Part shown: positions 1 to 37,300 of the stretch, piece after piece
Layout of the letters: each line of letters opens with the position of its first letter
How positions within the stretch are numbered: position 1 is the stretch's first letter
Origin: a virus
Length of the DNA: 37,300 nt
Virus record (IMG/VR): IMGVR_UViG_3300048838_001135
Location: 1 to 37,300 of that record
Strand: one strand, 5' to 3'
Position numbers and translations under genes: made by a program
Notes under the pieces: generated by a model
Databases searched by the model: none
What the model saw: only the letters and a program-made list of their open reading frames with translations
What the model was told of the DNA's origin: nothing

Positions 1-114
1 GCCAGAGCCAGAGCCATAGCCAGAGCCATAGCCAGAGCCAGAGCCATAGCCAGAGCCATAGCCAGAGCCAGAGCCATCGCCATAGCCAGAGCCATAGCCA
101 TAGCCATAGCCATA
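1..114. repeat. Left copy of a 114-bp exact terminal direct repeat
   Basis: Bases 1-114 match bases 37187-37300 exactly when compared unit by unit: 19 consecutive hexamers in the same order. This is either true terminal redundancy or the overlap an assembler leaves on a circular or circularly permuted genome. The reading frame that continues over the joined ends supports a joined molecule of 37,186 unique bases. Because the repeat is made only of GCCAGA, GCCATA and GCCATC hexamers, copy number could be wrong in the assembly. Confidence 0.93.
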
Positions 115-126
115 GCCATCGCCATT
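1..126. repeat. Hexanucleotide tandem repeat, left part (GCC + AGA/ATA/ATC)
   Basis: Twenty-one tandem hexamers GCCNNN, where NNN is AGA, ATA or ATC, and ATT in the last unit. On the minus strand these read TCT-GGC, TAT-GGC, GAT-GGC and AAT-GGC, that is Ser-Gly, Tyr-Gly, Asp-Gly and Asn-Gly dipeptides. It is the left half of the array that continues at 37043-37300 across the joined ends. It lies within the coding frame described for 1-150. Confidence 0.95.
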
Positions 127-150
127 ACAATCAATAATCAAGTTGCCCAC
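1..150 (-). CDS. (Ser/Tyr/Asp)-Gly dipeptide-repeat protein, N-terminal part
   Basis: I choose the GTG at 150-148 because GGAG (162-159) sits 8 bases upstream. The product begins MGNLIIDCNGDGYGYG and continues as Gly alternating with Tyr, Ser or Asp to the window edge. Joining the identical termini extends it to a TGA at 37039-37037, about 99 aa in all. It overlaps the stop of the upstream DUF6948-like gene by 13 bases, which suggests translational coupling. Two other minus-strand frames are also open through the repeat (Met/Leu-Ala and Trp-Leu). This frame is preferred because it has a good ribosome site and because the one odd hexamer (TCCATA at 37061) is silent here (GGC to GGA) but changes Ala to Glu in the Met-Ala frame. 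Function unknown; it looks like a disordered, Tyr-rich low-complexity protein. Confidence 0.65.
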   Translation of the reverse strand, partial: MGNLIIDCNGDGYGYGYGYGSGYGDGSGSGYGSGYGSGSGYGSGYGSGSG

Positions 151-419
151 TTGGTGTTCTCCAAAATTTTGATTGATTCATCTGACATAGGTATTATTTC
201 TATTGCTTCAGTAAGCAAAATTTCTGGAACTGGTACAGAAATTTTTGATTGTTTTTGATCAACACCATTAATTGCAATTTCATTCAGTGTATTAGCTCCG
301 AACCAACGCCAAATTCTTCGCGCATTATTGAGGATAACTTCTTTTCCTTCTTTCATTTCTAAAACACCGAAATGAACCCCTGCCGAATACGTTCTAACGA
401 GTACGTGTTTACCGATCAT
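138..419 (-). CDS. DUF6948-like small phage protein
   Basis: The 93-aa product starts MIGKHVLVRTYSAGVHFG and contains ARRIWRWFGANTLNEIA and the late segment ISVPVPEILLTEAIEIIP. This is the pattern I know from the DUF6948 family of small phage proteins, whose function is not established. The start is the ATG at 419, with AAAGGAAA 7 bases upstream; a TTG six codons earlier is not needed. It lies in a minus-strand row with two lipoproteins and a zinc-ribbon protein, and its stop overlaps the start of the dipeptide-repeat gene. The family assignment is from memory of the motif. Confidence 0.75.
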   Translation of the reverse strand: MIGKHVLVRTYSAGVHFGVLEMKEGKEVILNNARRIWRWFGANTLNEIAINGVDQKQSKISVPVPEILLTEAIEIIPMSDESIKILENTKWAT

Positions 420-441
420 AAAAAATTTCCTTTGCAAAAAG

Positions 442-738
442 TTAATGTTTACCAGGTTTAGGGCATGGTGGGCAAGTCGGACATGGTTTTTGCGGTGGAC
501 ATGTCGGACAAGTATCGCATTTAGGGCAATCTGGACACTTCGGGCATTCCGGGCATGGAGTAGGTGTTGGAGTAACGGTAACGGTCACAGTAGGCGTAGG
601 AACTGGTGTCGTTGGCGTTGGTGTTGGAGGTCGTGGCCAAAAGCATTCCTCTTGATTTTTGTTTTTGCTGTCTTCGCGCCCGCACGATAGCGGCATAGCC
701 ACGATCGCTGCGAACAACACTAATGTTCTTGGTTTCAC
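442..738 (-). CDS. Cys/Pro-rich repeat lipoprotein
   Basis: The 98-aa product has a lipoprotein signal: basic Lys2/Arg4, a hydrophobic stretch, then MPLSC with Cys19 as the likely lipidated residue. A Pro-Thr/Val-Thr repeat linker (about residues 36-58) follows, and then a tail of CPxC-type units (CPEC, PKC, PDC, PKC, DTC, PTC and so on) up to Lys-His at the end. The start is GTG at 738, with GGAG about 10 bases upstream inside the end of the preceding gene. The Thr/Pro linker would hold the Cys-rich tail away from the membrane. In the periplasm the cysteines could form disulfides or bind metal; which is unknown. Possible roles are superinfection exclusion, surface remodelling or lysis, none shown by the sequence. 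Confidence 0.75.
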   Translation of the reverse strand: MKPRTLVLFAAIVAMPLSCGREDSKNKNQEECFWPRPPTPTPTTPVPTPTVTVTVTPTPTPCPECPKCPDCPKCDTCPTCPPQKPCPTCPPCPKPGKH

Positions 739-744
739 TGCTTT

Positions 745-924
745 TTAACTCCATTCTAAGTATGTTGGATTTTCTATTGCCCCGGAACTATATCCGACAA
801 GTCGTTCTTTCCCGCAATCCATGCATTTTTGCCGCGAAAAAACTGTCGCACAAAGAACTTCTCGACGAACGAAAGCCCATTTATGATTGCAAAATAACTG
901 CCTAATCCATACGAGAATTTTCAT
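745..924 (-). CDS. Small zinc-ribbon protein
   Basis: The 59-aa product from ATG 924 (MKILVWIRQLFCNHKW) has Cys12 and His14 near the N-terminus and CMDCGKE later, giving a CxH...CxxC set typical of small phage zinc ribbons. A longer form with 22 more residues is possible from 990, but it would read into the divergent promoter region. The ribosome site is weak. It is the first gene of the leftward block, and its end holds the GGAG used by the lipoprotein gene at 442-738. Function unknown; nucleic-acid or protein binding is plausible for this fold. Confidence 0.6.
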   Translation of the reverse strand: MKILVWIRQLFCNHKWAFVRREVLCATVFSRQKCMDCGKERLVGYSSGAIENPTYLEWS

Positions 925-941
925 TTTTCGATATATCCCGG

Positions 942-971
942 TTGACAACGTGATAAATAATTTACTACACA
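942..971 (+). promoter_or_regulatory. Candidate promoter upstream of the rightward early genes
   Basis: A perfect TTGACA (942-947) is followed 18 bases later by TACACA (966-971), a weak -10. It lies between the divergent genes at 924 (minus) and 1020 (plus), about 50 bases before the GTG at 1020. The GTTTTTTATTGTGC element (993-1006) lies just downstream. Confidence 0.4.
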
Positions 972-1019
972 TTCCATGCAAGCCTTTCAAGTGTTTTTTA
1001 TTGTGCTAGGAGTTAAATC

Positions 1020-1250
1020 GTGTCTGATGATAGCATAACAGTGAAGAAAAATATACTGATGCCAAAATATCTCTGGGAATGGTTGAAAGATAACAGTGAT
1101 TACTATGGACAAACAAAATACTGCGGTCTCATCCGACAAATCATCATCCTCGAAAGAATTCACGGGCATTACAGAACTATGCTCAAGGTTCCGGGAGTGG
1201 ATAAGAAAGAAGAAAGAAAACCAACCACTGTTATACGAAGGAGAAAATAG
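1020..1250 (+). CDS. Small basic protein, possible ribbon-helix-helix DNA-binding protein
   Basis: The 76-aa product starts at GTG 1020 with AGGAG seven bases upstream. A short extended segment (ITVKKNILMPKYLWEWLKD) is followed by a helix-rich part ending in a basic tail (RKPTTVIRRRK). The order 'extended strand, PxYLWEWLK helix, LIRQIIILE helix' resembles Arc/MetJ-type ribbon-helix-helix proteins, but the match is loose. The next gene follows at once (TAG, then ATG two bases later). A role as an early repressor or nicking accessory protein is inference only. Confidence 0.5.
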   Translation: MSDDSITVKKNILMPKYLWEWLKDNSDYYGQTKYCGLIRQIIILERIHGHYRTMLKVPGVDKKEERKPTTVIRRRK

Positions 1251-1251
1251 A

Positions 1252-1527
1252 ATGAAAGGTGGTTTTAGTGATTCCGATATAGATTTGATGGAACGCATGA
1301 TAAAGCGGGAAATCGCTGGTGTTGATACGATCCTAACCATCGATCCCCAAATTGCGAACCAAACTAAAGCAAAGTTAAAGGATCTTTTGGCGCGCATAAA
1401 GGCAAATCCTCAGATTCTTCATGACAGCGACATTTTGACGCTTGATGAAGAAGTTGTTTTTGATGAGATCATTTTTGCAAAAAACGGAGAACCGATGGCT
1501 CGTGTTCGGCTGCCAAAGCAGCGTTAG
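1252..1527 (+). CDS. Hypothetical 91-aa protein
   Basis: The start is the ATG at 1252, preceded by AAGGAG with 8-9 bases spacing; the frame is open further upstream but would overlap the previous gene by about 150 bases. The product is acidic and mostly helical (ISDSD-like start, then TKAKLKDLLARIKANPQ), with a probable beta end (EEVVFDEIIFAKNGEPMARVRL). I do not recognise the family. It shares the transcript of the 1020-1250 gene. Confidence 0.55.
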   Translation: MKGGFSDSDIDLMERMIKREIAGVDTILTIDPQIANQTKAKLKDLLARIKANPQILHDSDILTLDEEVVFDEIIFAKNGEPMARVRLPKQR

Positions 1528-1537
1528 TTTTGGCAAT

Positions 1538-1563
1538 ACTAGATTGCGCAAGTACACTAGATT
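1538..1563 (+). promoter_or_regulatory. Paired ACTAGATT direct repeats upstream of the RHH gene
   Basis: ACTAGATT occurs at 1538-1545 and again at 1556-1563, an 18-base period, in the 93-base gap before the ribbon-helix-helix-like gene at 1621. RHH proteins often bind tandem short sites in their own leader, so this could be an operator. No clear promoter hexamers are seen. Confidence 0.3.
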
Positions 1564-1620
1564 CCATTATTTTAATTCGGTACTCGTATTTAATAACAAC
1601 CGGATATTGGACACCAAAAT

Positions 1621-1845
1621 ATGGGATTAAAAAGATCACCGAACATGCAAAGTCTATGCGTAACCTTAGAGCCAGCGCATATCGAATTCTTGTCGATCGT
1701 AAAAAGTAAGGCTGGTATGAGCGCGTCGCAGTTTTTGCGCATAATTCTCGATCATGAGGTTGCAAAATGGAAACAAGAGAAGCAAATAAATCTGGAAGTG
1801 AACCGGGTTGTGGGCAGGAAAAGGAAAACTACTTCAACGACTTAA
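1621..1845 (+). CDS. Ribbon-helix-helix (Arc/CopG-like) protein
   Basis: The 74-aa product has the RHH layout: a strand (SLCVTLEPAH), helix A (EFLSIVKSKAG) and the second helix (MSASQFLRIILDHEVAKW), followed by a basic tail ending VVGRKRKTTSTT. Proteins of this fold bind DNA as dimers through the strand. The ATG at 1621 lacks a clear ribosome site; ATG 1645 is an alternative with the domain still intact. Its 3' part overlaps the next gene by 79 bases in another frame. Likely a repressor or partner of the coiled-coil protein encoded next. Confidence 0.6.
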   Translation: MGLKRSPNMQSLCVTLEPAHIEFLSIVKSKAGMSASQFLRIILDHEVAKWKQEKQINLEVNRVVGRKRKTTSTT

Positions 1846-2204
1846 AAAGCAGTTTTGATAGAATGAATGATCATTTGGTTAACGAGCTCGCTGGTCTTCA
1901 GAATCAGTTGAATAAGCGCACAGTTGACTGGCAAGACCAGCTAAAGAACCTGAGCAAGGCTGGCGATATGCTGTACGGGAGCCTGAACAAGCAGCTTGAA
2001 TTTCAGAGCAAGCTTGACGGAATCATGCAGGAAAGCCAAAAGCGTCAAGCTGACATGTATCAATATTATCAGGAAAAGCTTGGAACCTTTGTGCCAAAAG
2101 ACAAAGAGACAAAAAAAAAGACAGTTCATGATGAACGAACTGTCAAAAATGAAACCAAGAAACCCGAAAGCAGCAATCGTTCGCTGCTCGATAGGATGAA
2201 ATGA
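1767..2204 (+). CDS. Coiled-coil protein, unknown function
   Basis: The 145-aa product starts at ATG 1767 with GAGG seven bases upstream. It is strongly helical and charged (NELAGLQNQLNKRTVDWQDQ and onwards), with heptad-like hydrophobic spacing through about residues 30-105, then a Lys/Glu-rich tail. It overlaps the RHH-like gene by 79 bases. The overlap suggests the two are made together, perhaps as partners. Its end lies 8 bases from the stop of the convergent gene at 2213-2560. Family not recognised. Confidence 0.6.
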   Translation: METREANKSGSEPGCGQEKENYFNDLKSSFDRMNDHLVNELAGLQNQLNKRTVDWQDQLKNLSKAGDMLYGSLNKQLEFQSKLDGIMQESQKRQADMYQYYQEKLGTFVPKDKETKKKTVHDERTVKNETKKPESSNRSLLDRMK

Positions 2205-2212
2205 TGATGCTG

Positions 2213-2560
2213 TTATTTGCTTTCCAGTTTTGCAAGGATTTGAGCCAACATTGCATACAGCGTTCCGTTTTGGGTAGCCATGTAGCCCTGCGACATAGGA
2301 TCAATGCGGGTCGCCATAGTACTCAGCCCCATTCCCTCTTCCATATCTGGCTCAACGATTGGCTTAAGGCCTCTTGTCATAAGATTTTCTGCGCTGATCG
2401 TGGTGCGTTGTTGTGCAGATCTTGCATCATCAGCAAGCTGTTGCATCGTTCTCTGCCAACCGTGCATGGCACCCATGTACGAAAGGACGTTCATTTCTCC
2501 CAGTGCTTTGTAGTTAAGATTGTTTACTGATGCTAATGTTGAGGGATCTAATTCTGCCAT
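2213..2560 (-). CDS. Hypothetical Met/Gln-rich protein
   Basis: The 115-aa product starts at ATG 2560, with GGAG 9 bases upstream. It has a helical N-terminal half (MGAMHGWQRTMQQLADDARS) and a C-terminal helix (TLYAMLAQILAKLESK), joined by a Pro/Met-rich linker. The composition resembles small virion-associated helical proteins such as those next to scaffolds, but I recognise no family. It stands alone on the minus strand, convergent with 1767-2204. Confidence 0.55.
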   Translation of the reverse strand: MAELDPSTLASVNNLNYKALGEMNVLSYMGAMHGWQRTMQQLADDARSAQQRTTISAENLMTRGLKPIVEPDMEEGMGLSTMATRIDPMSQGYMATQNGTLYAMLAQILAKLESK

Positions 2561-2611
2561 TGATTATTCTCCGGTAACGCGTTAAAAAATAGATCTCGGA
2601 ATACTTGTGAT

Positions 2612-2642
2612 TATAATGGCTTGTTTTTTATTGTGCAATAAA
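2612..2642 (+). promoter_or_regulatory. Candidate -10 with 16-bp palindromic operator
   Basis: TATAAT lies at 2612-2617, and 9 bases downstream is the perfect inverted repeat TTTATTGTGCAATAAA (2627-2642; 7-bp arms). This site would cover the transcription start. There is no good -35. It lies in the 258-base gap before the winged-helix gene at 2819. The left half of the palindrome belongs to the motif also found at 992-1006. Confidence 0.4.
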
Positions 2643-2818
2643 GATTTTAATGGCGGTTTAAGGTGGGTTTAACTTTTTAGTTTAGTTTTTGTTTTAAATG
2701 GTTCGGATTTGCAGATATTTCTAACATTTGTTTTTTGCACCACATTTATTAGTTGTATCTACAAACCCTGAATGCGTTTTCGCACTAACCGAACTAAAAC
2801 TTTTTCCAGAGATAAAAT

Positions 2819-3679
2819 ATGGTAAATGAGTGTTCTCTGCAATCCGTAAATAATGAAAACACCAAAAAATCCTGTGAAAGAACCCTAACACCCGTTAATT
2901 CTTTACAACAATTTTTAGATAGAAAAGAATATGGCATTGGCTTAGTTGAACAATCGCTGCTTTCAGCGATCATTGGCCATGGAAAAAGCTTTAAGTCGAT
3001 TTCAGAGCTCGCCAGGGTTACGAAAAAATCGCGCAGCTGGATTAGTGTGCTTGTTGCCCGCTTGTCAGATAAAGGTCTCATTTCTAAAATTGAACATCAT
3101 GAGCAAAAACTGAACGGTGAATATACGGGTCGCATTCTCGGCTTTGAGATTGCGACAGATATGTCTTTTAGGCGCAAATATACACCAGATCTTTCGCCAG
3201 AGGATCAGAAGCAAATCCTGAACGATCTTGATTTTGATCCATGTCATATTGAACTGTCTGAATGCAGCCATCAAAACAGTAATGAAAAATTTACCAACAT
3301 AAACGAAATAATACCGGCTTTGCCGGTGCGGAGCCCAGCTACGCTGGTTAAGGAAAAAAAGTTTGAGGATCGCCAGAAAACGGGTCCGACACCCAAGAGG
3401 GCGAAGATCAAGCGACCCCAGGTGTCAATCGTAAGAAGACTGGTCGCTAGTGCTATGCCATCATGTCTAATCAAGAAATGGGCATCAGGCTTCAACATCG
3501 CAATGATGGTAAACAAGCTGTATGATACTTTTGGTTTCGAACTGCTTTTCGGATATTTAACGACATTTTGTCGCGGTTGTCGCAAATTTCCATCCAGGAA
3601 TTACTCACTCGATGAGTTTACAGAGCTCATTGTGGGTGGGATTGAAGTATATCGTGAATCTTTAGGAGTTTTGGAATGA
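2819..3679 (+). CDS. Winged-helix DNA-binding protein, possible replication initiator
   Basis: The 286-aa product has a clear winged-helix segment at about residues 40-95: FKSISELARVTKKSRSWISV followed by LVARLSDKGLISKIE, the helix-turn-helix and wing of MarR/Rep-type domains. A variable middle part and a basic stretch (TPKRAKIKRPQ) follow, then a helical C-terminal domain with CRGCRKF. Size, early position and a terminal domain separate from the wHTH fit phage replication initiators or regulators. No primase or helicase motif is present. The ATG at 2819 has only a weak AGAGAT upstream. The gene overlaps the next lipoprotein gene by ATGA. Confidence 0.6.
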   Translation: MVNECSLQSVNNENTKKSCERTLTPVNSLQQFLDRKEYGIGLVEQSLLSAIIGHGKSFKSISELARVTKKSRSWISVLVARLSDKGLISKIEHHEQKLNGEYTGRILGFEIATDMSFRRKYTPDLSPEDQKQILNDLDFDPCHIELSECSHQNSNEKFTNINEIIPALPVRSPATLVKEKKFEDRQKTGPTPKRAKIKRPQVSIVRRLVASAMPSCLIKKWASGFNIAMMVNKLYDTFGFELLFGYLTTFCRGCRKFPSRNYSLDEFTELIVGGIEVYRESLGVLE

Positions 3680-3900
3680 GAAATTTACTATTTATTACTG
3701 CAATCACTTGGGTTTTCAACGGTTGTTACAACGCACATTATTATCCAGAAGCTGTCGATCCGGTTCAAACAACCGAAGAGGGCGATGAGATCAACATCCA
3801 TGTGCCGCCAGCGCAAAACACCCACACGACGATCGTTCAGCCGGTGCAGCAGCCTCATAAGAAGAAAAAGAAGGTGATGAAATGTGTCAAATGGGAATAG
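3676..3900 (+). CDS. Small lipoprotein
   Basis: The 74-aa product has a hydrophobic signal (LLFITAITWVF) ending in NGC, Cys17 as lipidation site. A Pro/Thr-rich middle (NIHVPPAQNTHTTIVQPVQQ) and a lysine cluster (KKKKKVMK) follow. The start at 3676 overlaps the previous stop (ATGA) and has AGGAG 8 bases upstream. Short proline-rich lipoproteins of this size can be outer-membrane spanins (o-spanins) in lysis. No partner i-spanin or endolysin lies next to it, so the role is open. Confidence 0.65.
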   Translation: MRNLLFITAITWVFNGCYNAHYYPEAVDPVQTTEEGDEINIHVPPAQNTHTTIVQPVQQPHKKKKKVMKCVKWE

Positions 3901-3940
3901 ACTAAAAAAAGTGTGAAATCATTTGCAAGGAGAGATCACA

Positions 3941-5200
3941 ATGACACAACGCAATATTGCCGATAAGCAATTTTACTCATACGTCGAAACGAGTAAGGGA
4001 TCATCGCCATCATACGCCCAGCGTGTGACCTTTGGTGATGGTGGTTCGGTTGACGCATTCGCCAGATTGCGAACCAGTGTCCCTACGGTTGTTTTTGATT
4101 CTGCTGAATCGATCACTGCGCGGCAGGATCGCTGGAACAGTGCTCTTAGCGGTGGTGGTGCGATCACTTATGTCGCTGATAATGCCAGTCACCAGTTCAT
4201 TGTCGGTGCGACAGCAGGAGATTCTGCCCGTAGATCAAGCAAGCGCATGAACATTTACGTTCCAGGAACATCTATCCTTGTCCTGACAACGGGAGTTATG
4301 GGTGCTGGGGCTACTAATCAAAAAAGACGAATTGGATATTATAATACGAACAATGGGATCTTTTTCGAGCTCTCTGGAACGAACATGGGTCTTGTGAAGC
4401 GAACAAAAACAAGCGGCACAGCGGTTGATACCAGGATCGAACAAGCTGATTGGAATATCGACACGATGGATGGCAACGGACCATCTGAAATCGATCTTGA
4501 TTTTACCAATGCTCAGATATTCATGATGGACCTTGAATGGCTTGGCGTTGGCCGGGTGCGTTGTGGATTCGTCTTCGAAGGAAAAATCATCTACTGCCAT
4601 GAATTTGATCATGGCAATGAGCTAACAACAGTCTATATGTCCACAGCCAATTTGCCGGTTACGTATGAAGTGGTTAATACTGGCGCATCTGCTGCGAGCG
4701 ATGATTTCCGACAGATCTGTAGCAGCGTGATCATAGAGGGCGAACGCAGCAAATCGGCAGATCACAGGGCAGTTGATAATGGAATCATACCCGTTCCGAT
4801 CACCACCGTTGTTGCTCCTGTCATTTCATTGCGACTTCAGACAGCCTATGTCGGGGCAGCTGCAATAAAGCCAACGGAAATCAATTGTCTAAGTATTGGT
4901 TCGAAAGATGTTCTCTGGAAAATCCTGTACAATGCAACACTCGCTGGTGATAGCTGGACTACAAATAGCGGCATAGGTGCATTTGATGTTGCTGCAACCG
5001 CAGTTACTGGCGGCAAATGCCTCGCATCATGGTATGGCAGTTCCGACACGCGTGAAGCGTTGAAGGCATTCGCGGAACAAGATCAAATTGGTGGGTCAAT
5101 TGCTGGCGTTCCCGACACGTTAACCCTTGCCGCCGCCAACCTAACGGGTGTTACTTCTGGCAACGTAATTGGATCGATTGCCTACGATGAGATCTATTGA
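3941..5200 (+). CDS. Virion/tail-fibre-like structural protein
   Basis: The 419-aa product starts at ATG 3941 with AAGGAGAG upstream. It begins with a sequence like FGDGGSVDAFARLRTSVPTV followed by FDSAESI, a pattern (DAFGRLRxSxP...FDSK) I know from a widespread family of phage structural proteins annotated as tail-fibre or head-fibre related. The rest is beta-rich, with many Gly, Thr, Ala and Ser and no enzymatic motif. It lies apart from the main virion block. It may be a receptor-binding or capsid-surface protein. Its last 60 bases are overlapped on the other strand by the arm-binding-domain gene. Confidence 0.65.
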   Translation: MTQRNIADKQFYSYVETSKGSSPSYAQRVTFGDGGSVDAFARLRTSVPTVVFDSAESITARQDRWNSALSGGGAITYVADNASHQFIVGATAGDSARRSSKRMNIYVPGTSILVLTTGVMGAGATNQKRRIGYYNTNNGIFFELSGTNMGLVKRTKTSGTAVDTRIEQADWNIDTMDGNGPSEIDLDFTNAQIFMMDLEWLGVGRVRCGFVFEGKIIYCHEFDHGNELTTVYMSTANLPVTYEVVNTGASAASDDFRQICSSVIIEGERSKSADHRAVDNGIIPVPITTVVAPVISLRLQTAYVGAAAIKPTEINCLSIGSKDVLWKILYNATLAGDSWTTNSGIGAFDVAATAVTGGKCLASWYGSSDTREALKAFAEQDQIGGSIAGVPDTLTLAAANLTGVTSGNVIGSIAYDEIY

Positions 5201-5428
5201 ATGAAGCTGTTTTTTTGCTAGTTCAATTGCTGTCTTGAGTGATACCGAACGGCAATCAGCAATTGTTTTCAAGCATCTTCGATACTTTCCAACATGGTAA
5301 CGTATTATATACGTTTTGTTTCCGTTTTTGTACGAACGCACTCCAAATTCTGGAAAATCATCATCAAAATATACTTTTTTTGTAGGTGATGGCGGCAAAT
5401 TAGCGATAAACGATTCTGTTATTTTCAT
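5141..5428 (-). CDS. Orphan tyrosine-integrase arm-binding domain (DUF4102-like)
   Basis: Residues 1 to about 78 of this 95-aa product read like the N-terminal arm-type DNA-binding domain of P4-like integrases: KITESFIANLP, VYFDDDFPEFGVRSYKNG, TYIIRYHVGKYRRCLKTIAD and SLKTAIELAKKQL. The core-binding and catalytic (R-H-R-Y) domains of an integrase, about 250 more residues, are absent. The last 17 residues are read from the antisense of the neighbouring structural gene. It is either a remnant of a deleted integrase or a free-standing DNA-binding protein. The ribosome site is weak. Confidence 0.7.
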   Translation of the reverse strand: MKITESFIANLPPSPTKKVYFDDDFPEFGVRSYKNGNKTYIIRYHVGKYRRCLKTIADCRSVSLKTAIELAKKQLHSIDLIVGNRSNYVARSNTR

Positions 5429-5456
5429 TGTTGTTTGTTGAACCCTATATTATAGT
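5428..5456 (+). promoter_or_regulatory. Candidate promoter for the recombination genes
   Basis: TTGTTG (5428-5433), a 17-base spacer and TATAGT (5451-5456) lie about 48 bases before the start of the Gp157-like gene. The -10 matches 5 of 6 consensus bases; the -35 only 3 of 6. Confidence 0.35.
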
Positions 5457-5503
5457 GTGCTATGCGTATTGAAGTATGTAAATATAAACCAAGAGGAGCC
5501 CGT

Positions 5504-6055
5504 ATGGCAAAACAAAAAAAAGAAGAAAATCAAACAAACCAGACTTTCGCGGAATTGATCAGGCGACTTACCGATGACGAGGAAGTTGGATCGAACATGT
5601 CCGATGATGAATATGAAGTACTCGTCGGAAACGTGGTTGATAAAGTAGATGCACTGCGCACTGTAATGTCAAAAATGGAAGCAGAAGCTGAACGCTTGTG
5701 TAAAATAAAAAAAGAATTTGAACTAGCCCAACGTCAAGTTGAAAAAAACTATGAACGGCTTAAGTCATACATAATACACGTTATGTCTTCTAATAACCAA
5801 ATATCCCTACAAGGCGAAAAATTTAAACTGTCTTATGTAAAGTGTGAACAAATCGCGGTGATCGATAGACCACCGACAGAAGATGAATACTTCAGAATTG
5901 CGGCAAAATGGCCCCAAGCAGTGCGTCGAACTTTGGAATGGGACAAGAATGCAATCAAGCGTATCGCAAAAGAATCAGATCCTGAAGAACTGAAGGGGCT
6001 CTGGTATGACACGCACAGCAAAACAATTAAGTGGAGAGCAAATAAAAATGTCTAA
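5504..6055 (+). CDS. Siphovirus Gp157-like protein
   Basis: The 183-aa product from ATG 5504 (AGAGGAG six bases upstream) has a long helical middle (EAEAERLCKIKKEFELAQRQ, then NYERLKSYIIHVM) followed by a beta part (GEKFKLSYVKCEQIAVID). This is the Gp157 family arrangement. Gp157 proteins commonly sit beside single-strand annealing proteins in phage recombination modules; their biochemical role is not settled. Here too the next gene, overlapping by 8 bases, is a RecT-like protein. An in-frame start 14 codons upstream has no ribosome site. Confidence 0.75.
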   Translation: MAKQKKEENQTNQTFAELIRRLTDDEEVGSNMSDDEYEVLVGNVVDKVDALRTVMSKMEAEAERLCKIKKEFELAQRQVEKNYERLKSYIIHVMSSNNQISLQGEKFKLSYVKCEQIAVIDRPPTEDEYFRIAAKWPQAVRRTLEWDKNAIKRIAKESDPEELKGLWYDTHSKTIKWRANKNV

Positions 6056-7058
6056 CGATATCCAAGAATGGGGCAGTGAATCAAAACTGGCAACAACACC
6101 GATGGCGACCGATATCCGGCAAGCATCGGTGGTCACAAGGGCGCAAAAAGAGATCGAAGGATCGATCATCCTGGCGAAGAAATTCCCGCGTGATGAGCAA
6201 CAAGCCTACAACAGAATTGTGTCGGCATGTCGTCGCATTGGCATGGCAGAAAAGGCAGTGTATGCCTATAAGCGAGGATCGGAACAAGTCGAAGGACCAT
6301 CGATAAGACTTGCAGAAGTCGCAGCAAGGGCATGGGGAAATCTTGATTTTGGTCTACGAGAACTGGAACGTAACAGCCAGACTTCTCTTGTCGAGGCATA
6401 CTGCTGGGATCTTGAAACTAACACCAAAAGGCGATTGGAATTTGAAGTCACACTGGCGCGCTATACGAAAAAAGGTGTTGTGCATCTGGAAAATGATCGG
6501 GACATTTATGAGCACATTGCCAATTTCGGAGCTCGTCGCTTACGCAATTGCATCCTCGCTTGCATCCCTGATGATGTTACTGCTGATGCTGTGGCTGAAT
6601 GCAAAAAGACAATGGCTCGAGGATACCAGGGAGATAATAAGAAAGACGCAATCCGTAAGATGATTCTGGCGTTCGACGAAATCGGGATCACCGCGGAACA
6701 GATCAAAAAATATCTGAACCTGCCTAATATCGAAGCTGCACATGAGAGCCAGTTTGTTAAGCTGCGCCAGATTTATGCATCAATCAAAGACGGTGTTGCT
6801 CTACCAGGTGAATTTTTCGAAATGCCAACTCCCAACAAAGTAATACAGGATGGATATGAACTAGACACGATCGAACTGCTGAAAAACGACATCCTACTTG
6901 AACTAGATGGCGTTGAATCGTCCATCGGTAAAACTGTGCAGGAAATCACAGGAACGGACGTGAGGGCGCAAATCACAGCAACATCTGTTCCTGCGAAGTT
7001 ACAGGCTCTGAGAGCTCTAATTAAAGAAATCGATGCAAGAGCACGGGAGAAAACCTAA
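6048..7058 (+). CDS. Putative RecT-like single-strand annealing protein
   Basis: The 336-aa product carries FPRDEQQAYNRIVSACRRIG, AVYAYKRGSEQVEGPSIRLA, EVAARAWGNLDFGLRELE, VEAYCWDLETNTKRR and DIYEHIANFGARRLRNCIL. This series recurs in a large phage family found beside Gp157 and YqaJ-type exonucleases, and is best read as a RecT/Red-beta-related annealing protein. Such proteins pair complementary single strands during phage recombination and replication. No partner exonuclease is seen here. The start at ATG 6048 has GGAGAG upstream. The assignment rests on remembered family patterns rather than a catalytic motif. Confidence 0.6.
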   Translation: MSNDIQEWGSESKLATTPMATDIRQASVVTRAQKEIEGSIILAKKFPRDEQQAYNRIVSACRRIGMAEKAVYAYKRGSEQVEGPSIRLAEVAARAWGNLDFGLRELERNSQTSLVEAYCWDLETNTKRRLEFEVTLARYTKKGVVHLENDRDIYEHIANFGARRLRNCILACIPDDVTADAVAECKKTMARGYQGDNKKDAIRKMILAFDEIGITAEQIKKYLNLPNIEAAHESQFVKLRQIYASIKDGVALPGEFFEMPTPNKVIQDGYELDTIELLKNDILLELDGVESSIGKTVQEITGTDVRAQITATSVPAKLQALRALIKEIDARAREKT

Positions 7059-7177
7059 TGGACACAATTTCTGAATTTCAAAGTTTTGCGGCAGGATATG
7101 TGTGGGGCATTCTGACAGTGTTCACTTGCATTATTGTCAGCTGGGTGATTGTTCGTTTTTCGGGACCTGGCAAGTGA
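7058..7177 (+). CDS. Tiny single-pass membrane protein
   Basis: A 39-aa frame starts at the ATG in the TAATG overlap with the previous stop, with GGGAG seven bases upstream. The product has a soluble N-terminus (MDTISEFQSF), one hydrophobic segment (AAGYVWGILTVFTCIIVSWV) and a short basic tail ending GPGK. Its 3' end overlaps the convergent AMP-ligase gene by 41 bases. It resembles the small membrane protein at 9876-9989 (both have F..G..[WY]GIL). A holin-like or membrane-anchoring role is possible but unproven. Confidence 0.6.
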   Translation: MDTISEFQSFAAGYVWGILTVFTCIIVSWVIVRFSGPGK

Positions 7178-8150
7178 ATTTTCGTCTTTTTTTCCCACTT
7201 TCAAAATATTCGATCTCATTAACGATTGAAATTCGAATTGGTCTAGCATAACGTGGAATACAGGAACCCCACGTTTGGTCTTTTAAAAACATGTCGCTTT
7301 GAACTCCATCAAAAAGCAAGATCTTGGCGCATACGATATTGCCCAAGATCTTATTTTTTTCACCGAAAACGACACAATCACGCACCATCGGACTTTTCAT
7401 GATCAGATTTTCAACTTCTGCTGGGTAGACTTTTTCACCACCAACCATGATGATTTCAGATTCACGGCCCATGATCCTAAGGGCACCGTCCTCACGTTCT
7501 ATGACGCGATCTTCTGTGTTGTAAAACCTGCCCACCATGGCATTTTCGTTATCAAGATCGCCTAAAATCCAGTCTTTTGCTTTCAGCCAAAGCTGACCAG
7601 CGACGATCAGATGTTCGTCCCTAAGTTTAAACCAAAGGGAATCATCGCTATCGCTTTCGATGTCCATAATTCCGGTCTCGGTGAGACCGTAGGTCTGCTT
7701 AAATTTAACAAAAGGTAGCTTTCGGACAAGAAAATCAAGCGTTTCCTGGGGCATCGGTTCGCTGCCGTAAGTGATCATGCGCACTGTTTTGAGAAGATCC
7801 GTAAAACCATCATCCCATGATATTTTAAGAAGTGTCAAAAAAGATGGGTTGACGGGCAACACCTCGACACCGTTGCAATACACGCAATCAAGAACATCAT
7901 CCAGCTGCCGCGATCTTGGAAAAAAAAGCTGTGATCCGCTCGTTATTGCTCGGATCACAGTGTTGATGCCCCCGATATGCGCCAAGTTGAGGAAACACAA
8001 CATTTTGGTAGGTCGAGAAGGATTATTGATATAATGATCCAGCATTTTCGTTAAATCTGCAAGTATCCGTTTTGGCTTACCAGTGCTGCCCGAAGTCTGA
8101 AAAACAATGCCAACATTCCCGTCAAGATCATCAAATAGCTGTTCACGCAT
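7137..8150 (-). CDS. Compact acyl-activating AMP-ligase (ANL family), N-terminally short
   Basis: The 337-aa product has the ANL adenylation motifs: the Ser/Thr/Gly loop TSGSTGKPK at residues 19-27, YGLTETG, the NTEDRV region equivalent to the usual TGD motif, GRESEIIMVGGEKVYPAEVE, and a C-terminal ESGKKRR that fits the catalytic-Lys motif. These enzymes activate a carboxylate with ATP and pass it to CoA or a carrier protein. Typical members have 150-200 more residues before the loop. Here the start at 8150 is fixed by the preceding SDR stop, so the short form is real. It is last in an operon with an acyl carrier protein, the likely acyl acceptor. Confidence 0.8.
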   Translation of the reverse strand: MREQLFDDLDGNVGIVFQTSGSTGKPKRILADLTKMLDHYINNPSRPTKMLCFLNLAHIGGINTVIRAITSGSQLFFPRSRQLDDVLDCVYCNGVEVLPVNPSFLTLLKISWDDGFTDLLKTVRMITYGSEPMPQETLDFLVRKLPFVKFKQTYGLTETGIMDIESDSDDSLWFKLRDEHLIVAGQLWLKAKDWILGDLDNENAMVGRFYNTEDRVIEREDGALRIMGRESEIIMVGGEKVYPAEVENLIMKSPMVRDCVVFGEKNKILGNIVCAKILLFDGVQSDMFLKDQTWGSCIPRYARPIRISIVNEIEYFESGKKRRKFTCQVPKNEQSPS

Positions 8151-8151
8151 T

Positions 8152-8841
8152 TTAAAAAACCCCGCCTAAGTATATTGTTTGACCAGTTATCATTTCAGAT
8201 CTATCAGAAATATAAAAATCACACACATTTAAAACATCAGCAAAGCTAGCTAAACGACTTATTGCTTGCCTGTCAAGAACGGCACCGATCTTCTCGGCAG
8301 GAACATTTTTTATCAGATCAGTGTGGATAGGATTGGGTCCAATGCAGTTGACTGTAATTCCGTAGTCCGCATATTCTCGCGCAAGAATGCGTGTTAGCGA
8401 TTCCACGGCCGCTTTGCTGCTTGCATAGGCAGATTCACCAGCAAGATCCATAGGAACCGCGCAAGTACTGAAATTGATGATCCTGCCCCATTTTTTAAAC
8501 ATCATTTTCTTAGCAGCCTCACGCGCCAGAACCATCGCGGAGATCGTGTTGACGACATATATTTTTTCTATAGTTTCTATTGGCGTTATCATGGAATGAT
8601 TCATGGATGCAACGCCAGCGCAATTTATCAAAATATCAAAATCGTATGATGATAAGTAAGCCGCAATATCGTGCGGCAGCGTAAGATCACCGTAAATATG
8701 ATAATAGCCAGCGTGTTCATAAATTTCTTCTGGCGGCAGCGTACGCGACATGCCGAGCACAAAAAAACCCTTTGACAGATAATGTGACGTTACAGCACAG
8801 CCAATGCCCCTGCTAGTTCCCGTTACGAGGACAGTTCTCAT
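8152..8841 (-). CDS. Short-chain dehydrogenase/reductase (FabG-like)
   Basis: This is a complete classical SDR of 229 aa: nucleotide-binding GTSRGIG (8-14), NCAG, and the catalytic Ser125, Tyr139 and Lys143 (FSTCAVP; SAYASSK). The C-terminal MITGQTIYLGG is typical of FabG-like reductases. Likely reaction: NAD(P)H-dependent reduction of a 3-ketoacyl-ACP or of a sugar ketone. It overlaps the upstream carrier-protein gene by 29 bases, which favours an acyl-ACP substrate. A sugar-acting SDR such as Campylobacter PtmA is the alternative. The ligase follows after one base. Confidence 0.85.
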   Translation of the reverse strand: MRTVLVTGTSRGIGCAVTSHYLSKGFFVLGMSRTLPPEEIYEHAGYYHIYGDLTLPHDIAAYLSSYDFDILINCAGVASMNHSMITPIETIEKIYVVNTISAMVLAREAAKKMMFKKWGRIINFSTCAVPMDLAGESAYASSKAAVESLTRILAREYADYGITVNCIGPNPIHTDLIKNVPAEKIGAVLDRQAISRLASFADVLNVCDFYISDRSEMITGQTIYLGGVF

Positions 8842-9112
8842 CGATTAACCCCCAGATATAGTTTGCAAGACGGTCTAAATTTACGAATGGGCTGTTTTCT
8901 TGTGACAACGCACGATCATCGACGATTATAATTTCGCACGGGAAAACATCGTTAACACGTTTTTCAACCGTCACCAAGAACCGCACAAAATCGATAGAAT
9001 CGAAAAGACCTTTGCTGCCGAACAGCCTGGTTTTTTCGTTGTCAAAATCTTTTTTATGGGTCTGTTCAATCACGGTCTCGCGCAAGATTTGTAAAATCTC
9101 TTGTTTCATCAT
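8813..9112 (-). CDS. Acyl carrier protein
   Basis: The 99-aa product (start MMKQEILQIL) has the carrier-protein helix I and then GLFDSIDFVRFLVTVE, with Ser39 in the DSI motif as the 4'-phosphopantetheine site. A helical end (NLDRLANYIW) completes the fold. The ATG at 9112 overlaps the stop of the GNAT gene (ATGA), with AAGGA upstream. It needs a host phosphopantetheinyl transferase, as none is seen here. With ligase and SDR in the same operon it likely carries an acyl chain that is reduced and then handed to an acyltransferase. Confidence 0.82.
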   Translation of the reverse strand: MMKQEILQILRETVIEQTHKKDFDNEKTRLFGSKGLFDSIDFVRFLVTVEKRVNDVFPCEIIIVDDRALSQENSPFVNLDRLANYIWGLIDENCPRNGN

Positions 9113-9675
9113 TTGATCCTTCCGTCCCAATTACAAATTGGAAAATCGCGTTGAAAACTCGAAAACTCTTTTTTATTAAACCACATTGCTTTATCAAGCC
9201 ACATGTAAATAAGTTTTTTGTCAATCCCATTTTTTATTATATATCTATCAAAATATGGTGCTCGCAAATAACCGTGATGATCATGTAGGGCTATCACTCC
9301 GGCGTTCGATTCCATGACTTCTGCCTGGATCTTTTCTATCGGCAAATTTGTAAAAACCCAATTGTAAAAGTATGGCGGGATCATGCCGCCAATGCCAACA
9401 TGCTCGTCGTTTCCGATATAAAAACCCCATCCTGTGAGATTGTGATCTGGCGAATAGTCGCTTAGATTTATAAGACCGATTGGAATACCGCGAAATTCGA
9501 TGATCCAGTGATAGTAGTGTGTTTTTTGATTTGACCTGTCGAACCATTCTTTGTGTTTTGCATAGTCGTCGCTCGGTAGATCGCTGATCATGTGGCGCGA
9601 TACACGATGTTTTGTGCGCCATTTCCAGATGCGACCACAATCTTCAGGGATCGTTTCGCGAAAGGTGAAAGCCAT
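9109..9675 (-). CDS. PseH-like GNAT N-acyltransferase
   Basis: The 188-aa product has the GNAT layout of the RimJ/PseH branch: FRETIPEDCGRIWKWRTKHR, then IPIGLINLSD, the acyl-CoA loop region EHVGIGGMIPPYFYNW, and LPIEKIQAEVMESNAGVIAL with HHGYL. The last segment closely follows PseH, which acylates the 4-amino group of a 4-amino-4,6-dideoxy sugar nucleotide. As first gene of the operon with ACP, SDR and AMP-ligase, it may use an acyl-ACP donor. A TATAAT lies 13 bases upstream of the start (9693-9688, minus strand) but has no -35. The ribosome site (GGGA) is weak. Confidence 0.78.
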   Translation of the reverse strand: MAFTFRETIPEDCGRIWKWRTKHRVSRHMISDLPSDDYAKHKEWFDRSNQKTHYYHWIIEFRGIPIGLINLSDYSPDHNLTGWGFYIGNDEHVGIGGMIPPYFYNWVFTNLPIEKIQAEVMESNAGVIALHDHHGYLRAPYFDRYIIKNGIDKKLIYMWLDKAMWFNKKEFSSFQRDFPICNWDGRIK

Positions 9676-9702
9676 GTAATGTCCCGTATTATAGCGTTAA
9701 TG

Positions 9703-9740
9703 TTGACAATGGGCTGCGAAATGTATATAACACGTTATAT
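9703..9740 (+). promoter_or_regulatory. Strong promoter with palindromic operator over the -10
   Basis: TTGACA (9703-9708), 17 bases, then TATAAC (9726-9731): the best sigma-70-type promoter in the window. The -10 is embedded in the perfect inverted repeat ATATAACACGTTATAT (9725-9740; 7-bp arms, 2-bp centre). A repressor bound there would block this promoter and perhaps also the divergent GNAT operon. It points to the small genes at 9876-10386. Confidence 0.65.
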
Positions 9741-9875
9741 TGTTCTTGGGCAATAAAAAACCAGCATTTGCCATAGAAAACAAATAATTACAAAAAAATC
9801 TAAAGATCTTCAGCGAAAATGTCGATAAGGCAGATGTTGGTTTTGATTTAAACGACTAACGGAAAGGAAAAAACA

Positions 9876-9989
9876 ATGATAAAAAATGAAGGATTAAACG
9901 CATTTCGCGGTATGTTTTACGGCATTCTTTTTGGGGTTTCGTTGTGGACTTTGCTCATAGCCATCGCCTATTTCTGGCTGCGAGCCTAA
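9876..9989 (+). CDS. Tiny single-pass membrane protein
   Basis: A 37-aa frame from ATG 9876 has a strong ribosome site (GGAAAGGA). The product has a polar start (MIKNEGLNAFRG) and one transmembrane segment (FYGILFGVSLWTLLIAIAYF), ending WLRA. It is the first gene after the strong promoter at 9703 and is followed by a terminator at 10007. It resembles the 7058-7177 protein in pattern. Function unknown; holin-like or inhibitory membrane peptides are candidates. Confidence 0.65.
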   Translation: MIKNEGLNAFRGMFYGILFGVSLWTLLIAIAYFWLRA

Positions 9990-10006
9990 ACCACCCGTTA
10001 GTCTTT

Positions 10007-10039
10007 TCAGCCTCGGTGTCTTTTGAGGCTGATTTTTTT
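10007..10039 (+). terminator. Rho-independent terminator
   Basis: TCAGCCTC (10007-10014) pairs perfectly with GAGGCTGA (10025-10032) around a 10-base loop and is followed by seven T (10033-10039). It ends the short transcript from the 9703 promoter, or attenuates it before the genes at 10052. Confidence 0.85.
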
Positions 10040-10051
10040 AAGGAGATGCAA

Positions 10052-10195
10052 ATGATAATAAGCAAAAAATATGCACTAAAGCTTGTAGCGAAAGGATCAG
10101 CGGAATTGTTAGGCATTGTTGAACACGATGGTGTTCGCTACATGTCATTAAATCGATTTGACAAAAATCGTACAGATCACTATAAGGTGTCATGA
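10052..10195 (+). CDS. Hypothetical 47-aa protein
   Basis: ATG 10052 has AAGGAG six bases upstream, right after the terminator. The product (MIISKKYALKLVAKGSAELL then GIVEHDGVRYMSLNRFD) looks like a small beta-rich basic domain. The frame is open further upstream through the terminator, but no ribosome site supports that. It overlaps the next gene by ATGA. Not recognised. Confidence 0.55.
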   Translation: MIISKKYALKLVAKGSAELLGIVEHDGVRYMSLNRFDKNRTDHYKVS

Positions 10196-10386
10196 TGGTA
10201 GTACAGCTAGAAATAACACATAAAAAAAAGACATTTTTAAAAGTCAATGTATATACAATAGTAGGAAAAGAACGATTATTTGATTGCGTTATGTCAGGAA
10301 CTATTCCTCAGATTTTATCAGAATTAGAAAAAAGATATGATGAACCAGTAATAATACAAAGATCAATTTTCTCCGGTTGGTATTAA
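10192..10386 (+). CDS. Hypothetical 64-aa protein
   Basis: The start overlaps the previous stop (ATGA, 10192-10195). The product mixes strands (VVQLEITHKK, LKVNVYTIVG) with a helix (IPQILSELEKRYD). Its coding sequence is more AT-rich than its neighbours. It converges with the caspase-like gene, overlapping by four bases. No family recognised. Confidence 0.5.
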   Translation: MMVVQLEITHKKKTFLKVNVYTIVGKERLFDCVMSGTIPQILSELEKRYDEPVIIQRSIFSGWY

Positions 10387-10934
10387 CCCCTAGGCACCAC
10401 TTTCTGAAGTGGTGTCGATGATTTCATGTAAAATTTCCCGTTGACCATTTTCTGACTTGATCGCGTTGTAAAACCAAACACAGGTCTTTTAGTCGCGTCC
10501 GAAATCCACTGGCCGATACACTCATCTTGCCTTTTGCCGTTCTGTCCGATCGTCTGACAGCCCCAAAGCTTGATCTCAGCGTGTTCAGCGAGCACGATCT
10601 GTCGCCAATCAGTGTCTTTCGTTATAAAGCGGCAATTGTCCGGTTTTTCTTCAGGATAACGGAAAAACACGTAAAGCTTATTAGGTCCACTATGGCCGGA
10701 GTAAATGAGCTCGTCACAGGGGCAGTTATCAGCCATTTCGTTAAACATTTGCTTAAGAGGGTTAACCATGTCTTTGTATCTTCTTGCATCGAAATGGATC
10801 ACATCTTCGTAGGGATGTTCTTTTTCATAAGTCAAAATATTATTTAAAAATGTGTCGGAATGTTTCCAACGCTGATTTTTGCCGTCATAAATGGTCTCAA
10901 GACCTACAATTGCTAAAACTCTCTTGATAGGCAT
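10383..10934 (-). CDS. Caspase/CHAT-like predicted cysteine protease
   Basis: The 183-aa product starts at ATG 10934 (GGAG 8 bases upstream). It begins with a strand KRVLAIVGLE. It then has ELIYSGHSGPNK with His81 and AEIKLWGCQTIG with Cys126, followed by GQWISDATKRPVFGFTTR. Strand-plus-'SGH' and strand-plus-'xxC' followed by a helix and 'xPVxGxT' is the layout of caspase-hemoglobinase fold proteins (peptidase C14, CHAT, DUF4347). If the His-Cys dyad is real this is a small protease. It is a single gene, divergent from the ParB-like gene. Alternatively the domain is non-catalytic. Pattern-based, no close homologue recalled. Confidence 0.5.
   Translation of the reverse strand: MPIKRVLAIVGLETIYDGKNQRWKHSDTFLNNILTYEKEHPYEDVIHFDARRYKDMVNPLKQMFNEMADNCPCDELIYSGHSGPNKLYVFFRYPEEKPDNCRFITKDTDWRQIVLAEHAEIKLWGCQTIGQNGKRQDECIGQWISDATKRPVFGFTTRSSQKMVNGKFYMKSSTPLQKVVPRG
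10395..10414. terminator. Hairpin at the convergent gene ends
   Basis: CACCACTT (10395-10402) pairs perfectly with AAGTGGTG (10407-10414) over a 4-base loop, at the junction of the convergent genes ending at 10386 and 10383. There is no T run on either side, so it may be a weak or protein-assisted bidirectional terminator. Confidence 0.4.
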
Positions 10935-10987
10935 ACGGTTATCTCCTATTCTTTGCATATAGTTATTTTATCAGCAGGAGACCCGCA

Positions 10988-11452
10988 GTGCAAATTGAAG
11001 TCATCGAAATAGATAAATTGATCTTAGATCCTAAAAACGAACGAAAGCATGAGACAAAAAATATCAGTGCAATAAAAGCAAGCCTCGATAAATTCGGTCA
11101 GCAAAAACCCGTTGTGATTGATCATAAGGACAAGATACTAGCTGGCCATGGAATGGTCATGGCTGCGAAAGATCTGGGCTGGAAAACCGTAAGCTGTGTT
11201 CGTTCCGCACTAAAAGGAAAAGCAAAGTCGGCTTACAGGGTCGCTGACAATAAGACCAGCGATCTATCTGATTGGAATATAGAAGCACTGTCTTGGACGC
11301 TGAATGATATTGGCGATGAATTTGAGATGAAAGACTTTGGCTTTGAAAAAGATGACTGGGGTCTGCCTGATAATGACAGCGATGATGACAATTCTGAAAA
11401 TAAAAAGAAAACTATTACATGCCCGGAATGTGGTTTAGAATTTAAGGCATAA
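10988..11452 (+). CDS. ParB/sulfiredoxin-domain protein with C-terminal zinc knuckle
   Basis: The 154-aa product starts at GTG 10988 with AGGAG seven bases upstream. Residues 1-95 follow the ParB N-terminal nuclease-like fold: EVIEIDKLILDPKNERKHE, a helix, QKPVVIDHKDKILAGHGMV and AAKDLGW. A linker (VADNKTSDLSDWN), an acidic stretch and a C-terminal CPECGLEF half-ribbon follow. In phages such proteins often stand just before the terminase genes, where a role in DNA binding or modification is supposed. There is no HTH domain as in true plasmid ParB, so partitioning is unlikely. Confidence 0.75.
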   Translation: MQIEVIEIDKLILDPKNERKHETKNISAIKASLDKFGQQKPVVIDHKDKILAGHGMVMAAKDLGWKTVSCVRSALKGKAKSAYRVADNKTSDLSDWNIEALSWTLNDIGDEFEMKDFGFEKDDWGLPDNDSDDDNSENKKKTITCPECGLEFKA

Positions 11453-11514
11453 AAAACACATTGCATCATAGTGTTGCATCACATATTCTAACTCTTATCC
11501 AATAGAGTAGGGAG

Positions 11515-11549
11515 CCCATCGCTAGTTCTTTCACCAGACTTGCGATGGG
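11515..11549 (+). other. Stable hairpin in the leader of the packaging operon
   Basis: CCCATCGC (11515-11522) pairs perfectly with GCGATGGG (11542-11549) over a 19-base loop, without a following T run. It lies in the 232-base gap between the ParB-like gene and the small-terminase candidate. The same gap holds two TTGCATCA copies (11461-11468 and 11474-11481). It may be an mRNA leader element, a small RNA or a packaging-related site. No tRNA cloverleaf can be drawn. Confidence 0.4.
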
Positions 11550-11684
11550 ACGCATCTATACCCAAAAGCATTAAAAATTTGCATTTTCTTAAAAACTAGT
11601 GATAGCTTTTAGTTAAAAACATGCTAATATTGAAGGTGTCTCGATCTGCCAAAATTATAAAAATGATTTTATAGCAGGGATAAA

Positions 11685-12113
11685 ATGGTTAATAACGATG
11701 ATAGAAAAACTAAAAGAGGTAGGCCAAGAATTCATGATGAAAAACCACCAGAAATCAAATTTGCTGCAAAACTGAGCAGAGATTGGGTCACAGGTAAGTT
11801 GGCTGCTTTTTTGCGCATGAGTGTCGAAGAGCTCAAAGAAGTCACCAAGGATGATCGTCGTGATGCGATCGACTGGTGGGTTGCCAGAATCGTTGAAAAG
11901 GGAATCAAGAACGGTGATCACCAATCACTGGATTTCATGTTTAACCGGCTGATTGGCAAGGTGTCAGATCCAGAGGAGATTGACACAACAAAACCAATCA
12001 TTATCAAGACAATTGATGGTAAATGCATCGAGATGAAACTGTCAGAACCGCAAGCGACCAAAGATGAGGGAGAACCAAAAAATGAAAGCGAAATTGCACC
12101 AGATTCAACTTAA
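11685..12113 (+). CDS. Putative terminase small subunit
   Basis: The 142-aa product (ATG 11685 after AGGGAT) starts with a basic tail (RKTKRGRPRIHDEK). A helical core with RRDAIDWWVARIVEKGIKNG and HQSLDFMFNRLIGKV follows, then an acidic end. The 'xxLxFxxNRLIGKV' helix near the end recurs in small phage proteins encoded just before TerL. Small terminases recognise the packaging site and recruit the large subunit. Position two genes before TerL fits, but no clear HTH is visible, so the call is tentative. Confidence 0.5.
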   Translation: MVNNDDRKTKRGRPRIHDEKPPEIKFAAKLSRDWVTGKLAAFLRMSVEELKEVTKDDRRDAIDWWVARIVEKGIKNGDHQSLDFMFNRLIGKVSDPEEIDTTKPIIIKTIDGKCIEMKLSEPQATKDEGEPKNESEIAPDST

Positions 12114-12312
12114 GAATGAGGAAAACCCGTTTGAAATAGCCTCGAAAACCTACATCTATCTGCATGAATTAAATCCAGATCTCGCAAAAAACTGGCTCGA
12201 CAGATATCGCGGTTGTCGCACATCGAAGGACGTGTTAAAGCTGTCTGGTGAGTATGTCTCTTTTATTATAGATTCTGGCTACAGGAAATTTTACGATGAA
12301 AATTATTGCTGA
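12082..12312 (+). CDS. Hypothetical 76-aa protein
   Basis: The start is ATG 12082, with GAGGGAG about 9 bases upstream; an in-frame ATG at 12064 lies before this ribosome site. The product is helical, with NPFEIASKTYIYLHELNPDL and KNWLDRYRGCRTSKDVLKL, and ends FYDENYC. It overlaps both neighbours (32 and 17 bases), so it is part of the tight packaging operon. Not recognised. Confidence 0.55.
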   Translation: MKAKLHQIQLKNEENPFEIASKTYIYLHELNPDLAKNWLDRYRGCRTSKDVLKLSGEYVSFIIDSGYRKFYDENYC

Positions 12313-13255
12313 CATTGGTTCAAACTGGACAAGAATTGGTGATCTGCTTCTCGCGGCAGACATGGCAAAATGCTGTGACTGCGATGCCTTTAAGATCCAG
12401 TATTTTTCAGATGCTGATCTTTATGCTCCTGGTGCTGTAAGGCGCAACGACAGGCTTAAGAATACAATCGATCTTGATCTGCTTTGGCGACACTGTAATA
12501 GACTTGGCATTGAATTCATGGCATCGGTTTTCAATCCGGACGACATTGAAGACCTGAACCCATACGTTGAAAGATATAAGGTTGCAAGCGGTGAGGCAAA
12601 GCACTACCGTCTTTTAGAGGAGATCGCAAAAACAGCAAAACCAGTTATCGTGAGCACAGGATGTTACGATGATTTCAACTATCTTGCTGAAATATTTGAA
12701 CCAGATCTTGTGACGCTGCTTTATTGCGTAGCGGAATATCCTGCGAGACTGACTGATATTCGGGTTCTTTCGGACTTGATAAACAATTCACCGTTTAAGG
12801 TTGGGTTCAGTGATCACAGTTATGATCTTGTGGCAACAGCAGAAATTGCGCGAGAATATGGCTGCACAGTGTTCGAACGGCATTTCAATCCATCATATAT
12901 GACATCTCTTGAATCTCCAGATTCAGGTCCTCATGCATTAAACCCATCAGATATGGCCTATTATTGCCGCTATCTAAAACAAAAAGGATCTATTTTTCAG
13001 CCAGATAAAAACACGTATTTTAGAAGACGACCAATCGCCACTGAAAAAATAAGATGCGGTGAAAAGCTGGTTTATGGTCAAAATTGGGATTTTCTGCGGC
13101 CACAAAAAAAAGAACATGACGGCGATATTAACTGGGAATTTCACAATAAAGAACTATTTGCGCAACGCGAAATAGCTTTTGGCGAAAGTTTAAGTTGGAG
13201 TAATTGTGGAATTTGTACCGCACAGTCAGAAACAGAATGCAGTACTACTATCTGA
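12296..13255 (+). CDS. NeuB-family nonulosonic acid synthase
   Basis: The 319-aa product has the NeuB/PseI/LegI signature: ADIGSN (5-10), DAFKIQYF, YKVASGEAKH, KPVIVSTGCY, LLYCVAEYPA, GFSDHS with His174, and FERHFN with His196; these two histidines match the metal ligands of NeuB. Residues about 244-300 (RRRPIATEKIRCGEKLVYGQ to LRPQ) fit the C-terminal antifreeze-like (SAF) domain. The enzyme condenses phosphoenolpyruvate with a six-carbon amino sugar to give a nine-carbon acidic sugar. Length is near the family norm (about 340). It sits between the small terminase region and TerL and overlaps TerL by 50 bases. Which sugar (sialic, pseudaminic or legionaminic type) cannot be told. Confidence 0.88.
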   Translation: MKIIADIGSNWTRIGDLLLAADMAKCCDCDAFKIQYFSDADLYAPGAVRRNDRLKNTIDLDLLWRHCNRLGIEFMASVFNPDDIEDLNPYVERYKVASGEAKHYRLLEEIAKTAKPVIVSTGCYDDFNYLAEIFEPDLVTLLYCVAEYPARLTDIRVLSDLINNSPFKVGFSDHSYDLVATAEIAREYGCTVFERHFNPSYMTSLESPDSGPHALNPSDMAYYCRYLKQKGSIFQPDKNTYFRRRPIATEKIRCGEKLVYGQNWDFLRPQKKEHDGDINWEFHNKELFAQREIAFGESLSWSNCGICTAQSETECSTTI

Positions 13256-14516
13256 CAAGAAAATAACGATAGCAGCTACAGGAATTCAATGGGGCAAAAC
13301 CCTGTGTGGCGTTATGTCCCAGACGATCAAATATTTCACGTTCACAGATAGCCGTGATAATTTTTTGATAACCTGTCCGACTTATAAGATCATGGCACAG
13401 GCAACGCTGCCTGTTTTCAACCAAGTAATGGGGCCGTATGGAAAATGGGACAAGAAAAATGATTGCTTTAGAATTACCGGTGGTGGAACAGTGTGGATCC
13501 GTTCAGGTACAGACCCAGATTCTATCGTTGGTATTACGCGAATTAGATCCATACTGTGTGATGAAGCTGGCAAGTACACACGTTATTTTTGGGATAACAT
13601 CCAGGCCCGTTCAAGTTTTTGTGAAGCCCCAATCCAAATAGTGACAAGCCCATATTCGTTGAACTGGCTTTATTCTGATTTCATCAGAAAATGGCATCAA
13701 AACGACCCGTATATACGCGAACAATGCCTGGTTGTTCAAGCCAATAGCAGCGAAAACCCCTATTTTCCCATGAACGAATACATTCACCGACAGCGCACCA
13801 TGGAAAAACGAAGATTCAACATGATCTATGGCGGCCAGTTTGAACGTGCCGAAGGGCTCGTCTATGACTGTTTTAACGAGGAAATCCATGTCATAGATCC
13901 AATCGCAATTCCTGAAGATGCTAGGATCCTTTGCGGTGTTGACTGGGGCTATACCGATCCATTCGTTCTTCTCGTATTTGCAATCACAAGAGACGGTATG
14001 CGCTACATCATAGCAGAACATGTTAAAACTGGATGCCGACTACCAGAAATGGTGATGGCGGCAGTGCGATTTAGAGATCTCTATAACATTGAAGAATTTC
14101 ATTGCGACCCTTCACGGCCAGAATATATCAAAGAATTTTGTTTTCATGGTCTTATGGCGATGGGGGCTATCAACGACATTGAAATTGGAATCGAGGAAAC
14201 ATACACTCTTATTAAAAATGATCGTCTTAAGGTTTTCCGAAGCTGCGTAAACACAATTGACGAGGAATCGACTTATCATTATCCAGAACCAAAAGATCTT
14301 AAACCCGATCAGGATGGGAAAGATATGCTACCGGTAGACAGCAACAATCACTGCATGGACGCAAAAAGATACGTAGTGATGGCATCGGTTGATATCGAAC
14401 GAACAGTTCCGATAAAAAGACCAGGATATGATGAGAAATATGATTGGCAGATGCATCATGCCGATCGCATTAAAAAACTTCTCAAGAAAAAGAAGGAGTA
14501 CACGTACAATGCCTAG
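13206..14516 (+). CDS. terL: Terminase large subunit
   Basis: The 436-aa product is the ATP-driven DNA packaging motor and headful/end-cutting nuclease. The upstream FVPHSQKQ region precedes a Walker A-like GIQWGKT (26-32). Walker B is SILCDEA (Asp119-Glu120) and the coupling motif is TSPY (147-150). The nuclease begins at GVDWGYTDP with Asp246, continues with HCDPSRPEY, and ends with HCMDAKRYVVM. The start is GTG 13206 with GGAG 5 bases upstream; the Q-motif fit supports it despite the 50-base overlap with the NeuB-like gene. All usual motifs are present. Confidence 0.93.
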   Translation: MEFVPHSQKQNAVLLSDKKITIAATGIQWGKTLCGVMSQTIKYFTFTDSRDNFLITCPTYKIMAQATLPVFNQVMGPYGKWDKKNDCFRITGGGTVWIRSGTDPDSIVGITRIRSILCDEAGKYTRYFWDNIQARSSFCEAPIQIVTSPYSLNWLYSDFIRKWHQNDPYIREQCLVVQANSSENPYFPMNEYIHRQRTMEKRRFNMIYGGQFERAEGLVYDCFNEEIHVIDPIAIPEDARILCGVDWGYTDPFVLLVFAITRDGMRYIIAEHVKTGCRLPEMVMAAVRFRDLYNIEEFHCDPSRPEYIKEFCFHGLMAMGAINDIEIGIEETYTLIKNDRLKVFRSCVNTIDEESTYHYPEPKDLKPDQDGKDMLPVDSNNHCMDAKRYVVMASVDIERTVPIKRPGYDEKYDWQMHHADRIKKLLKKKKEYTYNA

Positions 14517-14907
14517 CTACCCATACGAATGCCCGAAATGCGAAAGCCAATTTGACGCATATAAAAACTTTGAGGATATCGATAGACTTGAAGAATGTCC
14601 AAATTGTGGTATGCTTTTGGATAAGGATTGTCGTAAGATAGCGCGTGTTTATTTCACAGGTGAAAAACCTTTTGACCCTTACTACTGTCCTGGCCTCGGA
14701 TCTGTCGTTACGAGCAAAGCCGAACGACAACGACTAGCCAAATCGCGCGGACTGCAAGAAGTTGGCAATGAGCCAGTAGAAAACATACATCGGCATTTCG
14801 ACAGTGAACGTGATCGAAAATGCGAAAACAGATGGAAAGAGTTTTCTGAACCGGTAACGCTGAGGAGCGATGATGGCGGGGATCCAGCAACAACAGACAG
14901 CTTATGA
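14509..14907 (+). CDS. FmdB-like zinc-ribbon protein
   Basis: The 132-aa product from ATG 14509 (AAGGAG upstream) opens PSYPYECPKCESQFDAYKNF and continues with ECPNCG, the CxxC...CxxC zinc ribbon of the FmdB family. The rest is polar, with a second Cys region (DPYYCPGLG). Such proteins are common next to TerL or portal in phages; their role is unknown, possibly in regulating late genes or DNA handling. It overlaps TerL by 8 bases and portal by 38. Confidence 0.75.
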   Translation: MPSYPYECPKCESQFDAYKNFEDIDRLEECPNCGMLLDKDCRKIARVYFTGEKPFDPYYCPGLGSVVTSKAERQRLAKSRGLQEVGNEPVENIHRHFDSERDRKCENRWKEFSEPVTLRSDDGGDPATTDSL

Positions 14908-16708
14908 CAGTCAATTTAACAGCGTCTCGTACGGCAATCCCGATGTTCCGAAAGAAGAACAAGATCTCGTAAAATCAATAATGCAAGAATTTTTCCGCTA
15001 TAAGCGCCATCGTTCTCTTTATGACAAACGATGGCTTGACTATTACTATCTTTTTCGCGGAAAACAGTGGTCAGCAAAGCGTCCATCGTGGTTATCTGGC
15101 GAAATCGTAAATATGATTTGGCAAACAATACAAAGTCAGGCACCACTTCAAACGGACGCTAGGCCCAAATTCTCGTTTTTGCCTATGGATCCTACCGACA
15201 GAGATTTTGCCCAGATTCTTGACAAAGTATCAGATGCTGATTGGGAACGTTACAATTGGCTGCAAGTCGTGCTTGCGACTATTCTTGATGGCTATTTGTA
15301 TGGCACTGGCTTTAGTCATATGCTATACGATCATGACTATAATTATGGGATGGGAGCACCGCTTTACGAGAACTGTGATCCTTTTTACTGCTACCCAGAC
15401 CCATCGTGCAACAATATCAACGATAGCAAATCCGAAGGTTTCTTTTACGCATACCCAGAGCATACCAATCGCCTACGTAGAAAATATCCTGCAAAAGCCC
15501 ACCTTATAAAGCCTGATATCGTTGATTCGCTTTTGAAAAAGCGCACAGATCTTGGTTCTGCCAAATTTAATGACTGGCGATCATCAACCGCACAGCTTGC
15601 AGCAATAAACTATGATGATTGGGACAATAATTGCCAAGATCGAACACTCGTTATCTATGCTTATCTCAAGCCACAAGATGTTGATCAGCAGGAACAAAAA
15701 ACCGTGGATGATGCTGGCAACGAGATCAACAAATATATCGTCAAGAAAAAATATCCGAGGGGTCGCCATTTAGTCATCGCAAATGGTGCCATCCTGCATG
15801 ACGGCCCACTGCCCTACGCAGATGGGCTAATTCCTTACAGCAAGTACAATAACTACGTTTTGCCGCGAGAATTTTATGGTGTAAGTGAGGTTGAACAGCT
15901 TGAAAATCCACAAATGGTTTTCAACAAAATCCTGTGCTTTGCTCTTGACTGTCTTGCATTGACTGGAAATCCAATTTGGGTTGTCGATTTCAACTCACGG
16001 GTTGATACCGATAATTTGACCAATGCCCCCGGTGGTGTTGTCAGTAAAACCCCCGGATCCGAAGTTAGACGTGAGCAAGGAATGCCTCTAAATCCAGGAT
16101 TCCTGCAAATCCTTGACCGTATGGTTGGCTGGTTTAATACCGTGAGCGGGCAAAGCGAATTTTCAGAGGGCAATGCCCCCGGTGGTGTTACGGCAGCCAG
16201 TGCGATCGAACAGCTGATCAATGCATCGCGGGTCAGGATCCGACAAAAGCAACGCAATCTTGACGCATATCTTAAGGATGTTGGTCAGCAATACATAAAC
16301 CGCATTTTCGAGTTTTACTCGGCACCGCGCGTTTTTCGCGTGACCAACGATCAAGGGGCTAGCCAATACTTTAAGATGGAAGTCGAAAGCCAAGAGGATG
16401 GCGGAAAAGTCGCTAGGGTACAGGAATATATCGAAACAGAAAATGGTGATGTTATTGAAGGCGATGTTCGCAAATTTATCGTCTCTGGTGAATTCGACAT
16501 TCGCGTTAAAACTGGTTCTGACATGCCTTTTGAAATTGCCGATATAGAAAGAAAGTCGCTTGCACTATTTGATCGTGGCATTATCGATGAAGAAGAAGTA
16601 TTAACAAAGTTGGAATATCCAAATAAAGACAAGGTCCTTGAACGTCTCGCTGCCCGCAAAGAGGCAATGGCACAGCAAGAGGCTCAGTCACAACAAGGAG
16701 CGCAGTAA
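14870..16708 (+). CDS. Portal protein
   Basis: The 612-aa product follows TerL and the zinc ribbon. It has features of podovirus portals: N-terminal helices (YKRHRSLYDKRWLDYYYLFR), SGEIVNMIWQTIQSQAP leading to the wing region, an early DGYLYGTGF, EQLENPQMVFNKILCFALDC before the stem, and APGGVTAASAIEQLINASR in the long crown-side helices, ending in a Gln/Ala tail. Portals form the dodecameric DNA channel at one capsid vertex. The start is ATG 14870 or 14873 after GAGGAG; the 14870 start gives MMAG. The size fits P22/T7-like groups. Confidence 0.88.
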   Translation: MMAGIQQQQTAYDSQFNSVSYGNPDVPKEEQDLVKSIMQEFFRYKRHRSLYDKRWLDYYYLFRGKQWSAKRPSWLSGEIVNMIWQTIQSQAPLQTDARPKFSFLPMDPTDRDFAQILDKVSDADWERYNWLQVVLATILDGYLYGTGFSHMLYDHDYNYGMGAPLYENCDPFYCYPDPSCNNINDSKSEGFFYAYPEHTNRLRRKYPAKAHLIKPDIVDSLLKKRTDLGSAKFNDWRSSTAQLAAINYDDWDNNCQDRTLVIYAYLKPQDVDQQEQKTVDDAGNEINKYIVKKKYPRGRHLVIANGAILHDGPLPYADGLIPYSKYNNYVLPREFYGVSEVEQLENPQMVFNKILCFALDCLALTGNPIWVVDFNSRVDTDNLTNAPGGVVSKTPGSEVRREQGMPLNPGFLQILDRMVGWFNTVSGQSEFSEGNAPGGVTAASAIEQLINASRVRIRQKQRNLDAYLKDVGQQYINRIFEFYSAPRVFRVTNDQGASQYFKMEVESQEDGGKVARVQEYIETENGDVIEGDVRKFIVSGEFDIRVKTGSDMPFEIADIERKSLALFDRGIIDEEEVLTKLEYPNKDKVLERLAARKEAMAQQEAQSQQGAQ

Positions 16709-16710
16709 AA

Positions 16711-17028
16711 ATGGCTGAAATGGATCCCAATCAAATGCAAGGTGGTGCTGGTGGTGAAGGCGGTGGGACACCATCTGCCGGTGAAATCATAGCGAATGTT
16801 GATACGCTACTAAGCGTTTTGTCAGAAGCGATCATGACGGGGCCAGCACCGGACGAAATCAAGCAACGCATGGCTGCACTGCAAGAGGAATTTAGATCGA
16901 TCATCACAGCTGTGTCGCAACAATCGCAGCAAGGCGGTGGTGGTGCTGCTGCTGGCGGTGGGCAAAGATCTGGCGGCATGAATCCACAACCAGTTCGCGG
17001 CCAGGGAACACCATCAGGAATGTATTAA
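16711..17028 (+). CDS. Gly-rich small head-region protein
   Basis: The 105-aa product begins two bases after the portal stop (ribosome site AAGGAG inside the portal end). Gly-rich ends (GGAGGEGGG; GGGGAAAGGG) flank a helical core (ISANVDTLL-like, then IKQRMAALQEEFRSIITAVS). This organisation occurs in small proteins between portal and scaffold. It may assist scaffold or portal assembly; not recognised. Confidence 0.6.
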   Translation: MAEMDPNQMQGGAGGEGGGTPSAGEIIANVDTLLSVLSEAIMTGPAPDEIKQRMAALQEEFRSIITAVSQQSQQGGGGAAAGGGQRSGGMNPQPVRGQGTPSGMY

Positions 17029-17056
17029 TATTATTATTTTTGGGTGATTTTATTTT

Positions 17057-17971
17057 ATGGATGAAACGAATTTAGTTAATGAAATGACAAATGCATTGCA
17101 ATCGGGTCAACTAGATCAATCTGGTTCAAGCCCGCAGCAACAAGCAGGTCAAAATGTGCCATCGTGGGCGGCAGATCCCAATCTTGGCTATGATCCAAAC
17201 TATAAGATCAAGTACAAAGCCAGCGGCAAAGATCTCGAAGAACCGATGAGCATGATATTGCAGAGAGCCCAACGCGGTTATGACTATGCTCAACTTGTGA
17301 ACGAACACAAGCAGCGAGAGACAGCGATTGGGCAACGAGAACAACAATTGAGGGAATTAGAGACTAAGTGGAAACCCTACGAAGACTTTGCAACGCAAAA
17401 TCCTCAGTGGGCAGATCACGTCAGACAAGCATGGGAAAACCGCTATGGTTTTTCAGCCTCTGGTGCACAGTCAATGGCTCCCCAGCAAACTGAACAGCTT
17501 AATTCTTCGCTGCCGCCAGAACTGGCGAAAGAGATTTCGGATCTTCGGTCATTCAGGGATGAATATCTGCAGGAACGAAAACTACGCGAAGAAGAAAAGC
17601 AACAAGAGGCTCTTAATTCTGAAATCGATGGCGTAAGAAAGCAATATGCCGATATTGATTTCGGGTATACGGATCCAGCTACCGGAAAATCGCTTGAAAT
17701 GCAAGTACTCGAACATGGCATAAGACGAGGGATCAACTCGTTCGCTGCTGCTTTTAGAGACTTTTACCACGATCAATTGATTGCCAGGGCTGAGATGCGA
17801 GCAAAAGAGCAAATCCTGAAAGATCAGCAAGGCAAAATAAAGCAAGGCTTTGTTGCCGAAAGCAACAATAACATGATGGCTGCGAACACTCCCCAGACCG
17901 GGCAGTTAAAATCGCGCAGCTATGAAGACCTACTGCGACAGGGTGTTGCAGATTTAGGTATTCAGTTTTAA
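17057..17971 (+). CDS. Scaffold protein
   Basis: The 304-aa product is highly charged and Gln/Glu-rich with long helices (NEHKQRETAIGQREQQLREL; LREEEKQQEALNSEIDGVRK). It has a short ordered start (YKIKYKASGKDLEEPM) and a basic C-terminus near KSRSYEDLLRQGVADLG. This is typical of a procapsid scaffold and it precedes the coat gene directly, as in most podoviruses. Scaffolds guide coat assembly and leave before DNA entry. The ribosome site is weak (GGGTG). Confidence 0.82.
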   Translation: MDETNLVNEMTNALQSGQLDQSGSSPQQQAGQNVPSWAADPNLGYDPNYKIKYKASGKDLEEPMSMILQRAQRGYDYAQLVNEHKQRETAIGQREQQLRELETKWKPYEDFATQNPQWADHVRQAWENRYGFSASGAQSMAPQQTEQLNSSLPPELAKEISDLRSFRDEYLQERKLREEEKQQEALNSEIDGVRKQYADIDFGYTDPATGKSLEMQVLEHGIRRGINSFAAAFRDFYHDQLIARAEMRAKEQILKDQQGKIKQGFVAESNNNMMAANTPQTGQLKSRSYEDLLRQGVADLGIQF

Positions 17972-17994
17972 CAAAGGAAAGGAAAGGAAAGCCA

Positions 17995-18912
17995 ATGGCA
18001 GTATCAGTTGACCAGCTAACGGCATTGACCCATCGTTACATCCAGCCAAAGCTGCACGACAACATTTTCGATACCAATCCACTTTTGAACAAGATTCTCA
18101 AAAGCGGACAGTACAAATCACTTTCTGGCGGGACCACGATTGATCTACCGCTTAACTACGCGCAAGGCGCTGGCGGTTGGTTCGCTGGGGCTGATTCCCT
18201 CTTGACGAACGATGTAGAGAACATCTCGGTCGCTCGCTACAATTGGGCATCTGTCTATTCACCCATCGCTATTTCAGAAGAAGACATTCTGAAAAATGGC
18301 GGTGATGCTGGCGTTATCAAGCTTTTGGCTGCAAAGAGCCAAATTGCTGAAAAGACGATCAAGGATTTGGTTGGCACAGGTCTTTATTCCGATGGCACCA
18401 ACACAAAGTCTATCGTTGGTCTTAGAGATCTTGTCGCTGTCGATCAGACAGTTGGCGGTATCTCTCAGTCAACAAACTCATGGTGGCAAGCGCAAGTGGA
18501 CAGCACCACGACAACGCTGACCATTTCAGCGGTAAATACGCTGTATGAACTGGCATCGATCGACAGTAAACCGAATTTGATCGTGAGCTCTCGCGCGCTT
18601 TACAATTCGTTTTACAATCTTCTGCAACCGCAGCAAAGATTCTATGACGACACGACCGCAAAGGCCGGTTTCCAGAATCTAATGCTTAATGGCGCAGTGT
18701 GGATGAGCGATTCTCATTGTCCCGCTTATCATGCCTTTGGCTTGACACTTGAGGACATTCACTTGTTCTATCATCCAGAAATGAATTTCTCGACCGATCC
18801 GTTCCAGAGCCCAATCAACCAACGCGTCCGGACAAGCCGCGTCACTTGGATGGGATGCCTTGCATCGTCGAACAACCGTAAACATTTCAAGCTAAGCGCA
18901 ATAACCGCTTAA
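17995..18912 (+). CDS. Major capsid protein
   Basis: The 305-aa product is HK97-fold-like by layout. The N-terminus (DQLTALTHRYIQPKLHDNIF) and DTNPLLNKILKSGQYKSLSG precede the beta-rich part with SVARYNWASVYSPIAISEED, where many coat proteins have similar Tyr-Asn-Trp segments. DLVGTGLYSDG and a C-terminal region (RTSRVTWMGCLASSNNRKHF) complete it. It has the strongest purine-rich ribosome site of the block (AAAGGAAAGGAAAG). Place after scaffold and before a decoration candidate confirms the call. Confidence 0.87.
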   Translation: MAVSVDQLTALTHRYIQPKLHDNIFDTNPLLNKILKSGQYKSLSGGTTIDLPLNYAQGAGGWFAGADSLLTNDVENISVARYNWASVYSPIAISEEDILKNGGDAGVIKLLAAKSQIAEKTIKDLVGTGLYSDGTNTKSIVGLRDLVAVDQTVGGISQSTNSWWQAQVDSTTTTLTISAVNTLYELASIDSKPNLIVSSRALYNSFYNLLQPQQRFYDDTTAKAGFQNLMLNGAVWMSDSHCPAYHAFGLTLEDIHLFYHPEMNFSTDPFQSPINQRVRTSRVTWMGCLASSNNRKHFKLSAITA

Positions 18913-18934
18913 GAAGAAAGGGAAAGGTGAAAAT

Positions 18935-19408
18935 ATGAGTTTTAATTTCCCACCAAAGATTCTTTTGACTAGCCTCAGTGCCGTTGTTAGTGCTCGCAGT
19001 GCTAACAGCCCAGAAGTTGGCGACAGAATGTGGTACGAAGGAAAAGAGTACATTTACGTATACAATGAAGGAACAACCCAAGCATCTCCTGGCTACGGTC
19101 TAACACCCGTTGCCGCGAGTGCAACATCGCCTTACACTTGCACGGTGTCGTCTAACAGCGGTTCCCCGCTTGTAGGTGTTGTCTACAATGCTACGCTGAC
19201 CACTGCGACTTACGGTTGGGTTGTGAGCAAAGGCACTGTTCCAGTACTACCTGGTGCATCGTATGCCGTTGGAACCCCGTTGACGCTTGATCTTAACGGA
19301 GTTTTCGTCACTGCAATCGTTACGGCAATTCATTGCCATCAAGCGATCGCAACCGTAACCGGTGTGACTGGCACTGCTACCAGTGCTCACGTTTACGGCA
19401 ATCTTTAA
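18935..19408 (+). CDS. Capsid decoration or head-surface protein candidate
   Basis: The 157-aa product is rich in Ser, Thr, Ala and Gly, with short strands separated by turns (SPEVGDRMWYEGKEYIYVYN; VTAIHCHQAIATVTGVTG). The position after the coat gene is where decoration proteins usually lie, and the all-beta character fits. It is followed directly by the Maf-like glycosyltransferase, so its exposed Ser/Thr residues are natural candidates for sugar attachment. That last point is inference. Confidence 0.55.
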   Translation: MSFNFPPKILLTSLSAVVSARSANSPEVGDRMWYEGKEYIYVYNEGTTQASPGYGLTPVAASATSPYTCTVSSNSGSPLVGVVYNATLTTATYGWVVSKGTVPVLPGASYAVGTPLTLDLNGVFVTAIVTAIHCHQAIATVTGVTGTATSAHVYGNL

Positions 19409-19438
19409 CCGCTGAAAGCGAGGTTTATTATTAATATT

Positions 19439-20473
19439 ATGAGGACATCCAACATCATTCTGGAATTGCAGCCCTATACGAACCAGATCGCTTTCACGCC
19501 AAAGCAGATGTATGCTAATGCGTGTTCAAGCGATGCAGAAACGCTGAATCGTTGGCTCGACACTTGGTTGTCAAATATCTCTGAAAATCAAAAAAGATTT
19601 GGTCCTTTCAAGGAGAATTCTGTGGGTTCTCTTTGGAAATCCAAAGAGGGATTGCCCTGCATCATAGCCGGTGCAGGGCCGTCACTCACTAACAACATTC
19701 ACCTTCTGAAAGACAGGCCATCGTGGTTACCGTTAGTATCGTGTCTCCATTCTTTCCATGCCATGGAGGATGCCGATGCGCGAGTTGATTATTATGTCAC
19801 ACTTGATGCTGGTACAGACATTACGACAGAGGAAGTTACAGAAGGCGGAAAAAAACCAGAAATCGAGTACTGGGAAAAAACAAAAGAAAAAACCTTGATC
19901 GCATTTATCGGAACAAGCCCAAAGCTTATTGAAAAATGGCAGGGCAAAATCCTTTGGTATAATGCTCCTGTTCCTGGCGGCAAGTACAAAGACGAATGCG
20001 ATAAGATCGAACCGTTTAATTGCTGGGTAAGCAACGGTGGTCATGTTCTTGGTGCATGTTTTTACATCGCAAAGGCATGGCTAGGATGTCCGACAACGCT
20101 GTTTATCGGTGCTGATTTTGCGTTTTCAAATCGCGACAAGGTTCGGTTCCATGCATGGGACAGTAAATATGATGCGAACATCGGGCAGACAATCCGATGG
20201 GTTGATATTTGGGGCAATAGCGTTAAAACGTGGCCGAGCTATTGGAATTTTGCCCAGTGGTGGGCATATGTCAGTAAAACTTTGCCAGGGACCTATGTTA
20301 ATTGCTCAGAGGACGGTATTTTAGGCGCATTTCGCGAAGGAAATCTCGATTCAATTCAGCAAAAATCTCTGGCCGAAATGCTCGAAATTTATAAACTTCA
20401 TGACAGATTTGCGCATCAGGCTACAAAACCAGATGAGTTTTTGGATCCTGATAGCAAGTTTATTCTAATCTAA
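19439..20473 (+). CDS. DUF115/Maf-type (6-hydroxymethylpterin kinase MptE-like) glycosyltransferase
   Basis: The 344-aa product has the DUF115 signature: CIIAGAGPSLTNNI (74-87) near the start, YYVTLDAG (118-125), SNGGHVLGACFYIAKAWLGC (198-217) and FIGADFAFSN (222-231). Members include the flagellin Maf/PseE transferases of Campylobacter and relatives, which attach nonulosonic acids to Ser/Thr; other members are MptE-like pterin kinases. Here the Maf reading is favoured because the genome also has NeuB- and CMP-sugar-synthetase-like enzymes. It lies among head/tail genes, suggesting a virion protein as acceptor. The ribosome site is far (GAGG, about 16 bases) and AT-rich, so expression may be low. 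Confidence 0.75.
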   Translation: MRTSNIILELQPYTNQIAFTPKQMYANACSSDAETLNRWLDTWLSNISENQKRFGPFKENSVGSLWKSKEGLPCIIAGAGPSLTNNIHLLKDRPSWLPLVSCLHSFHAMEDADARVDYYVTLDAGTDITTEEVTEGGKKPEIEYWEKTKEKTLIAFIGTSPKLIEKWQGKILWYNAPVPGGKYKDECDKIEPFNCWVSNGGHVLGACFYIAKAWLGCPTTLFIGADFAFSNRDKVRFHAWDSKYDANIGQTIRWVDIWGNSVKTWPSYWNFAQWWAYVSKTLPGTYVNCSEDGILGAFREGNLDSIQQKSLAEMLEIYKLHDRFAHQATKPDEFLDPDSKFILI

Positions 20474-20492
20474 AAAAAAGGGGAGATATTCG

Positions 20493-20759
20493 ATGGCATT
20501 TACACTTACCCAGACGCAACAAACAGTGTTCGGAAATCAACGTGTGTTGCAGGGCGAAGTCACGGCAGATAATACTAGCGGTTATGTCGATAGCGGTTTT
20601 GATCACATTTATCATGCCCAAGTCAGTGCAAAAAGCCAGACAACGGGCTGTAGAATTCTACTTAACTCGCTGCCATCTGGAACTGCAACGGCAGGTTATC
20701 TGGCGTTTTCAAGTACGACTAGCGGTGATGTTTTTTACGTAACAATTTACGGACGGTGA
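20493..20759 (+). CDS. Small beta-rich virion protein
   Basis: The 88-aa product starts at ATG 20493 after GGGGAGA. It is Thr/Gly/Ser-rich and all-beta in appearance (VLQGEVTADNTSGYVDSGFD; GYLAFSSTTSGDVFYVTIYG). It lies in the head-completion region between the Maf-like gene and adaptor. Pattern and size fit a minor head, spike or decoration protein. Family unknown. Confidence 0.6.
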   Translation: MAFTLTQTQQTVFGNQRVLQGEVTADNTSGYVDSGFDHIYHAQVSAKSQTTGCRILLNSLPSGTATAGYLAFSSTTSGDVFYVTIYGR

Positions 20760-20765
20760 TTTGAC

Positions 20766-21119
20766 ATGACAATTGGGCCAGTAAAAGCTTTTGCTGTCAC
20801 AGCAGCATCCGGATCGACTTACACAAGCGCGGTTGATCTTGGTGGTGCTTATGGCAAGTATCTTTTCATCATCCCGACAATGACTTCTGGATCTGATCTT
20901 GGTCTTTTGGTTTCTGATCTTGAAGACGGGACTTTTAGGCGACTTTATGCAATGGCGCAAGCGACACCAACATTCACGGTCGCAGCCATGAATTTTGATT
21001 CAGCTGTCACCAATTGCGCAATTCCGATCGATCTTGCTGCGCAGTTCATCAAAGTCGAAATCAAGTCGGCAATGACAGCCTCGACAGCAGAATTTAAGTT
21101 TATTTGTTGTTCAAATTAA
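20766..21119 (+). CDS. Small beta-rich virion protein
   Basis: The 117-aa product begins 6 bases after the previous gene. It has PVKAFAVTAASGSTYTSAVD, YLFIIPTMTSGSDLGLLVSD and FIKVEIKSAMTASTAEFKF, alternating strands with Ser/Thr/Ala turns. It looks like a jelly-roll-type surface protein related in style to the 88-aa neighbour. Probably a minor capsid or head-decoration component. Not assigned to a family. Confidence 0.6.
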   Translation: MTIGPVKAFAVTAASGSTYTSAVDLGGAYGKYLFIIPTMTSGSDLGLLVSDLEDGTFRRLYAMAQATPTFTVAAMNFDSAVTNCAIPIDLAAQFIKVEIKSAMTASTAEFKFICCSN

Positions 21120-21137
21120 CAAAGGATTATTATTTAT

Positions 21138-21539
21138 ATGCCAATGGTTAAAGTGTGGAATCGCAATAGCGTAGTGCATAAAGAGATGTTTAAAGGCGAG
21201 GAGATCGTTATCCAGCCTGGGAAATACATAACAATGGATTTCAACGAGGCTAATGATTTTCGCGGTCAGTTCTTCACGCCAAAATTCAACAAAGGCGGTG
21301 CTCAGACGGTCGATTCCATGAAATACATCGAAATCGATAAATGCGACTATAAATCGGCACTGGATGAACTCAATAGTCGCGGTGAAGATCGTGCTAAAAA
21401 AGCATACGTATGCATGAAATGCAATAAGGAATTCACTTCCAAGCGGGCACTGCTAACTCATGTAAAAAACACTCATAGCGATGAGCTAGCAGATGATGAA
21501 ACCCGCGAGGAACTGGAAGCGGAATTAGAAGGGGCATAA
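21138..21539 (+). CDS. Virion-region protein with C2H2 zinc finger
   Basis: The 133-aa product has a beta N-terminal part (MVKVWNRNSVVHKEMFKGEE; IVIQPGKYITMDFNEAND), then a textbook C2H2 finger YVCMKCNKEFTSKRALLTHV, continuing to KNTH: Cys-x2-Cys-x12-His-x4-His, about residues 94-113. An acidic tail follows. The N-terminal half resembles small head or tail structural proteins. A classical C2H2 finger in a phage structural block is unusual; it may bind DNA, RNA or another virion protein. Confidence 0.7.
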   Translation: MPMVKVWNRNSVVHKEMFKGEEIVIQPGKYITMDFNEANDFRGQFFTPKFNKGGAQTVDSMKYIEIDKCDYKSALDELNSRGEDRAKKAYVCMKCNKEFTSKRALLTHVKNTHSDELADDETREELEAELEGA

Positions 21540-21542
21540 ACA

Positions 21543-21992
21543 ATGAAAATTGATCTTCAGGGACGTTGGCATATTAAGCTGTATCGTGGCGAAGATCTGA
21601 TCGAGGAACGTGCTGGCCGCAATATCATTACGACAGATGGCAAGTCGTTCTTGGCTGCATTTTTGTATAGTGCTGCCGTTAGCGGTGGGACGTGGCCTAT
21701 GCGTTATATTGCGATCGGCACAGGAACTGGCGCAGAGGCTGCTGCCGATGCTGCATTGGGCACTGAAGCTGCAAGGGCTACCACTGGAACCGTATGCAAC
21801 ATCGCTGGCGGAATCTATCGCGTGATAGCAACATTTGCGAGCGGAGAAGGAACCGGAGCGATCACAGAATACGGTCTTTTTGACACGTCTAGTTCCTCTG
21901 CTGGCACTATGTTTTCGCGTGATCTGGAATCAGCGATCAACAAAGGAGCCAACGACACGTTAACTGTTATAACTGATGTTACGGTCGCTTAA
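21543..21992 (+). CDS. Phage structural protein (collar/fibre-like beta protein)
   Basis: The 149-aa product contains NIITTDGKSFLAAFLYSAAV, YIAIGTGTGAEAAADAALGT and ITEYGLFDTSSSSAGTMFSR. The 'AIGTGTxxxxxxDxALGTE' pattern followed by 'ITEYGLFD' is common in phage tail-fibre and head-tail structural proteins. It begins three bases after the zinc-finger gene. Likely part of the virion surface or tail. Confidence 0.65.
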   Translation: MKIDLQGRWHIKLYRGEDLIEERAGRNIITTDGKSFLAAFLYSAAVSGGTWPMRYIAIGTGTGAEAAADAALGTEAARATTGTVCNIAGGIYRVIATFASGEGTGAITEYGLFDTSSSSAGTMFSRDLESAINKGANDTLTVITDVTVA

Positions 21993-22004
21993 TGAGGGAT
22001 CGCA

Positions 22005-22487
22005 ATGACCGACTTTACGAAAACCATAACGGTTGGCCTTGGCCTAGTTGGCCTTGGAAATGCGGTCTATTGGGGTTCCGGTATGGTCTGGGGCTCATCA
22101 AATTGGGGCGAACAAAGCATTGCTCTGATCGTTTATCATCAGATCATATCGACAATGTCTGTTTCTACGACTATTGGCAAGGATATTGCGCATCAATTCG
22201 CAACGACAATGCCAATCAATACCAGTCGCTCGTTCGATTTCCAATTTCAAATCAATGACAGCCTTTCGCTTGATTCATCGAAAAGCAGTGACTTTGTAAA
22301 AAGTTATGGCAACGATTTAAATCTAGTGTCGGCACCGAACGAAATTAACGTACTCAATGGTCCATATTCTAGGATATGTGCTGGTGGGTCAGATAATTGG
22401 TTGTCGTGTGTGTCGAACGCTTACGCATTGTCTTCGACATCCTCGACTTGGACTACCGCAGCTGCGGCAAGTACTACTTGGAGTTAA
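22005..22487 (+). CDS. Hypothetical virion protein, Gly/Trp then Ser/Thr-rich
   Basis: The 160-aa product begins with a Gly/Trp-rich stretch (TVGLGLVGLGNAVYWGSGMV, then WGSSNWGEQ) and continues as a Ser/Thr-rich beta protein ending in a run of Ser, Thr, Ala and Trp. The start at 22005 has GGGA upstream, 12 bases after the previous gene. The very Ser/Thr-rich tail makes it another possible glycan acceptor. Not recognised. Confidence 0.55.
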   Translation: MTDFTKTITVGLGLVGLGNAVYWGSGMVWGSSNWGEQSIALIVYHQIISTMSVSTTIGKDIAHQFATTMPINTSRSFDFQFQINDSLSLDSSKSSDFVKSYGNDLNLVSAPNEINVLNGPYSRICAGGSDNWLSCVSNAYALSSTSSTWTTAAAASTTWS

Positions 22488-22494
22488 CAGGACA

Positions 22495-23163
22495 ATGACA
22501 ATCACAATTAGTCAGATGAATGATATCATTCGTCAACGCTATAACGCAGTTGGCGATAATTATTTTTCAGATCAATACATTTATGATCTTATTTTTGAAG
22601 CTGAAACACAGCTTGCAAAACAAGGTTATGTGATCGAGAACACTTACACTACAACATCTGTAGCTGACACGCGCGAACTATCTTACCCACAAAACACGCT
22701 TGGCGTAAGAGAAGTACGCTATGACTACGACAAATTGATCAAGCTACCGTTGATCGACGATCCAAAGGTAAATAGTTCGAATCCTACTGGAACGCCAACG
22801 CACTATTCTGTGTGGGACAATGTTATCATCCTCTATCCTACTCCCGACACTTCTGGCGACACGATCCAGGTCAGGGTCTATGAGAATGCACAAAAGCTAA
22901 CTGCAACATCAACGCTGAACGTTCCTGATGAATTCCAGATTGATCTTGTTAATTTCGTTTTGGCTCATATGTCGCTGAAAGACACCAATATACCGCTTTA
23001 TCGTGAGTATATGCTGCTATGGAACGATTGCCTCAATAAAGCACGTGAACAACGTGCAGTGCGAGAGCAAGCCGATAAAAGCGCACAGGTCAGAGACGTA
23101 TACTTTGGCATCAGTTATCCTGGCATTAACACCGGAGCATTAGGCGGTCGATATGGCTTCTAA
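22495..23163 (+). CDS. Head-tail adaptor protein (P22 gp4-like group)
   Basis: The 222-aa product (ATG 22495, GGAG/AGGA upstream) has ISQMNDIIRQRYNAVGDNYF, DQYIYDLIFEAETQLAKQGY, RELSYPQNTLGVREVRYD and DLVNFVLAHMSLKDTNIPLY. This is the layout of the 'phage adaptor' proteins encoded between the head and gp10-like tail genes in podoviruses. They bind beneath the portal ring. A longer frame starts at 22357 but would overlap the previous gene. It overlaps the next gene by 11 bases. Confidence 0.72.
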   Translation: MTITISQMNDIIRQRYNAVGDNYFSDQYIYDLIFEAETQLAKQGYVIENTYTTTSVADTRELSYPQNTLGVREVRYDYDKLIKLPLIDDPKVNSSNPTGTPTHYSVWDNVIILYPTPDTSGDTIQVRVYENAQKLTATSTLNVPDEFQIDLVNFVLAHMSLKDTNIPLYREYMLLWNDCLNKAREQRAVREQADKSAQVRDVYFGISYPGINTGALGGRYGF

Positions 23164-25063
23164 CCGTTTTCAGGTTATGTATCCGCCAAAGGGTTACATT
23201 GGGCTTGATGGCGGACTTAACACTAAATTTGATAAGCAGCTTATCGCTGACAACGAGACCCCAGATTGCCTCAATGTGATCTATGGAAACGGTTCGGTTG
23301 AGACACGCGGTGGGACAAGCAAGCTGAACACAGCAACGGTTGGAACGTTTGTTTGTGACGGTCTCTATACGCGGCACGATAATAGCGGTGCACAGACCAT
23401 GACAGCATGGTTCGGTGGGACACTCTATGCGTGTTCAGCGACATCGTTTATCACCGTGGCGAGCTCTCAAAGCCTCTGGACAGCTGGCGTTAGGGTCGCT
23501 AGTGCAGAATACGAGAATTATCGCTTTTACGGCAATGGTGGTGCTATTCCCGCAAAATACAACGGGGTCACGTTTACACGCCATGGTGTTTACCCACCGA
23601 CAACAACAATGACAGCTGCAACGGCACCGACAGGCACTGCGCTGACTGGTCAATATCGTTACAAAGTCGCTTACGTTAACAGCAATCTTGTTGAATCAGA
23701 TGTTGGTCCTGCTACAAGCACATTTACGGCAGCAAGTGAAAACGTAAGACTAACATCAATACCTGTCGCACCGGCAAGTTTTGGCGTTAACGCGAGGTAT
23801 CTTTACCGCACTGTTACGAGCGGAACGGTATTTAAACGTCTTGCAACAATATCAGATAATACAACAACCACGTATGAGGATGCGATCGCGGACGCGTCGC
23901 TAGGTGCTGATGCTCCTGATGATCAAGGTGTTCCACCAATTTATAGTGTACTGGTCTACCATCAGGCTCGTCTTTTTATGATCGATCCTACCACAAATCT
24001 GGTGTGGTACACCGAGCTAGGAAATCCCTATGTCGTCAAAGCTGAAAACTTTCGTCGCATTGGCGACACTTGCGGTGAAATCCCAAAGACGCTTGCCGTT
24101 TATGATAACGGTATTCTTGTTGGCTGTGCTAATGGTTCGACATGGCTTATTTATATGCCTGACACTGATGATGCGAACTGGATTGATGTAAGGCTCAAGA
24201 CAGATTTCGGTTCAAAAAGTCCGTTTGGATGGTTCTATTTCAGTAATCGCTTGATGATGCCAGCCATGCAAAACGGAAAATTTGTAGGATTTGCCGTGAT
24301 CTCTGGAAATTCGATCGAACCAACGGCAACGCTGCTTACAACATCTAGTGCTCTTGGTGAAACATATTCTGATAAAATAGAAAGCCAGATTTTCGATATT
24401 CAGGAAACATATGTTGGTAACATTTCAGCTATTGTCCATAAGAATAAAGCCTATATTTCCTGCACATATGGTGCTGGGACAACAACAAATAACAGAATCT
24501 ATTTCTTTGATTTTTCCCAAGAGAACATAAGCAAAGATCAAAAATTCATGTGGGCACCGTGGACGGGGCTCAATGCTGCCCAATTCGCTGAATTTAACGG
24601 TGATCTTTACTATGCAACATCAACCGCAACGGGGTTCGTCTACAAGATGAATACCGCTACGTATTCGGACGATGGCACTGCGATAAACTCATACTACTGG
24701 ACTAAAGAGTTTTTCGGTGAACCTGGCCATGAAGGCTACCACAAAGACTGGCGTTGGCTGAATATGCTTTATGAGCTATCAGGCAATTACAGCATGAATT
24801 TGACCACCAGGATTGATTCAACTCTTGGATCTGGTGCAGTAGTGAAAGAAATCGATTTAACGCCAGGGGCTAGTGCCTGGGGAACCCTACGCTGGGGCAT
24901 TGACACTTGGGAACCAGGACAAGAAACTGATGACAATCAGTTCTCTCTAGGCAATTTTTCAGGAAAGCGCATTCAGTTCCGTTTTTCAAATCAGAACACT
25001 GTGAATCAGAAATTTAAAGTCGCAGGAATATCACTTATGTACAATCTTAAGGGGAAAAGATAG
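23153..25063 (+). CDS. Tail hub/packaged-DNA-stabilisation protein (P22 gp10-like)
   Basis: The 636-aa product begins GYIGLDGGLNTKFDKQLIAD followed by ETPDCLNVIYGNGSVETRGG, a start typical of gp10-like stabilisation proteins. Several beta-propeller-like repeats follow (VLVYHQARLFMIDPTTNLVW; NGSTWLIYMP; WFYFSNRLMMPAMQNGKFVG). These proteins close the portal channel and carry the tail fibres or needle. Position after the adaptor and before ejection proteins fits. No enzymatic motif. Confidence 0.75.
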   Translation: MASNRFQVMYPPKGYIGLDGGLNTKFDKQLIADNETPDCLNVIYGNGSVETRGGTSKLNTATVGTFVCDGLYTRHDNSGAQTMTAWFGGTLYACSATSFITVASSQSLWTAGVRVASAEYENYRFYGNGGAIPAKYNGVTFTRHGVYPPTTTMTAATAPTGTALTGQYRYKVAYVNSNLVESDVGPATSTFTAASENVRLTSIPVAPASFGVNARYLYRTVTSGTVFKRLATISDNTTTTYEDAIADASLGADAPDDQGVPPIYSVLVYHQARLFMIDPTTNLVWYTELGNPYVVKAENFRRIGDTCGEIPKTLAVYDNGILVGCANGSTWLIYMPDTDDANWIDVRLKTDFGSKSPFGWFYFSNRLMMPAMQNGKFVGFAVISGNSIEPTATLLTTSSALGETYSDKIESQIFDIQETYVGNISAIVHKNKAYISCTYGAGTTTNNRIYFFDFSQENISKDQKFMWAPWTGLNAAQFAEFNGDLYYATSTATGFVYKMNTATYSDDGTAINSYYWTKEFFGEPGHEGYHKDWRWLNMLYELSGNYSMNLTTRIDSTLGSGAVVKEIDLTPGASAWGTLRWGIDTWEPGQETDDNQFSLGNFSGKRIQFRFSNQNTVNQKFKVAGISLMYNLKGKR

Positions 25064-25065
25064 CC

Positions 25066-25941
25066 ATGGCATCAGCATTAGAAAGACGCTATGAATTAAT
25101 GTCGCAGCAAATTCAAAGTCGTGAAAACGCGCAGCGACAGCAGGAGCAAGAGGCACTACGCAGAAGGTTCGCATCGATGGGGGCTCTTGGATCCGGAGCG
25201 GCACTGAAATCTGAACAAAAGATTGCAGATCTATCGGCAAGGCGACAAGCCGAGCAAATGGGATCTCTTGAAGCAACAAAGCTTGCGGAACAAGCACAAG
25301 CAGAAGAAATTGAAAAGCAGCGTGAATTTTCACGTTCTGAACGTCTAGGCGGCCAAGAATTCGCTGGATCACAGGCCGAGCTACAAAGACGATTTGCCAC
25401 TGGCGAGAGGCTAGGCGGACAGGAATTTGCAGGATCACAAGCTGAATTGCAAAGACGATTTGCGACAGGTGAAAGGCTTGGTGGTCAGGAATTTGCTGGG
25501 ACACAGGCAGAACTGCAGCGTAAATTTGCTACCGGTGAAAGACTTGGCGGCCAAGAATTCGCCAGAGGAGAACGGCTAGGTGGTCAAGAATACATGTCTG
25601 ATGAGGCAAAAAAAGTACGTGAATTTCAAATGCGTGAACGTGCTGGCGCTGAATCATTTGCAACTCGAGAGCGAGAATCATCTCAAAAATTCGCAGCGAC
25701 CCAAGCCGAAAAAGAACGTGTTGCACAGGCAAGCAATTTGGCTACACAACTTAACTCGCAGGAAAAAATCGCAGCTGCCGCTCAAAAACTTCAGAAAGAA
25801 ATGTTTGAACGTGAATTCGATATTAATGCGATCGTTTCGGCATACAACATGGGATGGCGGCCATCTTCTGATGAATTAGGAAATTTGCAAAATAAACTTA
25901 GGCAGGGCGGCCAGTATATTCGCGGTGCATTAATAACATAA
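25066..25941 (+). CDS. Helical repeat virion protein (hendecad coiled coil)
   Basis: The 291-aa product is almost wholly helical and Gln/Glu/Arg/Ala-rich. The N-terminal helix (residues 1-35) and an Ala/Gly hinge lead to residues 93-158 with three near-perfect 22-residue repeats starting RLGGQEFAG and ending RRFATGE, and a fourth partial one. Twenty-two residues are two hendecads, suggesting a right-handed coiled coil. The C-terminal part (ALSAYNMGW-like SSDELGNLQNKLRQGG) is less regular. Location next to ejection proteins suggests a needle, fibre stalk or ejected protein. Confidence 0.65.
   Translation: MASALERRYELMSQQIQSRENAQRQQEQEALRRRFASMGALGSGAALKSEQKIADLSARRQAEQMGSLEATKLAEQAQAEEIEKQREFSRSERLGGQEFAGSQAELQRRFATGERLGGQEFAGSQAELQRRFATGERLGGQEFAGTQAELQRKFATGERLGGQEFARGERLGGQEYMSDEAKKVREFQMRERAGAESFATRERESSQKFAATQAEKERVAQASNLATQLNSQEKIAAAAQKLQKEMFEREFDINAIVSAYNMGWRPSSDELGNLQNKLRQGGQYIRGALIT
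25342..25539 (+). repeat. Three tandem 66-bp coding repeats
   Basis: Units at 25342-25407, 25408-25473 and 25474-25539 encode the 22-residue repeats. The protein is better conserved than the DNA, as many third positions differ (for example GGCGGCCAA, GGCGGACAG and GGTGGTCAG for Gly-Gly-Gln). The repeats are therefore not a recent duplication and are held by selection on the protein. Confidence 0.9.
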
Positions 25942-25955
25942 TTTATAGGTGCAAT

Positions 25956-26390
25956 ATGGCATTCATGCAAGTCAGACAAGAACAGCCTGTTTTTAAAAAA
26001 AAGAAAGATACTGAGGGAAAAATACTTGGCGGTTTAGGTGCTCTTGGTGGTGCTATGGTCGCAGCAGCACCGTTCACGGGTGGTGCATCATTAGCAGTTG
26101 GCGCGATAGGTGCTGGACTAGCAGCATCATCAGCACTAAGATCGGCAACGCGTCCAGAACCAAGTCCAGGATCTTACAGCAACGTTCCTCAAAACGCTAA
26201 TTTAGTGCAGCCAACAACCATGGCAAATAGGCTTGATCAGATGCAACAAAATCCTGTCGCTCAGATCGAAAAAGCCAAAACCGCACTGGATTATCTCAAT
26301 CTTGATCAAGAACAACGTCTCTATTATCAAAAACCGCTTGATGAGGCACTGGCTCGCTATCAAGCACAATCTAAGCGGGGTTATGCCTGA
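25956..26390 (+). CDS. Small ejection/internal virion protein with hydrophobic segment
   Basis: The 144-aa product starts at ATG 25956 with AGGTG upstream. After a basic start (QEQPVFKKKKDTEGKILG) comes a long Gly/Ala-rich hydrophobic stretch (GGAMVAAAPFTGGASLAVGA and GAGLAASSALRSA), then a polar helical end. Such membrane-active segments are common in ejected proteins of podoviruses that make a channel through the cell envelope. Inference from place and composition. Confidence 0.6.
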   Translation: MAFMQVRQEQPVFKKKKDTEGKILGGLGALGGAMVAAAPFTGGASLAVGAIGAGLAASSALRSATRPEPSPGSYSNVPQNANLVQPTTMANRLDQMQQNPVAQIEKAKTALDYLNLDQEQRLYYQKPLDEALARYQAQSKRGYA

Positions 26391-27553
26391 TGGCCATTAT
26401 CTCTGTTCAGCAGCCACAACGTGAAGAAAAGAAAGAACGTAAAGATCCTTTTGAAGATATCATCAAGGGTCTTAATGTTGCTCAATCAGTGTTCGGGATC
26501 GCTAGTGCAGCCCAGCAAATGGGTGTCAATAAGCTGCAAAAAGAAAGACTTCAAGTTGATTTAGATAAGTCTAAAAAAGAATCACAAGAATATGAAAAGG
26601 ATATGAGATCCATTGCAAATCTAACAGAAAATTTAATATTAGATAAGCGCATGGAACAAAAACTACCTGTTTTTAAAACCTATGAACCGGGAGCAAGAGA
26701 AGCTTCTGGAGAAAAAGGCGAAAAACTTTGGTATTTTAAAGATCAAGCAGAAGCAAATTATTGGCTGTCAAGGGCTGATGCTCAAACTAAAGAAAAGCAA
26801 AATGAATGGATTCAAAAAAACAAGGATGCTCTTACAAAAAAAGATAAGATACAAATACAAACATCTTTAATAAAAGACATACAACAATCTCCTGAAAATC
26901 AAAATTTAGTAACGCGAGTTGATTCTTATAATAATGCAAAAATAAACTATTCTAACGCGTTAAGAGCACTACAAAAAGGTGATGAACAAGCTCTTGGCAT
27001 TTATGACAGAAATCTTGCTGTTGCTGGTGAAAAAGCAGCACAGCCTGGTAGCACTGTAATGCCTGGAGAATTTCAATCTATATTAGAATCTCAAGGTTTA
27101 GTTGATACATTTAAAACAAAAATGCAAGCTATTCAAAACGGTGCGAAATTGGGACCAGCACAACGTGATGCTGTTTTTCGTGTTATTACAAATAACCTGG
27201 CAAATAGTCTTGAACAGTATTTTTCTGGTCCAGTAAGAACATTTGGATCTCTTGGATTAGAAGCTGGAATCGGAGAAACAGAATTAATTCCGCCATCGTA
27301 TTATCAATTGAGAAAAGAAATTGCACAAAATAAATATAATACGATGAAAGAAGATATTAACATTATTATGGGAATTCCTGATTCTCCTGTTCAACCCAAC
27401 ATGTCGATCTCTCGTCAGCCATCGATTCCGCTTGAATCGCAAGCACAGGCAACAAGTGATGATGCTGCTATTCGTTCATATCTTGATAAGATACCGCAAA
27501 AAAAGACTACACCATCAATTTTACCAACGCGTCAAGTGAGCCCTAGGAGATAA
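26390..27553 (+). CDS. Internal/ejection protein candidate
   Basis: The 387-aa product starts in a TGATG overlap with the previous gene. It is helical and Lys/Gln-rich (LQKERLQVDLDKSKKESQEY; LSRADAQTKEKQNEWIQKNK), with a long middle helix domain and a Pro-rich end. No enzymatic motif is visible. It lies between two other ejection candidates and is probably packaged in the head and injected. Codon use in its middle is more AT-rich than the neighbouring tail genes. Confidence 0.6.
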   Translation: MAIISVQQPQREEKKERKDPFEDIIKGLNVAQSVFGIASAAQQMGVNKLQKERLQVDLDKSKKESQEYEKDMRSIANLTENLILDKRMEQKLPVFKTYEPGAREASGEKGEKLWYFKDQAEANYWLSRADAQTKEKQNEWIQKNKDALTKKDKIQIQTSLIKDIQQSPENQNLVTRVDSYNNAKINYSNALRALQKGDEQALGIYDRNLAVAGEKAAQPGSTVMPGEFQSILESQGLVDTFKTKMQAIQNGAKLGPAQRDAVFRVITNNLANSLEQYFSGPVRTFGSLGLEAGIGETELIPPSYYQLRKEIAQNKYNTMKEDINIIMGIPDSPVQPNMSISRQPSIPLESQAQATSDDAAIRSYLDKIPQKKTTPSILPTRQVSPRR

Positions 27554-27557
27554 TTCT

Positions 27558-29720
27558 ATGCCAGAACAATACAAGGTTGGTGAAATAAAGAAAATTTATG
27601 ACAGTGTTTTAACTAAGTACGAACAAGATCCATCAGATCCATTAGTATCGCTCTATGCACAAAAGCACGATCTTTCAGTTGATGATCTTGGTGCTGGTGC
27701 TGCTGCTAGAAGGGCATTGGCAAAAAATCCAGAAGATAAAGGTGCTCTTGCTGTCAATAATGATCTATTTCAAAAAATAAGCGATAAATTGCCAGCTGAA
27801 AATCTAGGTTTTTTTGATGTTGGCGGTGGTTATCGATCTGAAAAAGGCGGTATCATTCCATATGCCAAAGCACTAACAGCAAGAACCCTGGTTAACAACA
27901 CGATTTCAAGCAATCCAGATTTGCAAGCGCAGTATTTTTCAAGAAAAGGATATATTTCGCGTGTTATTGGTGATCGCGTTGAGATCAGAAGACCAGATGA
28001 AATTGGTTTTCGTCCTATCGAAAAAGATGGAATAGATCTTTTCGACGCTACCGATATCGTCGATGATGTTTTGCAAGGCGTTGCCGAAGGAGCGAAGATA
28101 AGCGCGAAAACAGCTGGTGCAGCGACTGGCGTTGGCATACCTATTGCTATGGGTGTTGCCGGTGCTACTGGTGCAGCATTTGAAACTGGCCGACAAGCAG
28201 CAGGAAAGATCTTAGGTACTAGGGATGATTACGACTTTCCACAGATCATGAAAGAAGGATTGATAAGCGCAACATTTCCAGGAGCACAGGTTGCCGTTGG
28301 TGCTGGTCTTAAAGCTGGCGCTACTGGCGTTACAAAATTAACCGGTCTACTTGAACGATATAAGCCAAATGAGGCTCAAATACGTGCCGCTGCTAAGGAT
28401 CTTGGCCTGGAACTACTACCTGGTCAGATATCATCGTCAAAGCTTGTTCAAGAGCTAACAGAGGCTCAGTATCGTGCTGCTGGACTGCTGGGTCCATATG
28501 CTATTAAGGCAAAGAAAGTAATAAACGATACCTATGACAAAATAGAATCAGAACTGCGCGGTTTAGTGGGGCCGAGAAGTGGTGATAAGCCTTACGCGTC
28601 CGGTCAAAAATTCATGGATTCTGTCGAGACACTTATAGATGCCAGAAAAGACGCTGCCCAGACTTGGTATCAGTCAGCAACGGATGCCAACTTTTTCAAA
28701 AATGCAAATGTTAATACAACAAATCTATCCGCTAATCTTGCAGCACTAAAGGATAAATATCAGGGCAGCGGTAGTTCTTTGGATATGATAGCAAAGTATG
28801 AAAACATGCTTGATGGTGTCAATAGAATGCATGGTCTTAACAGGCTTAAAAGCGAAGTACTCGATGAAATTAGAATGAAAAAAGGAGCGGTGTCTGGTTC
28901 TGAACTGGAGACAATTAGAGACATAAAAGATCTCATCAAAGATTCATATGATGAAAACTTTGATATGTTTTTGCAAAATGCGAAATCTGGCAAATGGAAA
29001 ACTAAGCCAGAAGATATCATCGCAGCAAAAACATCTAAAGATATCGCTGATAGGCTCTGGCGTGATCTTTATGAAGATCTGGCAACGATTGTCGCAAGGC
29101 CGGGCAAAGAAGTACGCGGTGGTCCAGAGGCTGTTCTTGAAAAGTTTATGATTCAAAATCAGCCAGAAAAATTCATCGATAAAGTGTTCAGTTCTAACGA
29201 CATGAAGAAAATAACTGAAATAGCCAAAAGATTTCCAGAAGCTTTTGAGACACTGCGCCAGGGAAAACTACAGCAGCTGTATGATAAGTGGGCTCCTGGC
29301 GATGCGTTTAATAAAACGGTCGCAATCAATGAACTAAAGAAAATGAAAGATGATAAATTAAAAAATATCATTTTTGGAAAAGACGCAGATAAAAAGATAG
29401 AAAATCTCATAGTGATTTATGATTCTATTCCAAAAGAGATGAACCCATCTCAAACAGCAAAAGCCCTACAGATCATAAACGGTGAATGGTTCAAAGCCAA
29501 CACAGCATCATTGATCAGAGGAACACTTTTAAGTTTATCGAGAACTAGCGCTGATCTCGGTCAAGGACTGCTTTTAAATCTTGGGAAAACCCTAGAAGGA
29601 AAAAGAGCACTGCAAGCAGCTGGAATTGGAAAGCAGGGCGTGAGGCAGTTATTGCCATCTGAAAAGGGTCCAGAATCAGAATACATTTTATTACCGGATA
29701 TGCAAAACAATAACAAATAG
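27558..29720 (+). CDS. Large internal/ejection protein
   Basis: The 720-aa product starts at ATG 27558 with GGAG upstream. An N-terminal region (YKVGEIKKIYDSVLTKYEQD) is followed by a Gly/Ala-rich hydrophobic segment near residues 180-215 (TAGAATGVGIPIAMGVAGAT). Long helices follow (RLWRDLYEDLATIVARPGKE; AFETLRQGKLQQLYDKWAPG). No lytic transglycosylase or lysozyme motif is found. Length and architecture match large injected proteins of podoviruses (such as P22 gp16 or T7 gp15/gp16). Function from context. Confidence 0.65.
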   Translation: MPEQYKVGEIKKIYDSVLTKYEQDPSDPLVSLYAQKHDLSVDDLGAGAAARRALAKNPEDKGALAVNNDLFQKISDKLPAENLGFFDVGGGYRSEKGGIIPYAKALTARTLVNNTISSNPDLQAQYFSRKGYISRVIGDRVEIRRPDEIGFRPIEKDGIDLFDATDIVDDVLQGVAEGAKISAKTAGAATGVGIPIAMGVAGATGAAFETGRQAAGKILGTRDDYDFPQIMKEGLISATFPGAQVAVGAGLKAGATGVTKLTGLLERYKPNEAQIRAAAKDLGLELLPGQISSSKLVQELTEAQYRAAGLLGPYAIKAKKVINDTYDKIESELRGLVGPRSGDKPYASGQKFMDSVETLIDARKDAAQTWYQSATDANFFKNANVNTTNLSANLAALKDKYQGSGSSLDMIAKYENMLDGVNRMHGLNRLKSEVLDEIRMKKGAVSGSELETIRDIKDLIKDSYDENFDMFLQNAKSGKWKTKPEDIIAAKTSKDIADRLWRDLYEDLATIVARPGKEVRGGPEAVLEKFMIQNQPEKFIDKVFSSNDMKKITEIAKRFPEAFETLRQGKLQQLYDKWAPGDAFNKTVAINELKKMKDDKLKNIIFGKDADKKIENLIVIYDSIPKEMNPSQTAKALQIINGEWFKANTASLIRGTLLSLSRTSADLGQGLLLNLGKTLEGKRALQAAGIGKQGVRQLLPSEKGPESEYILLPDMQNNNK

Positions 29721-29732
29721 GAGAACTAATCA

Positions 29733-31124
29733 ATGGCAAGCCCAAGTGTAACCTATAATTTCGTTAACGGAACCGTGGCTGATGGTGATCAAGTTGACAC
29801 CAACTTTCAAGATCTGATCAATGCCATGACTGATGGAACAAAATCATTTTCGATCGATGCTCTTACGGTCGCTGGTGCAGCATTATTTAACGGTGCTGTG
29901 ACGCTAGGCAACGCAACTAGCGATGATGTTGTTGTGACCGGATATCTTGCATCTAACCTGATCAGCAAGACGACGAACACCTATGCGTTGGGATCGTCAA
30001 CTATTCTATATTCTGCCGTATATGCGACAAGAATACTTGCTGGCGATGGCACTGCCGCAGCCCCTGCATATTCGTTTAATAGCACTGATAATGGCGATAA
30101 TGGCATGTATCTATCAGCTGCGAACGAGATTTCCTTTGCAACGGCTGGGACGCAGAGGATGGTAATTGAAGCTGGCGGCTTCATTGGGATAAACACCAGC
30201 AATGCAGCTAACCTATTTCACATTGTTGGTAATGCTAATGCATATCCTGTATATGTTCAAGCCAACACCACATCAGGACAATCCTACGGCCCGATTATCA
30301 CTGCCGGAACAAACAGTTCTGATATGGCATTTCTGGTAAAGAATGGTGCAGATAGTGCTACATATTTTGCAGTTAGAGGAGACGGCAACGTCGGTATCGG
30401 CACGGCTAGTCCTGGATTCAAACTAGATGTTTATGCTGATATCGGCAACTATGCTGCAAGAATCTACAATGATAATGGAGCCGCCAAGGGACTATACATC
30501 TATGCAAAAGCAAATGACGTGGGCGCAACGCCTGTATTGATGTGTGAATCTGCTGGTGCAAGTAATATATTCGTAGTAAATGACACAGGCAACGTCGGTA
30601 TCGGCACGGCTAGTCCAACCTATCGCCTAAGCGTTGTCGGTTCTGCTACTGACGCTACTCCTGCTATTGAAGTGAACAACTCTAGTGATGCTACAAAAAT
30701 AACTCTAAACTGCAACGGCACGATAACAGCGGATACATCTGCCTGGGCATCAGCAGCTGGAACTACTGTAGTTATCGACTCGAATACGTTTAAATTACTT
30801 TCGTCTTCGCTTCGATACAAAACAGAGATTCAAGAACTGTCCAGCGAAATTGATAGCAGCAAGATATACGACTTACATGCTGTAACGTTTCGTTATAAGA
30901 CGGACGATAAGCGCACCCTTGGTTATATCGCTGAAGAAGTGAACGATATAATCCCTGCTGTCGTGCACAGAGAAGCAAAAGGACCTAACGGAGAAATGGT
31001 TCCTGAGAGTGTTGCATATTCTCTCTTGCCTGTCCTTATTATCGAGGAAATGAAAAAACAACAAGCCCTCATCCAGGCACTCACCGAACGCCTAAATAAA
31101 CTTGAATCAAAAATAGCGGGATAA
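29733..31124 (+). CDS. Tail fibre with C-terminal S74 chaperone domain
   Basis: The 463-aa product starts at ATG 29733 (AGGAGAA upstream). Residues 1-80 are beta-rich (TYNFVNGTVADGDQVDTNFQ). The middle has GNVGIGTASP twice, the usual repeat of trimeric fibres. The end has the peptidase S74 intramolecular chaperone: SSLRYKTEI with the Ser/Lys pair of the self-cleavage site, FRYKTDDKRTLGYIAEEV, and a closing coiled coil (KQQALIQALTERLNKLE). The domain helps the trimer fold and is then cut off. This is the likely receptor-binding protein; a terminator overlaps its stop. Confidence 0.85.
   Translation: MASPSVTYNFVNGTVADGDQVDTNFQDLINAMTDGTKSFSIDALTVAGAALFNGAVTLGNATSDDVVVTGYLASNLISKTTNTYALGSSTILYSAVYATRILAGDGTAAAPAYSFNSTDNGDNGMYLSAANEISFATAGTQRMVIEAGGFIGINTSNAANLFHIVGNANAYPVYVQANTTSGQSYGPIITAGTNSSDMAFLVKNGADSATYFAVRGDGNVGIGTASPGFKLDVYADIGNYAARIYNDNGAAKGLYIYAKANDVGATPVLMCESAGASNIFVVNDTGNVGIGTASPTYRLSVVGSATDATPAIEVNNSSDATKITLNCNGTITADTSAWASAAGTTVVIDSNTFKLLSSSLRYKTEIQELSSEIDSSKIYDLHAVTFRYKTDDKRTLGYIAEEVNDIIPAVVHREAKGPNGEMVPESVAYSLLPVLIIEEMKKQQALIQALTERLNKLESKIAG
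30384..30616 (+). repeat. Pair of 29-bp direct repeats in the tail fibre gene
   Basis: The 29 bases at 30384-30412 recur exactly at 30588-30616; both encode GNVGIGTASP. The intervening sequence differs. Exact identity within otherwise unrelated sequence suggests recombination or strong constraint on this fibre motif, and could allow fibre-length changes. Confidence 0.85.
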
Positions 31125-31146
31125 TTATTTCCCGCCTTTTGGTTTT
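31116..31146 (+). terminator. Rho-independent terminator after the tail fibre gene
   Basis: GCGGGA (31116-31121) pairs with TCCCGC (31130-31135) over an 8-base loop that includes the fibre stop codon, followed by a T-rich run (31137-31146 and on). It ends the long late transcript. Confidence 0.75.
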
Positions 31147-31181
31147 TTGCCGCCTTTTCCTTTTTTAGTTCCGCATGGCAT
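31125..31181 (-). CDS. Very small lysine/glycine-rich protein
   Basis: An 18-codon frame, MPCGTKKGKGGKKPKGGK, starts at ATG 31181 with AAGGAG eight bases upstream and ends in TAA at 31125, one base from the fibre stop. Eight of 18 residues are Lys and six Gly. It lies alone on the minus strand in a 163-base gap. The ribosome site, ATG and extreme composition argue that it is real. Function unknown; nucleic-acid or membrane binding would suit the charge. Confidence 0.5.
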   Translation of the reverse strand: MPCGTKKGKGGKKPKGGK

Positions 31182-31287
31182 AGTCAATTCTCCTTTTAGT
31201 TTATTTTTCTTGATAAAACAGTTGAAACATAAGACTATTCGCATTAGTGTTGTATTTCAATATTCTTTTACTATTTGGATTTTATTT

Positions 31288-31623
31288 ATGACATTTTTCG
31301 ATTCACAGCTGCTGTTTTACGCGATAGTTCTTACCTTTATCGGTTTTTTAATACTTCAAAATCTTTATTTCCATAGAAAAGCAAAGTTTTTGTCTTTGAA
31401 CATAAAGGATCTTGAAGCTGATGTTACAGTTCAAAGAAGTAAAAACGACACATTAAATAGAGAGATCGAACATCTTCGAACTGATTTACTTCGGGCACAG
31501 AAAAACCCAGATGTTATTAGGGTTCTTTCAGATCTCAACAAAAACGGCACTGTTTTGCGTGTTGAAAGAATAGATCCTGATACTGTTTTTCAGTGGTCTC
31601 CTGGATCTGGCGTAAGGAATTAA
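31288..31623 (+). CDS. Membrane-anchored coiled-coil protein
   Basis: The 111-aa product from ATG 31288 has one N-terminal transmembrane segment (LLFYAIVLTFIGFLILQNLY), a basic patch (HRKAKF) and a coiled coil (DLEADVTVQRSKNDTLNREI; HLRTDLLRAQ). This design matches inner-membrane spanins, which pair with a lipoprotein during lysis. The only small lipoprotein with similar style lies far away (3676). The ribosome site is poor. It is directly followed by the PseB-like gene, so it may instead belong to the glycan cassette. Confidence 0.5.
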   Translation: MTFFDSQLLFYAIVLTFIGFLILQNLYFHRKAKFLSLNIKDLEADVTVQRSKNDTLNREIEHLRTDLLRAQKNPDVIRVLSDLNKNGTVLRVERIDPDTVFQWSPGSGVRN

Positions 31624-31624
31624 G

Positions 31625-32524
31625 ATGAAATCTTGCATTATAACTGGCGGCACTGGAACGCTTGGCCGCGAACTAATCAGGCAGATCACAGTTGGAAAGT
31701 ATTTTGATCCTATAGTGGTTTTTTCGCGAGACGAGGCAAAGCATATTGAACTAGAACGTGAATATGATAACGTCCGTACGTTTTTGGGTGATGTTGTCCG
31801 CAGTGAAGACATAGGATCTTGCATAAGAAAATACCAGCCAGATACCGTTTTCCACTGTGCTGCGCTTAAGCATGTCGATCGTGGCGAGGTTCAGACAACA
31901 CAGTATATTAATGTCAATCTTAATGGCACGATCAACGTCACAAATGCATGTTCTAATTTTCGCGTTAAGAATATGGTTTTCTTTTCGACTGATAAAGCAG
32001 TGCTGCCAATAAACGCCTACGGTATGACAAAGGCGTTGGCTGAAAAATACATACAAAGCAAGTGGTCAGATGATGAAAAGAGCACTAATTTTGCTATTTA
32101 TCGCTGGGGCAATATTCTTGGTTCTAACGGATCTGTGCTTAAGCAGTTTGTGAAAGACATTATCGATAAGAAAAGAATCAAAATCACTCATCAAGATATG
32201 ACCCGCTTTTGGCTCACGATAAGCGAGGCTGTATTCTATGTGCTTAATAGCTATCTTGAACGAACGATCCAGCCAAGGATCTGCCCCACGATCAAGGCGG
32301 CAACGCTGATCGATCTTGCCTATGCTGTGGCATCTTGCCTTAGCATGGAGTACGATCTTGATTTCAAGATCACAGGGATTCGGCCTGGCGAGAAGATCCA
32401 TGAACATCTGAAATCTGATCATGATTTTTGCATCAGATCTGATAATGCGCCAAGATACAAAGCTGATGAACTAGAAGCAAAAATTAAATCAACGGTATTG
32501 GAGCTCGCTGGATGGCTAAAATAG
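31625..32524 (+). CDS. PseB-like UDP-sugar 4,6-dehydratase
   Basis: The 299-aa product has a Rossmann loop TGGTGTLG (7-14), FHCAALKHVD (76-85), the catalytic STDKAVLPINAYGMTK with Thr122-Asp123-Lys124 and Tyr132-x3-Lys136, RWGNILGSNGS, and DMTRFWLT. This matches the soluble FlaA1/PseB family that converts UDP-GlcNAc to a 4-keto-6-deoxy (often 5-epimerised) sugar, the first step of pseudaminic-type and related pathways. Length is slightly below PseB (about 330). Start ATG 31625 after AAGGA. All catalytic residues are present. Confidence 0.82.
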   Translation: MKSCIITGGTGTLGRELIRQITVGKYFDPIVVFSRDEAKHIELEREYDNVRTFLGDVVRSEDIGSCIRKYQPDTVFHCAALKHVDRGEVQTTQYINVNLNGTINVTNACSNFRVKNMVFFSTDKAVLPINAYGMTKALAEKYIQSKWSDDEKSTNFAIYRWGNILGSNGSVLKQFVKDIIDKKRIKITHQDMTRFWLTISEAVFYVLNSYLERTIQPRICPTIKAATLIDLAYAVASCLSMEYDLDFKITGIRPGEKIHEHLKSDHDFCIRSDNAPRYKADELEAKIKSTVLELAGWLK

Positions 32525-33171
32525 GAATCATTGGTGCTCGGGGAAATATGGGAACACGCTACGGTCTTATCACCAAGGCTCTTGGCCATGAAGTGATCGA
32601 AGTTGATCTAGGATCGTCTAACAGACCACTTTTGCACGATTGCGATGGGATCATCATAGCAACGCCAACGGCAACACATTTCAATCTGATCATGGAATGG
32701 GGTCATAAGCCAATACTTTGCGAAAAGCCTATCAGCAAGCATGTTGATGAGATCGATGCATTGTTCTCACAAAAAGAATGTAAAAAACTCAATGTTCGTA
32801 TGATCAATCAGTACGAATATTATATTTTAAAGCAAAAAGAATTTGAGAAGATTGTTAAAGACGTTCCTTATCGTGGTTTACAGCCTCAGACGTTTTTCAA
32901 CTATTACAAGCATGGAAACGATGGGCTGATCTGGGATTGCATAAACATCATTGGTCTAAGTGGAGGGTCAGTTCAGATACATGGAACTGGTTTTATTTGG
33001 GAATGCATGATCAACAACATCCAACTTTGCATCAGCGAGATGGATCGTGCTTATATCTGGAACATCAGAAGTTGGCTCAATAAATTTGACGAGAATCATG
33101 AGTATATTGTTAAAGCACATAAAAAATGCCATGAAATGGAGCAAAAACTAAAAAATGACTACAAGAGTTGA
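32512..33171 (+). CDS. Short Gfo/Idh/MocA-type oxidoreductase
   Basis: The 219-aa product has an N-terminal NAD(P)-binding GIIGARGNMG (5-14), GIIIATPTATHFNLI and the family's CEKPIS motif (Lys of EKP being catalytic). The C-terminal part (residues 120-219) is shorter than the usual 200-residue beta-sheet domain. Such enzymes oxidise or reduce sugar hydroxyls, often before a transamination. It lies between the dehydratase and the cytidylyltransferase and overlaps both. Substrate unknown. It could be a trimmed version that is still active, or one with changed function. Confidence 0.7.
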   Translation: MAKIGIIGARGNMGTRYGLITKALGHEVIEVDLGSSNRPLLHDCDGIIIATPTATHFNLIMEWGHKPILCEKPISKHVDEIDALFSQKECKKLNVRMINQYEYYILKQKEFEKIVKDVPYRGLQPQTFFNYYKHGNDGLIWDCINIIGLSGGSVQIHGTGFIWECMINNIQLCISEMDRAYIWNIRSWLNKFDENHEYIVKAHKKCHEMEQKLKNDYKS

Positions 33172-33874
33172 AATATGCATTCAGGCACGTAACAGTTCAA
33201 GCAGAATGCCAGGAAAAAGCATTAAGCCCCTAGGCGATGGCACGATCATCAGCTATATGCTGCAAGCGATCAAAAACGCAATAAACCCACTTCGCGGTGA
33301 TGCTACGGTTTTTAACTTTGATTTTGGTGTGAATTTGCTGGTTCCAGAAGACGAGTTTTCTGACTGGTCGTCGCGTCACAAAGATAATTTTGACATGATC
33401 TTTGGCGGTGATCTTAACAACGTATTCTCTCGGTTTTGGACAATTTACAATTTGAAAAAACCAAAATACGTTATGCGTCTTACTGCCGATTGCCCGTTGA
33501 TTCCGCAGCCAGCTATCAACCGATCGATCTATCAATGCACCAAGCATCGGCTTGATTATCTGTGCAATAGCTGGGAACATATACGCACAACACCGGACGG
33601 CCACGATGTTGAAATCATGTCGGCAGATGCAATGGAATGGCTGTTTAAGCACAATTCAGATCCAGAGGATTTCGAACACGTTACGATCGCTTTAAGAAAG
33701 CATGTTCCATCTCATCTCAGGATCGGAGTGTTACTGACAAAAGAGGACAATTCTCACATAAAATGCTCGATTGACACGCCACAGGACTTTGATGCTGTCA
33801 ACTATAGGCTTAAATCGAGTAGTGAAAAACGAAAAAAAGCAACGGAAATGGGGTTTGGAATCTATGACTATTGA
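33155..33874 (+). CDS. SpsF/CMP-sugar synthetase-like cytidylyltransferase
   Basis: The 239-aa product starts with the nucleotide-binding IQARNSSSRMPGKSIKPLGD (9-28), the family motif QAR-x5-R-x-P-x-K, and has DLNNVFSRFW, VMRLTADCPLIPQPAI and TPDGHDVEIMSADAMEWL. This is the SpsF branch of the CMP-Kdo/CMP-sialate synthetase superfamily, which joins CMP to an acidic sugar to make the transferase donor. It pairs naturally with the NeuB-like synthase. The ribosome site is weak (GGAG at 14 bases). It overlaps both neighbours. Confidence 0.78.
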   Translation: MTTRVEICIQARNSSSRMPGKSIKPLGDGTIISYMLQAIKNAINPLRGDATVFNFDFGVNLLVPEDEFSDWSSRHKDNFDMIFGGDLNNVFSRFWTIYNLKKPKYVMRLTADCPLIPQPAINRSIYQCTKHRLDYLCNSWEHIRTTPDGHDVEIMSADAMEWLFKHNSDPEDFEHVTIALRKHVPSHLRIGVLLTKEDNSHIKCSIDTPQDFDAVNYRLKSSSEKRKKATEMGFGIYDY

Positions 33875-35090
33875 TAACATTATGCTTGATCGTGCAAATC
33901 GGTGCATAGCCCAAGGCTATCTCACAAATTCTAAAAATCCAGAGACAGACATTTTTGGCGTATTCCCTACGCATTTTAAAAAAGGCAAGGGCTGCTGGAT
34001 CTATGACACTGAAAACGAAAGGTACATGGATTTAGTGTGCGCTCTTGGCTGCAATCTTTTTGGCTATGGAAATTTGCTGATAGAAAATCAAGTCACTGCT
34101 GATTTTGGCCTATGCCTTGGCGGTAGCACCGTGCATGAAGTCTATGCTGCCGAAGCGGTTAAGAATGTTTTTCCTTGGATTGAAAAGATCAAATTTGTAA
34201 ATTCTGGCACCGAAGCTTGCATGGCAGCGGTTAGGATCGCCAGATCTTACACTGGACGACCGTATATTCTAAGCCAGGGCTATCACGGTTGGTCCGATGA
34301 ATTTGTATCGCTTACACCGCCAGCCAACGGGATCAATCGCTTTTCTTCTATCTTTGAACTGCCGCAGGATTTTGATGATATCCCAGATGAGATCATTTCG
34401 AACACTGCGGCCATCATCATTGAACCTGTCATTTTGGACGATAGCAGAGCTCGCATTGAATGGCTCAAAAAGCTTCGGACGCTTTGCACAGAAAAAGGCA
34501 TTGTGCTGATTTTCGATGAAATTGTTACGGGTATCCGTTATCCAGATCATGCCGTAGCGAAGCACTGGAACATCACACCAGATCTGTTCTTACTTGGGAA
34601 AGCTATCGGCAATGGTCATAAGATTGCCCTCGTAGCTGGCCCTAGCGCGCTCATGGACGGCAAATATTTTGTATCAGGCAGTTATTTTGGCCAAATTACA
34701 TCGCTGCAAGCTGTGCGGGCAGTGATTGAACTAATAACAAAAAAGGCCAATCAATATAATATCAACGTTCTTAACGATAAAACAAAATATTTTAGAGATT
34801 CTTTTAACTCGCTTGGTCCTGACATTGTTCGCCTTGAAGGCTGGGGGAATCGATGCAATTTCGTTGGTAGCGATTACAATCTGGCTCTTTTTCGGCAAGA
34901 AATGATCAAGGCACGTTATTTCACTAAGACAACATTCCTTTCAAATTTTGATATTTGTGATCATTTTTCAGATATTCTCTATACGGCAAAAATGATATTA
35001 AGTCGCATTGCTCTTGGTGAGATCAAACTTGAAGGCAAGATGCCTGTTAAACCGTTTTCACAAGTTGTAAGGGAGAAAGCCAATGGATAA
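33864..35090 (+). CDS. Class III PLP aminotransferase (glutamate-1-semialdehyde mutase-like)
   Basis: The 408-aa product (ATG 33864) has the PLP-phosphate motif NSGTEACMAAVRIAR (113-127), GYHGW, IFDEIVTGIR and the Schiff-base Lys246 in GKAIGNG. It belongs to the acetylornithine/glutamate-1-semialdehyde branch, not the DegT branch used by PseC. It likely adds an amino group to a keto intermediate made by the neighbouring oxidoreductase or dehydratase. It lies in the sugar cassette, so it is probably a sugar-amine enzyme. The frame is open upstream to 33771, but that is inside the previous gene. Confidence 0.78.
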   Translation: MTIDNIMLDRANRCIAQGYLTNSKNPETDIFGVFPTHFKKGKGCWIYDTENERYMDLVCALGCNLFGYGNLLIENQVTADFGLCLGGSTVHEVYAAEAVKNVFPWIEKIKFVNSGTEACMAAVRIARSYTGRPYILSQGYHGWSDEFVSLTPPANGINRFSSIFELPQDFDDIPDEIISNTAAIIIEPVILDDSRARIEWLKKLRTLCTEKGIVLIFDEIVTGIRYPDHAVAKHWNITPDLFLLGKAIGNGHKIALVAGPSALMDGKYFVSGSYFGQITSLQAVRAVIELITKKANQYNINVLNDKTKYFRDSFNSLGPDIVRLEGWGNRCNFVGSDYNLALFRQEMIKARYFTKTTFLSNFDICDHFSDILYTAKMILSRIALGEIKLEGKMPVKPFSQVVREKANG

Positions 35091-35271
35091 AGTAAAATTG
35101 AAAGAACTGATGTTGAAGAAAAAAGAATTGGATGATCGTGCCGCAGCACTGCAAAAAGAACAGCTGGAATGGAACAAAAAGATTGTTCAACTAACGGGTC
35201 AACAAAAAATGAGCTTTGAAGATCTTCTTTTGAAAGTGATCGACGATGATCAAGCGGGGGTTCAGAGTTGA
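35083..35271 (+). CDS. Small coiled-coil protein
   Basis: The 62-aa product (ATG 35083, GGGAG upstream, overlapping the aminotransferase stop) is a charged helix (VKLKELMLKKKELDDRAAAL; QKEQLEWNKKIVQL) with a short acidic end. The next gene, a GNAT, starts in a 4-base overlap. It may be a partner or stabiliser of the acyltransferase. Not recognised. Confidence 0.5.
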   Translation: MDKVKLKELMLKKKELDDRAAALQKEQLEWNKKIVQLTGQQKMSFEDLLLKVIDDDQAGVQS

Positions 35272-35798
35272 TAGATTTTGGATATGGTGTTCGGCTCACA
35301 GCTGTAGAGCAAAAATCGTTAGAATCAATAAGGTATTATCGTAATTTGCCGGAACTAAATCGTTGGTTTCGGCAAAACACTGATCTTAGCCAATGGGAAA
35401 ATCTCAACTATTGGCAAACTGTATGGTCTGGTCATCAGCATAAGTTTTTTCAAGTGTATCCTAACGGATCCGACGACTATATTGGTGTTGCGGGTCTTTG
35501 CTATATCGATCGGCAGAATTCTCGCGCAGAATTTTCGCTTTGGATCATGCCAGAACAGCAGCATCATGGTTTTGGAACTGCTGCATTGAAGACGCTTTTT
35601 GACCATGGATTTGACGATTTAAATTTGCATCTTATTTATGGCGAGACGTTTGACGGCAATCCTGCGCTGGATCTTTTTGTAAAAAAGCTTGGAATGCGGT
35701 ATGATGGTTGTCGTCAAGAGTTTTATTTTAAACGCGGCAAATACATTGACGCACATGTCATTTCGCTAACGGGGGCTCAGAGACAATGGAACAGATGA
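35268..35798 (+). CDS. GNAT acetyltransferase (RimJ/PseH-like)
   Basis: The 176-aa product starts with TTG at 35268, overlapping the previous stop (TTGA) with a G-rich ribosome site. It has SIRYYRNLPELNRWFRQNTD, YIGVAGLCYIDRQNSRAEFS, the acyl-CoA loop region QQHHGFGTAALKTLFDHGF and LHLIYGETFDGNPALDLFVK, ending KLGMRYDG. This is the RimJ/RimL/PseH type that acylates amino groups. As the last gene of the sugar cassette it is the second GNAT of the genome. It may N-acylate a second amino position of the sugar. Confidence 0.75.
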   Translation: MIDFGYGVRLTAVEQKSLESIRYYRNLPELNRWFRQNTDLSQWENLNYWQTVWSGHQHKFFQVYPNGSDDYIGVAGLCYIDRQNSRAEFSLWIMPEQQHHGFGTAALKTLFDHGFDDLNLHLIYGETFDGNPALDLFVKKLGMRYDGCRQEFYFKRGKYIDAHVISLTGAQRQWNR

Positions 35799-36022
35799 TC
35801 GTGATCGTTCTCGTTATGATTTTGGCGGTTGAATGCATTGGCGTGTGGAGCATTTATCGGTTAAACGGAAAAATTCATCTTGAGCCAAAAGCCCCAGATA
35901 GCCGACCGGTAGAGGAACGTGTTAATATGCCATTAGGAGTTTTGCCAATCAAGCGTCATTCTGAACAGGATCTTTTCTACAAGGAGATCGCGCGTGACAA
36001 AACTGGATCAATCTTTAGTTGA
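35786..36022 (+). CDS. Small membrane protein
   Basis: The 78-aa product begins with a single transmembrane stretch (MIVIVLVMILAVECIGVWSI) and continues with a polar tail. It overlaps the GNAT gene by 13 bases and the following gene by 29. Role unknown; this row of three small membrane or helical genes could carry lysis functions. Confidence 0.55.
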   Translation: MEQMIVIVLVMILAVECIGVWSIYRLNGKIHLEPKAPDSRPVEERVNMPLGVLPIKRHSEQDLFYKEIARDKTGSIFS

Positions 36023-36239
36023 GGTTCTCTTAGCTATAGCGATCGGTTTTTCAAGCCTTACTTTCTACTTCGTTCGACAGTCTTTACAAAAACTCCATGA
36101 TGAATCTATTGCATTAAAAAATAGTTTTGATAAATTCAGAGAAGAGATTTCTGAAAAGGTTAAAGAGTTAGAGATCCAGCTTGCGGTTTTTGGCCGTGAT
36201 CTGGATCATTATACAGAGGAGAAACGAAATGATCGTTGA
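35994..36239 (+). CDS. Small membrane coiled-coil protein
   Basis: The 81-aa product starts at GTG 35994 with AAGGAG upstream. One transmembrane segment (LLAIAIGFSSLTFYFVRQSL) is followed by a coiled coil (LKNSFDKFREEISEKVKELE). It has the shape of an i-spanin or holin-associated protein. It overlaps the genes on both sides. No family recognised. Confidence 0.55.
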   Translation: MTKLDQSLVEVLLAIAIGFSSLTFYFVRQSLQKLHDESIALKNSFDKFREEISEKVKELEIQLAVFGRDLDHYTEEKRNDR

Positions 36240-36489
36240 GCAAACGATGGATTTGATCAAGTTTTGCGATATTCTGATTTCAGAAATTGAAAAGGCGTTA
36301 TCTGATGGTAAACTCACGGGTGAGGAAATAAGAAAAATTTTAATCACTAATTCGAGCTCGGCTTTCAATGCTGTGTGGCGGGTATGGGAAGTATCTGATG
36401 AATTAATGGTATGTCCTCAGGACGAGGCTCTTAGATTGCAAAAAGAAGCAATGAAAGTTTTACTCAAATTAGTGAAGGCTATATTCTAA
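36229..36489 (+). CDS. Hypothetical helical protein
   Basis: The 86-aa product starts at ATG 36229 with AGGAG upstream and overlaps the previous gene by 11 bases. It is helical (MDLIKFCDILISEIEKALSD; EIRKILITNS; AMKVLLKLVKAIF) without transmembrane segments. It converges with the Gln-rich lipoprotein gene, overlapping by 11 bases. Not recognised. Confidence 0.5.
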   Translation: MIVEQTMDLIKFCDILISEIEKALSDGKLTGEEIRKILITNSSSAFNAVWRVWEVSDELMVCPQDEALRLQKEAMKVLLKLVKAIF

Positions 36490-37012
36490 CGACTTCTGAC
36501 TGACAGTCGCCACAATAATTTTCGTCGTACTCCAAAGTCCAGGGGCTTTGTTGTTGCTGCTGCTGCTGCTGAATTGGTGGTACCGGAACTGGTTGTTGTG
36601 GATACCAACGTCCTTTTCCTTTGCATGTGACATTGTTGGGGCACTGCACTGTTCGCGTGAAGGTGTTATCCTGATTGAATAGATAAGAACGTTGGCAATT
36701 ACTGATATCGATCTTATTAGTCGCATTGGAGTTAGCATTAACAGTGATCGAAATAGGCTGTCCAGATTGATTTTGGTTTTGCCCCTGAAGCTGACCTTGA
36801 TTTTGACCTTGGCATTGGCCTTGTGTCTGACAGTTGCCGACATTTGGCTGGCACTGGCAGTTATTATTTGTGCATACGCATGATTGACCAGCAAGCCCAC
36901 CGATTATCGTAATATCGCCTTTGCTTGGTTCGTCTTTGTAGATTCTGTCTCGATCACCGCATGATGCGAACACAGCAGCTGTTAAAATGGTTGCAAATAC
37001 TAATTTTTTCAT
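36479..37012 (-). CDS. Gln/Cys-rich lipoprotein
   Basis: The 177-aa product from ATG 37012 (AGGAG upstream) has a lipoprotein signal ending FASC, Cys18. It has a short region with CVCTNNNCQCQ, a Gln/Asn-Gly repeat run (about residues 58-82), a beta part with Cys pairs (CQRSYLF; CPNNVTCKGKG), a run of eight Gln encoded by CAG/CAA, and a final CGDC. It is likely exported and lipidated. In the joined genome it follows the dipeptide-repeat protein. Function unknown; surface masking or exclusion of other phages is possible. Confidence 0.7.
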   Translation of the reverse strand: MKKLVFATILTAAVFASCGDRDRIYKDEPSKGDITIIGGLAGQSCVCTNNNCQCQPNVGNCQTQGQCQGQNQGQLQGQNQNQSGQPISITVNANSNATNKIDISNCQRSYLFNQDNTFTRTVQCPNNVTCKGKGRWYPQQPVPVPPIQQQQQQQQSPWTLEYDENYCGDCQSEVVRI

Positions 37013-37036
37013 CGTTAAACTCCTAATTTTTATATG

Positions 37037-37300
37037 TCATTCGCCAGAGCCATAGCCATCTCCATAGCCATCGCCATCGCCATCGCCATAGCCATAGCCA
37101 GAGCCAGAGCCAGAGCCATAGCCAGAGCCAGAGCCATCGCCATCGCCATAGCCAGAGCCATAGCCATAGCCAGAGCCAGAGCCATAGCCAGAGCCAGAGC
37201 CATAGCCAGAGCCATAGCCAGAGCCAGAGCCATAGCCAGAGCCATAGCCAGAGCCAGAGCCATCGCCATAGCCAGAGCCATAGCCATAGCCATAGCCATA
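37037..37300 (-). CDS. (Ser/Tyr/Asp)-Gly dipeptide-repeat protein, C-terminal part
   Basis: This is the continuation of the frame starting at 150 on the minus strand. It runs without stop through the hexamer array to a TGA at 37039-37037, ending Gly-Glu. Bases 37187-37300 duplicate 1-114, so only 37037-37186 adds new sequence. The units encode Ser-Gly, Tyr-Gly and Asp-Gly. The single irregular hexamer (TCCATA, 37061-37066) is silent in this frame. Other minus frames in the repeat are also open, as noted for the N-terminal part. Confidence 0.6.
   Translation of the reverse strand, partial: YGYGYGYGSGYGDGSGSGYGSGYGSGSGYGSGYGSGSGYGSGSGYGYGSGYGDGDGSGSGYGSGSGSGYGYGDGDGDGYGDGYGSGE
37043..37300. 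repeat. Hexanucleotide tandem repeat, right part
   Basis: Forty-three tandem hexamers, all GCC + AGA, ATA or ATC except TCCATA at 37061. Nested higher-order order is visible (AGA-AGA-ATA and AGA-ATA alternate in blocks), pointing to expansion by slippage or unequal recombination of multi-unit blocks. Confidence 0.95.
37187..37300. repeat. Right copy of the 114-bp exact terminal direct repeat
   Basis: Identical to 1-114 over all 19 hexamers. The flanking units differ (ATA at 37181; ATC at 115), so the match ends exactly at the window edges. See the left copy for meaning. Confidence 0.93.

Follow-up and report, generated by a model that had tools for sequence, protein, structure and literature searches.

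An uncultured, podovirus-like lineage of tailed phages carries, as a core gene set, genes for nonulosonic-acid-type sugar chemistry, and probably uses them, perhaps with help from the host, to make a CMP-activated nonulosonic acid and transfer it to its own virion proteins. The window, by which we mean the whole stretch of DNA analyzed, is a 37,300-base IMG/VR virus record (IMGVR_UViG_3300048838_001135) and belongs to this lineage; it encodes a tailed phage in which PHROGs recognize the terminase, portal, major head protein, and tail fibre. The GCCATA six-base repeat occupies both ends of the window (bases 1-125 and 37043-37300), probably because the contig was cut within a single array; the genome would then be circular or permuted, and essentially complete. 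Among isolated phages, the closest match to the window capsid is only ~30% identical, and the isolated-phage collection gave no matches to the Maf-like transferase or the cytidylyltransferase and only two weak matches to the NeuB synthase.

All eight genes from which a sequence-only reading had assembled a nonulosonic-acid pathway are located where it placed them, with catalytic residues kept, and each exceeds the Pfam gathering score (Table 1). The NCBIfam equivalog models (PseB, NeuB_NnaB, and PseH) were matched as well, but under their cut-offs, so that the families are sure and the exact substrates are not. The pathway class, nonulosonic-acid-type chemistry, is well supported, and its proposed components, including CMP activation and a Maf-related transferase, all borne by a phage, are backed by both protein families and structure. 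The genes are indeed dispersed, albeit over four loci rather than three, and the share of the genome given to them, put at about a quarter, amounts to 17.7% of the window for the eight genes and 23.1% when the ligase, reductase, and acyl carrier protein (ACP)-like genes (7137-9130) are included; the latter three, neighbors of the GNAT gene at 9109, did not figure in that reading.

Table 1. Sugar-related genes and selected virion genes of the window, with family matches
Feature	Position	Strand	Match
Acyl-AMP ligase	7137..8150	-	PF00501, 69 bits
FabG-like short-chain reductase	8152..8841	-	PF00106/PF13561, 118-121 bits
Putative acyl-carrier-protein-like protein	8813..9130	-	Weak DltC match
Second PseH-like GNAT, first gene of accessory operon	9109..9675	-	TIGR03585, 89 bits (cut-off 93.1)
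NeuB-family nonulosonic acid synthase, C-terminal SAF-like stretch	12296..13255	+	PF03102, 109 bits
Major capsid protein (MCP), possible acceptor	17995..18912	+	phrog_9953, 170 bits
Small conserved protein (157 aa) located between MCP and the Maf-like gene, possible acceptor	18935..19408	+	Pfam: no match
Maf-like (MptE-like/DUF115) single-domain transferase	19439..20473	+	PF01973, 73 bits (cut-off 34.6)
Tail fibre with S74 chaperone domain	29733..31124	+	PF13884, PHROG tail fibre families
PseB-like 4,6-dehydratase	31625..32524	+	PF02719 (Polysacc_synt_2), 243 bits
Short Gfo/Idh-like oxidoreductase	32512..33171	+	PF01408 (GFO_IDH_MocA), 33 bits
SpsF-like cytidylyltransferase, CMP activation	33155..33874	+	PF02348 (CTP_transf_3), 40 bits
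Class III PLP aminotransferase (AT3), glutamate-semialdehyde-aminomutase-like	33864..35090	+	PF00202 (Aminotran_3), 120 bits
PseH-like GNAT N-acyltransferase, core (GNAT2)	35268..35798	+	PF13302, 57 bits

Residues that we take to be critical for the respective families are all kept across the lineage: the Asp-Lys pair and Tyr in PseB, both metal histidines in NeuB, the PLP lysine in the aminotransferase, and, in the cytidylyltransferase, the Q-A-R...R-x-P-x-K loop. In particular, the NeuB protein contains the TIM-barrel domain, scoring above the PF03102 cut-off, with both metal histidines (H174 and H196) as well as K33, Q35, K95, S98, S120, Y148, and E194 invariant in 27 phage homologs, and a phage-only NeuB profile matches the pseudaminic acid synthase 8h2c (2.9e-24). 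The models that separate the substrate classes (Neu5Ac, Pse, or Leg) give scores of 93 bits (cut-off 400; the NeuB_NnaB equivalog) and 78 bits (cut-off 340). A PseB-type dehydratase, as in the canonical pathway, is present: PseB (TIGR03589) is its best NCBIfam model, albeit below the equivalog cut-off (198 vs. 408 bits), and the T-D-K...Y motif, with the catalytic D, K, and Y, is conserved in 25 phages. The EKP motif of the Gfo/Idh protein, which is 54% identical to its homolog in the related phage G001, is invariant in 25 phages, although the usual catalytic histidine could not be aligned. The cytidylyltransferase, an unfused protein of 239 aa, matches the solved cytidylyltransferase 6oew (7e-17), and in AT3, the sole aminotransferase found in the phage pathway, K246 and D218-E219 do not vary among 28 phages. 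PseH is the best NCBIfam model for both GNATs, with the core copy (48 bits) falling further below the cut-off than the second one.

Relatives in IMG/VR and GTDB were recovered with multi-member alignments; queries of one or two sequences, the peptide patterns of which are too specific, retrieved almost none. A terminase search yielded G001, a 36.4-kb phage with capsid, portal, and terminase 71-73% identical to those of the window, which encodes all 11 sugar genes in the same order (36-76% identity). A capsid search, blind to the sugar genes, recovered 17 contigs, the two known relatives (L002 and G001) among them, and in this set, the gene order of the window, with MCP followed by the small conserved protein and the Maf-like gene, recurred in 13 of the 13 covering contigs, and NeuB was encoded upstream of the terminase, either immediately or separated from it by one to three small genes, in 12 of 13. 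The MCP-small protein-Maf order also held wherever upstream sequence sufficed among the stretches found with a 12-member Maf-like alignment (107 related stretches, 80 kept). Overall, the approximately 90 IMG/VR contigs inspected from the capsid- and transferase-based searches form one lineage with a fixed layout, in which NeuB adjoins the terminase (in nearly all relatives), the Maf-like gene follows the MCP and small protein genes, and, as in the window, the tail fibre gene precedes a block encoding the PseB-like dehydratase, Gfo/Idh protein, cytidylyltransferase, AT3, and GNAT. The core sugar genes share one strand with the virion genes. Chance or contamination as the source of these genes is ruled out, because they sit between virion genes and their order recurs in dozens of metagenomes.

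The 29 contigs that reach 26 kb encode NeuB in 27 cases, PseB in 25, Gfo/Idh in 25, the cytidylyltransferase in 27, AT3 in 28, GNAT2 in 27, and the small conserved protein in 28; the Maf-like gene is present in 28 of them, partly by construction, given that the Maf-like protein served to find most of the contigs, which does not apply to the counts of the other genes. Several of the gaps coincide with contig ends. NeuB is missing from one phage (G016), and Gfo/Idh from two (G016 and G019). In two others (G028 and G032), PseB is relocated beside NeuB, tying the two loci together. For the six sugar genes covered by the close relative L002, dN/dS relative to the window was 0.03-0.11 (0.03 for the Maf-like gene and 0.09 for NeuB); these genes are under purifying selection. 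In trees with 45 bacterial homologs, the phage cytidylyltransferase, AT3, PseB, and NeuB each formed one clade with support of 0.999-1.0; because the bacterial set was taken from loci chosen by one enzyme, the trees speak to long separate evolution and not to the donor. Judging from these comparisons, the sugar genes are neither recent nor decaying and belong to the core of the phage lineage, distinct from bacterial homologs. The importance that had been attributed to the gene set in one genome extends to a whole lineage: the system is real, conserved, and surprising.

The canonical pseudaminic acid route is, as encoded, incomplete. A DegT-type (PseC) aminotransferase was found in 0 of 34 phage records, with a local profile built from 71 bacterial sequences in agreement, and curated models for the PseG (TIGR03590) and NeuC (Epimerase_2) hydrolase/epimerase had no match in 11 phage records. 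The sequence-only reading had described a nearly full route from UDP-GlcNAc, a description that fails on the PseC and PseG types of enzyme, found in none of the genomes tested. Matches to a PseG profile in the 29 long genomes were discarded as hydrolase candidates, all of the twelve listed falling on the GNAT gene; the probable reason is that the bacterial PseG set includes many proteins long enough to contain a GNAT domain. An aldo/keto reductase profile had no match in 29 phages.

Bacterial pseudaminic-type clusters share with the phages PseB, GNAT, oxidoreductase, SpsF-like cytidylyltransferase, AT3, and NeuB/PseI, but are often arranged as pseB-pseC-(GNAT)-AKR or Gfo/Idh-SpsF-AT3-pseG-pseI, in some cases with SpsF and AT3 fused (for instance, L082, L024, L089, and the Pseudosulfitobacter plasmid NZ_CP022416), whereas the phages lack PseC and PseG and encode the pathway in separate loci. 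In the comparisons made, the phage proteins are ~25-35% identical to the bacterial ones and belong to separate clades. The bacterial trio of cytidylyltransferase, AT3, and oxidoreductase occurs with PseB and NeuB, and in Neptuniibacter (L083) it directly follows a Maf gene. AT3 occurs alongside PseC in the majority of bacterial clusters and so may have a different role. Four clusters (L065, L083, L084, and L071) contain neither PseC nor PseG within the available stretch and instead encode an RmlD-like reductase; those of L065 and L083 come after a Maf-type gene. The predicted product is therefore most aptly described as a sugar of the nonulosonic-acid type. These gaps could alternatively mean that the phage merely supplements a host pathway, with the host providing PseC, PseG, and the bulk of the flux, and the phage enzymes diverting the sugar or modifying it (the oxidoreductase and AT3 might, for example, act at C8). 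The bacterial trio, added onto complete Pse pathways, and the phage-encoded EpaAB, a modifying pair, point in this direction, but pure modification would make PseB and NeuB, the first and committed steps, needless in the phage, and we regard this explanation as rather unlikely. It is compatible with either a virion or a host-surface acceptor.

The sequence-only reading had also called the transferase a DUF115/Maf-type enzyme of the kind that modifies flagellin. Profile searches place it, like NeuB and the cytidylyltransferase, in the expected family, with the PF01973 central domain in place; however, the N-terminal PF20157 domain (Maf_flag10_N), which the L083 Maf possesses, is absent from four phage Maf-like proteins. 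Among the residues of the Maf-like protein, D226 is invariant. A profile comparison (hhalign) with two bacterial flagellar Maf proteins gave 94.5% (E 7e-8), and in an AlphaFold2 model from a 12-sequence alignment (pTM 0.78; an earlier 3-sequence model with pLDDT 31 was discarded), the best Foldseek match was Maf 5MU5 (E 5e-7), a partial match with a TM-score of 0.47 by query length. Because the N-terminal domain is missing and the match to 5MU5 is partial, the protein is, in terms of domain content and modeled fold, a single-domain, Maf-like transferase and not a full Maf. PF01973 also takes in archaeal MptE, a pterin kinase, and MptE-like proteins have been annotated in other uncultured phages, so that the domain by itself is not new in phages.

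No connection to flagellin was found, the transferase gene sitting instead beside the capsid genes. Bacterial Maf modifies flagellin in the cytoplasm ahead of export (PMC4065374), and Maf proteins use CMP-activated nonulosonic acids (PMC11339370). With a cytoplasmic transferase fixed right behind the capsid genes, the simplest interpretation would be that virion proteins are modified before assembly; the virion as acceptor is favored by gene order and is a good hypothesis. The same precedent of Maf action on flagellin (PMC4065374) can be read differently, namely, that sugar made during infection alters flagellin, pilin, capsule, or LPS on the host surface, blocking rival phages or changing recognition, for which Acinetobacter prophages offer a precedent with different enzymes (PMC12053666). 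This is unlikely in our assessment: no polysaccharide glycosyltransferase was recognized, the N-terminal domain of Maf is absent from the transferase, and the core genes are interleaved with those for terminase, capsid, and tail fibre on one strand, unlike variable conversion cargo. That the PF01973 protein, the domain of which is named for MptE, acts as a kinase like MptE or as a scaffold in the particle structure, with the sugar genes devoted to something unrelated (a nucleotide-sugar metabolite, for example), is highly improbable, because, although M. jannaschii HPPK/MptE ranks second among the structural matches, 5MU5 ranks first and human CMP-sialic acid transferase follows, and cytidylyltransferase and NeuB constantly accompany the PF01973 gene.

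Returning to glycosylation of the virion, the substrates, the roles of AT3 and the Gfo/Idh protein, the identity of the sugar, and the acceptor are those that we infer. The PseB-like dehydratase would convert UDP-GlcNAc to a 4-keto-6-deoxy sugar, which AT3, taking the place of PseC, would aminate and a PseH-like GNAT would acylate. The nucleotide would be removed by a host enzyme or by another enzyme outside the recognized set, NeuB would join the sugar with phosphoenolpyruvate, and the SpsF-like enzyme would attach CMP, yielding a CMP-nonulosonic acid or a close NeuB-type relative. The Maf-like enzyme would then attach the sugar to Ser/Thr residues of a virion protein, most likely the capsid protein or its small partner, in the cytoplasm prior to assembly. 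More tentatively, and with slightly less than even confidence, we suggest that the lineage has made the decoration of its capsid or tail with nonulosonic acid a fixed step of assembly, through a stripped-down Maf and a PseC-independent class III aminotransferase route.

The minus-strand ligase/reductase/ACP/GNAT operon was found to be limited to the window and its two closest relatives, G001 and L002, and hence is an accessory module. The ligase of the window has a shorter N-terminus than its 444-aa homolog in G001, to which it is 36% identical; the ACP assignment is a putative one, suggested by the weak DltC match together with a D-S-(I/L)-D motif that three relatives conserve. This operon probably loads a special acyl group onto the sugar, in the subclade of the window probably a non-acetyl, for example, hydroxyacyl, group.

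Sialic-acid-like sugars are familiar as surface sugars of bacteria and animals. If the proposed scheme is correct, virion glycosylation would be a normal part of life in a widespread phage group, with a pathway as stable as the surrounding capsid genes, raising the question of what the sugar does for the particle: protect it, adjust its charge, or conceal it from recognition. Glyco-engineering might also profit from the minimal Maf domain and from a route that possibly dispenses with PseC. In our literature search, no paper was found on DUF115 as a phage glycosyltransferase or on an auxiliary role of sialic acid synthase in viruses, the phage literature yielding only enzymes that alter a host-made sialic-acid-like sugar. 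To our knowledge, no nonulosonic acid pathway has been reported in chloroviruses or mycobacteriophages.

Chloroviruses (PMC5408694) have virus-encoded sugar enzymes tied to virion proteins, as proposed for the present lineage, and glycosyltransferase-bearing mycobacteriophages (PMC11256854) likewise encode sugar enzymes, with capsid glycosylation only suggested; in both, the sugars and enzymes differ from those described here. EpaA/EpaB of Acinetobacter baumannii prophages (PMC12053666) provide another parallel, in that a CTP_transf_3 enzyme encoded by the phage acts on a nonulosonic acid, but these two genes convert a host-made capsule sugar, come without NeuB, PseB, or Maf, and are prophage cargo rather than core; moreover, the EpaAB-type fusion of CTP_transf_3 with an aldo/keto reductase is not the arrangement seen in the phages. 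The transferase itself is most akin to the Maf flagellin glycosyltransferases (PF20157 and PF01973; 5MU5), with which it has the PF01973 domain and the GxGPSL and D-F-x-F motifs in common, whereas it is 344 aa long as opposed to ~660 aa, dispenses with PF20157, and is encoded beside capsid instead of flagellin genes.

Among IMG/VR contigs of the same phage lineage, the frames for NeuB, the nonulosonic acid synthase family protein, are just 254-284 aa long in G019, G024, G027, G032, G038 and G041, and in these short forms the profile match ends ahead of the SAF region. Several further features were recorded in the window and its relatives (see table).

Features recorded in the window and, for the lipoprotein, in a related phage
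Feature	Position	Strand	Remark
GCCATA hexamer array	1-125 and 37043-37300		both contig ends
Arm-DNA-bind_3-like integrase N-terminal domain, isolated	5141-5428	-	25.1 bits, slightly under cut-off
Protein with ParB-N-like domain, standing alone	10988-11452
Short virion-region protein	21138-21539		C-terminus C2H2-zinc-finger-like
66-base repeats, imperfect (n=3)	25345-25559		inside gene of virion-region protein
Predicted lipoprotein	30126-31304 (G016 record)		outside window

The integrase-like protein is devoid of a catalytic domain and has a counterpart, 32% identical, in the sister phage G001. The homologue of the ParB-N-like protein in the relatives G017 and G018 is 403-420 aa long, and visual inspection picked out a DNA methyltransferase motif in it; similar inspection of the lipoprotein pointed to a likeness to papain-type cysteine proteases.

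In the virion region, the 66-base repeats give rise to an ERLGGQEFAG motif that recurs in the encoded protein, and homologues of the zinc-finger-like protein were found in several relatives. As for the contig ends, G022 contains a MALA-type frame resembling the hexamer array, ~0.5-1 kb past the gene for the PseH-like N-acyltransferase GNAT2, and a WCW-type repeat frame lies close to the contig end of G028. Collectively, the repeats in these two contigs and at the window ends possibly represent a conserved repeat locus.

Follow-up and report, generated by a model that had tools for sequence, protein, structure and literature searches.

The window, by which we mean the whole stretch of DNA analyzed here, is a virus record of 37,300 bases. 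Positions 1-114 are identical to 37187-37300, and on account of this 114-base direct terminal repeat we regard the window as a complete, circularly permuted genome. Its packaging genes are arranged as follows:

11685-12113, plus strand: small-terminase-like gene (by position), an open reading frame with a weak match to phrog_15125 of unknown function
12064-12312, plus strand: gene for an 82-aa protein of unknown function, an open reading frame overlapping NeuB by 17 nt
12296-13255, plus strand: NeuB-family nonulosonate (NulO) synthase, 319 aa, ATG start, PF03102
13206-14516, plus strand: terminase large subunit (TerL), GTG start, overlapping NeuB by 50 nt, PF03237 and phrog_2
14509-14907, plus strand: zinc-ribbon protein in the interval between TerL and portal, PF09723 at 22.9 bits, under the cut-off of 34.4
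14870-16708, plus strand: P22-like portal protein, PF16510 at 122 bits

TerL was recognized by PF03237 with 26.9 bits against a cut-off of 22, and phrog_2 was matched as well. Every junction from the open reading frame at 11685 to the portal gene overlaps (by 50, 17, 50, 8 and 38 nt), so overlap is the local style of this operon. A Shine-Dalgarno-like AGGA is located before NeuB (12283-12286). Promoter and terminator scans stayed near the level of shuffled sequence, with 25 promoter-like sites in the region against 18.9 expected.

A preliminary description of this locus had noted that NeuB overlaps its upstream neighbor by 17 nt and TerL by 50 nt, and the gene ends agree with this (12312/12296 and 13255/13206). 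The same description held that the shared bases encode both the end of NeuB and the beginning of TerL. This was confirmed, as the GTG at 13206 is the sole start codon open to TerL 5' of its FVPHSQKQ motif, that motif is encoded within the bases shared with NeuB, and a GGAG at 13197-13200, inside NeuB, precedes the TerL start. The NeuB residues encoded in the overlap (CTAQSETECSTTI and a few before) fall beyond the region conserved with the relative L003; this tail is outside the conserved part of the protein and is missing in L003. In another relative, L002, both overlaps are as long as in the window (17 and 50 nt), and in L003, where NeuB is 43% identical, the overlaps are 17 and 23 nt. The 82-aa gene shares 99% identity with its counterpart in L002 and 56% with that in L003, and both counterparts show the 17-nt overlap. 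Between the window and L002 the dN/dS was 0.09 for NeuB, 0.02 for TerL and 0.03 for the DUF115 gene described below (synonymous distances between the window and L003 were saturated and were not used). NeuB is constrained, yet it evolves faster than TerL and DUF115. The dN/dS of NeuB and the recurrence of both overlaps in L002 and L003 show that NeuB is not a chance open reading frame.

As an enzyme, NeuB matched PF03102 with 109 bits against a curated cut-off of 22.1, and fell below the NCBIfam equivalog cut-offs for both NeuB (TIGR03569, 93.3 vs. 399.65) and PseI (TIGR03586, 78.3 vs. 340.25). The best solved match of the window protein was the pseudaminic acid synthase 8h2c. A profile of 14 phage NeuBs matched 8h2c at 5e-57, then SpsE (1vli) as the second-best solved match, and also meningococcal NeuB. 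The clade profile aligns with the PseI 8h2c to near the C-terminus, and the window protein alone aligns only over 69-232. When 14 relatives were aligned, 16 columns were invariant, and among the invariant residues were K33, Q35, K95, S172-D173-H174, E194 and H196 (K-x-Q, SDH and E-[KR]-H). The aligned counterparts of H174 and H196 in meningococcal NeuB are H215 and H236, which we take to be metal ligands. In six dereplicated relatives (L015, L016, L018, L041, L045 and L046) NeuB is 248-250 aa long, and the three short NeuBs that were aligned stop before the C-terminal SAF/antifreeze-like domain.

The position of NeuB was compared among relatives by TerL alignments covering the best 80 of 85 viral loci, some of them already found earlier. 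The analysis comprised 83 rows including the window, and 81 after L030 and L031 (TerL identity 22-24%) were dropped as outside the clade. At least 1.6 kb of DNA 5' of TerL was available in 60 of the 81 loci, and 52 of these 60 have NeuB 5' of TerL on the same strand; with TerL clustered at 95% identity the figure was 41 of 48. NeuB was missing in L019, L040, L049, L056, L057, L070, L076 and L079. Ten upstream proteins scanned in six of these (L040, L049, L057, L070, L076 and L079) were of several other kinds, among them a TET-associated glycosyltransferase in L040. The 21 loci with shorter upstream DNA contained NeuB or part of it in 14 cases. The alignment of 14 NeuBs contained no segment conserved well enough for scanning viral sequences, and outside the TerL clade a limited survey of IMG/VR for NeuB gave one extra, weak locus (L010).

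It had been proposed to compare gene order in relatives and to see if NeuB turns up at unrelated sites. All 66 NeuB loci have the gene 5' of TerL, with none on the opposite strand. When entire contigs were searched, each contig with NeuB had it at one site only. The spacing of the two genes covers a wide range, with an overlap of 56 nt at one extreme and a gap of 1,723 nt at the other. Conservation of the overlap itself, also proposed as a check, was not borne out: 29 of the 66 pairs overlap (1-56 nt), 6 have gaps of 0-100 nt, 20 of 101-600 nt and 11 of more than 600 nt. Hence NeuB-TerL adjacency is conserved, whereas the 50-nt overlap is not. The argument that the overlap excludes a recent insertion was therefore overstated, since overlap alone is insufficient and its exact extent differs among relatives (of the dereplicated pairs, 22 of 51 overlap).

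For 47 dereplicated loci the NeuB and TerL trees were correlated (Mantel r 0.62; 0 of 2000 permutations as high) and shared 16 of 44 splits, where shuffles shared 0.2 on average and 3 at most. A branch with an SH-aLRT of 100 separates the 47 phage NeuBs from 15 other NeuBs, which make up a small outgroup biased to Prochlorococcus. The agreement of the trees, together with this branch, fits one old acquisition of NeuB and subsequent vertical descent, and is consistent with it within the small outgroup used. That NeuB is a long-standing resident of the packaging operon and not loose cargo, as had been suggested, is thus strongly supported, and it is the comparison (52 of 60 loci and the trees), not the overlap as such, that supports its resident status and its link to virion genes. 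The claim is tempered by one complete relative, G007 (L019), with identical ends of 119 bases, where NeuB is truly missing and the rest of the pathway described below is kept except for Gfo/Idh. One reading we offer is that the TerL subclade with short NeuBs and the NeuB-less G007 represent stepwise loss or replacement of the synthase.

The TerL alignments also revealed that the TerL frames of L022 (527-2737), L055 (672-2924) and L089 (4891-7073) are interrupted, directly behind the Walker A region, by in-frame inserts of some 340 aa. These inserts carry a LAGLIDADG-type homing endonuclease domain, and in L022 the insert ends with VVTHN, after which TerL resumes. The insert is probably an intein at the terminase P-loop. 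The TerL match of L082 also begins at residue 32.

NeuB is one of several sugar genes in the window. The others are found mainly in a cluster downstream of a tail-fibre-like gene:

29733-31124, plus strand: tail-fibre-like protein with endosialidase-type chaperone domain (PF13884), 5' of the sugar cluster
31625-32524, plus strand: PseB/CapD-like UDP-sugar 4,6-dehydratase, PF02719 at 243 bits
32512-33171, plus strand: Gfo/Idh/MocA-type oxidoreductase, PF01408 at 32.9 bits against 24
33155-33874, plus strand: cytidylyltransferase, candidate CMP-NulO synthetase, PF02348 at 40.1 bits against 22.6
33771-35090, plus strand: class III (glutamate-1-semialdehyde-type) aminotransferase, PF00202 at 119.6 bits
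35268-35798, plus strand: GNAT N-acetyltransferase, PseH-like, PF13302; TIGR03585 (PseH) at 47.7 bits, under the cut-off of 93.1

Dehydratase, oxidoreductase, cytidylyltransferase, aminotransferase and acetyltransferase thus follow each other in a row (31625-35798). The best NCBIfam match of the dehydratase was PseB (TIGR03589, 197.6 bits, under the cut-off of 407.75). The aminotransferase is given with a TTG start, and an in-frame ATG at 33822 is the likelier one.

To assess how widely this pathway is kept, profile searches were made in 22 genomes, i.e. the window and all 21 listed clade contigs with a length of 26 kb or more. The cytidylyltransferase and the class III aminotransferase were present in all 22, NeuB, the PseB-like dehydratase, GNAT and DUF115 in 21 each, and Gfo/Idh in 20. 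All of these genes share the strand of TerL, DUF115 being located about 6-8 kb and the sugar cluster about 13-26 kb downstream of it, and the order of those other than Gfo/Idh is constant across the 22 genomes. Separate Pfam searches of the 21 relatives found NeuB (PF03102, over its cut-off), DUF115, PF02348 and PF02719 in 20 each and PF00202 in all 21. A homologue of the open reading frame at 11685-12113 sits 5' of NeuB in 12 of the 22 genomes. G012 has neither the PseB-like dehydratase nor GNAT, and its cytidylyltransferase starts at base 922; G029 (28 kb) has neither the cement gene nor DUF115. Both sets of absences are probably due to cut contigs. Gfo/Idh is absent from G007 and G018. Exact terminal repeats of 114-127 bases were seen in 9 of the 22 records, 8 of which contain NeuB.

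The route itself is unusual. A DegT aminotransferase (PF01041; PseC/LegC-type) was found in none of the 21 near-complete relatives, and the only Pfam match of the window aminotransferase was PF00202, with no match to DegT. Neither a UDP-sugar hydrolase (PseG) nor a hydrolysing epimerase was present among the window proteins scanned, which were a subset of its open reading frames. With no DegT aminotransferase and no hydrolase identified, the route corresponds to none of the complete ones known.

The conservation of the pathway bears on the idea that NeuB is a metabolic passenger, located by TerL through ancestry only, with a product destined for DNA modification or stress and a position without meaning. 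The variable NeuB-TerL spacing (56-nt overlap to 1,723-nt gap), the absence of NeuB from one complete genome and its shortening in a subclade would fit this idea. We nevertheless consider it quite improbable, as the pathway genes are kept in 20-22 of 22 deeply diverged genomes and are under purifying selection where measured.

The remaining gene of the conserved set, DUF115, is located among the head genes:

17995-18912, plus strand: major capsid protein (MCP), phrog_9953 at 1.9e-49
18935-19408, plus strand: capsid cement or head-fibre-base-like protein, AlphaFold mean pLDDT 76 and Foldseek
19439-20473, plus strand: DUF115 protein with Maf-like fold, candidate NulO-protein transferase, PF01973 at 72.9 bits against 34.6

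The best Foldseek matches of the cement-like model were a Pam3 capsid chain and the base of the phi29 head fibre gp8.5, and other cement-type capsid proteins were matched as well. For DUF115, an AlphaFold model made with 13 sequences (pLDDT 83, pTM 0.84) superimposed on Maf 5mu5 with a Z of 20.9 over 249 residues, and Maf was its best sequence match too (E 3e-4). Sialyltransferases gave a Z of about 9 (CstII 9.1). The closeness to Maf and the match to sialyltransferases further speak against the passenger idea with its product for DNA modification; no DNA glucosyltransferase was among the fold matches listed, although one may still match beyond that list. Bacterial Maf enzymes are described as glycosylating flagellin and as having a three-domain architecture, in which the central domain (PF01973) is similar to CstII (PMC11339370). 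In the 632-residue 5mu5 chain only residues 238-517 were covered by the phage protein, which has 344 aa and is without the N- and C-terminal Maf domains.

PF01973 is also named MptE-like, and an archaeal HPPK matched the model with a Z of 15.0 (Foldseek E 4e-5), so DUF115 could be a pterin-type pyrophosphokinase that transfers no sugar, with a host enzyme performing the transfer. In our view this is very improbable: Maf is matched better and over more residues in the fold comparison and is the best sequence match as well, and DUF115 is accompanied by a CMP-NulO-type pathway in 21 of the 22 near-complete genomes.

Wherever both genes are present (37 of 37 loci), the distance from the start of MCP to that of DUF115 is 1,428-1,724 nt, and no locus with more than 2.5 kb downstream of MCP was without DUF115. 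In the window, the cement-like gene is located between the two. The Maf-like fold and the gene order point to a likely NulO-protein transferase encoded directly after the capsid and cement genes. This gives indirect support to the earlier suggestion that the sugar is used on new virions, as the Maf-like transferase adjoins the capsid genes in every locus that reaches there.

Alternatively, CMP-NulO and the Maf-like transferase could alter a host product such as flagellin, pilin or a surface glycan, for example to block superinfection, and not the virion. The flagellin substrates of bacterial Maf enzymes (PMC11339370) would fit this, as would the NulO-modifying enzymes of Acinetobacter phages, which are reported to act on the host capsule (PMC12053666 and PMC6586298). 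Against a host target, the transferase follows a capsid-cement gene in every locus reaching there, and all conserved pathway genes are on the structural-gene strand. A search of bacterial and archaeal genomes gave no relative of TerL, and this argues against a prophage of advantage to its lysogen. We therefore regard modification of a host product as unlikely.

Taken together, these phages probably make CMP-NulO and attach the NulO to their own capsid, with NeuB as a core gene of a clade-wide pathway. The PseB-like dehydratase, the class III aminotransferase and the acetyltransferase would build an amino-deoxy hexose from a host UDP-sugar, NeuB would condense this with phosphoenolpyruvate to a NulO, and the cytidylyltransferase would turn the NulO into the donor, CMP-NulO. 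The DUF115/Maf-like protein would then act in the cytoplasm, either ahead of assembly or while it proceeds, and move the NulO to Ser/Thr of the fresh capsid or cement protein. The location of NeuB between the small-terminase position and TerL suggests that it may be read with the packaging, head and other conserved pathway genes, i.e. late, and the benefit could be an altered particle surface that provides shielding, adhesion or stability. Counting against capsid decoration are the absence of NeuB from G007, its shortening in six relatives, its faster evolution relative to TerL, its scores under the equivalog cut-offs, the non-standard route, the two missing Maf domains and the fold shared with MptE-like kinases.

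The lineage is best explained as uncultivated, podovirus-like phages with a core NulO pathway. A more far-reaching proposal, which we put forward tentatively and hold to be somewhat short of an even chance, is that this is a family-level uncultivated lineage with obligately NulO-decorated capsids. The decoration would proceed by a non-canonical route (class III for PseC) with a minimal single-domain Maf-type transferase encoded next to the cement gene, would date to the clade ancestor and would be the viral equivalent of the sialylation of flagellin.

Phage sugar genes are commonly interpreted as auxiliary cargo that serves the metabolism of the host, and NeuB-like genes have been reported singly as viral auxiliary metabolic genes. 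In contrast, NeuB is here clade-wide and adjacent to TerL, accompanied by the remaining pathway genes and, next to the capsid genes, a transferase; the sugar genes behave as core genes, about as regular as the capsid genes and placed among them. If the capsids are indeed NulO-coated, this would mean sialic-acid-like phage surfaces, of relevance to particle stability, adhesion, protist grazing and recognition by animal lectins, and the compact Maf-type enzyme could be turned into a simple means of linking NulO to proteins.

The closest parallel is the Maf flagellin system of Campylobacter, Clostridium and Magnetospirillum, which likewise combines a NeuB-family synthase, a cytidylyltransferase, PseB-like and PseH-like enzymes and a PF01973 transferase encoded next to its presumed acceptor. 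It differs in that the present genes are phage genes, the presumed acceptor is a capsid or cement protein, the transferase of 344 aa is without the outer Maf domains and the aminotransferase is class III and not DegT. In Bacillus subtilis, the sps aminotransferase is DegT-type. The sps legionaminic acid pathway shares a NeuB-like SpsE and NulO surface decoration with the phages, and is unlike them a cellular pathway for the spore crust (PMC7439481). Capsid glycosylation by a phage is itself known, since mycobacteriophages glycosylate capsid and tail proteins (Freeman et al. 2023, as cited in PMC12619734). The proposed decoration would likewise be a phage-encoded glycosylation of virion proteins; phage glycosyltransferases are described for the mycobacteriophages, and here the sugar itself, to judge from the genes, would be a phage-made one of the NulO type.

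Neither NeuB nor DUF115 had a PHROG match. In 50,697 INPHARED records NeuB gave two weak matches only, the same two with the NeuB of the window or of L064, namely FPLJ01000048.1 (L228), a Moritella capsule contig filed as phage, and an unannotated marine Kyanoviridae record. FPLJ01000048.1 in the phage collection is a contig with a sialic-acid/capsule gene cluster of Moritella viscosa. DUF115 had no match in INPHARED, and no closely related isolate was found there; portal and MCP gave distant relatives only. In the open-licence PMC literature we found no report of NeuB by TerL, or of a phage with both a NulO pathway and a Maf-like gene. Prophage or host clues were sought in bacterial and archaeal genome contigs. 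TerL gave 39 pattern matches, none a relative by tblastn; for the aminotransferase, the best 80 of 159 loci were nearly all Prochlorococcus, with 22-31% identity, and none matched more than one query gene of the window.

Three further features were observed on the minus strand:

5141-5428, minus strand: lone integrase Arm-DNA-binding domain of 95 aa
7137-9675, minus strand: accessory acyl cassette of AMP-ligase, SDR, ACP-like protein and PseH-like acetyltransferase (Pfam/NCBIfam; the ACP-like open reading frame is without a Pfam match)
10383-10958, minus strand: 191-aa protein of unknown function, without a Pfam match, adjoining the acyl cassette

The AMP-ligase, SDR and ACP-like genes of the cassette were present only in the window and G002 among the 22 genomes; the query with its PseH-like protein drifted to the plus-strand GNAT, and that count was not used. 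The cassette resembles the acyl-tailoring genes of flagellin glycosylation islands, and it may add an unusual acyl group to the sugar. The adjoining 191-aa gene was likewise seen only in the window and G002 among the 22. The integrase domain is without a catalytic body (PF13356 at 25.1 bits, cut-off 27; phrog_1 weak), and is possibly a remnant of a temperate past.

Follow-up and report, generated by a model that had tools for sequence, protein, structure and literature searches.

Conserved transferase and sugar genes suggest that particles of an uncultured phage lineage bear a phage-made acidic sugar coat

In a widespread, uncultured group of small, tailed phages, a conserved head-block gene for a relative of the enzyme that attaches sialic-acid-like sugars to bacterial flagella, together with genes for making such a sugar, suggests that the particles receive an acidic sugar coat from the phage itself. 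The features of the window (the whole 37,300-nucleotide stretch of viral DNA analysed) are given in Table 1. We propose that a stand-alone Maf-type glycosyltransferase would take a CMP-activated nonulosonic (sialic-acid-like) sugar and, within the infected cell's cytoplasm, attach it to a protein at Ser/Thr. The donor would be made largely by phage enzymes (a PseB-like dehydratase, a class III aminotransferase, a PseH-like acetyltransferase, a NeuB-type synthase and a cytidylyltransferase), and a missing step, such as PseG, would come from the host. The acceptor would most likely be a virion protein, the cement protein or the 88-aa neighbour being the ones to consider first, and mature particles would then bear an acidic sugar coat. 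We hold the whole explanation, from Maf-type transferase through a largely phage-made nonulosonate donor to a virion acceptor, to be reasonably probable. In our judgement, a nonulosonate transferase with a largely phage-made donor is quite likely. A virion protein as acceptor is favoured with moderate confidence, given gene position, same-strand order and Ser/Thr-rich neighbours. The broadest form, a lineage-wide core step of virion maturation that joins nearly self-sufficient CMP-nonulosonate synthesis to O-glycosylation of the cement or a neighbouring virion protein by a one-domain Maf, we consider an even call.

Table 1. Features of the window bearing on the transferase, its head-block neighbours and the sugar genes.
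Feature	Coordinates	Strand	Support
Optional sugar-tailoring set of AMP-ligase, SDR and possible acyl carrier protein, membership uncertain	7137..9130	-	
Second PseH-like GNAT acetyltransferase, near relatives only	9109..9675	-	TIGR03585 89.0 bits, cut-off 93.1
NeuB-family nonulosonate synthase, directly before terminase	12296..13255	+	PF03102 109 bits; TIGR03569 93 bits; TIGR03586 78 bits
Major capsid protein (MCP)	17995..18912	+	phrog_9953, 169.8 bits
Capsid cement/decoration protein, candidate acceptor	18935..19408	+	PF09956 matches in relatives; fold matches
Maf-type (PF01973/DUF115) glycosyltransferase, 344 aa, ATG start	19439..20473	+	PF01973 match and fold match
88-aa Ser/Thr-rich head-block protein, always beside transferase, candidate acceptor	20493..20759	+	
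117-aa Ser/Thr-rich head-block protein, absent from some relatives	20766..21119	+	
133-aa zinc-finger-like head-block protein	21138..21539	+	
149-aa Ser/Thr-rich head-block protein	21543..21992	+	Weak tail-fibre match
160-aa Ser/Thr-rich head-block protein, absent from some relatives	22005..22487	+	
PseB-like UDP-GlcNAc 4,6-dehydratase	31625..32524	+	PF02719 243 bits; PseB 197.6 bits, cut-off 407.75
Short Gfo/Idh/MocA-like oxidoreductase	32512..33171	+	PF01408
CMP-nonulosonate cytidylyltransferase-like protein	33155..33874	+	PF02348 40 bits; N-terminal nucleotide motif
Class III (hemL-like) aminotransferase	33864..35090	+	PF00202 119.6 bits; PLP lysine present
PseH-like GNAT acetyltransferase	35268..35798	+	PseH 47.7 bits, cut-off 93.1

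The original prediction had placed a DUF115 protein with the motifs GAGPSL, YYVTLDAG and GADFAFS between the cement gene and the small head genes. All three motifs were found in the open reading frame, and its product matched PF01973 (MptE-like/DUF115/Maf_flag10) above the cut-off (72.9 bits, E = 3.4e-20, cut-off 34.6), as did 47/47 aligned relatives. Among solved folds, the predicted model of the transferase (pLDDT 80.8, pTM 0.84) came nearest to 5MU5, a Maf glycosyltransferase of flagellin (Z 19.0 over 246 residues), followed by the archaeal pterin kinase MptE, 8sd5 (Z 14.9 over 196 residues). Other matches were SteA (Z 9.8) and Cst-II and ST8SiaIII (Z 9.6). Foldseek ranked Maf ahead of MptE, in the same order as the Z scores (Maf match E = 3.2e-9), and a profile of the transferase family searched against solved sequences gave 5MU5 as the best match (E = 4e-4; 8sd5, E = 0.46). 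A phmmer search of the PDB with the single transferase protein returned no match. These data place the modelled fold nearer to Maf than to the pterin kinase, and the pterin kinase best match that had been named in advance as evidence against the prediction did not appear.

The likeness to Maf is confined to one domain. The transferase aligned only to residues 238-517 of the 632-residue 5MU5 chain; it lacks Maf's N-terminal domain and the full C-terminal one, and with them the three-domain architecture of 600 aa or more. Because the central Maf_flag10 domain alone is present and the rest of Maf is missing, we call the protein "Maf-type" and not "Maf". The earlier description of the protein as Maf-like thus stands for its fold and closest family but extends to the central domain only. 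Residues invariant across the 47 transferase sequences include G78, G80, P81, H104, D123, G125, E132, H238, W240, N288 and N302. By comparison with sialyltransferases, H238, just past the GADF motif, is a putative base.

The strongest evidence comes from sugar-biosynthesis genes in other parts of the window, none of them mentioned in the original prediction. As in Maf systems, nonulosonate genes share the genome with the transferase: NeuB, PseB-like, cytidylyltransferase, aminotransferase and PseH-like genes were all found. Those from the PseB-like to the PseH-like gene are located behind the S74 tail gene. The aminotransferase was taken to start at the in-frame ATG at 33864 of an open reading frame that itself opens at 33771. 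The two metal-ligand His motifs of NeuB were kept in 20/20 copies. Of 21 aminotransferases, 20 had the PLP lysine, and only that of contig G026 did not. Equivalog scores fell below their cut-offs for PseB (197.6 against 407.75), PseH (89.0 and 47.7 against 93.1), PseI (78.3 against 340.25) and NeuB (93.3 against 399.65). No PseG-type hydrolase was recognised among the window proteins scanned (small open reading frames were scanned in part), nor was a DegT-type PseC aminotransferase found among them, the aminotransferase present being of class III. With no PseG recognised and all equivalog scores below cut-off, the sugar may be pseudaminic acid, legionaminic acid or another. A separate minus-strand set at 7137-9675 encodes a half-length AMP-ligase (337 aa), a FabG-like SDR, a possible acyl carrier protein and a PseH-like acetyltransferase. 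This set was present only in the window and its near relatives L004 and G002, and it perhaps gives the sugar an unusual acyl decoration.

The transferase gene lies downstream of the portal and major capsid genes, within the structural gene block, as would be expected for phage virion glycosylation. The claimed one-strand run with gaps of at most 30 bases was borne out: gaps were 22 bases from MCP to 18935, 30 from there to 19439, 19 to 20493, 6 to 20766 and 18 to 21138, all on the same strand. The decoration candidate at 18935 also proved well chosen. Phage_cement_2 (PF09956) was matched by 4/50 relatives of its product, and the AlphaFold model (pLDDT 78.7) had capsid decoration or head-fibre proteins as its top solved matches (Z 9.0-12.8), namely those of HFTV1, T1, FCWL1, Sf11, XM1, Pam3, TW1 and phi29. 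The small downstream proteins had been described as Ser/Thr-rich. Their family means were 20.9-24.1% Ser/Thr, compared to about 11% for the enzymes, and the description fails only for the 21138 product, at just 7.8%. Nearly all relatives nonetheless keep this zinc-finger-like protein (21138-21539) of low Ser/Thr content among their head genes. Neither promoter nor terminator scans rose above chance. Far upstream, positions 3923-5200 of the window encode a virion structural protein (phrog_1645, 304 bits); in many relatives, unlike in the window, this gene stands directly upstream of NeuB or TerL.

We then looked at conservation across the lineage. A search of IMG/VR by capsid protein found 22 contigs; PF01973 was present in 18 of them and NeuB in 14, most of the others being short fragments. 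Searching with an alignment of the Maf-type proteins gave 151 stretches with relatives, of which 80 were kept, all with at least 45% identity to the window. Synteny was counted over 102 entries (81 distinct IMG/VR contigs, 21 present twice). The upstream neighbour of the transferase was the cement gene in 101/102 entries and a contig edge in the remaining one, and the arrangement is therefore not due to chance. Downstream, the 88-aa gene followed in 97/102 entries, a contig edge in 4 and another head gene in 1. This constant position, with the cement gene on one side and genes for small virion proteins on the other, makes a virion protein the most likely acceptor.

The sugar genes are conserved along with it. 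Among 19 near-complete contigs (>33 kb), the aminotransferase was found in 19/19, the PseB, cytidylyltransferase and acetyltransferase genes in 18/19 each, NeuB in 17/19 and Gfo in 16/19. The order common to all, apart from circular permutation and a single case of a relocated PseB, was NeuB-TerL-MCP-cement-MAF-88aa-S74-PseB-Gfo-CTP-AT3-GNAT, all on one strand. Exact terminal repeats of 114-127 bases were present in 8 of the 19, including the window, and are compatible with complete genomes, more weakly so for the window, whose ends are a simple repeat. There, positions 1-114 and 37187-37300 form an exact 114-base terminal repeat of GCCATA/GCCAGA short units, and the contig is probably a circularised genome broken inside a tandem repeat.

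Two contigs depart from the pattern. In G026 (loci L130 and L131) the transferase is intact and NeuB, PseB, Gfo, the cytidylyltransferase and the acetyltransferase are missing. Its aminotransferase, downstream of the S74 gene at the sugar-cassette site, is shortened, with the PLP lysine changed to alanine. G026 thus retains an intact transferase next to a sugar cassette in decay. In G016, NeuB and Gfo are missing. These losses indicate that a phage-made donor is not always needed. Both exceptions fit a sugar or steps supplied by the host, and they would also be compatible with a transferase that acts non-enzymatically.

We observed that the transferase is under strong purifying selection, like the capsid protein (median omega 0.063, compared to 0.058 for MCP and 0.043 for cement). 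Covariation was assessed in 18 contigs having all genes, with 12 virion-block genes compared. Transferase distances correlated with mean sugar-gene distances (r = 0.78). With the mean of the other virion genes removed, the partial correlation was 0.60 (P = 0.0002, partial Mantel P values being indicative only), the highest of the 12 virion-block genes, compared to -0.37 for MCP. Single-gene partial correlations of the transferase were 0.46-0.56 with NeuB, AT3, GNAT and CTP, and weaker with PseB (0.22, P = 0.07). NeuB is 6 kb upstream of the transferase and the cassette 11 kb downstream of it, too far for close linkage by itself to account for this covariation. With single virion proteins, the transferase gave weak signals only (S74, TerL and the 21138 protein), which name no acceptor. 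The predicted virion glycosylation gains from the Maf-like fold, from the nonulosonate pathway conserved with the gene and from the place of the gene in the head-block core, but the divergence data single out no neighbouring virion protein.

Other explanations were weighed against the same data. Nonulosonates are common surface sugars of bacteria, and the cassette enzymes could feed host transferases too. In the main alternative, the transferase and pathway would modify the host, at flagellin or a surface structure, altering receptors or blocking superinfection; known Maf enzymes do act on flagellin (PMC11339370). We consider this unlikely, because the gene is locked between the cement and small virion genes in every contig reaching that far, its same-strand order with packaging and head genes fits late expression, too late for modifying the host, and no flagellar or lipopolysaccharide gene was recognised nearby. 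The invariant head-block place could also reflect a non-enzymatic head-assembly factor with a retained fold, the sugar genes serving another purpose, and the intact gene in G026, where most of the pathway is lost, would agree with this. Such a factor would hardly be expected to keep so many unvarying polar residues and glycines of the kind that marks a nucleotide-sugar site (G78, G80, P81, H104, D123, E132 and H238), and its divergence would not be expected to follow the sugar genes instead of the capsid gene; we regard it as improbable.

Two further readings concern the substrate. Phage glycosyltransferases often modify DNA (PMC12619734), and the sugar could be put on phage DNA, as in phages with glycosylated bases. 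This is very improbable, as no base hydroxymethylation gene was recognised among the proteins scanned and Maf-type enzymes are protein transferases. An MptE-type pterin diphosphokinase is suggested by the Pfam family name and by the second-best fold, but it is barely credible given the better Maf match by both fold and profile, the tight link to nonulosonate genes and a window in which no pterin or folate gene was recognised.

Maf enzymes are reported to place nonulosonic acids on Ser/Thr, and their Maf_flag10 domain resembles the sialyltransferase Cst-II (PMC11339370). The phage protein shares with Maf (5MU5 of Magnetospirillum; C. botulinum Maf) the PF01973 domain, the best fold and profile match and the company of nonulosonate genes. 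It differs in being phage-encoded and about half as long, and its neighbours are capsid and cement genes, not flagellin or other flagellar genes. With the archaeal 6-hydroxymethylpterin diphosphokinase MptE it has the Pfam family and fold core in common, but it scores lower against MptE in structure and sequence and has no pterin context. The GT42/GT29 sialyltransferases (Cst-I, Cst-II and ST8SiaIII) appear to have a common fold (Z about 9 to 9.6, far below Maf) and, by eye, a common G-x-GPS nucleotide-site motif, but they are remote in sequence and act on glycans, not protein side chains. To our knowledge, mycobacteriophage glycosylation involves no nonulosonate pathway or Maf-type enzyme. 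The function proposed here is nevertheless that of the mycobacteriophages, in which a phage glycosyltransferase acts on capsid or tail subunits; glycans have been demonstrated there (Freeman et al. 2023, as cited in PMC12619734), whereas here they are predicted.

In BFVD, uncultured Caudovirales have MptE-like proteins (e.g., A0A0F7L3H2 and A0A6J5PG89) with the same fold (Foldseek E = 3.4e-11 and 9.8e-11) at about 16% identity to the transferase, listed there with no assigned function or context. The PF01973 domain was thus already known in phages, and the conserved system appears new as far as the literature searched shows: our searches found no account of a phage nonulosonate/Maf virion system. 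A tblastn search of INPHARED with two phage Maf-type proteins gave no match and so yielded no cultured member. By capsid protein, at about 30% identity, the closest cultured phages were Stenotrophomonas BUCT555, Myxococcus Mx8 and Bradyrhizobium ppBjS10J-1; the transferase and small-gene set were not detectable in the stretches of these examined. In a SAR324 bacterium (L153 537-2208), a NeuB gene is followed immediately by a short DUF115 gene and, further on, by a weak match to a cytidylyltransferase. What appears to be a cellular nonulosonate cluster thus includes a stand-alone DUF115, which supports a role of such proteins in nonulosonate transfer or metabolism generally and says nothing about acceptors. 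A search of this SAR324 genome with the Maf profile was negative.

If the proposal is true, phage particles from many environments would bear negatively charged, sialic-acid-like sugars from their own genes, with possible effects on particle stability, adsorption, immune recognition and binding to mucus or surfaces. Nonulosonate protein glycosylation would then occur outside the flagellum and cell envelope, carried by the virus itself, and Maf-type transfer would work with the central domain alone on a non-flagellin scaffold, which would be useful for protein glyco-engineering. A role would also be gained for viral metagenome genes that mostly carry a pterin kinase or miscellaneous sugar metabolism annotation, and virion glycosylation in an uncultured lineage would become directly testable by co-expression.

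The window contained no tRNA, and PADLOC gave no match in it. A 191-aa protein at 10383-10958 on the minus strand carries YSGHSG and LWGCQT motifs and by eye recalls caspase-like folds, without a family match. Searching genome contigs with the aminotransferase returned a single distant SAR324 match. Shine-Dalgarno-like sequences were observed ahead of many window genes, and these argue against a Bacteroidota host, which had been hinted at by one lipoprotein-like signal.
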